Assembly: GCA_021777035.1 (NCBI GenBank)
Contig: JAIQZR010000097.1
Location: 1 to 53,728 of the forward strand
Direction: 5' to 3'
Source of the DNA: Candidatus Scalindua sp.
GTDB lineage: Bacteria; Planctomycetota; Brocadiia; Brocadiales; Scalinduaceae
DNA: 53,728 nt
The translations under genes and the position numbers were made by a program. The notes beneath the pieces were generated by a model. That model did no database searches. It was not told the origin of the DNA and saw nothing but the letters and a program-made list of their open reading frames with translations. This document shows, one piece after another, positions 1-53,728 of the stretch. Positions within the stretch are counted from its first letter, which is position 1. The number at the start of each line of letters is the position of its first letter.

Positions 1-348
1 TTCCCACTTATCTCTTCTGTATTCTTTTCGTTCCTGTGCGTTTTCTTTCACATTTGCTTTCTGCTCATCCGACATATTTTCCCACTTATCTCTTCTGTGT
101 TCCTTTCGTTCCTGTGCGTTTTCTTTCACATTTGATTTCTGTTCATCCGTCATACTCTCCCACTTCTCTCTCCTGTTTTGTCTCCATTCCTGAAAATTTC
201 CTTCCGCAACAGAACTGCTTCCTCCTGAAGCCGCACTGTTTACATCATCATCATCAGCAGCAGCAACGTTAACAACTGATAAACTGTTAAGCAATATTGC
301 TGACAACAACAACGTAGGTATCAGTAAAAAAAAGCCGTTATATTTCAT
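1..348 (-). CDS. Exported protein with 26-residue tandem repeats, partial at window edge
   Basis: Reading the minus strand from an ATG at 348 gives an open frame of 116 codons that runs off the left edge without a stop. The start has a good ribosome site (AAGGTGG just upstream). Residues 1-32 look like a signal peptide: a hydrophobic stretch, then an Ala-Ala-Ala end. An acidic/Ser-rich linker follows, then from about residue 60 a repeat of the form RREKWESMTDEQKSNVKENA plus QERKEH. The DNA period is 78 bases. The W..M(S/T)DEQ pattern recalls DUF3106-type and other small periplasmic repeat proteins. The repeats are highly charged and probably helical. Role unknown. The rest of the gene lies outside the window, so repeat number and total length cannot be given. 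Confidence 0.8.
   Translation of the reverse strand, partial: MKYNGFFLLIPTLLLSAILLNSLSVVNVAAADDDDVNSAASGGSSSVAEGNFQEWRQNRREKWESMTDEQKSNVKENAQERKEHRRDKWENMSDEQKANVKENAQERKEYRRDKWE
3..160 (-). repeat. 78-bp tandem repeat inside the exported protein gene
   Basis: The same 78-base unit, encoding 26 residues beginning R-R-(E/D)-K-W-E, recurs with the block CCCACTTATCTCTTCTGT at 3 and again at 81. A more diverged copy follows to about 160. The phase keeps the reading frame, so copy number could change without breaking the gene. Confidence 0.8.
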
Positions 349-374
349 AAAGCCACCTTCCATTCCTTTTTGCA

Positions 375-403
375 ATTATAAAAATTTAACTCAGTCGTTT
401 AAA
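375..403 (-). promoter_or_regulatory. Predicted sigma70-type promoter for the repeat-protein gene
   Basis: On the minus strand TTTAAA (398-403), 17 bases, then a perfect TATAAT (375-380). The expected start of transcription leaves a leader of about 20 bases before the ATG at 348, with the ribosome site inside it. Confidence 0.5.
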
Positions 404-1470
404 ATATCAAACATAGTTGCCATAATCAACTATAATTTCTTGTCTTGGGTTCTCTTAAATATTTGCAATTCCTTTATTGCATCGCGTGGCATAATAACAA
501 CTACAATGCGGAGTTTTCAATTAATAACGGTCCATAATTGCTGTTTTGCTGGTAGCATGTTCCACTTCAAGATCTGTTTTTTATAGAGGTTAATCCCAGC
601 AGTTCCGTGACCCGCTTCGTAGTACAATCGATGCGAGCAAATGTCAATGTTGTTTTGGTTAGTAATTGGCGAATTGACCCAATTGAAACCACATATACAG
701 GTCTTTTATCAAATCGATGACATTCCTCTGTAATTTTATCATTGTCGCAGACATTATAACACATTTATTTATAGACACTTATGCCAAAGGCGAAAAATAC
801 AAAGAAAAAAGCTTGTGATTGGTATGATAAATGCAATACTAACCGTTTGCGGGGGCATTAAATAGCAAGTGGTTTTGCAAATTATTTGTGTTTTTGGCTT
901 TGTTTAGCTTCTCCATCTTGGTGTGTGTATGATTTTCGTTTGAAATAAGGTGAATGACACGGAAGGGGTATCCGAGGTGAAAGATGTTGCGGCCTTTATT
1001 TTGGAGAGTTAGTTGCCGTTTTCGCCTTAAAGCTGGAGGATTTGTGAATACTTACAAAAATGCAGACTACGCGGTTTTCGTGTGGAAACTAACGGAAATG
1101 GCTTGTTGATAATGACTCTCGTTGAGCAGATTGGGCTTATGTGATGGTTGGAACACAGTGGCGTATTGATTTGTTTAAGGGGGAGTGAGTATCACAGAAG
1201 AGATGCTGTGCTTTGTACTTGGCAATATTATAGTAGGTGGCAGTGTCTCTAACTCGAGATGACAATTATATTTTTTTATGTTATAATAAACCGCGTTGGG
1301 AGCAGGGGAGTGTGGCGTTAGAGTTTCGCTTAGGGCGAGGCCATATATTTGTTTTCTATTTAACATTTGTTGAAAATATTAGTAGCACTTGAGATGGGGG
1401 ATGTGTGATCGTATCAGGAAGAGTTTAAAAAATAAAACCTTTACTTTCGTATAAATTAGGAAGACACAAA
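404..1470. other. Long intergenic stretch without a supportable gene
   Basis: About 1.1 kb. Only short frames occur (65 codons at 567-764 and 63 codons at 1175-1366, both minus). Neither has a ribosome site or recognisable family motifs. I see no tRNA, repeat array or insertion-sequence ends. It could hold decayed genes or an unrecognised RNA. Confidence 0.5.
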
Positions 1471-2043
1471 ATGGAAGATGAAATTATAACGGTTGTTTCC
1501 GGTTTGCCTCGTTCAGGTACTTCAATGATGATGAGAATGCTTAATGCCGGTGGCATGGAGACCTTAACTGATAATATTAGAGAAGCAGATGAAGATAATA
1601 CAAATGGTTACTATGAATTAGAAAAAATAAAAAAGCTTAAAAACGATACGTCGTTTTTAGGAGACGCAGTTGGGAAATTGGTCAAAGTTGTTTCCGCTCT
1701 TCTTAGGTATTTACCAGCAAAATACCAATATAAAATAGTTTTTATGAGACGTGATTTAGATGAGGTCTTGGCTTCGCAGAAACAAATGCTTATCAGAAGA
1801 GGTGAGCCTACGGATCGGGTAAGCGATGAAATTATGAAAGACATCTATTTGAAACATCTGAAATTCGTAGAAAGCTGGATGGAAGAGCAAGGAAATATTA
1901 AGGTTATTTATTTAAATTACAAAGATTTTTTTACTGAACCTGAAAAGTACATTGGGCAAATAAACAGGTTTCTTGGGAATTCTCTTGATACGGATAAAAT
2001 TTACTCAGTTATTGATCAAACTCTTTATCGTCAGAGAAGTTGA
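1471..2043 (+). CDS. Small sulfotransferase-family protein
   Basis: 190 residues. The N-terminus carries the 5'-phosphosulfate-binding loop of the PAPS-dependent sulfotransferase fold: G-L-P-R-S-G-T-S at about residues 11-18 after a beta strand. A second conserved segment (FMRRDLDEVLASQ, around residue 91) fits the 3'-phosphate-binding region. The protein is short for the family (usually 200-300 residues), but the two cofactor segments are present and the frame ends cleanly. The ribosome site AGGAAG sits 7 bases before the ATG. Its acceptor is unknown. It lies upstream of the large synthase run and a second sulfotransferase lies at the far end, so a sulfated product is possible. That link is inference. 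Confidence 0.75.
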   Translation: MEDEIITVVSGLPRSGTSMMMRMLNAGGMETLTDNIREADEDNTNGYYELEKIKKLKNDTSFLGDAVGKLVKVVSALLRYLPAKYQYKIVFMRRDLDEVLASQKQMLIRRGEPTDRVSDEIMKDIYLKHLKFVESWMEEQGNIKVIYLNYKDFFTEPEKYIGQINRFLGNSLDTDKIYSVIDQTLYRQRS

Positions 2044-2481
2044 TTTTTTAATCAGTATTTTGCCTTTTCGCTAGCAATATTGGTTTGGTTATTAATTAGC
2101 GGTCAGTATTCATATGTGATAAAAATATCTTTTGCCTAGTTTTACTTTTTTATTGGAAAATGTACTATTTTGCTTTAGACTCCAGGTAGAGCGGGAGTGA
2201 GTCGTGATCTGCATCGCGCTGAAAGCTAAGCGTAGATGAGTAGTTTCATTTTGGAACGTTTGGCGGCTTCTGGCCATATGGCTGGGTTGGGGCTGTATTT
2301 GTGTTCTCTCCCTACGCATTCGTGCCGTCTAAGTAGTTGTCGTATGTACAGCAGACATTAAGGCTAAAAAGTGGCTGTCTATTGTGAGCGGATTGAATCA
2401 ATAACGATCTGCGCCTAAGTTAAGAGCAATATTTTATTTTTGATGTACAGTATTGATCATGAATATTTATAGGAATAAGTT
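2044..2481. other. Leader region upstream of the synthase genes
   Basis: About 440 bases between the sulfotransferase and the first synthase. No coding frame with support, and no promoter matching both sigma70 boxes at good spacing. Control of the large gene run probably starts here, but I cannot point to the site. Confidence 0.4.
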
Positions 2482-5400
2482 ATGCTAACTTCTGACAACG
2501 CATTTCCCGAAAAGGAAAAGGACAATAAGGTGTTAATGGGTGTGCGTCCATTCCAGATAATGGCGCTTACGCCACCCGGGTTGCCTGATCCGTCTATCGC
2601 AATCGCTGCAAGTAGGGCCGGGGGAGTTGGAATATTGGACTTGGAGTATGCTAAGGATATCAATGTTGCTGTTCGCAGCATAAAGAAGATGGTTAAGCAT
2701 ACAACTAGTGCTTGCGGTATAAAACTTAATGGCCAAGATGGTTCTTTTATAAACCATCTTGCTTCAGATCTTCCGGAAGCCATTGGTTACATAATAATCA
2801 CTCTTTGTAAGCCTGAAGAGTTGAAAAAATACGTTAATGATTTTCATCTTCACGACTGCCAAGTGATCCTTGAAATTACAACACTTGAACAAGCTTTACT
2901 TGGTGAAAGATGTGGTGTTGATGGTCTCATTGCAAAAGGTAATGAGTCTGCAGGGATAGTAGGAGAAAAGACGTCATATATTCTGCTCCAGCAAGTATGT
3001 TCTCAAATATCACTGCCGGTTTGGGCTCAGGGTGGTGTCGGTTTGCATACTGCTGCTGCCTGCTATACAGCTGGGGCCGCCGGAATAGTATTAGATTCGC
3101 AGCTTCTCTTGACAAAAGAGTCCTCCATACCAGACGATTTAAAGCAAGATATTGGTAGGATGGATGGAACCGATACTCTCTGTTTGAACGGTAGTACAAT
3201 GTGTTTTCGATTTTATAAACGTAGAGGTGTCCAGAATGTTGCTACAGAAGAGTTTAATACTTTAGAAAAAACATTAGAAAAAGACCCCGAGAAAGAATTT
3301 AATGTTCTGTCCCAATGGCATCAGCATATTAGGGGCGATATATCTTGGGATAATAAAACTTCGTCTATTTGGTTGCTTGGTCAGGATGTGTTTCTTGCTG
3401 TACCTTTTGCTAAACGTTATCAAACAGTTGGTTCTGTTTTTTGCGCTTTCAGGCAATCTATTGATGACCACATTAATTTAGCAAGGGGATTAAATATCTT
3501 CAACAAAGATTCTTCACTTGCAAAATCACATGGTACTCTTTATCCGATTGTTCAGGGGCCTATGGCACAGGTAAGTGATAACGCACTTTTCATACTAAGT
3601 GTTGCAGAATCCGGAGCTCTTCCTTTTGTTGCTCTATCCAAACTTAAAGGAGATCAAGTGGATGTTCTCCTTAAAGAAGTCACAGATCTTATCGGAGGCA
3701 GACCATGGGGTGTTGCCGTTTTGGGATTCAACAAAAGTGATTTGCTAGAATCTCAGATGAAGGCCGTGTCTACTTATTCCCCTGATTATGCAATTGTGGC
3801 GGGAGGTATGCCGAGCCAAGTTGCAGCCCTGGAGGCAAATGGCGTAAAAACTTATGTGCATGTGCAAACTCCTGGGATCATGGACATGTTCATTGACAAT
3901 GGCGTAAAAAGATTTATTTTTGAAGGAAGAGAGTGTGGGGGGCATATAGGGCCTAGATCAAGCTTTGTTCTTTGGGAAGATATGGTTGGCAAGTTACTAG
4001 ATTTATTGAAGAAATCTAAAGAAGAGGACATTGAGAAGTTCCATATATTATTTGCTGGAGGTATACATGACGCTATGTCTGCCGCTATGGTGGCTTCTAT
4101 TGCTACTCCACTTGTTAAACTGGGTGTGCGTGTCGGTGTTGTCTTGGGTACGGCATATTTTTTTACAAATGAAATAATCGAATCCGGTGCAATTGTTAAG
4201 GGATTTCAGAGCAATGCCTTGAAATGTTCTAAAACGTATATTCTTGAGAGTGGCCCTGGACATGCAATAAGATGCTGCAAGACGCCCTTTGTAGAGGTTT
4301 TCGAAAATGAAAAGATTAAGATGAGATCTGAGGGGCTTCCTTCAGACCAGATAGGCATAGAACTTGACAAACTTGTACTTGGGAAATTACGTGTTGCATC
4401 CCGAGGTGTAATGCGCGGCTCTACATCTAAATCAAATGATAAGAAGATGGGCTCCCTGATTACACTTAACGAGAAAGAACAACACGAAGAGGGGATTTAC
4501 ATGGTAGGTCAACTTGCGGCGTTGCGTAATAAGAAAACAAGTATCAGTGCACTTCATAATGACGTTGCAGTTAAGTCTGCTAATATCCTTTCATCACAAT
4601 CAGTTGATATAAGAAGTGAATCTGTTAGTACTCGAAAACAAAACCCAACTGATGTAGCGATTATTGGTATGTCATGTATGTTTCCAAAGGCGAAAAATCT
4701 CTCTGCGTATTGGGAAAATATTTTGAATAGAGTAAATGCAATTTCCGAGATACCGTCTAATCGTTGGGACTGGAACCTGTATTTTGATAAAAATAAAAAA
4801 GCCAAAGATAAAATTTATTCTAGATGGGGAGGATTTCTTGAAGATATACCTTTTGACCCACTGAAATATGGAATGCCCCCTAATTCTCTTAGTTCTATTG
4901 AGCCCTTACATCTTATGACACTCGAAGTTGTAAATGCGGCCCTAAAGGATTCAGGTTATGATAATAGAGAATTTAACAGAGAAAAAACATCAGTAATCCT
5001 GGGCACTGGCGGTGGTATAGGCGACCTGGGACAGGATTATATCGTTAGGTCATCATTGCCTCTCTATTATAATGGTAATTCAGATAACGCTTTAAAACGA
5101 TTACCGGAGTGGACAGAAGATTCTTTTCCGGGAATTTTAATGAACGTTTTGGCCGGACGGGTAGCAAACCGTTTTAATCTTGGCGGAGTTAATCATACAG
5201 TAGATGCAGCCTGTGCATCATCTTTAGCTGCATTATACGATGGCGTCAAAGAGTTGGAAACCGGTAATAGTGATATGGTAATTACAGGTGGTGTTGATGC
5301 TGGCCAGAGCCCATTCACTTATCTATGTTTTAGCAAGACGCATGCCTTGTCTCCACGAGGCTTATGCCAGGTGTTTGATGAAAAAGCTGATGGAACCGTG

Positions 5401-8400
5401 ATTAGTGAAGGATTGGCGGTTGTTATATTAAAACGCCTATCAGATGCAGAACGTGATGGTGACCGCATCTATGCTGTTATAAAATCGGTGGTGGGTTCAA
5501 GTGACGGACGAGGAAAAAGCATGACCGCGCCATGTCCTGAAGGTCAGTTAATGGCACTCAAGAAAGCATACGCCAAGGCTGGGTTTTCACCATCTACCAT
5601 GGAGCTGTTAGAAGCTCACGGCACAGGTACGGTTGTTGGAGACCAAGTTGAGTCCGAATCGGCTGCTCAATTACTTGAAGGGAGCAATACTGTTAGCCAG
5701 AATTGTGCTATTGGATCAGTCAAATCTATGATAGGACATACTAAAGGTGCTGCTGGAATGGCTGGGCTAATAAAAGCGTCTCTCTCGCTCTACCACAAAA
5801 TGCTACCACCTACAATGGGAATAGATAAACCAAACTCAAAAACAAATTTTCTTAAAGGGCCTCTTTATCTAAATACGGAAGTACGTCCATGGTTTAGAGA
5901 TGACAAACATCCACGTCGTGCTGGTGTTAACGCCTTTGGTTTTGGAGGTTCTAATTTCCATGCTGCTTTAGAAGAATATAGAGGTAGTTTCATGAAAAGC
6001 GATGAGACTGCTATTAAAAAAGTATGGCCATGTGAACTTCTATTGTGGGCCAGTCACTCTCGTGACGAACTAACTTCTACATTGGAATTTGTCTTACAAT
6101 CCCTTACAAAAGATATTGTTCCTTTATTAGGTGATATTGCCTTTACATTACAAAAGACCTTTAGAGATAAAACAAAACAAAAGGAAAATGCTTTCTTAAG
6201 GCTTGCAATTGTGACAATATCTTTAGAAGACCTTAGAGAAAAATTGGAGATTGTTTGCCGTACGCTTCGTGATCCAAAATCCGGTAATATTTCTGATCAG
6301 AGAGGGGTTTATTTAACTAACAAACTGCCTATCGAGTCCGGTAAAATTGCATTCCTTTTCCCAGGTCAAGGGTCTCAATATGTCAATATGCTTCGAGAGC
6401 TAGCCGTATTATTTCCGGAAATACGTAAAACTTTTGAACATGCAGATTCTGTTCTAAAAAATATTTTTCCAGAGCGAATGAGTAAATATGTTTTTCCTCC
6501 TCCTCGTTTCAATATAGAGGATGAAAAAGAACAGAGATGTATATTGTCTAAGACTAATATTGCCCAGCCTGCGATAGGAGCTGCTTGTTGTGGAATGCTT
6601 AAATTGCTAAAAAAGATGAATATAAACCCGGATATGGTGGCAGGGCATAGTTACGGTGAATATGTCGCTTTATCTGTTGCAGGAGTGTTTGACGAAGAGA
6701 CTCTTTACGATATTTCTGAAACCAGGGGTAGACTGATTGTAGAATCATCAAATGAACAGGATCTCGGCACTATGGCAGTGGTAAAAGAAAGCGCCACAGA
6801 ACTAAGAAAACTCGTTAAGAAGATTAAAGGTGTAGTTATTGCCAATATCAATGCACCTAAACAAACCGTGATTTCAGGAAGTAGAAATGCTGTAGATAAG
6901 GCAAAGGAATTACTCGCGTCAAAAGGTATTTGTGTTCAGTCTATTCCTGTTTCAGCAGGATTCCACTCGCCTCTTGTTGCACCTGCAAAAAAGCGATTTG
7001 CCAATTATTTAAGTAAAATAGATTTTGCATCTCCAAAGATAGAGGTATTCTCCAACACCTTTGCAGCGCCATACGGTAAGACACAAGAGGAGATTAAATC
7101 TTGCCTGGCAGAACACATGGTGAGGCCGGTGGAATTTGTTAATGAGATAGAAGCAATGTATGACAGGGGGGCAAGGGTTTTCATTGAGGTTGGCCCTGGC
7201 AACGTACTCACTAATCTAACAACACAGATAATTGGAGATCGTCCTTCTCTCATAGTATCAACAGACATGCATGGAAATAAAGCACTTCCTCAGTTACTCA
7301 AGACTTTAGGGCAATTAGCCGTCAATGGGATTCCCCTATCGTTAGAACGACTTTATGAAGGACGGTTACTCAATAATATCGATATTAATTTCTTGAATGA
7401 AATTAGAAAAGAAGAGCTTTCTCCTACAACGTGGCTTGTAAATGGCAGCAACATCCGACCGGTCAGTAACAAAACAGCGCCTAAAGAAGTTAATAAGCTT
7501 ATTCTTAAAGAGAAAGAAATAATGAAATACCACAACCCTTCATCCGGATCGAAATCAACTGAGGTAACAGATAAACAGGAAAAACATACCAGTCGTCCTG
7601 TTGCAACACATAAATCACCAGAAAGCCAGAATACGTCAACTCACCAGCTCAGTGATAATCCTGATGTTGTTATGTATCAGTACCAGCAGCTTATGAATCG
7701 TTTCCTGGAAACACAAAAGAATATTATGTTGGCGTATCTTCAAGGCACTAAGCCGTCTAGTTTGAAAGATATGGCAGGCCCTTTTGAACTTCCACAAACT
7801 CGTACACGAACAGCACCGTCAATGGGGCCAGTTAAACCACAAAAACCGCTTGCTTCATCAATCACACCCGTTTCCAGAGACCAGGAGGTGCTAGGCAAAG
7901 AACACCTTGCGAAAGAGTTGCTTCGTATTACAAGCGATAAGACCGGTTACCCGACAGAGATGCTCAATCTTGATCTGGACATTGAATCGGACTTGGGCAT
8001 TGATTCAATCAAACGTGTGGAGATACTAAACTCCTTTGTGAAATGTGTACCGGAGAATGCACAACAAAAGATCCAAACATCTATGGATGATATATCCAGG
8101 CTGAAAACTTTGAATGCTATATTGAGTAAGACTGCAGAGTTGATATTATCAAAAGTCCAAGAATCAGATACGTCTTCAATTCCTCAAGGAAATGCTGAAA
8201 GACATTTAAATGATACACCATCTACACAAGAAGGTTTCAATAAAGATTACTTAATTAAAGAGTTGCTTCGTATTACAGGCGATAAGACCGGTTACCCGAC
8301 AGAGATGCTCAATCTTGATTTGGACATTGAATCGGACTTGGGCATAGATTCAATCAAACGTGTGGAGATACTAAACTCCTTTATGAAATGTGTACCGGAG

Positions 8401-10173
8401 AATGTACAACAAAAAATCCGGACATCTATGGATGATATATCCAGACTGAAAACTCTGAACGCTATTATGAGTAAAACGGAAGAGATTATATTGTCGGGGC
8501 CTTTAAAAGCAAGTAGTGAAAAAGAAATTACTCTCATCAACAAAGAGCGTCCTGTCTCTGCTAAAGAGAATGAAGACATAATCGTCCCGAGGTTTCTTTT
8601 GGAACCCTCTAAAATCTCTACACCCAAAGAAGAGATTCAACCTTTAAATGATGGTGTCTTTATTGTCACTGACGATACACGAGGCGTTGCTACTGCGTTG
8701 AAGAAAGAGATTAAAAAGCATGGGGGGCAGGTGGTCACTTTAAAGATGGGTTCTGCGCAAACAAATAAAAATGGTCAAACGTATACTGCCAACTTAAAAG
8801 ACCCTTTAGTTGTAGAAAGTTTGGTGAATGAAATACGTCACGACTACAACAAAATTATTGGACTTATACATCTACTGCCTCTGGCATCCTCAATTTCTTT
8901 CGACAAAATGGATTTAGAGACATGGAAGGATTGTCTCCAGATAGAGGTAAAAAGTTTCTTTTATCTTGCAAAATATCTGGAACCTGACCTTGTTGACTCC
9001 GGAGAAAAAGGTGGTGGATGGCTTATCGCAGCTACGGCATTAACAGAATGTTTAAATGGTAATGGTCTAAACGGAAACTATTTTGCTGGCCAGGCTGGCA
9101 TTGCAGGGTTGTTGAAGACCGTTGCACAAGAATGGACAGATGTCAGATGCAAAGCCGTTAATCTTGATATGACAAATTCTCCCATGATTTTGTCTAAACA
9201 ATTACTAGGAGAAATGGCCGCTAAAAATGGGCCTGTTGAGGTGAAATATAGTGGGTCAAATAGAATAGTATACAAAGCAAAATCTGCGCCTTTAAATCAG
9301 AAAACAAAGAGGAGGTTGCACATTGCTTCTGACTGGATCGTTTTGGTTACTGGTGGTGCTGTTGGTATTACGGCAGAAGTCGCCCATGAATTGGCGGTAG
9401 AATATCAGCCTACCCTGCTGCTAGTAGGGAGGTCACCGTTTCCGGAAGAAGATGAATCTCAACATACAGCTGGGCTTGTCTCGCCTAAAGAGATAAAATC
9501 CGCGTTGATTGAAAAACTGCGTTCCAGTGATGGAAATATCACACCGGCCAAAATTGAAGCAGAATACGCTCGGCTTTTAAAGGATAGAGAAATTCGTCAA
9601 AATATAGCGAAGATGCGGAATGCCGGAGCAAATGTTCATTACTATCAGACAGATGTGACTGATGAGAAGAGTTTTGGAAATCTAATTGATGAAATTTACC
9701 AGTCATACGGACGTCTGGACGGTGTAATTCATGGTGCTGGTATTATCGAGGATAAGCTTTTCAAAGACAAAACTTTAGACTCTTTTGACAGAGTATTTGA
9801 TACAAAAACAGATAGTTCATTTGTCTTGATACGCAAACTTCGGCCAGACTCATTAAAATTCCTTGCTTTCTTTACATCGGTAGCCGGTTGCTTTGGAAAT
9901 AGAGGTCAGTCTGATTATGCCGCGGCTAATGAGGTGGTTAATAAATTAGCCAAATACCTGGATCAACATTGGGCAGGTAGGGTGCTGGCCATTAATTGGG
10001 GGCCATGGGATAAAACCGGCATGGTTGCTCCTGAGATAAAGAAACAATTTATGGAAAGAGGTATTCAGTTGATTCCCCCTTCTGTTGGACGTTATATATT
10101 TGAACAAGAGTTGAGATGTGGTAACAAAGGTGACGTTGAGGTAGTAATAGGAGGTGGGCCATGGGGGATATAG
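2482..10173 (+). CDS. Giant synthase A: (PfaD-like)x2-KS-AT-ACP-ACP-KR
   Basis: 2563 residues, related to PfaA of polyunsaturated-fatty-acid and secondary-lipid synthases. Order: two FMN enoyl-reductase/nitronate-monooxygenase-like regions (about 20-250 and 350-640); KS (about 724-1165) with Cys911, His1046 (HGTGT) and His1086 (GHTKG); AT (about 1285-1600) with GQGSQ, Ser1390 in GHSYGEY and His1495; two ACPs with phosphopantetheine serines Ser1842 and Ser1957 in LGIDSIKRVEIL; KR (about 2010-2560) with a GGAVGI nucleotide loop and Tyr2479. KS, AT and KR look active. The first reductase-like copy has lost the ECGGH motif kept by the second (484-488). A DH is absent here and is supplied by synthase B. 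AGGA lies 7 bases before the ATG. The stop overlaps the start of synthase B. It should carry out iterative decarboxylative chain extension; chain length and starter are unknown. Confidence 0.93.
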   Translation: MLTSDNAFPEKEKDNKVLMGVRPFQIMALTPPGLPDPSIAIAASRAGGVGILDLEYAKDINVAVRSIKKMVKHTTSACGIKLNGQDGSFINHLASDLPEAIGYIIITLCKPEELKKYVNDFHLHDCQVILEITTLEQALLGERCGVDGLIAKGNESAGIVGEKTSYILLQQVCSQISLPVWAQGGVGLHTAAACYTAGAAGIVLDSQLLLTKESSIPDDLKQDIGRMDGTDTLCLNGSTMCFRFYKRRGVQNVATEEFNTLEKTLEKDPEKEFNVLSQWHQHIRGDISWDNKTSSIWLLGQDVFLAVPFAKRYQTVGSVFCAFRQSIDDHINLARGLNIFNKDSSLAKSHGTLYPIVQGPMAQVSDNALFILSVAESGALPFVALSKLKGDQVDVLLKEVTDLIGGRPWGVAVLGFNKSDLLESQMKAVSTYSPDYAIVAGGMPSQVAALEANGVKTYVHVQTPGIMDMFIDNGVKRFIFEGRECGGHIGPRSSFVLWEDMVGKLLDLLKKSKEEDIEKFHILFAGGIHDAMSAAMVASIATPLVKLGVRVGVVLGTAYFFTNEIIESGAIVKGFQSNALKCSKTYILESGPGHAIRCCKTPFVEVFENEKIKMRSEGLPSDQIGIELDKLVLGKLRVASRGVMRGSTSKSNDKKMGSLITLNEKEQHEEGIYMVGQLAALRNKKTSISALHNDVAVKSANILSSQSVDIRSESVSTRKQNPTDVAIIGMSCMFPKAKNLSAYWENILNRVNAISEIPSNRWDWNLYFDKNKKAKDKIYSRWGGFLEDIPFDPLKYGMPPNSLSSIEPLHLMTLEVVNAALKDSGYDNREFNREKTSVILGTGGGIGDLGQDYIVRSSLPLYYNGNSDNALKRLPEWTEDSFPGILMNVLAGRVANRFNLGGVNHTVDAACASSLAALYDGVKELETGNSDMVITGGVDAGQSPFTYLCFSKTHALSPRGLCQVFDEKADGTVISEGLAVVILKRLSDAERDGDRIYAVIKSVVGSSDGRGKSMTAPCPEGQLMALKKAYAKAGFSPSTMELLEAHGTGTVVGDQVESESAAQLLEGSNTVSQNCAIGSVKSMIGHTKGAAGMAGLIKASLSLYHKMLPPTMGIDKPNSKTNFLKGPLYLNTEVRPWFRDDKHPRRAGVNAFGFGGSNFHAALEEYRGSFMKSDETAIKKVWPCELLLWASHSRDELTSTLEFVLQSLTKDIVPLLGDIAFTLQKTFRDKTKQKENAFLRLAIVTISLEDLREKLEIVCRTLRDPKSGNISDQRGVYLTNKLPIESGKIAFLFPGQGSQYVNMLRELAVLFPEIRKTFEHADSVLKNIFPERMSKYVFPPPRFNIEDEKEQRCILSKTNIAQPAIGAACCGMLKLLKKMNINPDMVAGHSYGEYVALSVAGVFDEETLYDISETRGRLIVESSNEQDLGTMAVVKESATELRKLVKKIKGVVIANINAPKQTVISGSRNAVDKAKELLASKGICVQSIPVSAGFHSPLVAPAKKRFANYLSKIDFASPKIEVFSNTFAAPYGKTQEEIKSCLAEHMVRPVEFVNEIEAMYDRGARVFIEVGPGNVLTNLTTQIIGDRPSLIVSTDMHGNKALPQLLKTLGQLAVNGIPLSLERLYEGRLLNNIDINFLNEIRKEELSPTTWLVNGSNIRPVSNKTAPKEVNKLILKEKEIMKYHNPSSGSKSTEVTDKQEKHTSRPVATHKSPESQNTSTHQLSDNPDVVMYQYQQLMNRFLETQKNIMLAYLQGTKPSSLKDMAGPFELPQTRTRTAPSMGPVKPQKPLASSITPVSRDQEVLGKEHLAKELLRITSDKTGYPTEMLNLDLDIESDLGIDSIKRVEILNSFVKCVPENAQQKIQTSMDDISRLKTLNAILSKTAELILSKVQESDTSSIPQGNAERHLNDTPSTQEGFNKDYLIKELLRITGDKTGYPTEMLNLDLDIESDLGIDSIKRVEILNSFMKCVPENVQQKIRTSMDDISRLKTLNAIMSKTEEIILSGPLKASSEKEITLINKERPVSAKENEDIIVPRFLLEPSKISTPKEEIQPLNDGVFIVTDDTRGVATALKKEIKKHGGQVVTLKMGSAQTNKNGQTYTANLKDPLVVESLVNEIRHDYNKIIGLIHLLPLASSISFDKMDLETWKDCLQIEVKSFFYLAKYLEPDLVDSGEKGGGWLIAATALTECLNGNGLNGNYFAGQAGIAGLLKTVAQEWTDVRCKAVNLDMTNSPMILSKQLLGEMAAKNGPVEVKYSGSNRIVYKAKSAPLNQKTKRRLHIASDWIVLVTGGAVGITAEVAHELAVEYQPTLLLVGRSPFPEEDESQHTAGLVSPKEIKSALIEKLRSSDGNITPAKIEAEYARLLKDREIRQNIAKMRNAGANVHYYQTDVTDEKSFGNLIDEIYQSYGRLDGVIHGAGIIEDKLFKDKTLDSFDRVFDTKTDSSFVLIRKLRPDSLKFLAFFTSVAGCFGNRGQSDYAAANEVVNKLAKYLDQHWAGRVLAINWGPWDKTGMVAPEIKKQFMERGIQLIPPSVGRYIFEQELRCGNKGDVEVVIGGGPWGI
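7912..8485 (+). repeat. Near-identical tandem duplication of the ACP-coding segment
   Basis: Two copies, about 7912-8140 and 8257-8485, offset by exactly 345 bases (115 codons). By eye there are only about 15 differences in roughly 228 positions, including long runs without any synonymous change. Each copy encodes one ACP domain with its serine. Confidence 0.9.
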
Positions 10174-13100
10174 CAATAGTTGGTATGGCTTGCGTTTTTC
10201 CTGGTGCCAAAAACATTCAGGAATACTGGCAGAATATTTTAGATAAAGTGGATTCTACAGGCAATCCACCGGAAGAATGGGAATCAGAGCGGTACTTTGA
10301 TCCAGACTCAACTACCAATGACCGGATTTATTGCAAAAGGGGTGGGTACTTAGGAGATCTGGCGAGTTTTAATCCTTATGAACACGGTGTTATGCCTTTG
10401 GCATTGGATGGTGGAGAACCGGACCACTATCTTACACTAAAGGTTGCAAAAGATGCTTTAAATGATGCAGGTTATTCTAAGAATTCAGTTAATCAGGAAC
10501 GTACCGAGGTAATTATAGGCAGAGGGACTTATATAAATAGAGGGGTTACAAACCTCTTCCAACACGGTGTGGTAATTGACCAGACTATTCAAATACTTAA
10601 AGAACTCCATCCAGAACATACAGAGACAGAGTTAAATACTATCAAAAGGCATCTTAAAGAAAAACTTCCACCATTTAACGCAGAGACGGTACCATGTTTA
10701 GTCCCCAATGTCCTGGCCGGTCGTATTTCAAACAAATTAGACTTCATGGGAGCAAACTATCTAGTGGATGCAGCTTGTGCTTCTTCGCTTATGTCCGTAG
10801 AACATGGCATGAGAGACCTGTTGCACGGAAAATGTGATATGGCAGTAGTTGGAGGTGTTAATGTTTCAATACCACCTCCAATATTAATGATTTTTTGCCA
10901 AATTAACGCTCTCTCCCGTCATCAGAAAATTCGACCTTTCGACGAAGCCGCTGATGGTACATTGCTGGGAGAAGGAGTGGGAATTGTTGTCCTCAAGAGG
11001 AAGAAAGATGCCGAACGTGATAATGACCGTATATACGCAACATTAAAGGCTGTTGGAGTGGCTAGTGATGGCCGGGGCCTTGGCTTACTGGCTCCAAGAG
11101 TAGAGGGACAGGTACTTGCAATGAAACGCGCCTATGAGGATGCAAAAATTTCTCCTCAAACTGTTGAATTGATAGAAGCCCATGGAACAGGAGTGCCACT
11201 GGGTGATATTACTGAAATTGAAGCAATGCGTAACGTTTTTGGTTCAAGAAACGGAAAACGTCCTTCATGTGCAGTAGGTACTGTCAAATCTATGATCGGT
11301 CATCTTATCCCCGCCACGGGCATTGCTGGTTTGATAAAAACTACTCTTGCCTTGCATCACAAAATACTTCCTCCAACTATTAACTGTGACAAACCAAACC
11401 CAAAACTGGGGCTGGAGAAAACTCCATTCTACATAAACACTGAAACACGCCCATGGATTCATGGCCATCAGAAATTTCCTCGCAGGGCGGGTGTAAATGC
11501 TTTTGGTTTTGGAGGGATCAATGCACATGCGATCCTCGAAGAATACACAGAAAAGAAAGATGCTAAAAAAGTAAATATTCATCGTAACTGGGATACTGAA
11601 GTTTTTCTTTTTAGAGGCGGCTCTCGCTTAGAACTGATACAGGAGATTAATCAGACCAGATTGTATATAACAAAAAACCCAAATATATCTATTAAAGACC
11701 TTGCTTTTACATTAAATGTAGGACAAGGAAAATCGTCTTGTAGATTGGCAGTGGTGGCTAATGCCTGTGAAGAATTAGCACAAAAACTTGAACATACGGC
11801 TAAACGTCTGGCAGACACTTCCCGTACTCGAATACGAGACAAGAGCGGAATTTATTTCTTTGAAGAACCCTTAGGAAAAGATGGTAAAGTGGCATTTCTT
11901 TTTCCGGGAGAAGGTTCACAATATATCAATATGCTCTCCGATTTATGCATTCATTTTCCAGAAATAAGAGCTTGCTTTGATTTAGTTGATCGCGCGTTTA
12001 TCAAACGTAAGCGAAACTATTCACCCAGTCAAACTATTTTCAAATTACCGCTTGGCCAAGATAAGAGTGAAGAAATGCTTTGGGATATGGATAGTGCTGC
12101 AGAATCTGTGTTTACAGCCAGCCAGGCCCTCCTTAAACTTATGGAGCGTTTGGGCCTTTGCCCAGACATCCTTGTAGGTCATAGTACTGGGGAATATTCT
12201 GCACTCCTTGCATCAGGAATGCTTGTAATGGAAAATGAAGATCAATTTATAGAATTTGTTCTTGGTGTTAATAAGGTATATGAAAAACTGGAAAAAAGTG
12301 GAAAAATTGCAGAAGGAGTTCTGCTATCAGTTGGTACAGGAGACAGAGGGTCAGTGCTGTCCGTATTAAAACAAAGCCCAGAGCAACTGTATGTAGCGAT
12401 GGATAACTGTCCACATCAGGTTATTCTATGTGGCTCAGAGGCGGCAGTATCGTATGCAGAAAATGCTTTCCGCGAAAATGGTGCAATCTGTAATCGACTA
12501 CCTTTTAGTAGGGCTTATCATACCCCGCTTTTTAAATCAATCATTACTCCACTTAGAAAATATTTTGATAAACTAGAAATAAAGAAGCCTCGAGTAAAAA
12601 CTTACTCATGCGCTTCTGCCAAACCCTATCCAAATAATCCTGATGGAATTAGTGATCTTTTGACCTCTCAATGGGCCCGTAAAGTGCGCTTTACAGAAAC
12701 AATAGAGGCATTATACGACGAAGGGGTGCGCATTTTTATTGAGGTAGGTCCTCGAGGGAATTTGACGGCTTTTGTTGATGATATTTTGAGAAAAAAACCC
12801 TATCTGGCGGTGGCATCTAACCTACACAGACTTACTGGCACTACCCAACTTAACCATATGGTTGGCCTACTCTATGCGCATCACGTACCGCTCAATCCGG
12901 AGATCCTCTATGAATACCGTGCACCAGAAAAGCACATTTTAGATAAATCAGAAGAGGAACTTTCAAAAACGAAGGGAACATCGGATAGATCCGTAAAAAT
13001 TAGCACGGTACTTCCCCGTATCAATCTTAAAGGTATACAGCTAAAACATAAAGTAGGGACATCACCCTTTAAAGCCTCAATGGATGAGGTAAAAGTTACT

Positions 13101-15137
13101 GATAAATCAAATGGGCCAAAAACTGAGCACGGCATACAAACGCCACTTGTCTCATCATCCTTGCCTGATACTGAATCGACCTCAAGATCTCAAGTTATGT
13201 CTTCATATTTCGAAAACATGGAGGAATTTCTGAAAATACAGACTGATGTATATCAGGCTTTTTTAACTCAAAATGGTGCGAACACAGGACACATTACAAG
13301 CAGCCGTCAAGAGGATGATGAACAATGCCGGTCTGCATTTTCTACTCCGTCTCTCTCTTCGTTACCAACGGCTCCAGAGAAAAATGATTTCGGTCAATCT
13401 GCTACATTTATAAGTGAGGTAGTGTCTCTTACGCCAGGCAAACAGGTAATAGCCATCTGTGAGTTGGATCTAAACAGGAACAAGTTTTTAAGAGATCATA
13501 CTATTGGCGGAGAAATTTCGGAATCAGATTCTGAATTAGAAGCACTGCCTGTTGTTCCATTAACATTCAGTATGGAAGTAATGGCCGAGGGGGCCGCTTT
13601 GTTGATGAATGACAGAAAATTAACGGGTATGAGAGAGATTCGGGCTTACAGATGGATAGGTTTGGATGATGAAGAAAAAACCTTACAAATTTTTGCAGAA
13701 AAAGTGCAGAGCATTGAGGGTGCTGAAGAAGTAAAAGTCCAAATACGTGAAGTTGACATTTTGAATTTGTCACAGATCAAACCCGGACTACCAATAATTG
13801 AAGGCTTCATGGTTTTTGATAATATGTATCAGGAAGCTCCAGAGCCAGGACTCCTTAATCTAACTTCATCACGGCCATCCAAATGGGCTGGTGTTGAACT
13901 TTACGATGGTTTCATGTTTCACGGTCCTTCGCTTCAGGGAGTAGCTTCTATGGATACATGGGGGGAAGATGGTGTCACTGCAACATTGAGGGCAATGCCA
14001 GAGGATGCATTATTTGATTCATCCACCAAAGCAAATTTCATGAGTGACCCTGTTGTACTCGATGCCGCAGGCCAAGTTATTGCATATTGGACTTCAGATC
14101 ATTTAACGAAAGGATTTCATATTTTCCCCTTCCGTGTGGAAGCCATTCATATTTACGGTCCACGCCTTAAGGCTCCTGAAACAGCAAAATGTCACGCAAA
14201 GATTAGTTTAGTAGGAGATGATATGGTTCGATCAGACATTGACATTATAGGGCCTAACGGTTGTTTGCGGTTCCGTCTGCTCGGTTGGTGGGATAAGCGC
14301 TTTACAATGCCCAGGGAATTTTACGATATTCTTAGTAAACCACAGGATGGCATTTTGAGTACTTCATACTCTGCACCAACTGAACGATTTGCAGAATCTC
14401 AACAACTGGAATGTACTTTATTTAACACAATTTCACATGAGTTTCTGGAAGATCATGACAGGATTTGGGAGCGAGTTTTGGCTCGTCTTACTCTAGGTAG
14501 AAATGAACGTGACTATTGGCAAAGCTTAAAAGGGGCTAACAAACGCCGCCTTGATTGGCTCTTCGGAAGGATTGCTGCAAAAGACGCAGTAAGGCTCTTG
14601 TCCAGAAAACGTTATGGTGTTAATCTATACCCTGCGGATATTGAGATTGAAAACGACGAATTTGGTAAACCAAAGGTAGCTAACATAAGATCTAAGGAAC
14701 CAATACCGCTACCAAGCATATCTCTTTCTCATACTTCCGGTATTGCAGTCGCAATAGCCGGTTATCTCGACCAAGGATTAGGAGTTGGTGTGGATACGGA
14801 ATGTCTGCGTCTCTTGGAGGAAGGTTTTGATCAAATAGCCTTTTCTTCTGAGGAAAGGGTAATGCTGTTCAGGTTCAAAAATTCTGAGAAAATTAAATGG
14901 ACTCTTAGTGCATGGTGCGCGAAAGAGGCTGTTTCTAAAGCGTTAGGGCGTGGATTAATGGGACAGCCAAACAAATTAGTTGTAAAAGACATAGACTGCA
15001 ACTTGGGAATTATAAATGTGGAAATTTCTGACCAGCTATCCGGTATTGATCCAAATTTATTTGGGAGTAGTATACCTGTACACATTTTTATTAATGATAA
15101 TATAATTATAGCGAGCACAATCTGTAAGATAAAATAA
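10161..15137 (+). CDS. Giant synthase B: KS-AT-DH-PPTase
   Basis: 1658 residues. KS begins at residue 2 and has the full triad Cys206 (DAACASS), His341 (EAHGTG) and His381 (MIGHL). AT (about 575-870) has GEGSQ, Ser675 in GHSTGEY and His787. A linker follows, then a dehydratase hot-dog region with His1113 in DHTIGG and Asp1301 in DPVVLDAAGQ. The C-terminus (about 1460-1658) is a fused 4'-phosphopantetheinyl transferase with GVDTE (Asp1545, Glu1547) and WCAKEA (Trp1585, Lys1588, Glu1589). There is no ACP in this chain, so it must work on the ACPs of synthase A or the free ACP that follows. The PPTase can prime those ACPs, making the pair largely self-sufficient. The start overlaps the end of synthase A by 13 bases, and GGAGG sits 6 bases upstream, so the two are translationally coupled. 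Confidence 0.93.
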   Translation: MGDIAIVGMACVFPGAKNIQEYWQNILDKVDSTGNPPEEWESERYFDPDSTTNDRIYCKRGGYLGDLASFNPYEHGVMPLALDGGEPDHYLTLKVAKDALNDAGYSKNSVNQERTEVIIGRGTYINRGVTNLFQHGVVIDQTIQILKELHPEHTETELNTIKRHLKEKLPPFNAETVPCLVPNVLAGRISNKLDFMGANYLVDAACASSLMSVEHGMRDLLHGKCDMAVVGGVNVSIPPPILMIFCQINALSRHQKIRPFDEAADGTLLGEGVGIVVLKRKKDAERDNDRIYATLKAVGVASDGRGLGLLAPRVEGQVLAMKRAYEDAKISPQTVELIEAHGTGVPLGDITEIEAMRNVFGSRNGKRPSCAVGTVKSMIGHLIPATGIAGLIKTTLALHHKILPPTINCDKPNPKLGLEKTPFYINTETRPWIHGHQKFPRRAGVNAFGFGGINAHAILEEYTEKKDAKKVNIHRNWDTEVFLFRGGSRLELIQEINQTRLYITKNPNISIKDLAFTLNVGQGKSSCRLAVVANACEELAQKLEHTAKRLADTSRTRIRDKSGIYFFEEPLGKDGKVAFLFPGEGSQYINMLSDLCIHFPEIRACFDLVDRAFIKRKRNYSPSQTIFKLPLGQDKSEEMLWDMDSAAESVFTASQALLKLMERLGLCPDILVGHSTGEYSALLASGMLVMENEDQFIEFVLGVNKVYEKLEKSGKIAEGVLLSVGTGDRGSVLSVLKQSPEQLYVAMDNCPHQVILCGSEAAVSYAENAFRENGAICNRLPFSRAYHTPLFKSIITPLRKYFDKLEIKKPRVKTYSCASAKPYPNNPDGISDLLTSQWARKVRFTETIEALYDEGVRIFIEVGPRGNLTAFVDDILRKKPYLAVASNLHRLTGTTQLNHMVGLLYAHHVPLNPEILYEYRAPEKHILDKSEEELSKTKGTSDRSVKISTVLPRINLKGIQLKHKVGTSPFKASMDEVKVTDKSNGPKTEHGIQTPLVSSSLPDTESTSRSQVMSSYFENMEEFLKIQTDVYQAFLTQNGANTGHITSSRQEDDEQCRSAFSTPSLSSLPTAPEKNDFGQSATFISEVVSLTPGKQVIAICELDLNRNKFLRDHTIGGEISESDSELEALPVVPLTFSMEVMAEGAALLMNDRKLTGMREIRAYRWIGLDDEEKTLQIFAEKVQSIEGAEEVKVQIREVDILNLSQIKPGLPIIEGFMVFDNMYQEAPEPGLLNLTSSRPSKWAGVELYDGFMFHGPSLQGVASMDTWGEDGVTATLRAMPEDALFDSSTKANFMSDPVVLDAAGQVIAYWTSDHLTKGFHIFPFRVEAIHIYGPRLKAPETAKCHAKISLVGDDMVRSDIDIIGPNGCLRFRLLGWWDKRFTMPREFYDILSKPQDGILSTSYSAPTERFAESQQLECTLFNTISHEFLEDHDRIWERVLARLTLGRNERDYWQSLKGANKRRLDWLFGRIAAKDAVRLLSRKRYGVNLYPADIEIENDEFGKPKVANIRSKEPIPLPSISLSHTSGIAVAIAGYLDQGLGVGVDTECLRLLEEGFDQIAFSSEERVMLFRFKNSEKIKWTLSAWCAKEAVSKALGRGLMGQPNKLVVKDIDCNLGIINVEISDQLSGIDPNLFGSSIPVHIFINDNIIIASTICKIK

Positions 15138-15138
15138 A

Positions 15139-15447
15139 ATGGAAAATAATAATAAATCGCAAATATTCACCAGAGAAGAAATTCTTAACGGTCTAATCGA
15201 AATTTTAAAAGACATGACCAGTGACTGGGACATGGAGTTTGATAATCCCATTGGAACTGATACAAAACTCATTAATGATCTTGGTTTTGAGTCCATAGAT
15301 ATTGTGCAGCTTGTTGTCGCTATCGAAGAGCGTTTTCGCTGTCGAAAAATGCCTTTTGAAGAAATTTTTATGGTTGATGGTAGATATGTTGATGAAATAC
15401 TGGTGCGAGATACAGTAGATTTCCTTTCTCGGCATATTATACAATAA
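15139..15447 (+). CDS. Free acyl carrier protein
   Basis: 102 residues with the ACP helix-2 motif L-G-F-E-S-I-D-I-V. Ser52 is the expected phosphopantetheine site. It is followed by acidic helices, as in FabF-partner and PKS ACPs. The start lies one base after the stop of synthase B, so it is in the same transcript and possibly translated by re-initiation. It could be the carrier used by synthase B, which lacks one, or the hand-off partner for release. It is distinct from the DSIKRVEIL-type ACPs inside synthase A. Confidence 0.88.
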   Translation: MENNNKSQIFTREEILNGLIEILKDMTSDWDMEFDNPIGTDTKLINDLGFESIDIVQLVVAIEERFRCRKMPFEEIFMVDGRYVDEILVRDTVDFLSRHIIQ

Positions 15448-15469
15448 ATAAAACAATAAAGGAGATATA

Positions 15470-17074
15470 ATGAATCCTACAGTATTGATTGGTCTTGACG
15501 GTGCTACTTACTCTATTCTGGATCCGCTTATGAAAGATGGGACAATGCCGTTTCTTAAGGAATTTTTGGATGATGGAGTAAGAGCAGAACTCCTCTCTAC
15601 TGCCAACCCTCTAACACCTCCAGCCTGGATTTCTTTGATGACTGGTCGTACTCCCGGTAATCATGGAGTTTTCGACTTTATATGGGCCGAGGAACGAAAA
15701 ACTGACCACTATTTTACACTTTACAATTTTCGTGACATCCAATGCGAAACCATATGGTCAATCGTTAGCCGTCAAAACGGTAAAATTTGTTCGCTTAATT
15801 ATCCAATGATGTCACCGCCACCAAGTGTCTCCGGCTTTATCGTGCCTGGTCTTGTTTCATGGAAACATTTACGTCTAAATGTTCATCCACCTGAACTATA
15901 TCCAAAGTTGAAGGAACTGCCCGGCTTTAATGCCAAGGAATTAGCCTGGGACTTTGAAATGGAAAAAAAAGCTACAAAGGAAGTCCCTCACGAAGAGTAT
16001 GAAAACTGGATAAAATTTCACATTTGCAGAGAAAAGCATTGGTTTGAGATAATGCGCTATATAATGAAAAATGATCCTTGTCACTTGACGGCTATCTTAT
16101 TTGACGGTGTAGACAAGCTTTTGCATATTGGATGGAGATTTCTGTATCCAGATCACTTTCCAGAAAACCCATCAGCATGGGAGTTGAAAATCCGTAACCT
16201 GTGTCTTGAGTACTTTAGAGATCTGGATGGCTTTATCGCGGAAATTGCCGCTTTAGCCGGTAAGGATGCCAGGATTTTCATAGCATCTGACCATGGATTT
16301 GGGCCTTCATGGGAAGTTTTCAGGGTAAATACGTGGCTTCACAGTAAGGGTTATCTTACATGGAAAAATACTGATCACTATCGTGAAAAGGACAAAAAAA
16401 ATGCAGAAAAGTTGGTGCAAAGTCATTTTGTTCTTTTAGATTGGGATAAAACTACTGCTTACGCGCGTACTACTACTTCTAATGGTATTTATATCCGGGT
16501 TGACAATGGAACAAATCACTCAGGAATACCACCACATGAATATGAATCGTTTCGTAAACACCTCATCGAGGAATTAGAGACAGTATGTGACGAAGCGACA
16601 GGTGAGCGTATTATAAAAAAAATCTTAACGAAGGAAGAGGCATTTCCAGGCGTCCACAATGAGCAAGCTCCGGACCTCACGCTGGTAATGCGAGACCATA
16701 GTTTTATTTCTATTTTAAATAAAACACCGGTAATTTATAAAAGGCCTAATGTCGAAGGCACTCATTACCCAGAGGGCGTATTCATGGCAAGAGGGCCGGG
16801 TATTCTAAAGGGAGCAACTGTGCCACAATTATCAATTGAAGATGTAGCACCAACCCTTTTATATAGCGTTGGACTCGATATTCCCAATAATTTTGATGGA
16901 CAAATGCCGAACACAATATTTGACTCATCATATCTCGCAAATAATCCGTATCGCATTGGAGGGCCAACGATACCAGTTGATTCCTGCCAGGAGCAGAGCA
17001 ATAGTGATACTATGAATGCAGAAGAGGAAGAAATAATTTTTGATAAACTCAAGGCACTTGGATACATCGAATAA
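15470..17074 (+). CDS. Alkaline-phosphatase-superfamily phosphodiesterase/hydrolase
   Basis: 534 residues. Family marks: LIGLDGA with metal ligand Asp10; the PLTPPAWISLMTG segment with nucleophile Thr49; FDGVDKLLH; ASDHGFG; and a late GTHYPEG segment. These are the metal-binding and nucleophile positions of the type I phosphodiesterase/nucleotide pyrophosphatase branch. There is no clear signal peptide, so it is probably cytoplasmic. AAAGGAG lies 5 bases before the ATG. Placed directly behind the ACP, it may hydrolyse a phosphate, phosphodiester or sulfate ester on an intermediate. Substrate cannot be told from sequence. Confidence 0.85.
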   Translation: MNPTVLIGLDGATYSILDPLMKDGTMPFLKEFLDDGVRAELLSTANPLTPPAWISLMTGRTPGNHGVFDFIWAEERKTDHYFTLYNFRDIQCETIWSIVSRQNGKICSLNYPMMSPPPSVSGFIVPGLVSWKHLRLNVHPPELYPKLKELPGFNAKELAWDFEMEKKATKEVPHEEYENWIKFHICREKHWFEIMRYIMKNDPCHLTAILFDGVDKLLHIGWRFLYPDHFPENPSAWELKIRNLCLEYFRDLDGFIAEIAALAGKDARIFIASDHGFGPSWEVFRVNTWLHSKGYLTWKNTDHYREKDKKNAEKLVQSHFVLLDWDKTTAYARTTTSNGIYIRVDNGTNHSGIPPHEYESFRKHLIEELETVCDEATGERIIKKILTKEEAFPGVHNEQAPDLTLVMRDHSFISILNKTPVIYKRPNVEGTHYPEGVFMARGPGILKGATVPQLSIEDVAPTLLYSVGLDIPNNFDGQMPNTIFDSSYLANNPYRIGGPTIPVDSCQEQSNSDTMNAEEEEIIFDKLKALGYIE

Positions 17075-17095
17075 AGGTTTAAATAGTTAAGAAAT

Positions 17096-18022
17096 ATGAA
17101 TAGAATTTCATTTAAAGACGTAACAATAAACTATAGAAGTGTTGGTGTCGGTGAAAATGTGGTGTTAATACATGGCCTTGCTACAAACCACTCTTTCTGG
17201 CATCTTAGTGTGCTTCGGTCTTTGTCCATGGATTATCGTGTGACTACTTACGATTTGCGTGGTCATGGCTATAGCAATATGACTCCTTCTGGTTATACAT
17301 CATCAGATATGATTGAAGACCTTCATAATTTGCTTAATCATCTCGGTATATCAAATGCTCATCTTATAGGGCATAGTTTTGGAGGAGTCGTGGCATTGCA
17401 TTATGCTGCTGTTTATCCTGAACAGGTTGTTAGTCTTACCATAGCTGATTCACGGGTGAGGTCAGTTCAGCCATATCAAAAGTTTAAGGATTGGCAGATA
17501 TGGAAAGTGTTGAAGGAAAAATTTGAGGAACTTTCTATCTCCATTTCTGACGATGAAACAGAGGCCGGTATTTCGGTGTTGGAACAGTTAGCTCTTTATA
17601 AGTTAAGGAACAAAGGGCAAATTAGTACAGAAGATCAACTGTTTATTCCACTCAGATTATGGGGTAGCGGAAACAGATCAGCTGAACAGTGGATACGACT
17701 ACTACAAACTACGACAGCTAAAAAGGATCTGACTTCCCTGTCGGGATTGACTTTGAAAAAACTGTCTACAATCAATCAGCCAACACTAACAATTTATGGT
17801 GAAAAATCATCAGTGCTACAGTCGTTTCAAGGATTACGTAAATATTTGCCAAGTTGCAAGGCCATTATTGTCCCACATGTAGGGCACTTTTTCCCCATAT
17901 CACGACCAAAAATATTTATAAAATTGGTTAAACAGTTTTTGTTGGATGTTGACTATAATAGGCAAACTTTTCCACATGGTGTTAAAAGTTTTAATAAAAA
18001 ATATTCAGAGATTTTAAAATAA
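17096..18022 (+). CDS. Alpha/beta hydrolase
   Basis: 308 residues of the alpha/beta-hydrolase fold: oxyanion segment LIHGLATNHSFW near residue 24, nucleophile elbow G-H-S-F-G-G with Ser94, an acid after the IYGEKS strand, and a late His in PHVGHFFP. No signal peptide is visible. In this context it could act as a type II thioesterase or an esterase freeing the chain from an ACP or CoA, but the same fold includes many unrelated hydrolases. No strong ribosome site is seen before the ATG. Confidence 0.85.
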   Translation: MNRISFKDVTINYRSVGVGENVVLIHGLATNHSFWHLSVLRSLSMDYRVTTYDLRGHGYSNMTPSGYTSSDMIEDLHNLLNHLGISNAHLIGHSFGGVVALHYAAVYPEQVVSLTIADSRVRSVQPYQKFKDWQIWKVLKEKFEELSISISDDETEAGISVLEQLALYKLRNKGQISTEDQLFIPLRLWGSGNRSAEQWIRLLQTTTAKKDLTSLSGLTLKKLSTINQPTLTIYGEKSSVLQSFQGLRKYLPSCKAIIVPHVGHFFPISRPKIFIKLVKQFLLDVDYNRQTFPHGVKSFNKKYSEILK

Positions 18023-18071
18023 AAATTCAAAATTTGGTATTTTTATGTTTTACATTTAAGGAGGTGTTTCG

Positions 18072-19112
18072 GTGAAATACAGATGGATACTTTTATTTGT
18101 GCTCGTTTTAATCTTTTTTGGCATTGGTGTTTTACGCGTAAATAAATTATTTGGTGCTGGTAGAAAAGATTCTGGTATACAAGAACGCTCTATTAAAGGA
18201 CTCGCGGGAAGAAACAGGCTTGCCAATGGTCCCGGTGATTATCACAGAAAGATACGTTTTAATTGGAAAAAACGTTTTTATAAAATCCACGTTCCTCCTC
18301 AGTATAACAAGTCGACTCCTACCTCGGTTGTTGTGGTATGCCACGGTGGAGGTGGCAATCCGGATAGTGCACGACATGCCTCTAATATGGATGAAACCGC
18401 CGACAGGGAGGGTTTCATAGTCGTCTACCCTGCAGGAAGCAGTATAAAGTGGTTCCTGAAAGACCGTTTGCTTATCTGGAATGACGGCAGACCTTATAAA
18501 GATGGAACACAAAGTAAAATTAATGATGTCGGTTACATTGAAAAATTACTTGATGAGTTGCAAATACTGTTCAATGTAGATACAAAGCGGGTTTATGCAT
18601 GTGGATATTCAAACGGGGCACAATTCACCTACCGGCTGGCAAAAAGGACAGATCGTTTTGCCGCAATCGCCTTAATAGCAGGACAGCGTCCTGCACATGA
18701 TCCTTACGATCCTCCACCATCTAGACCAATATCTATAATGCAATTTATGGGTGTAGAAGATAAGATTGGCATGTATTACGGCGGAAGTACACCGCCTGGA
18801 GCTGGCTTAAAGGGTGTTGCGAAACCTGTTACAGCGGTAATAGAATCATGGGTTGAATTCAATCAATGTTCTCATACGCCAGTTGAGGTTAAAAGGATTG
18901 GTAAAGCGGTCTTGACTAGATATGGGTCGGGTCAGGACGGTGCTGAAGTCGCGTTCTGGAAACTTGAGGACGGCGGGCATACATGGCCAGGCGGTGGTGA
19001 GGCGGATCCGAGAGCAGAAAAACTTGGTCTGGGCAAGATGGGTCATATCAATCGGGATATCAATGCATCTGATCTTATGTGGGAGTTTTTTAGAAAACAT
19101 ACTCTTAATTAA
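18072..19112 (+). CDS. Exported PHB-depolymerase/LpqC-like esterase
   Basis: 346 residues starting with GTG; a full AAGGAGGT ribosome site lies 6 bases upstream, which decides this start. Residues 1-20 form a hydrophobic signal or anchor segment. The catalytic part shows CHGGGGNP (oxyanion), Ser180 in G-Y-S-N-G-A, and a late GGHTWPGG with the catalytic His. This is the pattern of the poly(3-hydroxybutyrate) depolymerase/feruloyl esterase-like family. It would act outside the cytoplasmic membrane on an ester, perhaps on the exported product of this gene run. The polymer-degrading role itself is not implied. Confidence 0.85.
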   Translation: MKYRWILLFVLVLIFFGIGVLRVNKLFGAGRKDSGIQERSIKGLAGRNRLANGPGDYHRKIRFNWKKRFYKIHVPPQYNKSTPTSVVVVCHGGGGNPDSARHASNMDETADREGFIVVYPAGSSIKWFLKDRLLIWNDGRPYKDGTQSKINDVGYIEKLLDELQILFNVDTKRVYACGYSNGAQFTYRLAKRTDRFAAIALIAGQRPAHDPYDPPPSRPISIMQFMGVEDKIGMYYGGSTPPGAGLKGVAKPVTAVIESWVEFNQCSHTPVEVKRIGKAVLTRYGSGQDGAEVAFWKLEDGGHTWPGGGEADPRAEKLGLGKMGHINRDINASDLMWEFFRKHTLN

Positions 19113-19123
19113 ACTAAACAAAA

Positions 19124-21529
19124 ATGAAAAACAGAGCACTATCTGAACTTCGAATCATTGACCTGACCCATTACATTGCTGGCCCTTATTGCACAAAGTT
19201 GATGGCTGGCTTTGGAGCAGATGTCATAAAGATAGAACGGCCACAGACCGGTGACAAACTTAGAAGTGTGCCGCCATTTAATAAGAATGAAAATGGAGTA
19301 GAGCATAGTATTCCTTTTCATTGGTTAAACACCGGAAAAAAAAGTGTTACACTAGATCTTAAAACAGAGAGAGACGTAGGTGCCTTCAAAAAATTAGTAC
19401 AAAACGCTGATGTCGTTGTCGAAAATTTTTCTCCTCGGGTGATGCCTGGTCTAGGTTTGGGGTATGGTGAGCTTCTAAAAATAAATCCTAATTTAATAAT
19501 GGCTTCAATTTCAAACTTTGGGCAAACAGGGCCTTACAAGGATTATCAGGTTGATGAGATTGAGTTGAGCGCAATGTGTGGTGCAATGTATATGACAGGT
19601 GAGGAATGCATGCCGCCGCTTACACCAGGGCCGGCTTTATGCCAATACTCTGCTGGTATGCATGCGTACCTGGCAATTCTTTTTGCTTTGTTTCAACGTA
19701 AAAATAGTGGAGGTGGGAAATATATAGACGTTTCTATTATGGAATCAGGATTGGAATATATCGAAAATGCGGTTACCAACTTTTTACATTTAGGAAAGAT
19801 TGCCAAGAGAGGCGCGCATACGTTTGCGCCTTGGGGCCTTTATAAATGCCTAGATGGATACGCAACTGTTATTTGCGCCCCTTTTCGACATTGGACTCGA
19901 GGTGTTAACATTTTCCAGGAACCTCGTCTTATGGCGGACAAATACAAACATGTGAAATATAGATCACAACATCGTAAAGAAGTGGACGAACTTATACAAC
20001 CTTGGTTGAGTAAGAATAAAAAGAAGGATATTTTTCAGTTGGGACAGGGACATAACTTTGCTTTTGGTTACCTTTCTACTTTTGACGAGGTGCTTGAATC
20101 ACCACAGCACAAGGACAGAGGGTTTTTTGTGGAAGTCGATCATCCGGTGGTTGGAAAACATAAGTATTGTGGCGCACCTTTTATTATGAGTGAAACGCCC
20201 TGGAAAACGCTCAGGGCCCCTCTGCTTGGTGAACACAACCAGGATATTTTAAATAATTTCCAGGATGAGTCAGAAAAGAAAACTCAGCATTTAAAGGAAG
20301 ATTATATCGTGGCAACTGAAAAATTACCATTGAATGGGATACGAGTTATAGATTTGACGCATGCCTGGTCTGGCCCTCATTGTACACGATTGTTGGCCGA
20401 CTTCGGTGCTGAAGTGATCAGGGTTGAATATGCTCAACGAATGGGGCTTTTCAGAGGCGGGATAAAAGAGAATCAAGGATACAACAAACAGCCAGCATGG
20501 TTCCAACTTAACCGAAATAAATACGCTATAACATTAGACCTTAAGAATGAAAAAGATCGTGACTCTTTTGCAGATTTAGTGAAGAGCGCTGACATAGTGA
20601 TTGAGAATGCAAGAACCGGAGTCATGGACAGATTAGGTTTTGGTTACAAAAAATTAATTGGGATTAAGCCGAACTTAATTATGGTATCTATGCCCGCATT
20701 TGGTAATACCGGGCCATATGCCATTAATACTGCTTACGGTGCAGTGCTCGAGGCAATGAGTGGTATTCAGAATTTGACAGCTTATGGTAAGAACGAAAAG
20801 CCGCAGAGGGTCAGAGAAATGGATGTCGTTAATGGAATTGGAGGGGCCTGTGCTGCCATGACCGCTCTTTTACACAGACAGAGGACAGGGTGTGGTCAAC
20901 ATGTTGATATGTCACAGATGGAGTTCCCTACACATGCTTTGATTGGTGAGCATTTATTGGAATTTGTGATGAACAAAACTCATGTTTCACCGATGGGAAA
21001 CAGACATCTCTGTTTTGCGCCGCAAGGATGCTACCGATGTCAAGGTGAGGACAAATGGGTAACTCTTACGGTACGTACTGAGGATGAGTGGCGGAAGCTT
21101 TGTGATGTGTTAGGACATCCTGAGTGGAAAACAGATACACGCTTTGCTTCCCGAGTGGCCAGGGTAGAAAACCATGAGGAATTGGACTGTTTGATAGAAG
21201 AGTGGACAACCAAACATACTCATTATGAAGCAATGCGGATACTTCAGAATAATAGTATAGCTTCAGGTGCAGTTTTAAATGTGGCAGAGATTAGCACAGA
21301 TCCACACTTGAGGAAACGTGGTTACTTTACTAAAAGTAAGGATGGCGTTGGGGGACTATTCCCAGGAATGCCCTTTCGTTTATCTAATGGAAATGGAGGA
21401 ATTAGGTGGGTTGGGCCTGATTTAGGACAACATAATGAATACGTTCTCTGCGAAATGCTGGGACGACCAAGAGCTGAAGTTAAACCAATAAATGAAAATG
21501 AGATAGGCACAGCTTATGATACAGAATAG
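19124..21529 (+). CDS. Double class III (CaiB/BaiF) CoA-transferase fusion
   Basis: 801 residues made of two full class III CoA-transferase modules (about 5-395 and 403-790). Each opens with the same LRIIDLTH/IRVIDLTH strand followed by a GP-CT-L segment, the FGADVIKIE / FGAEVIRVE strand, and a conserved Asp in YIDVSIMES and HVDMSQME at the catalytic position. Both Asp residues are kept, so both halves could be active. Class III enzymes move CoA between carboxylic acids and normally form interlocked dimers, so the fusion may be a built-in pseudo-dimer. DddD of DMSP breakdown has a similar two-module layout and is an alternative reading, though the setting argues for acyl-chain activation. The start lies 11 bases after the previous stop and no clear ribosome site is seen. 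Confidence 0.88.
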   Translation: MKNRALSELRIIDLTHYIAGPYCTKLMAGFGADVIKIERPQTGDKLRSVPPFNKNENGVEHSIPFHWLNTGKKSVTLDLKTERDVGAFKKLVQNADVVVENFSPRVMPGLGLGYGELLKINPNLIMASISNFGQTGPYKDYQVDEIELSAMCGAMYMTGEECMPPLTPGPALCQYSAGMHAYLAILFALFQRKNSGGGKYIDVSIMESGLEYIENAVTNFLHLGKIAKRGAHTFAPWGLYKCLDGYATVICAPFRHWTRGVNIFQEPRLMADKYKHVKYRSQHRKEVDELIQPWLSKNKKKDIFQLGQGHNFAFGYLSTFDEVLESPQHKDRGFFVEVDHPVVGKHKYCGAPFIMSETPWKTLRAPLLGEHNQDILNNFQDESEKKTQHLKEDYIVATEKLPLNGIRVIDLTHAWSGPHCTRLLADFGAEVIRVEYAQRMGLFRGGIKENQGYNKQPAWFQLNRNKYAITLDLKNEKDRDSFADLVKSADIVIENARTGVMDRLGFGYKKLIGIKPNLIMVSMPAFGNTGPYAINTAYGAVLEAMSGIQNLTAYGKNEKPQRVREMDVVNGIGGACAAMTALLHRQRTGCGQHVDMSQMEFPTHALIGEHLLEFVMNKTHVSPMGNRHLCFAPQGCYRCQGEDKWVTLTVRTEDEWRKLCDVLGHPEWKTDTRFASRVARVENHEELDCLIEEWTTKHTHYEAMRILQNNSIASGAVLNVAEISTDPHLRKRGYFTKSKDGVGGLFPGMPFRLSNGNGGIRWVGPDLGQHNEYVLCEMLGRPRAEVKPINENEIGTAYDTE

Positions 21530-21581
21530 AATTATAACTCAAAATGAGAATGAATTATAGACCTTATTTTCTTACCCAGAA

Positions 21582-24002
21582 ATGAACTTGTTTTCGTGTA
21601 AGGGTAGTTATCGTAAAAAAATGTATAAGACTAAAAAGAAACTAGATACATATCGGGGTTTAGTAGTTAACGACTTTAGAAAGATCGCCGCTAATGGGTT
21701 CGGTGATCCTTATAATTCTTATCCTCATTCTATGGCTTGGTTCCAAGATCATCTTTACGTTGGCACTACGCGCGCTAATCTGGCTAATAGAGCGAAACAG
21801 GTTACTAGCAATACTCCAGATCGTGTAGGGGACATTTGGCCTGTAAGAATACCAAAGAATTACTTTGATAATGATCTGCGTGCGGAGATATGGCGTTATA
21901 ATCCTCCTAATGATAAGTGGAAGAAGGTATTTACTTCTTCAACGCTTAAAGGCATTGACGGTTATGATGTCCCATTAAGCATAGGATTTCGCTGTATGAC
22001 ATCGTTTCAGGGGCTTAACGATATTTCGCCGGCTCTTTATGTACCAACATGGGGCACTCATCAATCGCCAAAATCTATAATGTTAAGATCGGTAGATGGT
22101 GCTAGTTTTGAAGAGTGTGCCGAAATTGATCCGGGATCACCTTATGAAAAGCCTAGGGGATTAAGAGGACTAGTATCATATAAAAATCGTCTTTTTGCAT
22201 CACCAGTCGTAGGCCAACAACGTTTAGAACCAAACCTCGCTAGATTTATGGCGGTTTTGGTAAGTTCAGAGCCAGACCGTGGTAAGTGGCAGTTAGCGTG
22301 CGAACCTCATTTTGGAGATCCTAATAATCTGTCAGTTTTTCATATGACAACGTATAATGGACTTCTTTATGCCGGGACATTAAATGTAAATGAAGGTTTT
22401 CAAATTTGGAAAACTGATGCTGAAGGGGAGCCTCCATTTCACTGGAAAAAAGTTATTACTAATGGTGCGTATAGAGGAAAGTTAAACCAGATGGCGATGA
22501 CGCTAACGCCATTTAATGGCCAGTTATATGTGGGAAGCGCTATTCAAAACTGTGGATTTGATTTTGACAATAATATTGGACCGGCATCACCTGAGTTGAT
22601 TCGAATTAATCCTGATGATTCATGGGACTTGATTGTTGGTGATACCAGGTTTACTCCATCTGGGCTTAAGTCTCCACTGAGTGGTCTTGGGCCTGGATTT
22701 GGAAGTCCCTTTGCCGGTTACATCTGGTCTATGTGCGAGCATGATGGCTGGCTGTACACTGGCACAGCTGTCTGGACTGTATTTTTAAGGTACGCGGGGA
22801 GACATGACAAATGGCCGGAAAGAATACGTAAAAAACTATCTGCCAATAACATAGAAAGGTTGATACAGAAATCAGGAGGTTGTGATCTTTGGAGAACCAG
22901 AGATGGCTCCCATTGGATACCTGTTACCCAAAACGGTTTTGATAATTGTTTTAACATTGGATTCAGGACTATGGCGTCAACACCATATGGTCTGTCTATT
23001 GGAGCGGCCAATCCATTTGCGCCGGAGGTGGCTGTTAATAGAGTTGCAGGATGGAACTACGAAAACAATCCTAAAGGTAGCCTGGAGGTATGGCTAGGTT
23101 TGCACAATTCTGATGGGATCAAGGATTCTTGTTCTGCAAAAAATGACTCAACTCATTCGAATGGAGTTGATCTTATTTCAAACAAGTTAAATAGAGATGG
23201 TAGAGAATTATTGGAAATGATGATTGACCAGTTCTATGGAGGTAGTGGTTTTCGTCACTTCGGTTTTTGGAGGGATGGAATTAATGATGCGATGTCAGCA
23301 TGCGAAAACTTGATGGATGAAGTATTAGCATTTATTCCGGAAAAGAATGGAACGGTTATTGATTTGGTTAGTTCTCAGGGCCCAACGACACGGTCACTTC
23401 TGAAACATTTTTCTCCTAAGGCGGTTACAGGAATAAGCACTAATAGAAAGAGCTACTTAGCCTGTAGAAAAGAGACTCCCGGAGTGAAATTTCTATACAT
23501 GGATATGAAACTACCTAAGTTCGATTTGCCAGCAAAATCATTCGATTATGTTGTTTGGGTTAAATGGCCCAGCCAACCATGTTCTGTACGAAAACTACTC
23601 AGAGAAAGCTTTCGTCTTCTAAAGCACGGCGGTCAGTTGGTGTGTTTTGATGTCTTAAATCTTACTGCAGTTAAAAACGGTAAGCGGAACAATGGCGACG
23701 CTTCTAGTCATCAAATTAGAACGCAGACTGAGTATAGAAAGCTCTTACGTATGGTAGGGTTTAAAAGAATTCGACTTGCGGATGTTACTGCTGAATGTCG
23801 AGACGGCTTTCAAAAACACACAGAGGGGTATCTTATGCTGATGGAATTATCCGGAGAAACAGATAAAGATATGTTACAACAAATGAGAGTTTATTTCTCT
23901 AGAATGGTAAAAACAACAAAACAATGCTTATTAATATCAGGACATAAACAGCAGAAAATAAGCAGAAAAAACCAAGCGAACAGAAAAGTTTTTTATAATT
24001 AA
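21582..24002 (+). CDS. Seven-bladed propeller-like protein fused to a degenerate methyltransferase domain
   Basis: 806 residues. The first 520 or so hold seven evenly spread segments of the type hydrophobic-G-x-LY-(V/A/T)-G-T (HLYVGT, ALYVPT, RLFASP, LLYAGT, QLYVGS, WLYTGT, GLSIGA near residues 53, 145, 201, 258, 309, 388 and 467), as expected for a seven-bladed beta-propeller. From about 545 to 775 it aligns by eye with the two methyltransferase-like proteins downstream (FGFWRDG, ACENLMDE, LLKHF, LLKHGG). Its SAM loop reads DLVSSQGPTT instead of D-x-G-x-G, so methyl transfer is doubtful. The propeller family is not recognised. The fusion may bind a carbohydrate or lipid head group, or scaffold the radical SAM enzymes that follow. 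Confidence 0.8.
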   Translation: MNLFSCKGSYRKKMYKTKKKLDTYRGLVVNDFRKIAANGFGDPYNSYPHSMAWFQDHLYVGTTRANLANRAKQVTSNTPDRVGDIWPVRIPKNYFDNDLRAEIWRYNPPNDKWKKVFTSSTLKGIDGYDVPLSIGFRCMTSFQGLNDISPALYVPTWGTHQSPKSIMLRSVDGASFEECAEIDPGSPYEKPRGLRGLVSYKNRLFASPVVGQQRLEPNLARFMAVLVSSEPDRGKWQLACEPHFGDPNNLSVFHMTTYNGLLYAGTLNVNEGFQIWKTDAEGEPPFHWKKVITNGAYRGKLNQMAMTLTPFNGQLYVGSAIQNCGFDFDNNIGPASPELIRINPDDSWDLIVGDTRFTPSGLKSPLSGLGPGFGSPFAGYIWSMCEHDGWLYTGTAVWTVFLRYAGRHDKWPERIRKKLSANNIERLIQKSGGCDLWRTRDGSHWIPVTQNGFDNCFNIGFRTMASTPYGLSIGAANPFAPEVAVNRVAGWNYENNPKGSLEVWLGLHNSDGIKDSCSAKNDSTHSNGVDLISNKLNRDGRELLEMMIDQFYGGSGFRHFGFWRDGINDAMSACENLMDEVLAFIPEKNGTVIDLVSSQGPTTRSLLKHFSPKAVTGISTNRKSYLACRKETPGVKFLYMDMKLPKFDLPAKSFDYVVWVKWPSQPCSVRKLLRESFRLLKHGGQLVCFDVLNLTAVKNGKRNNGDASSHQIRTQTEYRKLLRMVGFKRIRLADVTAECRDGFQKHTEGYLMLMELSGETDKDMLQQMRVYFSRMVKTTKQCLLISGHKQQKISRKNQANRKVFYN

Positions 24003-24131
24003 AATGTAATTAAACAATAAAAAAGTGGAATGAAGAGTGTTAGAATAAAGGTAATTTATCAGGCTTTCAATAATTACATTTTGTCAGCCGATTTCTTTAA
24101 ATATTTTCGTGGTTGAATGGAGGCAAGACTA

Positions 24132-26075
24132 ATGAAGAATATATTACTTATTAACCCAAGATACAATATGGAGACCCTGCGGGTTGCTGATGATAAACAG
24201 TTAGACACTAAAGCTGATAATTTGCCTCTCGGCCTGGCTACAGTAGCCGCTCTTACACCAGATGGTATTAATGTTGATATTTGGGATGAATTCGTTCGTC
24301 CCCCGATTATAGATGATACCCAGTTAAAAAAGAAGTACGATCTTGTAGGAGTTACAAGCTCCAGGGTCACGATGTTGCGTGCTAGGGAGATTGGCGCTTT
24401 TTTCAGGCAACGAGGTGTAACCGTTGTAATTGGGGGGCCTGGAGTTTCGGGCAGTCCTGACCGTTGTCGCGAATATTTTGATACTCTTATCATCGGTGAA
24501 GCCGAATTAATCTGGCCAAAGTTCGTTCGAGACTGGCAAACAGGTAACTATAGAGCGGAGTACAGACAGATTGAAAAACCTGACATTTTATTAAGTCCCT
24601 TACCTAAGTGGGAAAGTATCGTTGGGGACGTAAAAAAGTACGCCATGGGCGGTGTACAAACCACTCGTGGATGTCCTTTCGATTGTGAATTTTGTGATGT
24701 GGTATTCTTAAATGGACGACGGCAAAGACACAAAACTATTGAAAGAGTACTTGAAGAGGTTAGAGTCCTGGAGCAGTTGGGTATGTCAACCGTTTATTTT
24801 GCTGATGACAATTTAGTAGGTGATCATCCTTATGCAAAGGAGCTACTGCACGCGCTCATCCCCCTGAACAACTCTTTTGACAATCCACTGAAGTTTTCTA
24901 CTCAAGCGAGTATAGATGCCAGTAGAGATGATAAGCTTATGGAGCTGTTGGCAGATGCAAATTTTTATGAAATGCTTGTTGGTATAGAATCACCTAACAA
25001 AGAATCTCTTAAGGAAATGGGTAAGTTTAATAACTTGAAAGGAGATCTTGTTGAAGAGGTTCACAAAATACTTTCATATGGGATATCTGTTCGTGGAGCT
25101 TTGATTGGAGGCTTAGACCATGATGATATCGATATTTTCGATAGACACTTCGAATTTATCCAAAAATCGTTTCTGCCTTCTGTTTCACTGCACATGCTCA
25201 ATGCTCCTATAGGTACAAAGTTGTGGAGAAGATTGCGTGAAGAAGGGCGGGTCATAGATATATTCAAGATAACTGATAAGGTTACTAGAAGAATTATTAG
25301 CAATGTATTGCCCAAGCGTATGACCAGAGTAGAGCTTATGCAAGGATTTAGAAGTTTGTACGATAGAGTATTCAACTGGGAAAGTTTTAAGGAACGCATG
25401 TTTGGCTTTGTCTCAATTATCAATCGGCGTCCAAATGTGCAACAGGCAGAGGTGTCTATTCAGGAGTTGTTAAAATTGGGAACAACCATGAATGTTAGTC
25501 CGGAGGGGTGTAAAGCCATAAATGAGATTTTTAGATATACAGAGGAAAAAGCGCCTTATATGCTTGGCAGGGTAAAAGAGCTAGTCGTTCAGTTTACAAA
25601 GTATTCTGAAACAGCACGGGATCTTATTCCTAAGTTGGATCAACAGATAGAGCTTGAATCATCAGGGAAACTTACATTTGAACTGGACGACCGTCCACTT
25701 ACAGTTCCCGCAGGCTTTATGAAAGCATATAAGTCAATATTTCCGGACATACATCGTCATGCATATTTGGGCCTGACAGAAAAGGACAAGATATCAGAGG
25801 TACTAACCAGGGTTTTTGTGGATTTTCTCTTTCGGGAAAAGGACTTTATTCAGTTAGAAGATTACCACGTCTCTTTACTTAACAAAATTACTGATAAGGT
25901 TTGTGCCGAGTTTAACGAAAATTCACGTGAAAGACATATAATTGGTGAGACTGAGAATATAACCGTACCAAATGTAAAACGACTTAGACTAGGAGAAGAT
26001 ATCATTAAAAGTGTGGAACAAGAACTCATCAAACTCGTGCAAGCAGAAACTGAAAAACAAGAGATTATGAACTAA
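24132..26075 (+). CDS. B12-binding-type radical SAM protein 1
   Basis: 647 residues from the ATG at 24132. A longer frame opens at 24117, but GGAGG lies 8 bases before 24132 and the N-terminus MKNILLINP then matches the paralogue exactly. The N-terminal Rossmann region (PLGLATVAALTP, VVIGGPGV, GEAELIWP) is the cobalamin-binding type found in class B radical SAM methylases and HpnP/BchE-like enzymes. C181, C185 and C188 (C-x3-C-x2-C) bind the iron-sulfur cluster. FADDN and the region after it look like DUF4070-type proteins. About 150 extra residues at the C-terminus are shared with the paralogue. Likely role: methylation or C-C bond chemistry at an unactivated carbon. Substrate unknown. Confidence 0.9.
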   Translation: MKNILLINPRYNMETLRVADDKQLDTKADNLPLGLATVAALTPDGINVDIWDEFVRPPIIDDTQLKKKYDLVGVTSSRVTMLRAREIGAFFRQRGVTVVIGGPGVSGSPDRCREYFDTLIIGEAELIWPKFVRDWQTGNYRAEYRQIEKPDILLSPLPKWESIVGDVKKYAMGGVQTTRGCPFDCEFCDVVFLNGRRQRHKTIERVLEEVRVLEQLGMSTVYFADDNLVGDHPYAKELLHALIPLNNSFDNPLKFSTQASIDASRDDKLMELLADANFYEMLVGIESPNKESLKEMGKFNNLKGDLVEEVHKILSYGISVRGALIGGLDHDDIDIFDRHFEFIQKSFLPSVSLHMLNAPIGTKLWRRLREEGRVIDIFKITDKVTRRIISNVLPKRMTRVELMQGFRSLYDRVFNWESFKERMFGFVSIINRRPNVQQAEVSIQELLKLGTTMNVSPEGCKAINEIFRYTEEKAPYMLGRVKELVVQFTKYSETARDLIPKLDQQIELESSGKLTFELDDRPLTVPAGFMKAYKSIFPDIHRHAYLGLTEKDKISEVLTRVFVDFLFREKDFIQLEDYHVSLLNKITDKVCAEFNENSRERHIIGETENITVPNVKRLRLGEDIIKSVEQELIKLVQAETEKQEIMN

Positions 26076-26138
26076 TTTAAATATTTGAGAAGCAATAATA
26101 GAGAGAGATTAAACAACTTTCATAGGAAATGGAATGAT

Positions 26139-26924
26139 ATGAATCAAAACAAAGTAGATATTAATACTAGTTATGATAACATAATTGACGATCCTTTAAA
26201 TCAGGAATTTTATGATAACAGTGATTTTTTTAACTTTGGGTTTTGGCGTGAAAATACCAAGTCTGCAAAAGAGGCGTGTGAAAATTTGATGGAGGAACTA
26301 TTGGCTTGCATACCAAAAAAAACAGGGAATATACTAGATGTTGCCTGTGGTAAGGGTGCGACCACGCGCCATTTGTTAAAGTATTATAAACCGGAAAGAG
26401 TAACCGGTATCAATATTTCAGAAACACAACTGGATGTTTGCAAAAATAATGCGCCTAAATGTAAGTTTTCTTTGATGGATGCCACGGAACTTGATTTTAA
26501 TAAAAACACTTTTAATAATATTATCTGTGTCGAAGCTGCACAGCACTTCAGTACACGCAATAAATTCCTTGAAGAAGCCTATCGTGTCTTAAAACCGGGC
26601 GGGAAGATTGTACTTTCCGATATTCTGGCAAGCCGGTCAGTGTGTTACAGAGACACATCAATGTACCCTAAAGAGAATTATCTTGAAAATATAGAATCAT
26701 ACCATTCAATTTTAGAGAAAATTGGATTCAAAACAATACAGATACGTGATGAGACACGCGTCTGTTGGGGTGGAATGTATTCTAATAGAGAACGCTTTTT
26801 TAGGGATAAATTACAGAAAAATGAATTAAGTTATTTTGTTTTTAGAAAGTCAATGCTAAGATTATCTTTTTTAAATAATAACCTGACTAATTACGTATTA
26901 GTAAATGCAATAAAACCAAACTAA
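26139..26924 (+). CDS. Class I SAM methyltransferase with intact SAM loop
   Basis: 261 residues from the ATG at 26139 (AGGA upstream). The same frame extends to a TTG at 26085, 18 codons earlier, but that start has no ribosome site. The SAM loop reads N-I-L-D-V-A-C-G-K-G, which fits the D-x-(G/A)-x-G-x-G type. It is followed by TGINIS, MDATELDF and VLKPGGKIVLSD, the order of a UbiE/sterol/sarcosine-type methyltransferase. It is paralogous to the C-terminus of the propeller fusion and to the 30441 gene, and is the only one of the three with a normal loop. It sits between the two radical SAM genes and so may act on the same intermediate. Confidence 0.85.
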   Translation: MNQNKVDINTSYDNIIDDPLNQEFYDNSDFFNFGFWRENTKSAKEACENLMEELLACIPKKTGNILDVACGKGATTRHLLKYYKPERVTGINISETQLDVCKNNAPKCKFSLMDATELDFNKNTFNNIICVEAAQHFSTRNKFLEEAYRVLKPGGKIVLSDILASRSVCYRDTSMYPKENYLENIESYHSILEKIGFKTIQIRDETRVCWGGMYSNRERFFRDKLQKNELSYFVFRKSMLRLSFLNNNLTNYVLVNAIKPN

Positions 26925-27023
26925 ATGTGTTTGCCTAATCAAATGATAATGGTGCTATTTAAAAGTATTTAATGATATCAACCTGGCAATTTAAATACGT
27001 GATATTGTTGGCAGCATATCTGG

Positions 27024-27052
27024 TTGACATGTAATACGCTGTGCTCTTATGG
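27024..27052 (+). promoter_or_regulatory. Weak candidate internal promoter before the second radical SAM gene
   Basis: A perfect TTGACA (27024-27029) lies in the 214-base gap after the methyltransferase gene, but the best match to a -10 box 17 bases on is poor (TTATGG). Only the -35 element is convincing. Confidence 0.25.
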
Positions 27053-27138
27053 ATGGCGTCTAAATAATTGTCGAATTAATGTAATTATCGCATAAAGGGT
27101 GAGGCTACTCAAATCACTCAATTTAGATATTAATAGCA

Positions 27139-29055
27139 ATGAAAAATATATTACTAATTAATCCAAGTTATAAACTGGAAATCAGGTGGATCGTAAACGA
27201 AGGAGAAATTGACGTTAAAGCAGACTATATGCCGCTCGGATTAGCTACAGTGGCGGGACTTACTCCAGATGAGTATCATGTAGACATTTGGGATGAACTT
27301 GTCCGTGGCCCTATTGAGGAAAGTTCTTTAGCGTTAGAATATGACCTGGTTGGCGTTACTAGTCATAGTGCAAACTTAGGTCGAACACTAAAAATAGGAG
27401 GGTTTTTTCGGCAGCAGGGTTGCCTCATCGCAGTCGGTGGGCCAGGAGTTACTTCTAACCCGGATCGATGTCGTAAGCACTTTGACGTTCTCCTAATAGG
27501 AGAAGCTGAACTTATATGGCCCCAGTTTCTGCGCGAGTGGCAGTCCGGCAGCTACAAATCGGAATACCGACAAATTGAGAAACCTGATATTTCATTATCG
27601 AGCCCATTACCAAAGTGGGACAGCATTGCGTCTGATATAAAACGATATGCCATGGGTACTATTCAAACGACCCGTGGATGTCCTATTGATTGTGAGTTTT
27701 GTGATGTTATTTATCTTTATGGGAGGCGTCAGAGACATAAACGGATTGATCAGATACTTCAAGAGGTGCAAAACTTGCAGCGATTAGGCGTGAAAAATAT
27801 ATCTTTCAATGATGATAATTTTACAATTAATCACCGTATAGCAAAGGATGTATTGCAGGCACTCATTCCGAGGAATAACGAGTTTACTAAACCATTAAGG
27901 TTTATGACACAGCTAAGTATTGATATTGCGAGGGATGATGAGTTGCTTGAACTCTTGGCAAAAGCAAATTTTTATGAAGTGTTGATCGGTATTGAAACGC
28001 CAAACAAAGACTCTCTCAAGGAAATTGGGAAATATAATAATCTGAAGGGCGATCTAGTCGCAGAGGTTCACAAAGTACTCTCTTATGGTATAGCCGTACG
28101 TGGGGCCATGATTGTTGGTTTTGATCATGATGATGTCAGCATCTTTGATAGCCAATACAATTTTATACAGGAATGCTATATGCCTTCTATTTCTATGCAT
28201 ATGCTTAATGCTCCTGTGGGAACAAGGCTATGGAGACGATTGCGTGGAGAGGGACGAGTAATAGATGCATTTAGTATAGCGGATAAGTCGACACAACGTC
28301 TTTTCAACAACATTATTCCGAAACTTATGAGTCGTGTAGAGCTTATGCAGGGATTTCGGAATTTGTACGCTAAGTTGTTCACCTGGGAAAGTTTTAGGGA
28401 ACGAATGTTTGGTTTTATTTCACTAGTTTGCTACCATCCAGAAGTCTTACAGAAGAGAGAATCAATTAAGGATCTGCTTGATTTGGGGCCTGGCCTGGAT
28501 CTTGATACAGAGTCTTGCGAATCCATGGCAGAGATATTCAGATACACGGAACAGAAAGCCCCCCATCTTCTTGAAAGAGTAAAGGAACTAGTAGTTCAAT
28601 TTGTTAGGTATCGAGCATCGGCTTACGATTTTCTTCCGGGGTTGGACGAACAGATAAGACTTGAATCATCCAATAAAATCAAAATTAATTTAGACAAGCG
28701 GCCTGTTATGATACCTCAGGTCTTTAGAGATGCTTATAAATCGATATTTCCGGACGTCTATAGTCGTGTTTATTTAAAGTTAGCAGAGAAGGACAAGACG
28801 CCAGAGGTTCTTGTGGACGCTCTTGTGGAATTTCTTGTCCACGAGGAAGGTTTCAGCCGGTTGGAAGAATACCATATTGCTTTGCTTAACGAAATTGCAG
28901 ATAAAACTTGTGAGAGGTTTAATGACCAATCAACTAAAGAATGTGTATCGTCCGAACTTTCTAATACATCAATACCTAAAACTTCTCACTTACAACTTAG
29001 CGAAGACGTTCTGAAAGGTGTGGAGCAGGAACTTTTTAAACTTGTACAGGTATGA
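27139..29055 (+). CDS. B12-binding-type radical SAM protein 2
   Basis: 638 residues, a close paralogue of radical SAM protein 1 along the whole length. Its cluster cysteines fall at the same numbers (181, 185, 188 in RGCPIDCEFCDV). It keeps PLGLATVAGLTP, VGGPGV, GEAELIWP, FNDDN and the shared 150-residue tail with ELVVQF and SIFPDVY. There is no strong ribosome site directly before the ATG. As two genes with the same architecture in one run, they may act one after the other at different carbons or as a heterodimer. Confidence 0.9.
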   Translation: MKNILLINPSYKLEIRWIVNEGEIDVKADYMPLGLATVAGLTPDEYHVDIWDELVRGPIEESSLALEYDLVGVTSHSANLGRTLKIGGFFRQQGCLIAVGGPGVTSNPDRCRKHFDVLLIGEAELIWPQFLREWQSGSYKSEYRQIEKPDISLSSPLPKWDSIASDIKRYAMGTIQTTRGCPIDCEFCDVIYLYGRRQRHKRIDQILQEVQNLQRLGVKNISFNDDNFTINHRIAKDVLQALIPRNNEFTKPLRFMTQLSIDIARDDELLELLAKANFYEVLIGIETPNKDSLKEIGKYNNLKGDLVAEVHKVLSYGIAVRGAMIVGFDHDDVSIFDSQYNFIQECYMPSISMHMLNAPVGTRLWRRLRGEGRVIDAFSIADKSTQRLFNNIIPKLMSRVELMQGFRNLYAKLFTWESFRERMFGFISLVCYHPEVLQKRESIKDLLDLGPGLDLDTESCESMAEIFRYTEQKAPHLLERVKELVVQFVRYRASAYDFLPGLDEQIRLESSNKIKINLDKRPVMIPQVFRDAYKSIFPDVYSRVYLKLAEKDKTPEVLVDALVEFLVHEEGFSRLEEYHIALLNEIADKTCERFNDQSTKECVSSELSNTSIPKTSHLQLSEDVLKGVEQELFKLVQV

Positions 29056-29357
29056 ATAATGAGTTGGCCCCGTGCTACTGTCTCTTCAGCTTCCTACAGT
29101 AATATGTAAGCTGAGGAATTAATTATATTTTCAATTATTCATATTAGAGGCTGGCTTTTTACAACTTAGTGGGTAGCAACTACTATAAGTAAAACAAGTT
29201 GCAGGAGTGAGCTTCTTCAGTATAAAGATTTTAAATATTGAACTGGTGTACCGCCAACATGCAAAACGCTTGTGAAGGATTTGAACATGCGGGTCGTTCT
29301 GATGGATATTGAAGATTGAAATAATATTGCAAACAAGGAGAGGAGTAGTTAACTCAT
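29056..29357. other. Intergenic region with one imperfect hairpin
   Basis: About 300 bases. TCAGCTT (29086-29092) can pair with AAGCTGA (29108-29114), but no T-run follows, so it is a poor terminator. No coding frame or promoter is supported. Confidence 0.35.
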
Positions 29358-30374
29358 TTGGAAGACTTTATTCCAAGAATCAAAAAATCAGGAGGGCAAG
29401 TATATCCTAAATTAATGTTGGCACGAATTTATTTTAAGAATGGAGACTATAGCAGGACAATTGCTGAATGTCGTAATGCTCTGGAAATAAATCCACGGAC
29501 ATCTTCCGCTCATTTGATGATTGCTTTAGCCTTTTATAAAGAAGGACATTACTCTGAAGCAGTAGCATCCTCTAAAATGGCGTTAAGTATCAATTTTAGT
29601 ATGTCAAAAGCTCATTTGTTGATAAGTAGTATATATAAGGAGCAAGGTAAATTGGCAGATGCAATCACTGAGTGCAAGATGGCAATAAACGCCAGTCCCA
29701 GGAATGCCTTATCTCATCTTTCTTTAGGAGAACTTTATCTTGGGCAAAATCTCTATGATGAGGCGGTTGATGCCTTACGTACTGCCGTAACGTTAAATAA
29801 AAAACTGACTAATGCGCGATACAAGATCGTCTATATTTATCTCAAACAGAGCAGGCAGACGGAAGCTGTTGAGGAATTAGAGAGAGCACTGAGGCTTAGT
29901 ACGGAAACTGCCAGATTACATATAATTCTTGGTGATATTTACATGGCACGTCAAAACCATTCAGAAGCGCTAATAGAGTATCAAAAAGAACTACGTCTTT
30001 TTCCACAATCGGCAGAAGCGTATCACAAATCTGGCGAGGCATATATAAAATTGGATCAGTATAAAGAGGCTATTACCGTACTGAACAAGGCGTTTCAAAT
30101 TAATCCTAAGCAGGCAGAATCAGCAGAACTGCTTGGTACAGTTTATTTAAAACTAGGCAAATTAAATAAGGCTTCCTTACACTATCGCTCAGCATTAAAA
30201 TTGAATTCTCAATTAGCTGAAGCACATGCCGGTTTGGGAAAAATCTATACGTTGCAAGAACATTATTCAAAAGCGGTATCCGAATATTATTCAGCTCTTA
30301 AGATTATTGGTTGTGGTAAATTAGACTTACCTGAACCATTAATAAAAAAAACTATTAGTTTTTCAGATAGTTAA
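29358..30374 (+). CDS. TPR protein 1 (nine repeats)
   Basis: 338 residues, start TTG with AGGAG 12 bases upstream. Nearly the whole chain is tetratricopeptide repeats of 34 residues. I count nine, each with the A/G-x-x-Y and late P marks (for example YFKNGDYSRTIAECRNALEI, YKEGHYSEAVASSKMAL). No signal peptide, membrane segment or enzyme domain is present. TPR arrays bind proteins, so it may hold the enzymes of this run together. It shares its design, though not obvious close identity, with the TPR protein two genes on. Confidence 0.85.
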   Translation: MEDFIPRIKKSGGQVYPKLMLARIYFKNGDYSRTIAECRNALEINPRTSSAHLMIALAFYKEGHYSEAVASSKMALSINFSMSKAHLLISSIYKEQGKLADAITECKMAINASPRNALSHLSLGELYLGQNLYDEAVDALRTAVTLNKKLTNARYKIVYIYLKQSRQTEAVEELERALRLSTETARLHIILGDIYMARQNHSEALIEYQKELRLFPQSAEAYHKSGEAYIKLDQYKEAITVLNKAFQINPKQAESAELLGTVYLKLGKLNKASLHYRSALKLNSQLAEAHAGLGKIYTLQEHYSKAVSEYYSALKIIGCGKLDLPEPLIKKTISFSDS

Positions 30375-30440
30375 AAAAAATTAATAGTAACTCATTATTA
30401 TTCTTATTAGTCATCTATTTAATTTTAGGGAGATTCTAAA

Positions 30441-31394
30441 TTGGTCAAATCAAAGGAGTTGAATCCAAAGCCGAAGAAGAGTGTAAGCAAACAGGTTTCG
30501 AAGCCGAAGAAGAGTGTAGGCAAACAGGTTTCACTGCTAGTAAAGAGTGTAGAGGAAAGGGATTCTAAAGCGAATAAGAAGGAAATGGGAGAATTGGTTC
30601 TAAACAGAAAAGGGCAATATGGTGGAAAACTTGGCGAAATAACAAAAACTCAAGGCGATACTAAACCAATATTCATGGAGTATTATGGCAACAGCGATTT
30701 AATTAATTGGGGCTATTGGTATGAGGATACCAAGGATCAAAAAGAAGCTTGTGGAAATCTGATGGAAGAGTTGTTGGCCTTTATACCTAAAAAAACAGGA
30801 AATATCCTGGATGTTGCGTCTGAAAATAGTTCTTCTTCACACTATTTATTAAAATATTTTAAGCCTGAAAAGATAACTGGTATTAGCACTTCCGGAACCC
30901 AACTGGAGATATATAAGAAAAAGTCACCTGGTAGTAAATTTCTATTGATGGAACCTACAAACCTTGATTTTAAAGAGGCTTCATTCGCAAATGTTATTTG
31001 CGTAGAAGGAGCACCTCGCTTCAGGACACGCAACAAGTTTATCGAGGAAGCCTATCGTGTTCTAAAACCGCGTGGTAAACTCATTCTTACAGACATAATG
31101 GCTAATCAAAACATTTTTAAAGAGGGAACACAATTTCCTAAGGAGAACTATTTGGAAAATATTGAATCATACCGTTCTCTCTTGAAAAAGATTGGATTCC
31201 GTAAAGTGGAGATTCGTGATGCACTCCACTCTTGTTGGAAAGGAATGTATTATAACTTTATGCGGTTCTTAAAAAAGAAGACTGAAGAGAGGGAATTAAG
31301 GTTTTTTGCATCAAAAATAATTAATAATAAACTTTTTATCTTTGATCAGAATTTATCCGGTTATTTGTTAATTGTTGCAGAAAAACCTGAGTAA
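30441..31394 (+). CDS. Methyltransferase-like protein with broken SAM loop
   Basis: 317 residues from a TTG preceded by AGGGAG. A basic N-terminal tail holds a duplicated KPKKSVxKQVS unit (residues 10-31). The main part matches the 26139 methyltransferase closely (YYGNSDLINWGYW, NLMEELLAFIPKKTGNILDV, FIEEAYRVLKP, KIGFRKVEIRD). The SAM loop is changed from DVACGKGATT to DVASENSSSS, and the PGG turn to PRG. Loss of the glycines suggests no SAM binding. It could be a non-catalytic partner of the intact copy, or a binding protein. It sits between the two TPR genes. Confidence 0.82.
   Translation: MVKSKELNPKPKKSVSKQVSKPKKSVGKQVSLLVKSVEERDSKANKKEMGELVLNRKGQYGGKLGEITKTQGDTKPIFMEYYGNSDLINWGYWYEDTKDQKEACGNLMEELLAFIPKKTGNILDVASENSSSSHYLLKYFKPEKITGISTSGTQLEIYKKKSPGSKFLLMEPTNLDFKEASFANVICVEGAPRFRTRNKFIEEAYRVLKPRGKLILTDIMANQNIFKEGTQFPKENYLENIESYRSLLKKIGFRKVEIRDALHSCWKGMYYNFMRFLKKKTEERELRFFASKIINNKLFIFDQNLSGYLLIVAEKPE
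30468..30533 (+). repeat. 33-bp direct repeat in the N-terminal tail
   Basis: Two adjacent 33-base units (30468-30500 and 30501-30533) differ at two positions by eye. They encode KPKKSVSKQVS and KPKKSVGKQVS. Confidence 0.85.
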
Positions 31395-31445
31395 ATAAAC
31401 ATTTTTAATCAATAAAAACAATTTGTTGAAAAAGGAGGATTTATA

Positions 31446-32510
31446 ATGAATGTCACCGATAAGTGGGTTCCTGGAATGACTAAGCAGGATGGTGGGAAGA
31501 TTGGAGGACACATTAAAGTTGCAATGAATTACCTAATGCAAAAGCGGCCTGATGAAGCAATTAAAGAAATTGATATGGCACTTGATGTGGAACCAAATAG
31601 TGCCATTGCTCGTACATTATTGGGGAGTGCTTACTATCAGCAAAATAAATTTGAGCAAGCGGTTGAAGAAGCGAAGGCTGTTCTATCAAGTGGCGGTAAC
31701 CAAATAGGCGCACATCTATTATTAGCAAAGATTTATTCTGAACAGTTGAGAGATTATGAAGCTGAGGCTGAATTACAAGCAGCATCACGCTTAAATCCAA
31801 ATCAACAACAGGGAAATAGGATTAGATCGCAGTTAGCAAGGATATACAGTAAGCAAAAGAAATATGACAAAGCGGAGAATGAATATCAGATCATGGTTGA
31901 GAATAATCCGAAAATGAAAATGGTACAAATGTCTCTCGCTAAAACATATATTATGCAGGAAAAATATGAGGATGCTATTCGCGAACTTAAGGGCATTTTG
32001 GAAAATAATCCTGAGTGGCATAATGTGCGTCGAATGCTAGGTAATGTGTATTTTAGACAGAAAAGATATGATGATGCATCTGCTGAGATTAGGATGTACT
32101 TGGACAGTACTAATAAAGCGGAAGATAGCAAGAAGCCCGGCTTATTTAAACGCCGTTCACCGCAAAAGGGATATGCACATTTTGTTTTGGGTTGCATTTG
32201 TATGGAGCAAGGCAATTATGGTGAAGCCATAAAGGAACTCCGTTTCGCCCTACAACAAAATCAACGTATGGCTATTGCTCATCAAAAAATAGGTAATATC
32301 CTTTTTGAGCAAGGCGATATACATAATTCAATTGTTGAGTTCAAAGCTGCGATAACATTGCAGCCACGTTCAGGATCTGCTTACGTGGATCTTGGTCATG
32401 CGTTTGTTAAGGCACGTAAAGAAGATGAAGCTATTGAAGCATACGAGAAAGCGCTGAAGATTAATCCTGAGTTAGAAGAGGCCCAGACGGCATTGGACAA
32501 ACTAAAGTAA
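31446..32510 (+). CDS. TPR protein 2 (about nine repeats with a basic insert)
   Basis: 354 residues with a strong AAAGGAGG ribosome site. Tetratricopeptide repeats cover the chain. I count about nine, including a classic last unit (YVDLGHAFVKARKEDEAIEA). A basic insert KKPGLFKRRSPQK breaks the pattern between repeats six and seven. There is no signal peptide. As the last gene of the long run it is likely a scaffold or adaptor. The strong ribosome site suggests it is made in larger amounts than its neighbours. Confidence 0.87.
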   Translation: MNVTDKWVPGMTKQDGGKIGGHIKVAMNYLMQKRPDEAIKEIDMALDVEPNSAIARTLLGSAYYQQNKFEQAVEEAKAVLSSGGNQIGAHLLLAKIYSEQLRDYEAEAELQAASRLNPNQQQGNRIRSQLARIYSKQKKYDKAENEYQIMVENNPKMKMVQMSLAKTYIMQEKYEDAIRELKGILENNPEWHNVRRMLGNVYFRQKRYDDASAEIRMYLDSTNKAEDSKKPGLFKRRSPQKGYAHFVLGCICMEQGNYGEAIKELRFALQQNQRMAIAHQKIGNILFEQGDIHNSIVEFKAAITLQPRSGSAYVDLGHAFVKARKEDEAIEAYEKALKINPELEEAQTALDKLK

Positions 32511-32682
32511 TATGGGACTTCGAATATATTACCTTGATTAAAGCAATTTTATTATCTGCTAAATCTAATCAACTGAGAAAACTATATTATTGTTTTAACG
32601 ACGGTTAGAAATAAAAAACAGTTGAGAAGTCCTGATGTTATCTCGAAAGCATGAAAACAAGCCTCTCTCTCATTTCTCCATC

Positions 32683-32719
32683 CACCCCCCCCTTTTTTTT
32701 TTATAGGGGGGGGGGGGTG
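32683..32719 (+). terminator. Homopolymer hairpin C8-T10-ATA-G12
   Basis: C8 (32685-32692), T10 (32693-32702), ATA, G12 (32706-32717). With the flanking CA and TG, a 10-bp stem forms around a T-rich loop. The position between the end of the long run and a new promoter fits a transcription stop or insulator, but the T-run lies in the loop and not after the stem. The long G-run could also form a G-quadruplex or slip in length. Confidence 0.45.
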
Positions 32720-32727
32720 TAAATACG

Positions 32728-32755
32728 TTTACAAAAATATGGAAATTGTTATAAT
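32728..32755 (+). promoter_or_regulatory. Strong predicted sigma70-type promoter, nearly leaderless
   Basis: TTTACA (32728-32733), 16 bases, then a perfect TATAAT (32750-32755). The ATG of the HlyD-type gene is at 32765, only 9 bases after the -10 box, so transcription would begin almost at the start codon. No ribosome site is present. Confidence 0.6.
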
Positions 32756-32764
32756 GCGGCGACT

Positions 32765-34996
32765 ATGAATGATTTACCTACACTCTGCTCAGATCTGGAA
32801 ATTATCACAAAAGATAATAAGAAAGATCCTCGTTCGTATCTCATCAGGAAAACTGACTCTGGTGAGGTTTATGAGTTAAAAAATGAGGATTTCTTTCTTT
32901 GTAATCTTTTTAACGGTCAAAACTCTCTTTCCGAAATTAAATCTCAGTTTGCAGACCGTTTTAACGTCAGTATCAATTCAGACCAACTTAAGGCATTCAT
33001 AAATCAGCTTGATGGAGAAGGACTTTTAATAAAAAGTGCCATTAAGTCACCATTTTTATCCATTCTTTCTCCGAATCATTCTTCCGAGAGCCGGAAGGAG
33101 TGGAATCTGTTTGATCCGGATAAACTGGTAATGTTATTGTATGCCAATTTCAGATGGTGTTATACAAAGGCGTTTGTAATAACTTCTGCTACTCTTTTTT
33201 TTCTGGCGTTTTGTGTACTGCTCAATAATTTTACAGTTTTTTTAAAAGAGTTGAAATATTTTACGAGTAGCTTGACAGTCGGATATCTATTCTTTGTTAC
33301 ATACTTGATATTCAACATTCCGTCTCAAATTGTTCAAGGAATTACGATTACTCACTACGGTGGTCATGCTAGAGGCTTTGGAGTAAGGTTGTTGTTTGAT
33401 ATTATACCGAGATTTTATTGTAAAATAAGTTGGAAGGATATACATAGTAAATCAGATCGGTTTTGGATCCTATTCTCTCCCTCGTATTATGCATTTCTAA
33501 CAGCGAGTGTGGGGATGCTAAGTTGGAAAATTATCTCGCCAGGACTTGGTCTTCATAAATTTGGGATAATGCTTGTCGCTATTGGGACAATCCAGGCGGT
33601 TGTAAGAATTAATGTATTGTGGCCGTCAGATGCTTCTCAGATTTTATCAAATATGCTTGGAATTCGATCTTTCCAAAAGCGTTCAATTGCAGTTGCCAGA
33701 TCCTGGTTGCTTTTCCAACCGCTTCCTGAACCACTTACATCAAGAAACAAACAGCTATTCAAATGGTATGGGTTACTTGCAGGTTGTGTAATATTCATTA
33801 CTATTGTGGCAGTAGTGTGTTTTCTTAGTCGGCTGCTAATATATCATTTTAATGGAATTGGAGCGTTAATCCTACTCTTAATAGTAACAATATCATATCG
33901 TAAGAGGGTTTTTCCGCAGCTTAAACGGCTAGAGGCGTTGCAATGGATATCAAAGAAAGGTGGAAATGCTGGATTTGTTAACAGGAATATCCTGCGCTGG
34001 ATTTTGATTACGGTGGCAATCTTACTTTTATTTGTTCCTTACCCTTACAAATCAGGAGGTTTTTTCAGGTTTCTTCCGATTGAACGTATTGAGTTGAGTG
34101 CTCAGGTTGCAGGGGAAGTAAAAAGTGTATTGGTCAAGGAAGGTGAGTGGGTAGAGGAAGGTCAAGTGATTGCGCTTCTAGACATTAGAGAGCATCAAAA
34201 GAATGTCGATATTATTTTTGCAGATCTTGGAAAAGCCGAAGCCGATTTGCACTTAATGGAAGCAGGTCCTAAATTAGAGGAAATTGTAAAAGCAAGACAA
34301 CAAGTGTCTGCGGCCCTTAAACGTTATGAATACAGTAGCCGTGAGGCCGTGAGGTTTAAGGAGTTATTCGAATCTGATATTATCTCTGAAAATGAGTTTT
34401 TAACTGCAGCCAAGACGGCTGACGTAGATGCTGAAAATCTAGAGGTATCAAAAAGCCATTTGGAACTGATAAAGAGTGGTGCACGTTCTGAAGAGATAGA
34501 GGCCCAGGAGTCAATAATACGTGATCTTGAAACGAAACTACGTTATTACCAGGGAAATGTATCACTTACCAAATTAATTGCCCCGATAACTGGCCAAATT
34601 GTGACACCTTACATTAAGACCAAGGTTGGAAAAATTTTGGAAGCAGGTGATCTCTTTGCCATCATCCAAGATACGAGATCAATTCTGGCAGAAATCCAAC
34701 TTCCGGAATCAGATATAAGCGAGGTAAAAATCGGCGCTAGAGTAAAGGTAAGGCCATGGGCTTATCCGACCAGGTTTTTTTATGGTGAGGTTGTATCAAT
34801 TGCACCAAAAGTCGATGAGGCAGATTTTGGGAAAGTAGTTCGTGTATTGACAGAGATCCCAAATCATAACCTTGAATTAAAACCGGATATGACGGGCGAA
34901 GCCAAAATAGAAGGAGAATGGAAGCTCTTTATAGTTGCTTTTACAAGGCCTATTGTGCGGTTCTTTACTGTCGAAATTTGGTCATGGTTCCCATAG
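32765..34996 (+). CDS. PqqD-like / M50-like membrane region / HlyD adaptor fusion
   Basis: 743 residues. Residues about 20-95 resemble the PqqD-type winged-helix domain (DSGEVYELKNEDFFLCNLFN). About seven membrane helices follow (roughly 135-430). The segment SQIVQGITITHYGGHARGFG aligns with the zinc motif region of M50 site-2 proteases, but HExxH is gone and only the following H-x-x-G-G-x part remains, so it is unlikely to cut peptides. From about 440 comes a membrane-fusion (HlyD) part with a split biotinyl-lipoyl motif (AQVAGEVKSVLVKEGEWVEEG), a coiled coil and a beta barrel. It probably serves in export or sensing at the cytoplasmic membrane. No pump or ABC gene is in the window. Confidence 0.83.
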   Translation: MNDLPTLCSDLEIITKDNKKDPRSYLIRKTDSGEVYELKNEDFFLCNLFNGQNSLSEIKSQFADRFNVSINSDQLKAFINQLDGEGLLIKSAIKSPFLSILSPNHSSESRKEWNLFDPDKLVMLLYANFRWCYTKAFVITSATLFFLAFCVLLNNFTVFLKELKYFTSSLTVGYLFFVTYLIFNIPSQIVQGITITHYGGHARGFGVRLLFDIIPRFYCKISWKDIHSKSDRFWILFSPSYYAFLTASVGMLSWKIISPGLGLHKFGIMLVAIGTIQAVVRINVLWPSDASQILSNMLGIRSFQKRSIAVARSWLLFQPLPEPLTSRNKQLFKWYGLLAGCVIFITIVAVVCFLSRLLIYHFNGIGALILLLIVTISYRKRVFPQLKRLEALQWISKKGGNAGFVNRNILRWILITVAILLLFVPYPYKSGGFFRFLPIERIELSAQVAGEVKSVLVKEGEWVEEGQVIALLDIREHQKNVDIIFADLGKAEADLHLMEAGPKLEEIVKARQQVSAALKRYEYSSREAVRFKELFESDIISENEFLTAAKTADVDAENLEVSKSHLELIKSGARSEEIEAQESIIRDLETKLRYYQGNVSLTKLIAPITGQIVTPYIKTKVGKILEAGDLFAIIQDTRSILAEIQLPESDISEVKIGARVKVRPWAYPTRFFYGEVVSIAPKVDEADFGKVVRVLTEIPNHNLELKPDMTGEAKIEGEWKLFIVAFTRPIVRFFTVEIWSWFP

Positions 34997-35069
34997 TAGG
35001 CCAGCTTGGCTTCTGTTGTGGCAAGAACAGTTTATATGTGGAACAATACACTGAATTATCATGTTCATA

Positions 35070-35984
35070 TTACTTATAGCCAAAAGACCTTGCCATAGAC
35101 AGGATCTCATCCTTAAAGCCACTTTCATCTACACGCCAGGGTAAGGATCCTTTTAATGTGCTTTCAGTAATTTTTTTAAAGCGAAAATGTGGAGATTTTA
35201 AAAAATCTACACCGTTACCAAACAGTGCTCCAGGGGGCCCTATACAGGCATAAGAAGAGTTTTCAGGATGCATCATCTCCTCAATGGCTTCCTTGTCTAC
35301 TGCCACATTTAACCATTCACAAATTGCTTTTAGATAGGCTTTTGGATTACTAAGCAGATCTTCTCCCAGTAATCGCTTTTTACGCTTAGCAGGGATTTTC
35401 GATAGGAAATCATCGATTCTCTTTTGATAATAATACCAACTAATTTGAGGGTCTAGACAAGGTGGGTCTGCTGAATAGTCAATAGAGTCCATTTTTATAC
35501 ACATAATTCCACTAAACATGCTCATCATTGATTCTCCTTGCGTTTTTGGATGCCTCAAAAGATGAATATAATATGCGTTTGGAAATGCTGCTTCTATGCG
35601 ATCAAGGTTTTCTTCGTTTTCAGAATAAGCTGGACTTTTATCTACGATACGTAATGGTTTCACCTTTTGCTGTAACTCATGGTAAATCTTTGTCGTTGTT
35701 ATATTCTCTCTATCTGAAATCCATTGATCTGCTTTTGCTATCGAATCAATTGTCTGGTTTTCCATGTACAACTGTGCGATTGTACGTAAGAGACCGTGTT
35801 TCTGGATATCTCTTGAGTTAGTGGCTATATAATCATCAAGCAATTCCTTTAAGGTGTCTGCGGCGAATAGATTAAGTTCTGGGACTCCATAGGTTTGAGG
35901 ATGTTGCCCTATCATAGCGCAGACAATAGATGAAAATGACCTTGGTGACCCCAAGATAAATAGCGGTTGTACTGGATTTTTCAT
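35070..35984 (-). CDS. Sulfotransferase-family protein
   Basis: 304 residues from the ATG at 35984; a TTG four codons earlier is also open. The N-terminus has the PAPS 5'-phosphosulfate loop G-S-P-R-S-F-S-S after strand LFILG. Later, YIHLLRHPKTQGESMMSMF gives the 3'-phosphate-binding Arg and Ser. Length and pattern fit the sulfotransferases that act on small molecules or PKS products, where the enzyme may also help release a chain. It is the only minus-strand gene among the accessory genes between 1471 and 40102 and points away from the ACP cassette that follows. Confidence 0.83.
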   Translation of the reverse strand: MKNPVQPLFILGSPRSFSSIVCAMIGQHPQTYGVPELNLFAADTLKELLDDYIATNSRDIQKHGLLRTIAQLYMENQTIDSIAKADQWISDRENITTTKIYHELQQKVKPLRIVDKSPAYSENEENLDRIEAAFPNAYYIHLLRHPKTQGESMMSMFSGIMCIKMDSIDYSADPPCLDPQISWYYYQKRIDDFLSKIPAKRKKRLLGEDLLSNPKAYLKAICEWLNVAVDKEAIEEMMHPENSSYACIGPPGALFGNGVDFLKSPHFRFKKITESTLKGSLPWRVDESGFKDEILSMARSFGYK

Positions 35985-35996
35985 TGTATTTATCAA

Positions 35997-36440
35997 CCTA
36001 TTACGCGGTAATCATGATGTATGTTATAATTGCCGGTTTCGAGAACGCGTGAGTCATCAGCTACACCGAGCTCCAGTATACTAATATCTAAATCAATTGT
36101 CCAATAAACCATTTTTTAATGAGTAAATAGTTTAACTGAAAGGACGTGGGTTTCTAAGATATAACTAAACTCACAATAAAAATCCTAGTACTAGTATCTG
36201 CCCATCTGGGTCCGGACTGTGTGCTTATCCTACTAAGTTATTCTATTGACTGTTAGATTATTTACTATTGAAGTTTAATATTGATTTCTGTAGTATCGCT
36301 TTTGCACGATTAAAGTCCTCAGCACATTTTGACCGGGGACAACAGCGATCAATATTTGGTTTTTAAAAAGTCAAAAAACCTAGCCGAATTTAGTGTAGTT
36401 GATCACAAAGAACGCGAGAAGGGATTTTAAATAAAAAAAA
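35997..36440. other. Divergent intergenic region
   Basis: About 440 bases between the minus-strand sulfotransferase and the plus-strand ACP. No coding frame is supported. One candidate plus-strand promoter is given separately. Confidence 0.4.
36268..36296 (+). promoter_or_regulatory. Candidate promoter for the ACP-condensation-FkbH cassette
   Basis: TTGAAG (36268-36273), 17 bases, TAGTAT (36291-36296). Both boxes are reasonable sigma70 matches, and the spacing is ideal. The leader to the ACP start would be about 150 bases. Confidence 0.35.
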
Positions 36441-36698
36441 TTGGAGTTTGAGGTGGATGCGAATTTACGAGAACTCTTGGAAAGTATCCTTGGCAATTGT
36501 CAAGAGCTAAAGCTCAATAGTAGCTACGAAACTATTCCTCAGTGGGATTCGCTGGCTCAAGTAAATATAACTGCGGGATTGGAGGACATGTATAGTATCA
36601 GTCTTACAATTGACGAAATAGCTGAACTCAAAAGCGTTACATCAATCATTGCCACTTTGGAGAAGCATGGCGTTGTCTTGAAACCGGAATCAAAATAA
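36441..36698 (+). CDS. Small acyl/peptidyl carrier protein
   Basis: 85 residues from a TTG. A GTG at 36453 is also possible and has GGAG 6 bases upstream. The motif Q-W-D-S-L-A-Q-V marks the phosphopantetheine serine of a carrier protein. The following SLTIDEIAELKSV helix is typical of the ACPs paired with FkbH proteins. The gene sits directly before a condensation-type acyltransferase and an FkbH gene, so it is likely the carrier for a glyceryl-type unit. It would need a PPTase; the one fused to synthase B is the only candidate in this window. Confidence 0.82.
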   Translation: MEFEVDANLRELLESILGNCQELKLNSSYETIPQWDSLAQVNITAGLEDMYSISLTIDEIAELKSVTSIIATLEKHGVVLKPESK

Positions 36699-36717
36699 TT
36701 CGGGAAGCGTCTATAAT

Positions 36718-38211
36718 ATGTTAGATAATAATGATAATAAATTATACCCTCTTGATGTAGTATCAACTTACTTTCATCATGAGTACCTAGCTTTTAATGA
36801 TTCATGTAACCACGCCTTTGTGATGCGATTAGACAGGCTGCTTGACCGTGATCTGCTTAAAAAAGCGTTGGAATTAGTGATAGATAAACAGCCGGTACTA
36901 CACTCCAGGATAATAGCTGACCGTTCACAACCGAGGTACTGGTATTATTGGCAGAAGAGAAGGGCGCTTCCTCCACTTCCTCTCGTGTGGAAAAACATGA
37001 AGTGTGACAAGCAGAATCTAGAAAAAATGCTCAGATGTGCTGAACATACATCGCAGAATGAGCCTGTTCTTTTGGAAACCGGTTATCCATTTCGACTTAT
37101 TGTTAGGCAATGGAGGAAGACGTTAACCCATGTTCAACTCGTCATTTCACATGTAGTTGCTGATGGGCGCAGTTTGCCACTTTTTTTTAGAGACCTGTGG
37201 TACTACTATCAAACATTGGAACGTGGGGGCCACATTAGGCAGCCAGAAACACTTTCCTGTGTACCGGGGGATTGGGAAAATCTATTTAAATGCCAAACCA
37301 AATATTTTGAAGAGCTTATTGTACAGAAACCCATACAACAGGACAATCGCATTCGACAGTTTAACAACCTTGCACGTTATGATGATGAGAGGGACTGGCC
37401 CACCTTATTAGAGGCAATACAGAAGCGCCAGCAAAAAAATCTGAGGCATAATAGGCTGTACACATTTCCACAGATCAAAGCAGATTATAAAGGAATTGAT
37501 GGGCCAGGTCTTATACATATTAATCATCACCATATAGAGGGGATAAAGGCCCAGCGGCTTTTGGCTCTTGCCAGGAAATATGGTTGTTCTCTTGTAGATT
37601 TTTTCAATCTTGCATATATTTTGGTCCAGATGGAACTGGCTGATATTCCGAACGAAAGAGATTTGAATATTTCTGTGAAAATTCCCACGGATATGCGTAG
37701 TTTTACCCGCAACCGATCATTGCTGGATACAATGGGTAATTTGATAATCAATGTACCAATTCAACTTCCATTAAAGATAGAGAATAATAACAGGTTGGCG
37801 TTGGTACTTATTAAAATCAGCAAACAAAAGCTATCAACACTTAGGAATTGGAAAAAGATACTCGAAAAAAGACTACTGTTTTCTTCCATGCAAGAACATG
37901 TTCCGGAAGAATATTTAAGTTCTTTTTTGAAGGCCCTGGAGACACCGAATAAATCTAAAACTGCCAGACCGATATCTATGAGTCACTTGGGCCCTTTAGA
38001 CTATATTTTCAAGGGATTGGAAGATATTAAGATATCCAGGATTGAATCCATACCAATAACTCAAACATTATCTGTCCAAACTCTGCTATATGGAAATACC
38101 ATCTCAGTTGCTTATTCCTATTCAGACAGAGCAGTAGACAAGGCTGATGCCAGCAAATTCAGAAAAAAGCTGATGTATTACTTGGAAACATTTGATACTA
38201 ATTTCAAATAA
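36718..38211 (+). CDS. Condensation-domain / PapA-type acyltransferase
   Basis: 497 residues, a free-standing chloramphenicol-acetyltransferase-fold protein. The active-site motif H-V-V-A-D-G (H-x3-D-G) occurs near residue 145 in LVISHVVADGRSLPLFFRDL, and the second half has the DMRSF segment (near 325) seen in condensation and polyketide-associated acyltransferases. No adenylation or carrier part is fused. It probably moves an acyl group from a carrier protein or CoA to an amine or alcohol. With the ACP in front and FkbH behind, a glycerate-derived acceptor or donor is a reasonable guess. Confidence 0.8.
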   Translation: MLDNNDNKLYPLDVVSTYFHHEYLAFNDSCNHAFVMRLDRLLDRDLLKKALELVIDKQPVLHSRIIADRSQPRYWYYWQKRRALPPLPLVWKNMKCDKQNLEKMLRCAEHTSQNEPVLLETGYPFRLIVRQWRKTLTHVQLVISHVVADGRSLPLFFRDLWYYYQTLERGGHIRQPETLSCVPGDWENLFKCQTKYFEELIVQKPIQQDNRIRQFNNLARYDDERDWPTLLEAIQKRQQKNLRHNRLYTFPQIKADYKGIDGPGLIHINHHHIEGIKAQRLLALARKYGCSLVDFFNLAYILVQMELADIPNERDLNISVKIPTDMRSFTRNRSLLDTMGNLIINVPIQLPLKIENNNRLALVLIKISKQKLSTLRNWKKILEKRLLFSSMQEHVPEEYLSSFLKALETPNKSKTARPISMSHLGPLDYIFKGLEDIKISRIESIPITQTLSVQTLLYGNTISVAYSYSDRAVDKADASKFRKKLMYYLETFDTNFK

Positions 38212-38287
38212 AAACTAAATTATGGATCAAATTGACTTGGTTTTCAGCATGTCTCAAATAAGGAAAGCGTGATACATTAAGGATATC

Positions 38288-40102
38288 ATGAAACCACAGG
38301 AAATTGAGAGTCAACTTCAAGAGAAAGGCAATGGGTACGTTGCTCATCTTAGGGTTTTCAATGACCTAACTAAAGATGGGGACGTCGTCTCTCCGTTTGG
38401 TGCCGTACGGATAGCAGTAATATCGTCTTTTACTGTAGATCCACTGGTTCCATGCTTGACAGTACAGGCTGCTAGCCGAAAAATTAGTGTTGACATCTAT
38501 AAGACTCCATATGGTCAGTACCACCAGGAAATACTCAATCCGAATAGTAATCTTTATGAGTTTAACCCAGACCTCACATTCTTCTGGATTGATGCAAGGA
38601 GCTTATTGCCTGAGCTATTCGATCAACCCTATCAGCATTCGCAAACAGAGCGTTGTCAATGGGCAGATAAGTCCCTGGAGGAATTGGGTAGTCTATTAAG
38701 AAATTTACGAAAGCTGACCAAAGGATTATTAATTGTTGCCAATTGGATACCACCAGTTGCTACTGAAATGGGGATTTTGGAGGGTCACCAGGAACCAGGT
38801 GTTTTTGCTGCCATTGAGGACGCTAATCATCATCTCCGCAAGCTAGTCAGAAATCTAACTTCCACCTATGTCTTTGATCTCGCCCATCTCACATTACGTT
38901 TCGGACTCAAACATGCGGTAGATACTAAACTTGCCAACTACGGTGATATTCGTTTTAGTTTAGACTTTTTTGCTCAGGTCGCCCATGAATTTCTTGGATA
39001 TCTTTTGCCAGCAAAAGGACTAATTCGTAAGTGTTTAGTGTTAGATCTTGATGATACTCTTTGGGGTGGAACTGTTGGGGAGGATGGGTGGGAGAATATC
39101 CATATTGGAAACGATACGCCAGAAGGTAGAGGTTACATGCAGTTCCAGCATATTATTAACCGTTTCTTTCATAGAGGAATAATTCTTGCTATCAATAGTA
39201 AAAATAATGAAGCCGATGTTTGGGAGGTGTTTGAGAAACGTCCAGAGATAGTGTTAAAACGGGAACAGTTTGCTGCTACCAGAATCAACTGGAACGACAA
39301 GGCCCGGAATATTCGTGAAATTGCAGATGAACTCAATATCGGCCTGGAAAGCCTGATTTTCTTTGATAATAGCCCATGTGAACGTGAATTAGTGAGGGAG
39401 CTTCTTCCTGATGTACTGGTGCCAGACTTTCCCAAAACATCAGATGGTCTCGCTGATTGCCTATTGAAGCTGCCAGATTTGAACGTGCTCGCCATAACTG
39501 AAGAGGATCGTCAAAAGGGGGAAATGTATGTGAAGGAAAAGGCCCGTTTCTCTGCCAGGATCCAGTCTACAGACCTGACTAGCTATTTTTTCTCGCTCAA
39601 GACTATTGCTAAAATAGATTATGCAAAGCAACATCAGGCCGTTCGTTTGAGTCAGCTTTCCCAGAAGACAAACCAGTTCAATTGCACCACACGACGCTAC
39701 ACTGAAATGGAGATCAAAAGCTTCATGGAATCGAATGCTTACAGGTTATTTAGCCTTTCAATGCATGATAAGTTTGGAGATTTTGGTATAGTAGGACTCT
39801 GTATCTTGGCAAGGAACAACGAAATCTCCTGGAGATTGGATACCTTTCTATTAAGTTGTCGGGCAATCGGACGACAGGTGGAGATTGCCTTTTTTCGGCA
39901 GATAGTTGACTTTGTTCTGTGTGAAGGTGCGGTAGAACTGCTCCTTGAATTCATTCCAACAGATCGCAATATGGTGGCAAAAGAATTTTTAGAGTGCATG
40001 GGTTGGCAGGGAATCTCCACTGTACATAATCTCCAGTCACATCTGATTTGCCCGGAAGAACTACGAATAAAGGTGCCTGAATGGATAGAGATTATAGAGT
40101 AA
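38288..40102 (+). CDS. FkbH-like HAD-IIIC family protein
   Basis: 604 residues. A helical N-terminal half resembles the SGNH-like part of FkbH proteins. The HAD motif I, D-L-D-D-T-L-W-G-G, has nucleophile Asp253 and is followed by VGEDG, AINSKN (motif II region) and FFDNSPCERELV (motif IV). The C-terminus has the acetyltransferase-like end of this family (FLLSCRAIGRQVEIAF). Known FkbH members load D-1,3-bisphosphoglycerate as a glyceryl thioester on a partner ACP while removing phosphate. The partner here is probably the ACP two genes upstream. AAGG lies a few bases before the ATG. Confidence 0.9.
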   Translation: MKPQEIESQLQEKGNGYVAHLRVFNDLTKDGDVVSPFGAVRIAVISSFTVDPLVPCLTVQAASRKISVDIYKTPYGQYHQEILNPNSNLYEFNPDLTFFWIDARSLLPELFDQPYQHSQTERCQWADKSLEELGSLLRNLRKLTKGLLIVANWIPPVATEMGILEGHQEPGVFAAIEDANHHLRKLVRNLTSTYVFDLAHLTLRFGLKHAVDTKLANYGDIRFSLDFFAQVAHEFLGYLLPAKGLIRKCLVLDLDDTLWGGTVGEDGWENIHIGNDTPEGRGYMQFQHIINRFFHRGIILAINSKNNEADVWEVFEKRPEIVLKREQFAATRINWNDKARNIREIADELNIGLESLIFFDNSPCERELVRELLPDVLVPDFPKTSDGLADCLLKLPDLNVLAITEEDRQKGEMYVKEKARFSARIQSTDLTSYFFSLKTIAKIDYAKQHQAVRLSQLSQKTNQFNCTTRRYTEMEIKSFMESNAYRLFSLSMHDKFGDFGIVGLCILARNNEISWRLDTFLLSCRAIGRQVEIAFFRQIVDFVLCEGAVELLLEFIPTDRNMVAKEFLECMGWQGISTVHNLQSHLICPEELRIKVPEWIEIIE

Positions 40103-40150
40103 TAATATTAATATATGGTCTTTCATGGGGTTTATCCGATCAGTTTACAA

Positions 40151-40180
40151 TTGACAGGTTTTGTCTCTTTTTGATATAAA
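40151..40180 (+). promoter_or_regulatory. Predicted sigma70-type promoter of eno
   Basis: TTGACA (40151-40156), 18 bases, TATAAA (40175-40180). A leader of about 35 bases precedes the eno ATG. This makes eno a separate unit from the FkbH cassette. Confidence 0.6.
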
Positions 40181-40217
40181 GCGGTAATTAAATTCTCTTA
40201 AAATTTACTGGAGATAA

Positions 40218-41513
<1,296 letters not shown>

Positions 41514-41599
41514 TATCTGGTACTGGATAATTGATCTTCTCAAAAGAGGAAAATTAAAAAACTACTTTCACCCTCTATGATATATAGTAATTCCAAAAC

Positions 41600-42031
41600 A
41601 TGCTAAGGCGCTTCCTTTTTACTTTTTCTATAGTAACCTCAATAATAATTATTTTTTCTGTGATCGTTACACAAAAAAGGGAGGAAAGGAGAGCTCTTGA
41701 AGTAGAGCAAAAGGAGCTAGCCAAAAAAGTAGATAGCTTAAGAAAAAAAAATGAAAAACTCAAAAAAGAGAATAAAGCACTCATAAATGATCCGATACAA
41801 ATCGAGAGAGAAGCTAGAGATAATTATGGATATACTAAAGAGGGAGAAGTGACTTATAAAAAGTATAAGTTTAATATTTCAGAGCCTGAGAATGACAAAG
41901 CAGAAAGATCAACTGAATCTGGCGGTCTGGAAGCATTTTTATTCGAGGGTCCTTTTCCGTGGCAGGCACCTTTATGCCTGATTGTAATAGCTACTGTTTT
42001 TTTATTATTGTCTTATAGATATGAACATTAA
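41600..42031 (+). CDS. DivIC/FtsB-like septum protein with extra C-terminal membrane helix
   Basis: 143 residues. One membrane helix (about 6-26), then a charged coiled coil (about 28-66, rich in Lys/Glu heptads) and a short conserved tail (DPIQIEREARDNYGYTKEGE) match FtsB/DivIC, which links FtsL and FtsQ in the divisome. Unlike usual members (about 90-110 residues), it has a further 50 residues ending in a second membrane helix (about 122-140). The last 11 bases overlap proA. No clear ribosome site is seen at the ATG. Confidence 0.8.
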   Translation: MLRRFLFTFSIVTSIIIIFSVIVTQKREERRALEVEQKELAKKVDSLRKKNEKLKKENKALINDPIQIEREARDNYGYTKEGEVTYKKYKFNISEPENDKAERSTESGGLEAFLFEGPFPWQAPLCLIVIATVFLLLSYRYEH

Positions 42032-43277
42032 AACTGATATTGATAAAATTGTAAGAGATGCAAAGACCGCATCACGCTTGACGGCCATTGCTACTACGTC
42101 AGTAAAGAATGCCGCTCTGGAACAGATGGCACTCAATCTTACTAATAGCAAAGAGATGCTGATGATGGAAAACGACAAGGACTTAAAGGCAGCGGAGGCA
42201 AATGGATTGTCTTTTGCCATGATAGATAGATTGAGACTGACGGAGTCACGTATAGATGCTATGGCTGAAGGCATAAGAGAAGTTATAAATCTTAGTGATC
42301 CTGTTGGCGAGATATTGGAAGAGATTGTTCGTCCGAACGGTCTTGAAATTCAAAAGGTCAGGGTTCCTATCGGTGTTATAATAATTATTTATGAATCCCG
42401 GCCAAATGTAACAGCAGACGCGGCTTCTCTTTGCCTAAAGACAGGAAATGCAACAATACTTCGTGGTGGTAAGGAGTCAATACATTCAAATATCGCCATT
42501 TATAGGCAAATAAGCTCTGCACTTGAAACAGTTGGACTTGACAAAAACGCCATTCAGGTTATTGAAACGGTTGATCGTGACGCCGTTGGATATCTTCTCA
42601 AGGCAGACAAATATGCAGATCTGGTCATTCCCAGGGGTGGGGAGGGTTTGATACGAAACGTTGTTGAAAACTCTACTATCCCGGTGATAAAGCACTATAA
42701 GGGTGTTTGCCATGTTTATGTGGATGAATTTGCCGATCAGGACATGGCAAGAGAAGTCTGCATAAACTCAAAACTCCAGAGACCTGGTACTTGCAATGCT
42801 ATGGAGACCATGTTGATACACGAGAAGGTGTCTGGTGCATTCCTTACGAATATTTTCAAGGATATGTCTGATGCAGGAGTGGAATTAAGGGGATGTGAAA
42901 AGAGTTGCAAGATCATTCCTGATATGAAACCGGCTGACGAAGAAGATTGGTCGGCTGAGTATTTAGAAAAGATACTTTCAGTAAAAGTTGTCTCTTCCAT
43001 CGATGATGCTATTGAACATATTTCTATTTATGGCTCTTCACATTCAGATGTAATAATAACTGAAGACAAGGCAAATGCGAAAAAATTTACTGATGAGGTT
43101 GACTCCGCTGCCGTATACGTTAATGCCTCTACACGCTTTACTGATGGTTTTGAATTTGGAATGGGTGCCGAGATAGGTATCAGTACAGACAAACTTCACG
43201 CACGCGGCCCAATGGGCCTTAAAGAACTCACATCTTATAAATATATCATTCACGGCACAGGGCAAATCCGCCAGTAA
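42021..43277 (+). CDS. proA: Glutamate-5-semialdehyde dehydrogenase (gamma-glutamyl phosphate reductase)
   Basis: 418 residues, standard length. It reduces gamma-glutamyl phosphate to glutamate semialdehyde with NADPH, the second step of proline synthesis. Marks: IYESRPNVTADAASLCLKTG, GGKES, VIPRGGEGL, and the catalytic Cys in PGTCNAMETML; NASTRFTDGFEFGMGAEIGI near the end is typical. It overlaps the preceding FtsB-like gene by 11 bases, so the two are coupled. Confidence 0.97.
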   Translation: MNIKTDIDKIVRDAKTASRLTAIATTSVKNAALEQMALNLTNSKEMLMMENDKDLKAAEANGLSFAMIDRLRLTESRIDAMAEGIREVINLSDPVGEILEEIVRPNGLEIQKVRVPIGVIIIIYESRPNVTADAASLCLKTGNATILRGGKESIHSNIAIYRQISSALETVGLDKNAIQVIETVDRDAVGYLLKADKYADLVIPRGGEGLIRNVVENSTIPVIKHYKGVCHVYVDEFADQDMAREVCINSKLQRPGTCNAMETMLIHEKVSGAFLTNIFKDMSDAGVELRGCEKSCKIIPDMKPADEEDWSAEYLEKILSVKVVSSIDDAIEHISIYGSSHSDVIITEDKANAKKFTDEVDSAAVYVNASTRFTDGFEFGMGAEIGISTDKLHARGPMGLKELTSYKYIIHGTGQIRQ

Positions 43278-43518
43278 ATGCCTGTAAAACTGATGATATA
43301 CGCGAGGGAATTAACATTTATAGTTTTGACACATTTATTGTTTTAACTTGATTTTTCATATTTCTTGGGTTATCTTTGCCTTTCAGATAACTTGGTTATT
43401 TCCTCTGCTGACAGGTTCCATATTTCGCCATACAACACAATTGGAAAGCCATGATAATTAAGTTCCTCTAATTTCTTATATCTGTAAGAGTCAGGGATTA
43501 TATTTTTTGAGGATTGTT

Positions 43519-45177
43519 ATGAACAGAAAACGATTATTTCTTCTTCCATTAATGGTTTTAGTTTCGTTACTAGCTGGCTGTTTTCAACTTCAGCCATGGC
43601 TTCTTCCGCAACGTGAGAATCTTGACGAAGAGTTTCAGGCAGGGAGATACGTGCCGAAAATAGACAATTTTTTTATCATACTAGACGCGTCAACGTCTAT
43701 GAGTGTGTCATACGAATATGAAGGTGCGGATTCCAAGTTTAAAGTTGCTAAAGATTTTGTAAGACGTATGAATAATACTATGCCGGAAATGAATGTTAAC
43801 GGATCTCTTTTGACATTTGGTCGTGGGATAGACTTGCCAATGCGGCAGACAGAGACCGTGTATGGGCCAACTGCTTATTCTAGATCAGGTCTGGAACAAA
43901 GTTTAAATAACCTGGATTTTCCTGCTGAAGGTAACAGCCCTGCTGGGCGTGCTATTAGAAATGTTAGTGGAACTATAGGATCTGTTAAGGGTAATAATGC
44001 TGTGATTTTGATAAGTGACGGAGAACATTTGGAAGGTGATCCTCGAGGAAGAGTCAGGCTTTTGGAAGACCGCTATGGAGAGAGGACATGTTTCTACACG
44101 ATTTGGATAGGAAACAACCCTGAGGGGAAAGCATTTATGAAAGAACTTGCTTGTGAAATCAAATGCGGTTTTGATATATCTATTGATGAAATAGCAACTG
44201 GAGAGAGTATGCAGGCTTTTATTAGACAAGTATTTCTTACGGATGATGTTGATGTTGATGGAGATGGTGTACCGGATAGTCTTGATAAGTGCCTAGACAC
44301 TCCAATTGGAGTTAAAGTAGATGAGTTTGGGTGTTCTGATGTAAGCCAGGTGGATAGTGATGGCGATGGGGTGCATGACGAGTATGATAAGTGTCCGGAT
44401 ACGCCGGTTGGAGTGGTAGTCGATGGATCCGGATGCCCAAAAATAGATCAAACAGACAGTGACGGTGATGGTGTATATGACAAGTATGATAAATGTCCTA
44501 ACACGCCAATTGGAGTAGTAGTAGACATATCAGGGTGTCCAAAAATTAGCCAAAAGGACAGTGATGGAGACGGGGTATCTGATAAATATGATAAATGTCC
44601 CGGTACACCGGCTGGAGTTGAAGTCGATGAGACTGGCTGCCCTAAAGTAAGCCAGAAGGACAGTGACGGTGATGGCGTTTATGATAGTAGCGATAAGTGC
44701 CCTGATACGTCGGTTGGAGTTGAAGTAGATGGGTCTGGATGCCCTAAAGGCGATCAGAAGGATGGCGATGGCGATGGCGTTTTTGACGGTAGCGATGAAT
44801 GTCCTGACACGCCTGTGGGTGCTATTGTTGATGAAAGAGGGTGTTGGGTTGTCAAGGGCGTGAAGTTTGATTACAAAAAATGGGAAGTTAAGCCACAATT
44901 CAATTCTAGTCTGAATAATATAGAAGATATTTTGAAAAAGAACCCTGGGCTTAATATAAGAATAGAGGGACATACTGACGATATTGGGTCAATGAAATAC
45001 AATATAGATCTTTCCAGTAATAGGGCTCAGGCAATTAAGGATTTTCTGGTTGGCAAGGGTATAGATCCGTCAAGAATCACTACGACCGGACTTGGATATG
45101 CACAACCAATTGCAGATAATGATACTCCGGAAGGGCGCGCCTTGAACAGAAGGGCCGAAATAATACCTGTAAAGTAG
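43519..45177 (+). CDS. Lipoprotein with vWA, six TSP3 repeats and OmpA domain
   Basis: 552 residues from the ATG at 43519. GAGGA lies 5 bases upstream, so this is preferred to an in-frame TTG at 43507. A signal peptide ends in a lipobox L-A-G-C. A von Willebrand A domain follows (about 45-235) with metal site D-A-S-T-S. Then come six calcium-binding thrombospondin type 3 units. The C-terminus (about 445-552) is an OmpA-like peptidoglycan-binding domain (EGHTDDIGS, LSSNRAQAI, RALNRRAEI). It probably sits in the outer membrane and ties it to peptidoglycan, with calcium stiffening the stalk. Confidence 0.9.
   Translation: MNRKRLFLLPLMVLVSLLAGCFQLQPWLLPQRENLDEEFQAGRYVPKIDNFFIILDASTSMSVSYEYEGADSKFKVAKDFVRRMNNTMPEMNVNGSLLTFGRGIDLPMRQTETVYGPTAYSRSGLEQSLNNLDFPAEGNSPAGRAIRNVSGTIGSVKGNNAVILISDGEHLEGDPRGRVRLLEDRYGERTCFYTIWIGNNPEGKAFMKELACEIKCGFDISIDEIATGESMQAFIRQVFLTDDVDVDGDGVPDSLDKCLDTPIGVKVDEFGCSDVSQVDSDGDGVHDEYDKCPDTPVGVVVDGSGCPKIDQTDSDGDGVYDKYDKCPNTPIGVVVDISGCPKISQKDSDGDGVSDKYDKCPGTPAGVEVDETGCPKVSQKDSDGDGVYDSSDKCPDTSVGVEVDGSGCPKGDQKDGDGDGVFDGSDECPDTPVGAIVDERGCWVVKGVKFDYKKWEVKPQFNSSLNNIEDILKKNPGLNIRIEGHTDDIGSMKYNIDLSSNRAQAIKDFLVGKGIDPSRITTTGLGYAQPIADNDTPEGRALNRRAEIIPVK
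44251..44844 (+). repeat. Six TSP3 repeats, exact 102-bp period
   Basis: Six units of the form D-x-D-G-D-G-V-x-D-x-x-D-x-C, then DTPxGVxVDxxGC, each 34 codons apart; the last lacks the linker. The span of 198 codons equals 5 x 34 + 28, so no insertion or deletion has disturbed the phase. Confidence 0.9.
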
Positions 45178-45247
45178 TTGAGTATTAAATTGGAGCAGCA
45201 ATTGTTGCTTAAAAAGGCAGGAGTGAATAATGAAAGTTTGAATACCT

Positions 45248-46795
45248 TTAATGGCTTGACTGTTTCTCTCTGCCATGCGTATAAAAGTGTATGGCAATGA
45301 ACAATGTGGCAAAAGAACAATAGCCTATGGCGAAATCACTTGCTGCCCCAAATCCGAAGATACTAACAATACCATGGGGTGTTAGCTCATACGCGTGTAT
45401 AATACCTACAAAGGAAAGTAATGCTGCTCCCAGTGACCATATACAAGCCGTTAAAAATTTCTTTTCAATTAAAAAGACTGAAATGGAAGCCAGTATCGTA
45501 GCCGTAAAGATGAAACCTCTTTCCAGTGATATCATTCCGTGAATGGCCAGGTTGTTGGCAAACGCGTCCTCGCCGATTATGAAGAGTGTTGTTCCCGCTG
45601 ACCTGAGAGTACTTTCAACCATTAGTAGCCCCCATGCCGCAATAGCTGGGAAAATGCCTATGGCAACAGCCATAGCGTGATGTTTTGGTGTCTCTTGAAA
45701 TGCCTGGGCGACTATCACTATTCCAATCCACAACAGGATTCCTATTCCTGCTTCAAGAGGAACCACTTTCAGAATAACCGTTATAAATCCGCTCAAACAG
45801 ATAATAGCTATAAATATTCCGTTTAGAATTGAATATCCGGTTCTTGCACCAATAGCCTTCCATCCAGGATGGCCTATATAAATAGTCGTAGGAAAACAAC
45901 TGCCAAAAAGCGAAGCCATGATAGAGCCAATTCCGTTCGTTAGCAGTGATGGAAATGTATCGTATTTATCTCCTGCGGCTTCAGCGCTTTCAAGGTTTTG
46001 TAATGAACCTACGACATTAAATACTCCCATCGGGACAATGATAGAAATATATTGAAGCACATATTTACTTTGAACCAACTCAAGCATGCTTCCACCACAA
46101 AAATGTGGTAGTGAAAAATGAATTAATCCATTCTTGTCTACAATACTTCCACTATCCATGTAGCCCATCGTCCACGCCAAACCTGTGCCAACTCCAACGG
46201 CAATTAGGCCTCCCGGCAATCCTAAAGGGAATCTCACCTTTGAGAAATACTGAACAAGTATAAACGCAAGTGGAAAAAAGGCTATAATTGGTTTTTCGAA
46301 AATCTTAAATGCAAAATCCATTGAGATGAAAGTAATAGCAATTCCTGCGAGTGTAGAGAGCAGGGCCGCTCTTGGAGTGATACGTCTCAGCCAGTCTCCG
46401 ATAAGTGCCCCAAATATCTCTATTATTCCGCTTAAGAAGCAGGCAATCATACCAATCTTCCACACCAGATATGGATCCTTCGTATCATTATAAACAGGGG
46501 CCATGATAAAAAAGATAAAAGCAAAAAGGCTAACGGTATTGATTCCATAAGGTAATGCAGTGACATCATTCCTTTGCGTACTGATTGCAAGTCTTTTAGC
46601 CTGCCACGAATAAAAAAGATTTCCAACCAGTATAGAAATGGCCGTGCCGGGTAGTATCACTCCAAAAACAAGTTCATCAGGCATGCCACACAACACCTTG
46701 CAGAGGCTTACTATGAGAATCAGTTGTACAAGATTATCAATGGCGAGACCAAAGAATCCGTCTATATCCTTTCTGGTAAATAATGGATAATTCAT
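45248..46795 (-). CDS. NCS2-like (xanthine/uracil family) permease
   Basis: 515 residues with about 12-14 membrane helices. The N-terminus (IDNLVQLILIVSL), the ISTQRNDVTALPYGINTVS segment and the GIGSIMASLFGSCFPTTIYIGHPGWKAIGARTG signature region (near 290-320) resemble nucleobase/ascorbate permeases. It probably carries a nucleobase or a related small molecule by cation symport across the cytoplasmic membrane; the exact substrate is not clear. It converges with the OmpA lipoprotein gene, 70 bases apart. Confidence 0.85.
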   Translation of the reverse strand: MNYPLFTRKDIDGFFGLAIDNLVQLILIVSLCKVLCGMPDELVFGVILPGTAISILVGNLFYSWQAKRLAISTQRNDVTALPYGINTVSLFAFIFFIMAPVYNDTKDPYLVWKIGMIACFLSGIIEIFGALIGDWLRRITPRAALLSTLAGIAITFISMDFAFKIFEKPIIAFFPLAFILVQYFSKVRFPLGLPGGLIAVGVGTGLAWTMGYMDSGSIVDKNGLIHFSLPHFCGGSMLELVQSKYVLQYISIIVPMGVFNVVGSLQNLESAEAAGDKYDTFPSLLTNGIGSIMASLFGSCFPTTIYIGHPGWKAIGARTGYSILNGIFIAIICLSGFITVILKVVPLEAGIGILLWIGIVIVAQAFQETPKHHAMAVAIGIFPAIAAWGLLMVESTLRSAGTTLFIIGEDAFANNLAIHGMISLERGFIFTATILASISVFLIEKKFLTACIWSLGAALLSFVGIIHAYELTPHGIVSIFGFGAASDFAIGYCSFATLFIAIHFYTHGREKQSSH

Positions 46796-46807
46796 AGTTT
46801 TAAAAGC

Positions 46808-46837
46808 TTGCTTTGTAATAAGCTAGTCTGTTATAGT
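46808..46837 (+). promoter_or_regulatory. Candidate promoter for the small helical genes
   Basis: TTGCTT (46808-46813), 18 bases, TATAGT (46832-46837), followed about 30 bases later by the ATG at 46867. It lies in the short gap shared with the divergent permease gene. Confidence 0.4.
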
Positions 46838-46866
46838 CTATTCTTTAGTAGCAAAGGGATCAATTT

Positions 46867-47109
46867 ATGATTAAGAAGAAACTACTGATAGCCGCTCTGT
46901 ATGATGCCCTTGATCGTGAAGAGGAAGCGAACAATCAATTCTACGATTATACTATAAAATCACTCAAATACTACAAGTGGTTGAGTGAAGACAAAAAAGA
47001 AAAAGTACAGGGTATAATAACGAAATTAAGGGATGATACCCAAAGGCATAAGAGCATGGTTGAGAAATTAATACAACACGTACAAGAGAGTGATAAAAGT
47101 GTGTTCTAA
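46867..47109 (+). CDS. Small helical protein, copy 1 (ferritin-like?)
   Basis: 80 residues, all predicted helix, many Lys/Glu. Begins MIKKKLLIAALYDALDREEE and ends DTQRHKSMVEKLIQHVQESD. It aligns along its whole length with the 47209 gene. The RH-x-x-M-V-E-K-L end recalls the last helix of rubrerythrin-like and ferritin-like bundles, though the chain is too short for a full bundle and would need to pair. Function unknown. It is the first member of a duplicated gene pair. Confidence 0.65.
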   Translation: MIKKKLLIAALYDALDREEEANNQFYDYTIKSLKYYKWLSEDKKEKVQGIITKLRDDTQRHKSMVEKLIQHVQESDKSVF

Positions 47110-47197
47110 TGAGGCATCTTAGGGATATTTCAAAATATTTTGCAATTTGAAGTAAATGTAAAAAAACATATGACGATTGTATAGAAAAGCTTGAGGA
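47098..47197 (+). pseudogene. Decayed copy of the 67-codon small gene
   Basis: After the first 80-codon gene the DNA still aligns with the start of the intact gene at 47441. Shared runs include GTTCTAA versus ATTCTAA, GATATTT, GCAATTTGAA versus ACAATTTGAA, and TATGACGA-TGT-TAGAAAA. In-frame stops, a small deletion and a lost ATG break the frame. It joins directly to the second 80-codon-type gene, marking the joint of a tandem duplication. Confidence 0.7.
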
Positions 47198-47208
47198 CAA
47201 ATGGGTTT

Positions 47209-47451
47209 ATGATTAAGAAGAAACGATTTATCGAAATGCTGAATAATGCCTTGGACACAGAGGAAGATGTCGCACGGCATTTCTATACATATACTGCAAC
47301 ATCCCTTAAATATTACAAGTGGTTGGATGAGGAAAAAAGAGACAAGTTGAGCGCGATAACAACTAAATTAAGTAGCGATTGTCAAAGACATAAAAGCATG
47401 GTAGAAAAATTAATACAATACGTACAGGAGAGTGATAAAAATGTATTCTAA
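47209..47451 (+). CDS. Small helical protein, copy 2
   Basis: 80 residues from the ATG at 47209. An in-frame TTG at 47191 is open, but alignment with copy 1 (MIKKK in both) favours the ATG. About two thirds of the residues match copy 1, with the end RHKSMVEKLIQYVQESDKNVF almost the same. It overlaps the next small gene by 11 bases. Confidence 0.65.
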   Translation: MIKKKRFIEMLNNALDTEEDVARHFYTYTATSLKYYKWLDEEKRDKLSAITTKLSSDCQRHKSMVEKLIQYVQESDKNVF

Positions 47452-47644
47452 GGAAGCTCTCTCTGATATATTTGAGAGAATTTTACAATTTGAAAAAGAC
47501 GCCAAATCGGTATATGACGAGTGTGTAGAAAAACTGGATGACGAGACTGCTATCAATATATTGCAAACGATCAGCAATGAAGAAAAGGGCCACATAGAGC
47601 TTGCGAAGCGTCTTATAGAATTAATCCAGGATTAACGAATTACT
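47441..47644 (+). CDS. Small helical protein with ferritin-like E-E-x-x-H motif
   Basis: About 64 residues from the ATG at 47441, ending at the TAA at 47633-47635. AGGAG lies 10 bases upstream, which makes this ATG better than the GTG at 47432. Two helices: SDIFERILQFEKDAKSVYDE and a later NEEKGHIELAKRLIELI. The E-E-K-G-H pattern with an upstream Glu-rich helix resembles half of a rubrerythrin/ferritin-like di-iron bundle, so it may form a dimer or pair with its overlapping neighbour. Function unknown. A decayed copy lies at 47098-47197. Confidence 0.65.
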
Positions 47645-47978
47645 TGGATTTTTCAATATATCTCATTCTTAAATCATAGAGGGCCGTCTCCAGTAACTTT
47701 GTTTCGTCATCAGTAAGATTTCCACAAGTCTTATCCTTAATTATCTGCAATGTGTCAATCGTGAATTTCGCCTGATCAAGATTATGTTCTTTTGTTTTAC
47801 TAAAAGGATTTGCCAGTTCTCCTAAACTAATTAATGCTTGCGTAACAAGACTTGACGCAAACAAGGAAAAACTTGCTTCAGGAATTTTTGGTAAAGGCTT
47901 TTGTGTAGATGTTTCCGTATCATCCTGCTCATTATCAAAATCTGAGCCTGATTGTTTCAGTTTTTCATCACCGTCCAT
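47640..47978 (-). CDS. DUF1844 protein
   Basis: 112 residues. The body, ASFSLFASSLVTQALISLGE followed by NLDQAKFTIDTLQIIKDKT and LTDDETKLLETALYDLRMRY, is the DUF1844 pattern, a small helical cytoplasmic protein of unknown role common in planctomycetes and related phyla. A polar, acidic N-terminal 35 residues is probably disordered. It lies 33 bases after pyrG in the same direction and is probably in the same transcript. Confidence 0.85.
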   Translation of the reverse strand: MDGDEKLKQSGSDFDNEQDDTETSTQKPLPKIPEASFSLFASSLVTQALISLGELANPFSKTKEHNLDQAKFTIDTLQIIKDKTCGNLTDDETKLLETALYDLRMRYIEKSK

Positions 47979-48011
47979 TATTAGGCCTCCATTAAATTGT
48001 ATTGAATTTTC

Positions 48012-49622
48012 TTACGAGATATTATTACTGCTAGTCATTGCTGCTTTAATAAAGTTACTAAAGAGTGGGTGTGGGTTTGTCGGTTTAGATTTGAACTCAG
48101 GGTGGAATTGTACGGCTACAAACCATGGATGGTCTTTCAACTCTATTATCTCTACCAGTTCATTGTCTATGGTAAGGCCACTGCAAATCATTCCTTCCGT
48201 TTCAAAAAGATTTCTATACTTATTGTTGAATTCATATCGGTGCCTGTGTCTTTCTGAAATAATTTCCTGATCATAGCATTTGCGGGCAGTGCTATTTTTT
48301 TTAAGTTTGCATGATTGTGCACCCAATCTCATAGTGCCACCCATTTTTTCAATTGCTTTCTGCTCTTCTAATAGGCATATAACGGGTGCTGGTGTGCTTG
48401 GGTCGAATTCTGTGCTGTTTGCATCTTTCAGGTTGCATACATTTTGTGCAAACTCTATGGCTGCACAATGCATTCCTAAGCACAACCCAAGATATGGAAC
48501 CTTATTTTCTCTTGCATATCTTACGGCATCCACTTTTCCCTCAATTCCCCTTTCTCCAAATCCTCCTGGTATCAAGATTCCATGACATCCTTGAAGATGC
48601 TTTTTTGCACCGTCCTTCTCAATGTCCCCGGATTCTATCCTTTTCACATTCACCCTTGCTGCGTTTGCGATACCCCCGTGTGTTAATGCTTCGTAGATAG
48701 ATTCGTAAGCAGATTGGTGTTCGGTATATTTGCCAACAAGAGCAATTTCGACTATAGTTTTTGAATTTTTCAATATCTCCAACATATTGAGCCATTTGTC
48801 AAGATTGCTTCCATTTGAATCTAAATGGAGCTTCTTTAATATTATTTTGTCGAGTCCTTCTCTGACAAGTAGTAAAGGTATTTCATAGAGATATGGTTTT
48901 ACGTCCTGTTCCTCAATGATTGATTCTTTGTCTACATTGCAGAAAAGAGAAATTTTCTCTTTTATTTCATCAGAGAGTGCTTTTTCCGTTCTGCATATCA
49001 GAATGTCTGGTTCAATTCCTGTTTGTCGTAACATGCCAACACTGTGCTGTGTCGGCTTTGTCTTTATCTCATCTGCTGCTCGGAGAAAAGGTATCAGTGT
49101 CAGGTGTATATACAGAACATTTTCTCTGCCTATTTCTCGGCCAAATTGTCTAATTGCTTCTACAAACGGTTGGCTTTCAATGTCTCCTACAATACCACCT
49201 ATCTCAGAAATTACTATATCCGTATCGGCAGTGGCCAACTTGCGTATACAATCTTTTATCTCATTTGTTATATGAGGTATTACCTGTACTGTTTTTCCAA
49301 GATACTTTCCTTGTCGTTCCTTTGTTATCACGGAGTGATAAATTGAGCCTGTAGTACAATTACAATCCCTATTCGTAACGGCATTTGTAAATCTTTCATA
49401 ATGGCCCAAATCAAGATCTGTTTCCGCACCATCTTCAGTAACATATATCTCTCCATGCTCAAAAGGGCCCATCGTGCCAGGGTCTACATTGATGTAAGGG
49501 TCAAATTTCTGCAAGCTTATTTTGTGACCATGGCTCTCTAAAAGCATACCGATAGATGCGGCATTTAAGCCTTTTCCCAGAGAAGAAACAACACCACCGG
49601 TAACAAATATATGCTTTGTCAT
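48012..49622 (-). CDS. pyrG: CTP synthase
   Basis: 536 residues, full length. It makes CTP from UTP, ATP and glutamine. N-terminal synthase part: [43 protein letters not shown]-terminal class I glutamine amidotransferase: IPGGFGERG, the nucleophile Cys in GLCLGMH, and VAVQFHPEF. It follows kdsB, which uses CTP, so the pair joins CTP supply to KDO activation. Confidence 0.98.
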
Positions 49623-49759
49623 TTATAAACCTTTACTTTGAATTAACTACGGATAAAAAAACTATTTTAAGATTAAGAGGCGTTTGTTAAGCCAAGCTTG
49701 CGTATTTTTTGCTTTATGGCGTTTTCTAGCTAACTATCCAAAGGCTAGGAGCAATCCGA

Positions 49760-50560
49760 TCATATGCTGTATTTCTCCAGAAACCTTGCAAAATCTTCTG
49801 GTGTGTCTACGCCATCACATGTATGCGGCGTGACAACTACTTTTATTTTGTACCCATTTGAAAGCACTCTAAGTTGCTCCAGTTTTTCTAACTCTTCCTC
49901 TCTTGGTACTGGTAAGTTGGAGAATTTAAGTAAAAAATCCTTACGGTACATATATATACCAAGATGCTTTAAAAATGGAAAAGATGTATTTCCTCTGCTA
50001 TCAATCTCATCTAGAGTCTCCTCTTCCATGGAAAAGTTAGAATGAATATTCCCCTCTCTGACAAACGGGATTGTTGCTCTAGAAAAGTACATCGCATAAC
50101 CATTGTTGTCTACAACTACTTTTACCGTATTAGGATCGTTGAATTCTTCTACAATCCTAATCTTATTTGCAAATGTACAAACTGCTGCGTCTTTTTCAGC
50201 ATACATAGCATCAATCAAATCATCTATCATGCTTCCTCTGATATCTGGTTCATCTCCCTGGATATTTACTACAAAATCTACATCCAGGTTAGATGCTATT
50301 TCTGCGGCCCTGTCCGTTCCAGAGGTGTGATTTACAGATGTCATTTTAACACATCCGCCAAAATCCTTTACAATTTCAGCTATCCGTTGATCATCTGTAG
50401 CAACAATAACTTCATGAACACTCTTCGCCTCCATTACTTTGCTATATACGTGCTCTATCAGGTACTTGCCTGTATGCTCTTTAGCTTCGCTTCTAACTAA
50501 TTTACCAGGAAGTCTGGTTGATGCATATCTTGCCGGGATAATGGCCACCGTTTTTGGCAT
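49760..50560 (-). CDS. kdsB: 3-deoxy-manno-octulosonate cytidylyltransferase (CMP-KDO synthetase)
   Basis: 266 residues. It activates KDO with CTP for lipopolysaccharide core synthesis in the cytoplasm. Marks: IIPARYASTRLPGK, VIVATDD, TSGTDRAAEI, NIQGDEPDI, YFSRATIPF, LGIYMYRKDFL, GVDTPEDF near the end. It is the first gene of a probable kdsB-pyrG-DUF1844 operon, driven by the promoter at 50654-50681. Confidence 0.96.
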   Translation of the reverse strand: MPKTVAIIPARYASTRLPGKLVRSEAKEHTGKYLIEHVYSKVMEAKSVHEVIVATDDQRIAEIVKDFGGCVKMTSVNHTSGTDRAAEIASNLDVDFVVNIQGDEPDIRGSMIDDLIDAMYAEKDAAVCTFANKIRIVEEFNDPNTVKVVVDNNGYAMYFSRATIPFVREGNIHSNFSMEEETLDEIDSRGNTSFPFLKHLGIYMYRKDFLLKFSNLPVPREEELEKLEQLRVLSNGYKIKVVVTPHTCDGVDTPEDFARFLEKYSI

Positions 50561-50653
50561 GGTTTTCCATAATTGGGCTTTTATTGTCTAGATCATGTTA
50601 TTCTAAAACAATATGATTATTATTGTTTTTAATGTTCTCTTCTTAAAAAGCAC

Positions 50654-50681
50654 ATTATAACCATAAGGGGTTTACAGTCAA
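50654..50681 (-). promoter_or_regulatory. Predicted sigma70-type promoter of kdsB-pyrG
   Basis: On the minus strand TTGACT (50676-50681), 16 bases, perfect TATAAT (50654-50659). The leader to the kdsB ATG is about 85 bases. Confidence 0.6.
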
Positions 50682-50890
50682 CTAAAATAACAGGCTAAAT
50701 CCTTAATTTCCATAGACTTAAATATTATATCATACGAATTAGTATTAAAAATAGATTTACTGTAAAATTCGCACATTAATTGTGATTACCGGAGACTCGA
50801 GGGGCATTAACATAATCTATACAGGAGGGAACAAAAGTGTGTTAGCCCAACCGCTTTGGAAGTGCCAACTGATTACAAAAGCGGTCATGT

Positions 50891-50922
50891 AAAAAAGGTG
50901 TCAAGGCCTCTTTGCGCCTTGA
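50891..50922 (-). terminator. Rho-independent terminator after the parvulin isomerase gene
   Basis: On the minus strand TCAAGGC, loop of 8, GCCTTGA (stem within 50901-50922), then ACACC and a run of six T (50891-50896). It lies about 28 bases past the stop at 50950. Confidence 0.75.
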
Positions 50923-50949
50923 TTTGAACAAAATCGTAAACGCAGACCC

Positions 50950-51873
50950 TTAATCAGGTAAGTTCCTGGTAATTTCCGCACTTTCAGCAAGGTTTAAAAG
51001 CCATGGGTTTAACCTGGATTGTACTTTTTGTACCGTTATAAGCTTTACAAGATCATCTTTTACCTCACTAAATTTTTTATTACTTCTAGGTATCCGTTTT
51101 TCAAGCTTAATGATATGGTATCCGTTATCGCTATTTATTATGTCACTGATTTCTCCATTATTCAAATTTGCTACTGCTTTTCCCATAATTCCTTTCGGAC
51201 TAAACGGACGCATTTTACCGCCGCGTGAAGCGGAATTTCTATCAATAGATTCCTTCTTTGCCAATGCCTCAAAATCAGCACCGGATTTAATTCTTTGTAA
51301 GTTTTTTTCTGCATCCCTGATAGTACGAAACACGATCTGCCTGGCAAGGATCTTTTCTCCGAGTTGTTCTTCAAAGACTTCATGGAGCTCTTCGTCTGTG
51401 ACAGTTACTGTCTCCTTTATAATCTTCTCAGCCAATAATTCTGCCTCTACTTGGCCACTAGTAAGTTTAAACATCTTGGCTATGTTTTTCCTGTACTGCT
51501 CCAAGGTTACATCTGCTTTTTCGAGTTCGCGATTGAGATCTTGCTCGTCCTTTAAGCCACCTTTTTTCATTTGATTTTGGATTTGGCCATTAATATGTAA
51601 TTCAATTCTCTCCTTAATCTCTTCCCCGGTTACTGTAAAATTGCGTTTTTCAGCTTCTTGTTTTACTAGTGTTCTTCTTATTATCCGCTCAAGACCTTCC
51701 CTTCCATACAAATTTATAAGTACGTTGGCAAGCATATCATGACTTATTTCTTCTCCGTTTACTACAGCTACTACCTTGCTATCTGACTTAACGTCTGAAC
51801 CCAAAATTAAATTACGACTAGTCATGCCAAGCGTAACAAGCACTGCAACAAATAGAATAGCTATATTCTTCAT
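50950..51873 (-). CDS. Exported parvulin-type peptidyl-prolyl isomerase (SurA/PrsA-like)
   Basis: 307 residues from the ATG at 51873. An upstream in-frame start at 51927 would add 18 residues before the signal peptide, and the ATG at 51873 has AGGA upstream. Signal peptide MKNIAILFVAVLVTLG. A SurA_N-like helical region follows (VVAVVNGEEISHDMLANVLI), then a parvulin domain (ARQIVFRT, FEALAKKESID, GGKMRPFSPKGIMGKAV, NGYHIIKLEKR). It helps fold envelope or outer-membrane proteins in the periplasm-like space. It is transcribed alone and ends at a terminator. Confidence 0.92.
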   Translation of the reverse strand: MKNIAILFVAVLVTLGMTSRNLILGSDVKSDSKVVAVVNGEEISHDMLANVLINLYGREGLERIIRRTLVKQEAEKRNFTVTGEEIKERIELHINGQIQNQMKKGGLKDEQDLNRELEKADVTLEQYRKNIAKMFKLTSGQVEAELLAEKIIKETVTVTDEELHEVFEEQLGEKILARQIVFRTIRDAEKNLQRIKSGADFEALAKKESIDRNSASRGGKMRPFSPKGIMGKAVANLNNGEISDIINSDNGYHIIKLEKRIPRSNKKFSEVKDDLVKLITVQKVQSRLNPWLLNLAESAEITRNLPD

Positions 51874-51917
51874 AATACACGGTTTCCTAAAAAATTGGCT
51901 GAAAAAAGTATCGATCA

Positions 51918-51946
51918 AAAATAACATAGGAGTACGATAGAGTCAA
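51918..51946 (-). promoter_or_regulatory. Candidate promoter of the parvulin isomerase gene
   Basis: On the minus strand TTGACT (51941-51946), 17 bases, TATTTT (51918-51923). About 38 bases of leader before the preferred ATG. Confidence 0.4.
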
Positions 51947-52121
51947 CTTCAATTTATGTATGATACTCGATACTGACTTGTTTTTAAGAAGGCGAACAGA
52001 AACTCCTCCTTCAAGAAATAAATAGCCTGGTTTTGGACATGAAAATTCGCCTTGAGTACACACGGTAGTTGGAATATTTCCGAAAGCGGGACTAAGTACT
52101 AATGTGGACACAAGGATGTTT

Positions 52122-52159
52122 GTGCCAAATAAAGACTTGATCCGTCTATTATTTGGCAC
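52122..52159 (-). other. Perfect 11-bp inverted repeat behind rnpB
   Basis: GTGCCAAATAA (52122-52132) and TTATTTGGCAC (52149-52159) pair fully around a 16-base loop, starting 12 bases past the RNase P RNA 3' end. No T-run follows on either strand. It may be a stop or processing hairpin for rnpB, or a protein-binding site. Confidence 0.5.
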
Positions 52160-52171
52160 TTTACTAATAAT

Positions 52172-52546
52172 CGAAGCAGGCCATAAGCCGAGTTCTGTAT
52201 TTGATGACCATTAATCTAGTTTCGATGTTGCCATCGAAATCAAGCGGCTTACCCGGAGGTTTAAAAGCGGATCACTTTATACCTCTCTATTTAGCCTTTC
52301 TCCCAGCGGGGTTTACCATGCCCCTCCAATCACTCAGAGAGCGGTGGGCTCTTACATTAAGCCTGTTCTGGCCCCACCTTTTCACCCTTACCTTACGAGC
52401 TTGCAAGGCGGTATATTTTCTGTGGCACTTTCCTTGGGATCACTCCCACTCTGTGTTACAGAGCGCCGTATCCTATGGAGCTCGGACTTTCCTCTTCAAA
52501 GATTAGACAGATGAATAATCCTTGAAGCGGCCATCCTGCCTGCTTC
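52172..52546 (-). ncRNA. rnpB: RNase P RNA (bacterial type A)
   Basis: About 375 bases on the minus strand. The 5' end GAAGCAGGCAGGATGGCCGC and the 3' end GGCCTGCTTC pair as helix P1. Conserved pieces seen: GAGGAAAGTCCGAGCTCC (CR-I region, near 52480-52497), AGTGCCACAGAAA, GGTAAACCCCGC and AACTCGGCTTATGG near the 3' end. It is the catalytic part of the enzyme that trims tRNA 5' ends. It abuts the stop codon of the zinc-ribbon gene, so it is either cut from that transcript or started from within the gene. A plus-strand frame over it (52201-52506) is a shadow. Confidence 0.95.
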
Positions 52547-53260
52547 TTAATCGCTATTTTTATCAAGATAGAGTATTCGACTACAGCTTCTACAGAAAAC
52601 CAGATCTTTGCCACCCATAAGCTCGTTTAATGTTTGTGTAGTAACATTCATAGAGCAGCCACCGCAGACATTTCCGATTACCGGAACTACTGCTTTTCCG
52701 CCTTTTATATTTGATAACCGGTTATATTGCTTTAGAGAGTGTTCATCCAACAAGTCTATATATTTTTTTTGTTCATTCTTTGTCTTTTCAATCTCATTAT
52801 CTGTTTCTTTTGTCTCTGTATCGACACAGACCATGAGATCTCCCAGGATCTTCTCTTCGTTTCTTAAACCCTCCGTTGCTTTTTCATATTCCTGGTTAGC
52901 TACTTCCAGTCTTGACATTGTGTCCAACACCTCATCTTCAAGTATCGACATATCGGCTTTTTTACTGCCAATTTTTGTAATCAAAGCGGAATACTCTTTA
53001 TTAGTTTTGATAGAATTCAACTGAACATTATACTTAGTTATTTCCCCTTCATTAGTCTTTATGTCCAACTCTTTTCTGTCAATTTCCTTTTGTATGGACA
53101 GTTTCCCTTTGTGTTTATTTTCAGCAATGATTCTTTTATTTTCTACCAGAATCTTCTTTTCTTGGACGTCCTGTTTCCTGCGTTCTTGAGATATCTTAAA
53201 TTCATTTATCTTGTTTGTTAGCGACTGTAATCTTCTTAGTACTTCAAATTTTTCAATCAT
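52547..53260 (-). CDS. Coiled-coil C4 zinc-ribbon protein (CT398/DUF164-like)
   Basis: 237 residues. A long antiparallel coiled coil (about 10-175) is followed by a zinc ribbon with two Cys pairs, V-C-G-G-C and F-C-R-S-C, 27 residues apart. This is the CT398-like family, thought to bind nucleic acid or sigma/export factors. Its place directly behind an RpoD-like sigma gene (31 bases) fits a shared operon. The stop touches the 5' end of rnpB. Confidence 0.85.
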   Translation of the reverse strand: MIEKFEVLRRLQSLTNKINEFKISQERRKQDVQEKKILVENKRIIAENKHKGKLSIQKEIDRKELDIKTNEGEITKYNVQLNSIKTNKEYSALITKIGSKKADMSILEDEVLDTMSRLEVANQEYEKATEGLRNEEKILGDLMVCVDTETKETDNEIEKTKNEQKKYIDLLDEHSLKQYNRLSNIKGGKAVVPVIGNVCGGCSMNVTTQTLNELMGGKDLVFCRSCSRILYLDKNSD

Positions 53261-53291
53261 TACCTCTTCCCGTATCCATGAAAAATGTTAT

Positions 53292-53728
53292 TTATTTGCC
53301 GTCTCCGACACTATCTAAAAATCCTTCCAGTTTTCTGCTTCTGATAGGATGCTGTAATTTTCTTACTGCCTTTGCTTCTATTTGCCTTACTCTTTCACGA
53401 GTTACCATAAACCTTTTACCAACTTCTTCAAGCGTATACGTATAGCCATCTCCAATGCCATAACGAAGTTTAATTATTTCTCGTTCACGATAAGTGAGTG
53501 TTTCCAGTACACTTTCTATTTTTTCTTTGAGCATTTCCTGTGCTGCAGCAGAAACAGGAGATTCCGCTTTGTCATCTTCTATAAAATCACCAAAAGCGCT
53601 ATCAGCACTTTCTCCTACAGTTCTATCAAGAGAAATTTGATGTCTTGAGATTTTTAACACCCTTCTGGCTTCAGAAACAGAAATTTTTATTTCCTTCGCC
53701 ATCTCTTCGATACTAGGCTCTCTGCCGT
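53292..53728 (-). CDS. rpoD: RpoD-like primary sigma factor, C-terminal part
   Basis: The frame is open through the right edge (the last visible codons before Met read GREPSIEE), so this is the 3' part of a longer gene and not a 136-residue protein. Visible: region 3 (EEMAKEIKIS ... SLDRTVG ... FGDFIEDD) and region 4, with LTYREREIIKLRYG and the helix-turn-helix TLEEVGKRFMVTRERVRQIE that reads the -35 box. This is the primary sigma70 type, in line with the sigma70-like promoters seen in the window. Confidence 0.92.
   Translation of the reverse strand, partial: GREPSIEEMAKEIKISVSEARRVLKISRHQISLDRTVGESADSAFGDFIEDDKAESPVSAAAQEMLKEKIESVLETLTYREREIIKLRYGIGDGYTYTLEEVGKRFMVTRERVRQIEAKAVRKLQHPIRSRKLEGFLDSVGDGK

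Follow-up and report, generated by a model that had tools for sequence, protein, structure and literature searches.

A horizontally acquired gene island of Candidatus Scalindua with a predicted Pfa-type synthase and putative tailoring, release and export genes

The window analysed here is a stretch of 53,728 nucleotides that forms one entire contig (JAIQZR010000097.1) of Candidatus Scalindua sp.; the left end of the island described below is not seen in it. Fourteen consecutive plus-strand open reading frames occupy positions 2482-32510, in agreement with the one-way run described in the initial annotation, and their Pfam identities match the functions given there. The gaps between the genes are 66 nt or less in 10 of 13 cases (one is a 13-nt overlap), and the three gaps exceeding 100 nt measure 114, 214, and 302 nt. 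The 14 genes sort into 11 families. The same-strand run extends past the 14th gene into a 15th, encoding a membrane/HlyD protein; by comparison with relatives, this gene and the upstream sulfotransferase gene (1471-2043) are counted as members of the run. A promoter scan of positions 1200-2600 gave 2 sites versus 4.8 in shuffled sequences. The genes and the island border are as follows:

1471-2043, plus strand: short PAPS-type sulfotransferase, 190 aa (Pfam Sulfotransfer_3/_1)
2482-10173, plus strand: Pfa-type megasynthase, 2563 aa, with two FabK/NMO-like enoyl reductases (ER), KS, AT, two ACPs and KR (TIGR02813, Pfam, motifs)
10161-15137, plus strand: partner synthase KS-AT-DH-PPTase, 1658 aa (Pfam domains, motifs)
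15139-15447, plus strand: discrete acyl carrier protein
15470-17074, plus strand: alkaline-phosphatase-superfamily phosphodiesterase (Pfam PF01663)
17096-18022, plus strand: alpha/beta hydrolase, candidate releasing thioesterase (Pfam, motifs)
18072-19112, plus strand: PHB-depolymerase-like esterase with a hydrophobic N-terminus (NF050058)
19124-21529, plus strand: tandem family III CoA-transferase (two family III domains by Pfam, alignments)
21582-24002, plus strand: beta-propeller fused to a class I methyltransferase with a degenerate SAM motif (predicted structure, motif)
24117-26075, plus strand: B12-domain radical SAM enzyme 1 with a helical C-terminal tail (Pfam, NCBIfam, structure comparison)
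26085-26924, plus strand: class I SAM methyltransferase with an intact motif (Pfam, SAM motif)
27139-29055, plus strand: radical SAM enzyme 2, sister of enzyme 1
29358-30374, plus strand: TPR protein 1 (Pfam)
30441-31394, plus strand: degenerate member of the methyltransferase family to which the 26085 gene belongs (SAM motif LDVASENSSSS)
31446-32510, plus strand: TPR protein 2 (Pfam)
32765-34996, plus strand: membrane protein with an HlyD adaptor domain (Pfam, NCBIfam)
35070-35996, minus strand: second sulfotransferase, core cassette member
36718-38211, plus strand: condensation-domain-like acyltransferase, inside the island (non-syntenic block)
38288-40102, plus strand: FkbH-like protein, last gene before the border at ~40.1 kb
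40109-40149, no strand: right border of the island

The DNA synteny with three congeners starts at the border, near enolase, and is absent to the left. As synteny ends left of enolase (~40.1 kb), everything further left represents an island at this position. It spans at least 40 kb, with the 14-gene run as its main part.

By its domains and motifs, the core belongs to the iterative synthases of the Pfa ("secondary lipid") type and is composed of a tandem ER-KS-AT-ACP2-KR protein, a KS-AT-DH-PPTase partner, and a discrete ACP that is 53-62% identical to the ACPs of related clusters. The megasynthase passes the NCBIfam PfaA model TIGR02813 with 1205.1 bits (cut-off 1010.1), and the partner synthase alone falls below it with 659.3 bits. 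The KS, AT, ACP, and KR motifs of the megasynthase are intact, and two DSI-type ACP motifs are present in the window, of which one is aligned in Ust_6 and G010. The enoyl reductase part scores 98.5 bits with the NMO Pfam model in two stretches: FabK structures align to residues 35-278, and a weaker FabK match covers residues 440-605 (E 8.6e-5). In the partner, the DH and PPTase motifs are intact, and a single KS that keeps Cys-His-His precedes an AT that has GHSxG and His; the protein lacks the PfaC-type KS-CLF pair of canonical Types A, B, and F. The window nevertheless has the PfaA homology, the KS, ACP, and KR with tandem ACPs, and the PfaD-type enoyl reductase of a Pfa-type system.

The available text of Shulse and Allen (2011, Types A-T; PMC3098273) describes synthases that resemble this core in the PfaA-like KS-AT-ACP-KR protein with tandem ACPs, in the DH, FabK/NMO-type ER, and PPTase of neighbouring genes, and in a patchy occurrence with transfer between phyla. 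Compared with these, the window has two ER domains fused N-terminally in tandem, an active-looking KS followed by AT in place of the KS-CLF pair, and recurring phosphodiesterase, propeller, sulfotransferase, and adaptor genes that the same text does not mention. Two FabK-like ER domains per synthase are also described for the thraustochytrid PUFA synthase in the available part of PMC13311796; there, the ERb/ERc heterodimer is divided between two proteins, whereas both ERs of the window lie in one chain. The initial annotation had found the combination of genes to be without a described pathway. This does not apply to the synthase core, which is of a known kind; for the whole set, no matching characterised cluster was found in the literature searched.

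For the remaining genes, the window was compared with three gammaproteobacterial clusters and with 46 loci carrying a close propeller relative (cassette loci). The phosphodiesterase keeps its TPPAW motif, which we take to be of the nucleophile type, and its metal-ligand motifs in four clusters. It had no match in the PDB by sequence at E 0.01; on plasmids it matched 59 records, all below 60% identity, the matches listed being haloarchaeal. The GHSFGG and GHF His motifs of the alpha/beta hydrolase are likewise kept in four clusters. The esterase scores 144.8 bits with NF050058, slightly below the cut-off of 150, and has homologs at 17 of 46 cassette loci. No BLAST homolog of it was found in the three gammaproteobacterial clusters, two of which have another esterase family.

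The catalytic position of the CoA-transferase was read from alignments of one half with SUGCT, YfdE, and 9fn0_A, and of the other with YfdW and 9fn0_B. It is Gln in the N half and Asp, the catalytic residue, in the C half in the window, H. japonicus, and Ust_6. The enzyme is thus predicted, from one half with and one half without Asp, to be a conserved, heterodimer-like protein of the BbsEF type. In the benzylsuccinate CoA-transferase (PDB 9fn0), subunit A, which the half without Asp matches, similarly lacks the catalytic Asp, and subunit B, matched by the other half, has it; unlike there, a single protein combines both halves in the window as well as in H. japonicus, and the setting is biosynthetic. 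In Ust_6, the halves are two separate genes.

The propeller region of the fusion protein (residues 21-510) is predicted with a pLDDT of at least 80 in 38 of 49 ten-residue blocks, and the same fusion architecture is present at loci L053, L054, and L094. The propeller had no sequence match in the PDB at E up to 1, and its family has no Pfam match. A search of plasmids with the fusion gave one methyltransferase match (27%). The fold search listed 50 chains of many functions, among them the Friedel-Crafts alkylating enzyme CylK and virginiamycin B lyase, all scoring 25.6-28.9, and assignment of a function from these matches was therefore rejected. The propeller occurs in separate fusions, with a methyltransferase and with a dehydrogenase, which suggests that tailoring enzymes share it as a module for holding the substrate or for catalysis.

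The CxxxCxxC cluster motif of the radical SAM enzymes is invariant in eight sequences. Enzyme 2 is, judging from its 59% identity to enzyme 1 and their pairing in the tree (100/99), a local duplicate. In a profile search over the order, the core proved unspecific (62 of 62 genomes) and the tail specific, the two window copies being the only tail matches among the matches listed. A TPR protein adjoins the fusion in three gammaproteobacterial relatives with 31-33% identity to TPR protein 1, and TPR protein 2 reaches just 23-25% to the relatives' TPR protein, TPR matches being of low specificity.

The initial annotation had read the TPR proteins and the degenerate partners as signs of a physical multienzyme assembly. 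The argument from degeneracy fails in part, because the half-site pattern of the CoA-transferase recurs in the three clusters checked, as in the benzylsuccinate enzyme, and the second free methyltransferase (30441-31394) looks like a decayed duplicate. The TPR proteins and propeller fusions may allow docking.

The upstream sulfotransferase is 49-50% identical to those in the H. japonicus and Ust_6 clusters, and no homolog was found in the parts of G416 examined. The second sulfotransferase has homologs at 30 of 46 cassette loci (41% to G010) and no BLAST homolog in the three gammaproteobacterial clusters. Homologs of the HlyD-adaptor protein, in which a motif check found no HExxH, occur at 32 of 46 cassette loci. 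The Pfam family of the condensation-type protein has one member each in two gammaproteobacterial clusters, with no clear sequence homology to it, and BLAST gave no homolog in any of the three. The FkbH-like protein was found at none of the 46 cassette loci and had no BLAST homolog in the three clusters.

The initial annotation had named independence of the parts in relatives as counter-evidence, and mostly the opposite was found. Thirteen of the 14 genes, representing 10 of 11 families, have homologs that are grouped in the three gammaproteobacterial clusters (one spread over three contigs); among them are the propeller-methyltransferase fusion, the radical SAM family, and the tandem CoA-transferase, and the extra genes are interleaved with the synthase genes. 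At 29 of 46 loci, the propeller is accompanied by at least five of eight core partners. The 14-gene run is real and was inherited largely together. The remaining 17 loci have four partners or fewer, and some, such as L063, L067, and L073, lack a synthase despite ~10 kb on both sides; the propeller is therefore not tied to a synthase everywhere. The small cassette consists of synthase, ACP, phosphodiesterase, hydrolase, propeller, HlyD adaptor, sulfotransferase, and esterase, and occurs in seven phyla by record labels, some of which may be binning errors, as most loci are MAG contigs. The radical SAM, CoA-transferase, and TPR genes are missing from most cassette loci and so form an optional layer.

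The propeller cassette was found in 2 of 392 sampled genomes of the phylum, and the tandem-ER synthase in 7 of 59 relatives, the source genome being counted in both. The Brocadia genome G058 also carries the cassette, with the same gene layout (G058:C109) as Candidatus Brocadia MAG_8 (L066, JABWAQ010000073.1). Trees place the copy of the window apart from that of a congener. The island was acquired horizontally, with transfer between phyla and conserved linkage.

In our preferred reading, held with fair but limited confidence, the island encodes a Pfa-type synthase together with dedicated steps for tailoring, release, and export, and the product is most likely an exported, sulfated, probably C-methylated long-chain lipid. 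We infer the chemical steps and the product as follows. The synthase pair and the discrete ACP would assemble malonyl units into an acyl chain on ACPs that the built-in PPTase would charge; its oxidation pattern would be set by KR, DH, and the tandem ER. The B12-domain radical SAM enzymes would then act on unactivated carbons while the chain is bound to its carrier, most probably methylating them, and the intact free methyltransferase may add further methyl groups. After release by the alpha/beta hydrolase, the fused BbsEF-like CoA-transferase would re-activate the free acid as its CoA ester, ready for an esterification that the condensation-type acyltransferase may carry out. Sulfate would be added by the sulfotransferases. 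Export of the product would run through the HlyD-type adaptor, which is accompanied in other clusters by an outer-membrane efflux protein, and the membrane-anchored esterase would complete the product outside.

The methylation step has another possible interpretation. Among solved structures, the radical SAM enzymes come closest in fold to AprD4, which is a dehydratase rather than a methylase, and this makes C-methylation uncertain; the same cluster may instead use them as AprD4-like radical dehydratases or deoxygenases on a polyol chain, a less likely reading. Against it, the next fold families (MgmA, OxsB, TsrM, CysS, and TokK) are of the cobalamin type and four of them are methylases, and enzyme 1 scores above the cut-off of the B12-binding model PF02310 (42 versus 32.1 bits; enzyme 2 is below it at 28.9). 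With these Class B enzymes, AprD4 included, the window enzymes share an N-terminal B12-type Rossmann domain and a CxxxCxxC radical SAM barrel, to which they add the helical C-terminal tail of ~190 residues.

The product could also be a small polyketide antibiotic or signal. Chain ending in curacin proceeds via a sulfotransferase-thioesterase, and the sulfotransferases of the window would serve a similar termination; the alpha/beta hydrolase, the two AT and the two active-looking KS domains also suit this product. We consider the reading rather doubtful, as extracytoplasmic-looking esterases and HlyD/efflux genes recur, and the available text of Shulse and Allen (PMC3098273) ties PfaA-type KS and tandem ACPs to fatty acyl products. 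It is improbable that the region merely joins a Pfa-type lipid cassette and an accidental insert of catabolic CoA-transferase, radical SAM, and TPR genes. These extra genes are indeed rare within the 10-kb flanks of the cassette loci (CoA-transferase 2 of 46, TPR protein 1 3 of 46, radical SAM 1 of 46), and L095, which outside the gammaproteobacteria holds the closest relative of the phosphodiesterase, has two short-chain dehydrogenases (by sequence) between hydrolase and propeller and no CoA-transferase at the matching place; yet the same extra set recurs, interleaved as described, in three gammaproteobacterial clusters.

A part in the anammox ladderane pathway is very improbable and was rejected on distribution and on a separate candidate row: the host order is anammox and the B12-radical SAM enzymes belong to the superfamily of the ladderane candidates, but neither cassette nor tandem-ER synthase is anammox-wide, contig C104 of the same genome carries a FabZ-FabF-FabF-desaturase-radical SAM row like kuste3604-3608, and the window enzymes score 72 and 59.8 bits with TIGR04072 against 360, a weak test that the C104 candidate also fails (86). 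The candidate cluster kuste3603-3608 resembles the window in its anammox host and in having KS plus radical SAM, and differs in having type II FAS genes alongside one that resembles phytoene desaturase. The available text of PMC2649909 reports that no PKS was found in K. stuttgartiensis. Hydrazine synthase was found in 39 of 58 genomes searched (the source genome counted as a miss) and in 9 of 12 other genomes of the genus; it was not found in the source genome itself. The assignment of the host to the anammox order is therefore based on these relatives, on L066 and G058:C109, and on the C104 row.

Returning to the exported lipid, we put forward tentatively, as possible though short of probable, that it represents an undescribed, transferable class made by a tandem-ER Pfa synthase, carrier-bound B12 radical SAM C-methylation, activation by a half-dead fused CoA-transferase, and sulfation, with the propeller as a new tailoring family that accompanies the synthase in at least seven phyla, an anammox bacterium among the carriers. 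The defined gene set offers a route to finding an unknown lipid class, and the conserved propeller family is a target whose chemistry is testable. The transfer indicates that anammox-order bacteria acquire whole lipid pathways from other phyla, which bears on the use of unusual lipids as anammox markers. The carriers of the small form that are strains by record title belong to Neptuniibacter, Roseivivax, Frigidibacter, and Lysobacter, and a named carrier of the large form is a Halioglobus.

The initial annotation described a fourteen-gene one-way run with mostly tiny gaps, and the ORFs bear this out: all fourteen, at positions 2482–32510 of the window, lie on the plus strand, and 10 of the 13 intergenic gaps are 66 nt or shorter, the other three measuring 114, 214, and 302 nt. 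The window spans the whole of contig C201 (53,728 bases). The assembly is 4.16 Mb in size, with a listed completeness of 95% and contamination of 5.5%. The genes were identified using Pfam and NCBIfam:

2482–32510, plus strand, fourteen ORFs encoding:
megasynthase, 2563 aa: two FabK/NMO-like reductase stretches, KS, AT, two ACPs, KR
partner synthase, 1658 aa: KS, AT, dehydratase (DH), phosphopantetheinyl transferase (PPTase)
ACP, discrete gene
phosphodiesterase, PF01663
alpha/beta hydrolase
PHB-depolymerase-like esterase
tandem family III CoA-transferase
propeller fused to a methyltransferase, the propeller part having no Pfam match
two B12-domain radical SAM enzymes
two free methyltransferases
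two TPR proteins
32765–34996, plus strand, after the run: HlyD-type membrane adaptor

The contig itself begins (1–340) inside a minus-strand ORF with a signal-like N-terminus, in which 78-nt tandem repeats encode Lys/Glu/Arg-rich repeats.

The window's larger form of the cluster also occurs in three genomes titled as gammaproteobacteria: Halioglobus japonicus BC5_1 (G417), Halioglobus sp. HKST-UBA220 (G416, where it is spread over three contigs), and Gammaproteobacteria Ust_6 (G415). In each of them, 13 of the run's 14 genes have a homolog, and a PHB-like esterase homolog was found in none of the three clusters. Counted by family this makes 10 of 11, because the window has two genes each of the radical SAM, methyltransferase, and TPR kinds, which share matches; the TPR matches (23–33% identity) are little informative. 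In H. japonicus, radical SAM A is followed by the megasynthase, two methyltransferases, radical SAM B, the partner synthase, ACP, phosphodiesterase, hydrolase, tandem CoA-transferase, HlyD (reverse), TPR, and propeller-methyltransferase, and then, with changing strands, by a condensation-type acyltransferase, a carboxylesterase, and a short sulfotransferase. Among the matches listed for the 62 genomes of the window's order, only the window's two radical SAM copies align through the tail. A radical SAM match at E 1e-150 was obtained in 2 of the 140 genomes of the H. japonicus family, namely the two Halioglobus genomes themselves. In L095, a fourth relative by phosphodiesterase, the stretch from hydrolase to propeller holds two dehydrogenase-like genes and lacks a CoA-transferase; this contig stops within the propeller gene.

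The distribution of the smaller propeller cassette was examined using the propeller alignment as a query of the GTDB collection, which yielded 54 loci. Eight Hydrogenedentota loci (L096, L099–L103, L105, and L106), distant propeller homologs (27–32% identity) with no cassette partner in the examined flanks of any of the eight, were left out of the cassette counts. Within 10 kb of the propeller, bounded by contig ends, the remaining 46 loci contained homologs of the hydrolase (33), HlyD adaptor (32), second sulfotransferase (30), phosphodiesterase (28), partner synthase (28), ACP (26), megasynthase (20), and PHB-like esterase (17). At least five of these eight partners were present at 29 loci, labelled as Pseudomonadota, Verrucomicrobiota, Nitrospirota, Thermodesulfobacteriota, Planctomycetota, Actinomycetota, and Myxococcota. 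The other 17 had four or fewer; L063, L067, and L073, for example, have no synthase in approximately 10 kb on each side. Outer-membrane efflux proteins of two families occur at 8 and 6 of the 46 loci (three members were checked with Pfam). The condensation-type and FkbH-like proteins had a BLAST match at none of the 54 propeller loci, and eight housekeeping genes located in the right part of the window were likewise absent from all 54. For the most part, the components did not prove independent in relatives. There is good support for their linkage and for their being inherited together, the radical SAM, CoA-transferase, and TPR genes forming an optional addition. A second kind of propeller fusion, to an NAD-dependent epimerase/dehydrogenase, was seen in Roseivivax lentus (L062:9956-12574).

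The same-genus genome G010 carries the small form (C4:178061-203592). For the propeller and sulfotransferase of this locus, identity reaches 81% to records of Spongiibacteraceae and Desulfobulbaceae, which belong to other phyla; we read this as indicating recent transfer. A phosphodiesterase tree of 35 rows joins the window to Ust_6, the two Halioglobus, and L095 (support 100/99); G010 is joined first by Nitrospira and Brocadia (92/82) and at the next level by a Spongiibacteraceae record (96/92). In a propeller tree of 59 rows, L053, L054, and L094 are the window's partners (97/100), and Brocadia is that of G010 (99/93). Because both trees place the window and G010 apart, the two forms within the genus have different histories. 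The window's two radical SAM genes are sisters (100/99), which points to a local duplication, and the gammaproteobacterial types A and B are older splits.

There is good support for assigning the core to the Pfa-type secondary-lipid synthases, except that the window's synthase lacks the KS-CLF feature of this type. Both synthase proteins keep Cys-His-His in KS and GHSxG and His in AT; DSI in both ACPs, the Tyr motif of KR, and the DH, PPTase, and phosphodiesterase motifs are also kept, as are the Ser and His motifs of the hydrolase, whose acid residue was not located. The H. japonicus partner synthase has lost its PPTase, and a separate PPTase gene lies nearby. In the CoA-transferase, whose halves correspond to subunits A and B of benzylsuccinate CoA-transferase, the catalytic Asp of relatives is replaced by Gln in the N half and present in the C half, a pattern also seen in H. 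japonicus and Ust_6. The SAM motif is intact in the first free methyltransferase and degenerate in the second; in the propeller-fused one, it is degenerate in the window and intact in the gammaproteobacteria. The HlyD protein lacks an HExxH motif in four clusters. We infer the chemistry beyond chain building.

The initial annotation knew of no described pathway with this combination, and the openly accessible literature that was searched gave no description of it. The consulted parts of PMC5383146, PMC9902471, PMC8406957, PMC4790861, and PMC13311796 contain no matching cluster. According to the consulted text of Shulse and Allen (2011), 14 of 20 types of Pfa-like clusters have uncharacterised products (PMC3098273); that of Rattray (2009) states that polyketide synthase was not found in Kuenenia (PMC2649909).

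The border of the island was examined by DNA alignment of the window with stretches of three congeners (G004, G008, and G010). Synteny starts in all three at window positions 40,109–40,149, past the FkbH-like gene and ahead of enolase, and covers enolase, DivIC, ProA, OmpA, permease, PyrG, KdsB, and SurA; none of the sequence to the left is present at that site in them. Contig C197 of the same assembly carries the opposite flank of this congener site; its right end runs into a gene, sigma-70-like by eye, which the right end of the window truncates as well. Therefore, the block from enolase to this gene (window 40109–53728) seems to be inverted versus G008. The island lies at one putative breakpoint; the other holds approximately 6.3 kb with further genes that by eye encode MgtE-like, radical SAM, NtrC-like regulator, and HMA-domain proteins. 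Within the syntenic part, one protein (43507–45177) combines a VWA domain with thrombospondin type 3 repeats and OmpA, and its alignments to congeners overlap one another, as expected of repeats.

The contig is no stray: its CTP synthase is 85–90% identical to those of 12 congeners. Hydrazine synthase (PF18582) was found in 39 of the 58 genomes searched and in 9 of the 12 other same-genus genomes, but not in the window's assembly. Contig C104 of this assembly has a row of FabZ, FabF, FabF, phytoene-desaturase-like, and B12-radical SAM genes resembling kuste3604–3608 of Kuenenia (PMC4790861). In the same order, contig C109 of G058 (18,381 bases) has the gene layout of the Candidatus Brocadia MAG_8 locus (L066). 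Four relatives of family f5 (G022:C30, G028:C6, G030:C1, and G032:C1) have a third form, in which a tandem-ER synthase and ACP have two or three phosphodiesterase homologs nearby and none of the four has a propeller match; a radical SAM homolog lies between the phosphodiesterase homologs in two of the four, and the partner synthase is without its KS in three. A 7.6-Mb relative from the order (G021) has 16 B12-radical SAM profile matches at E 1e-60 or better, on contigs C18, C128, C140, and others, three of them consecutive on C128.
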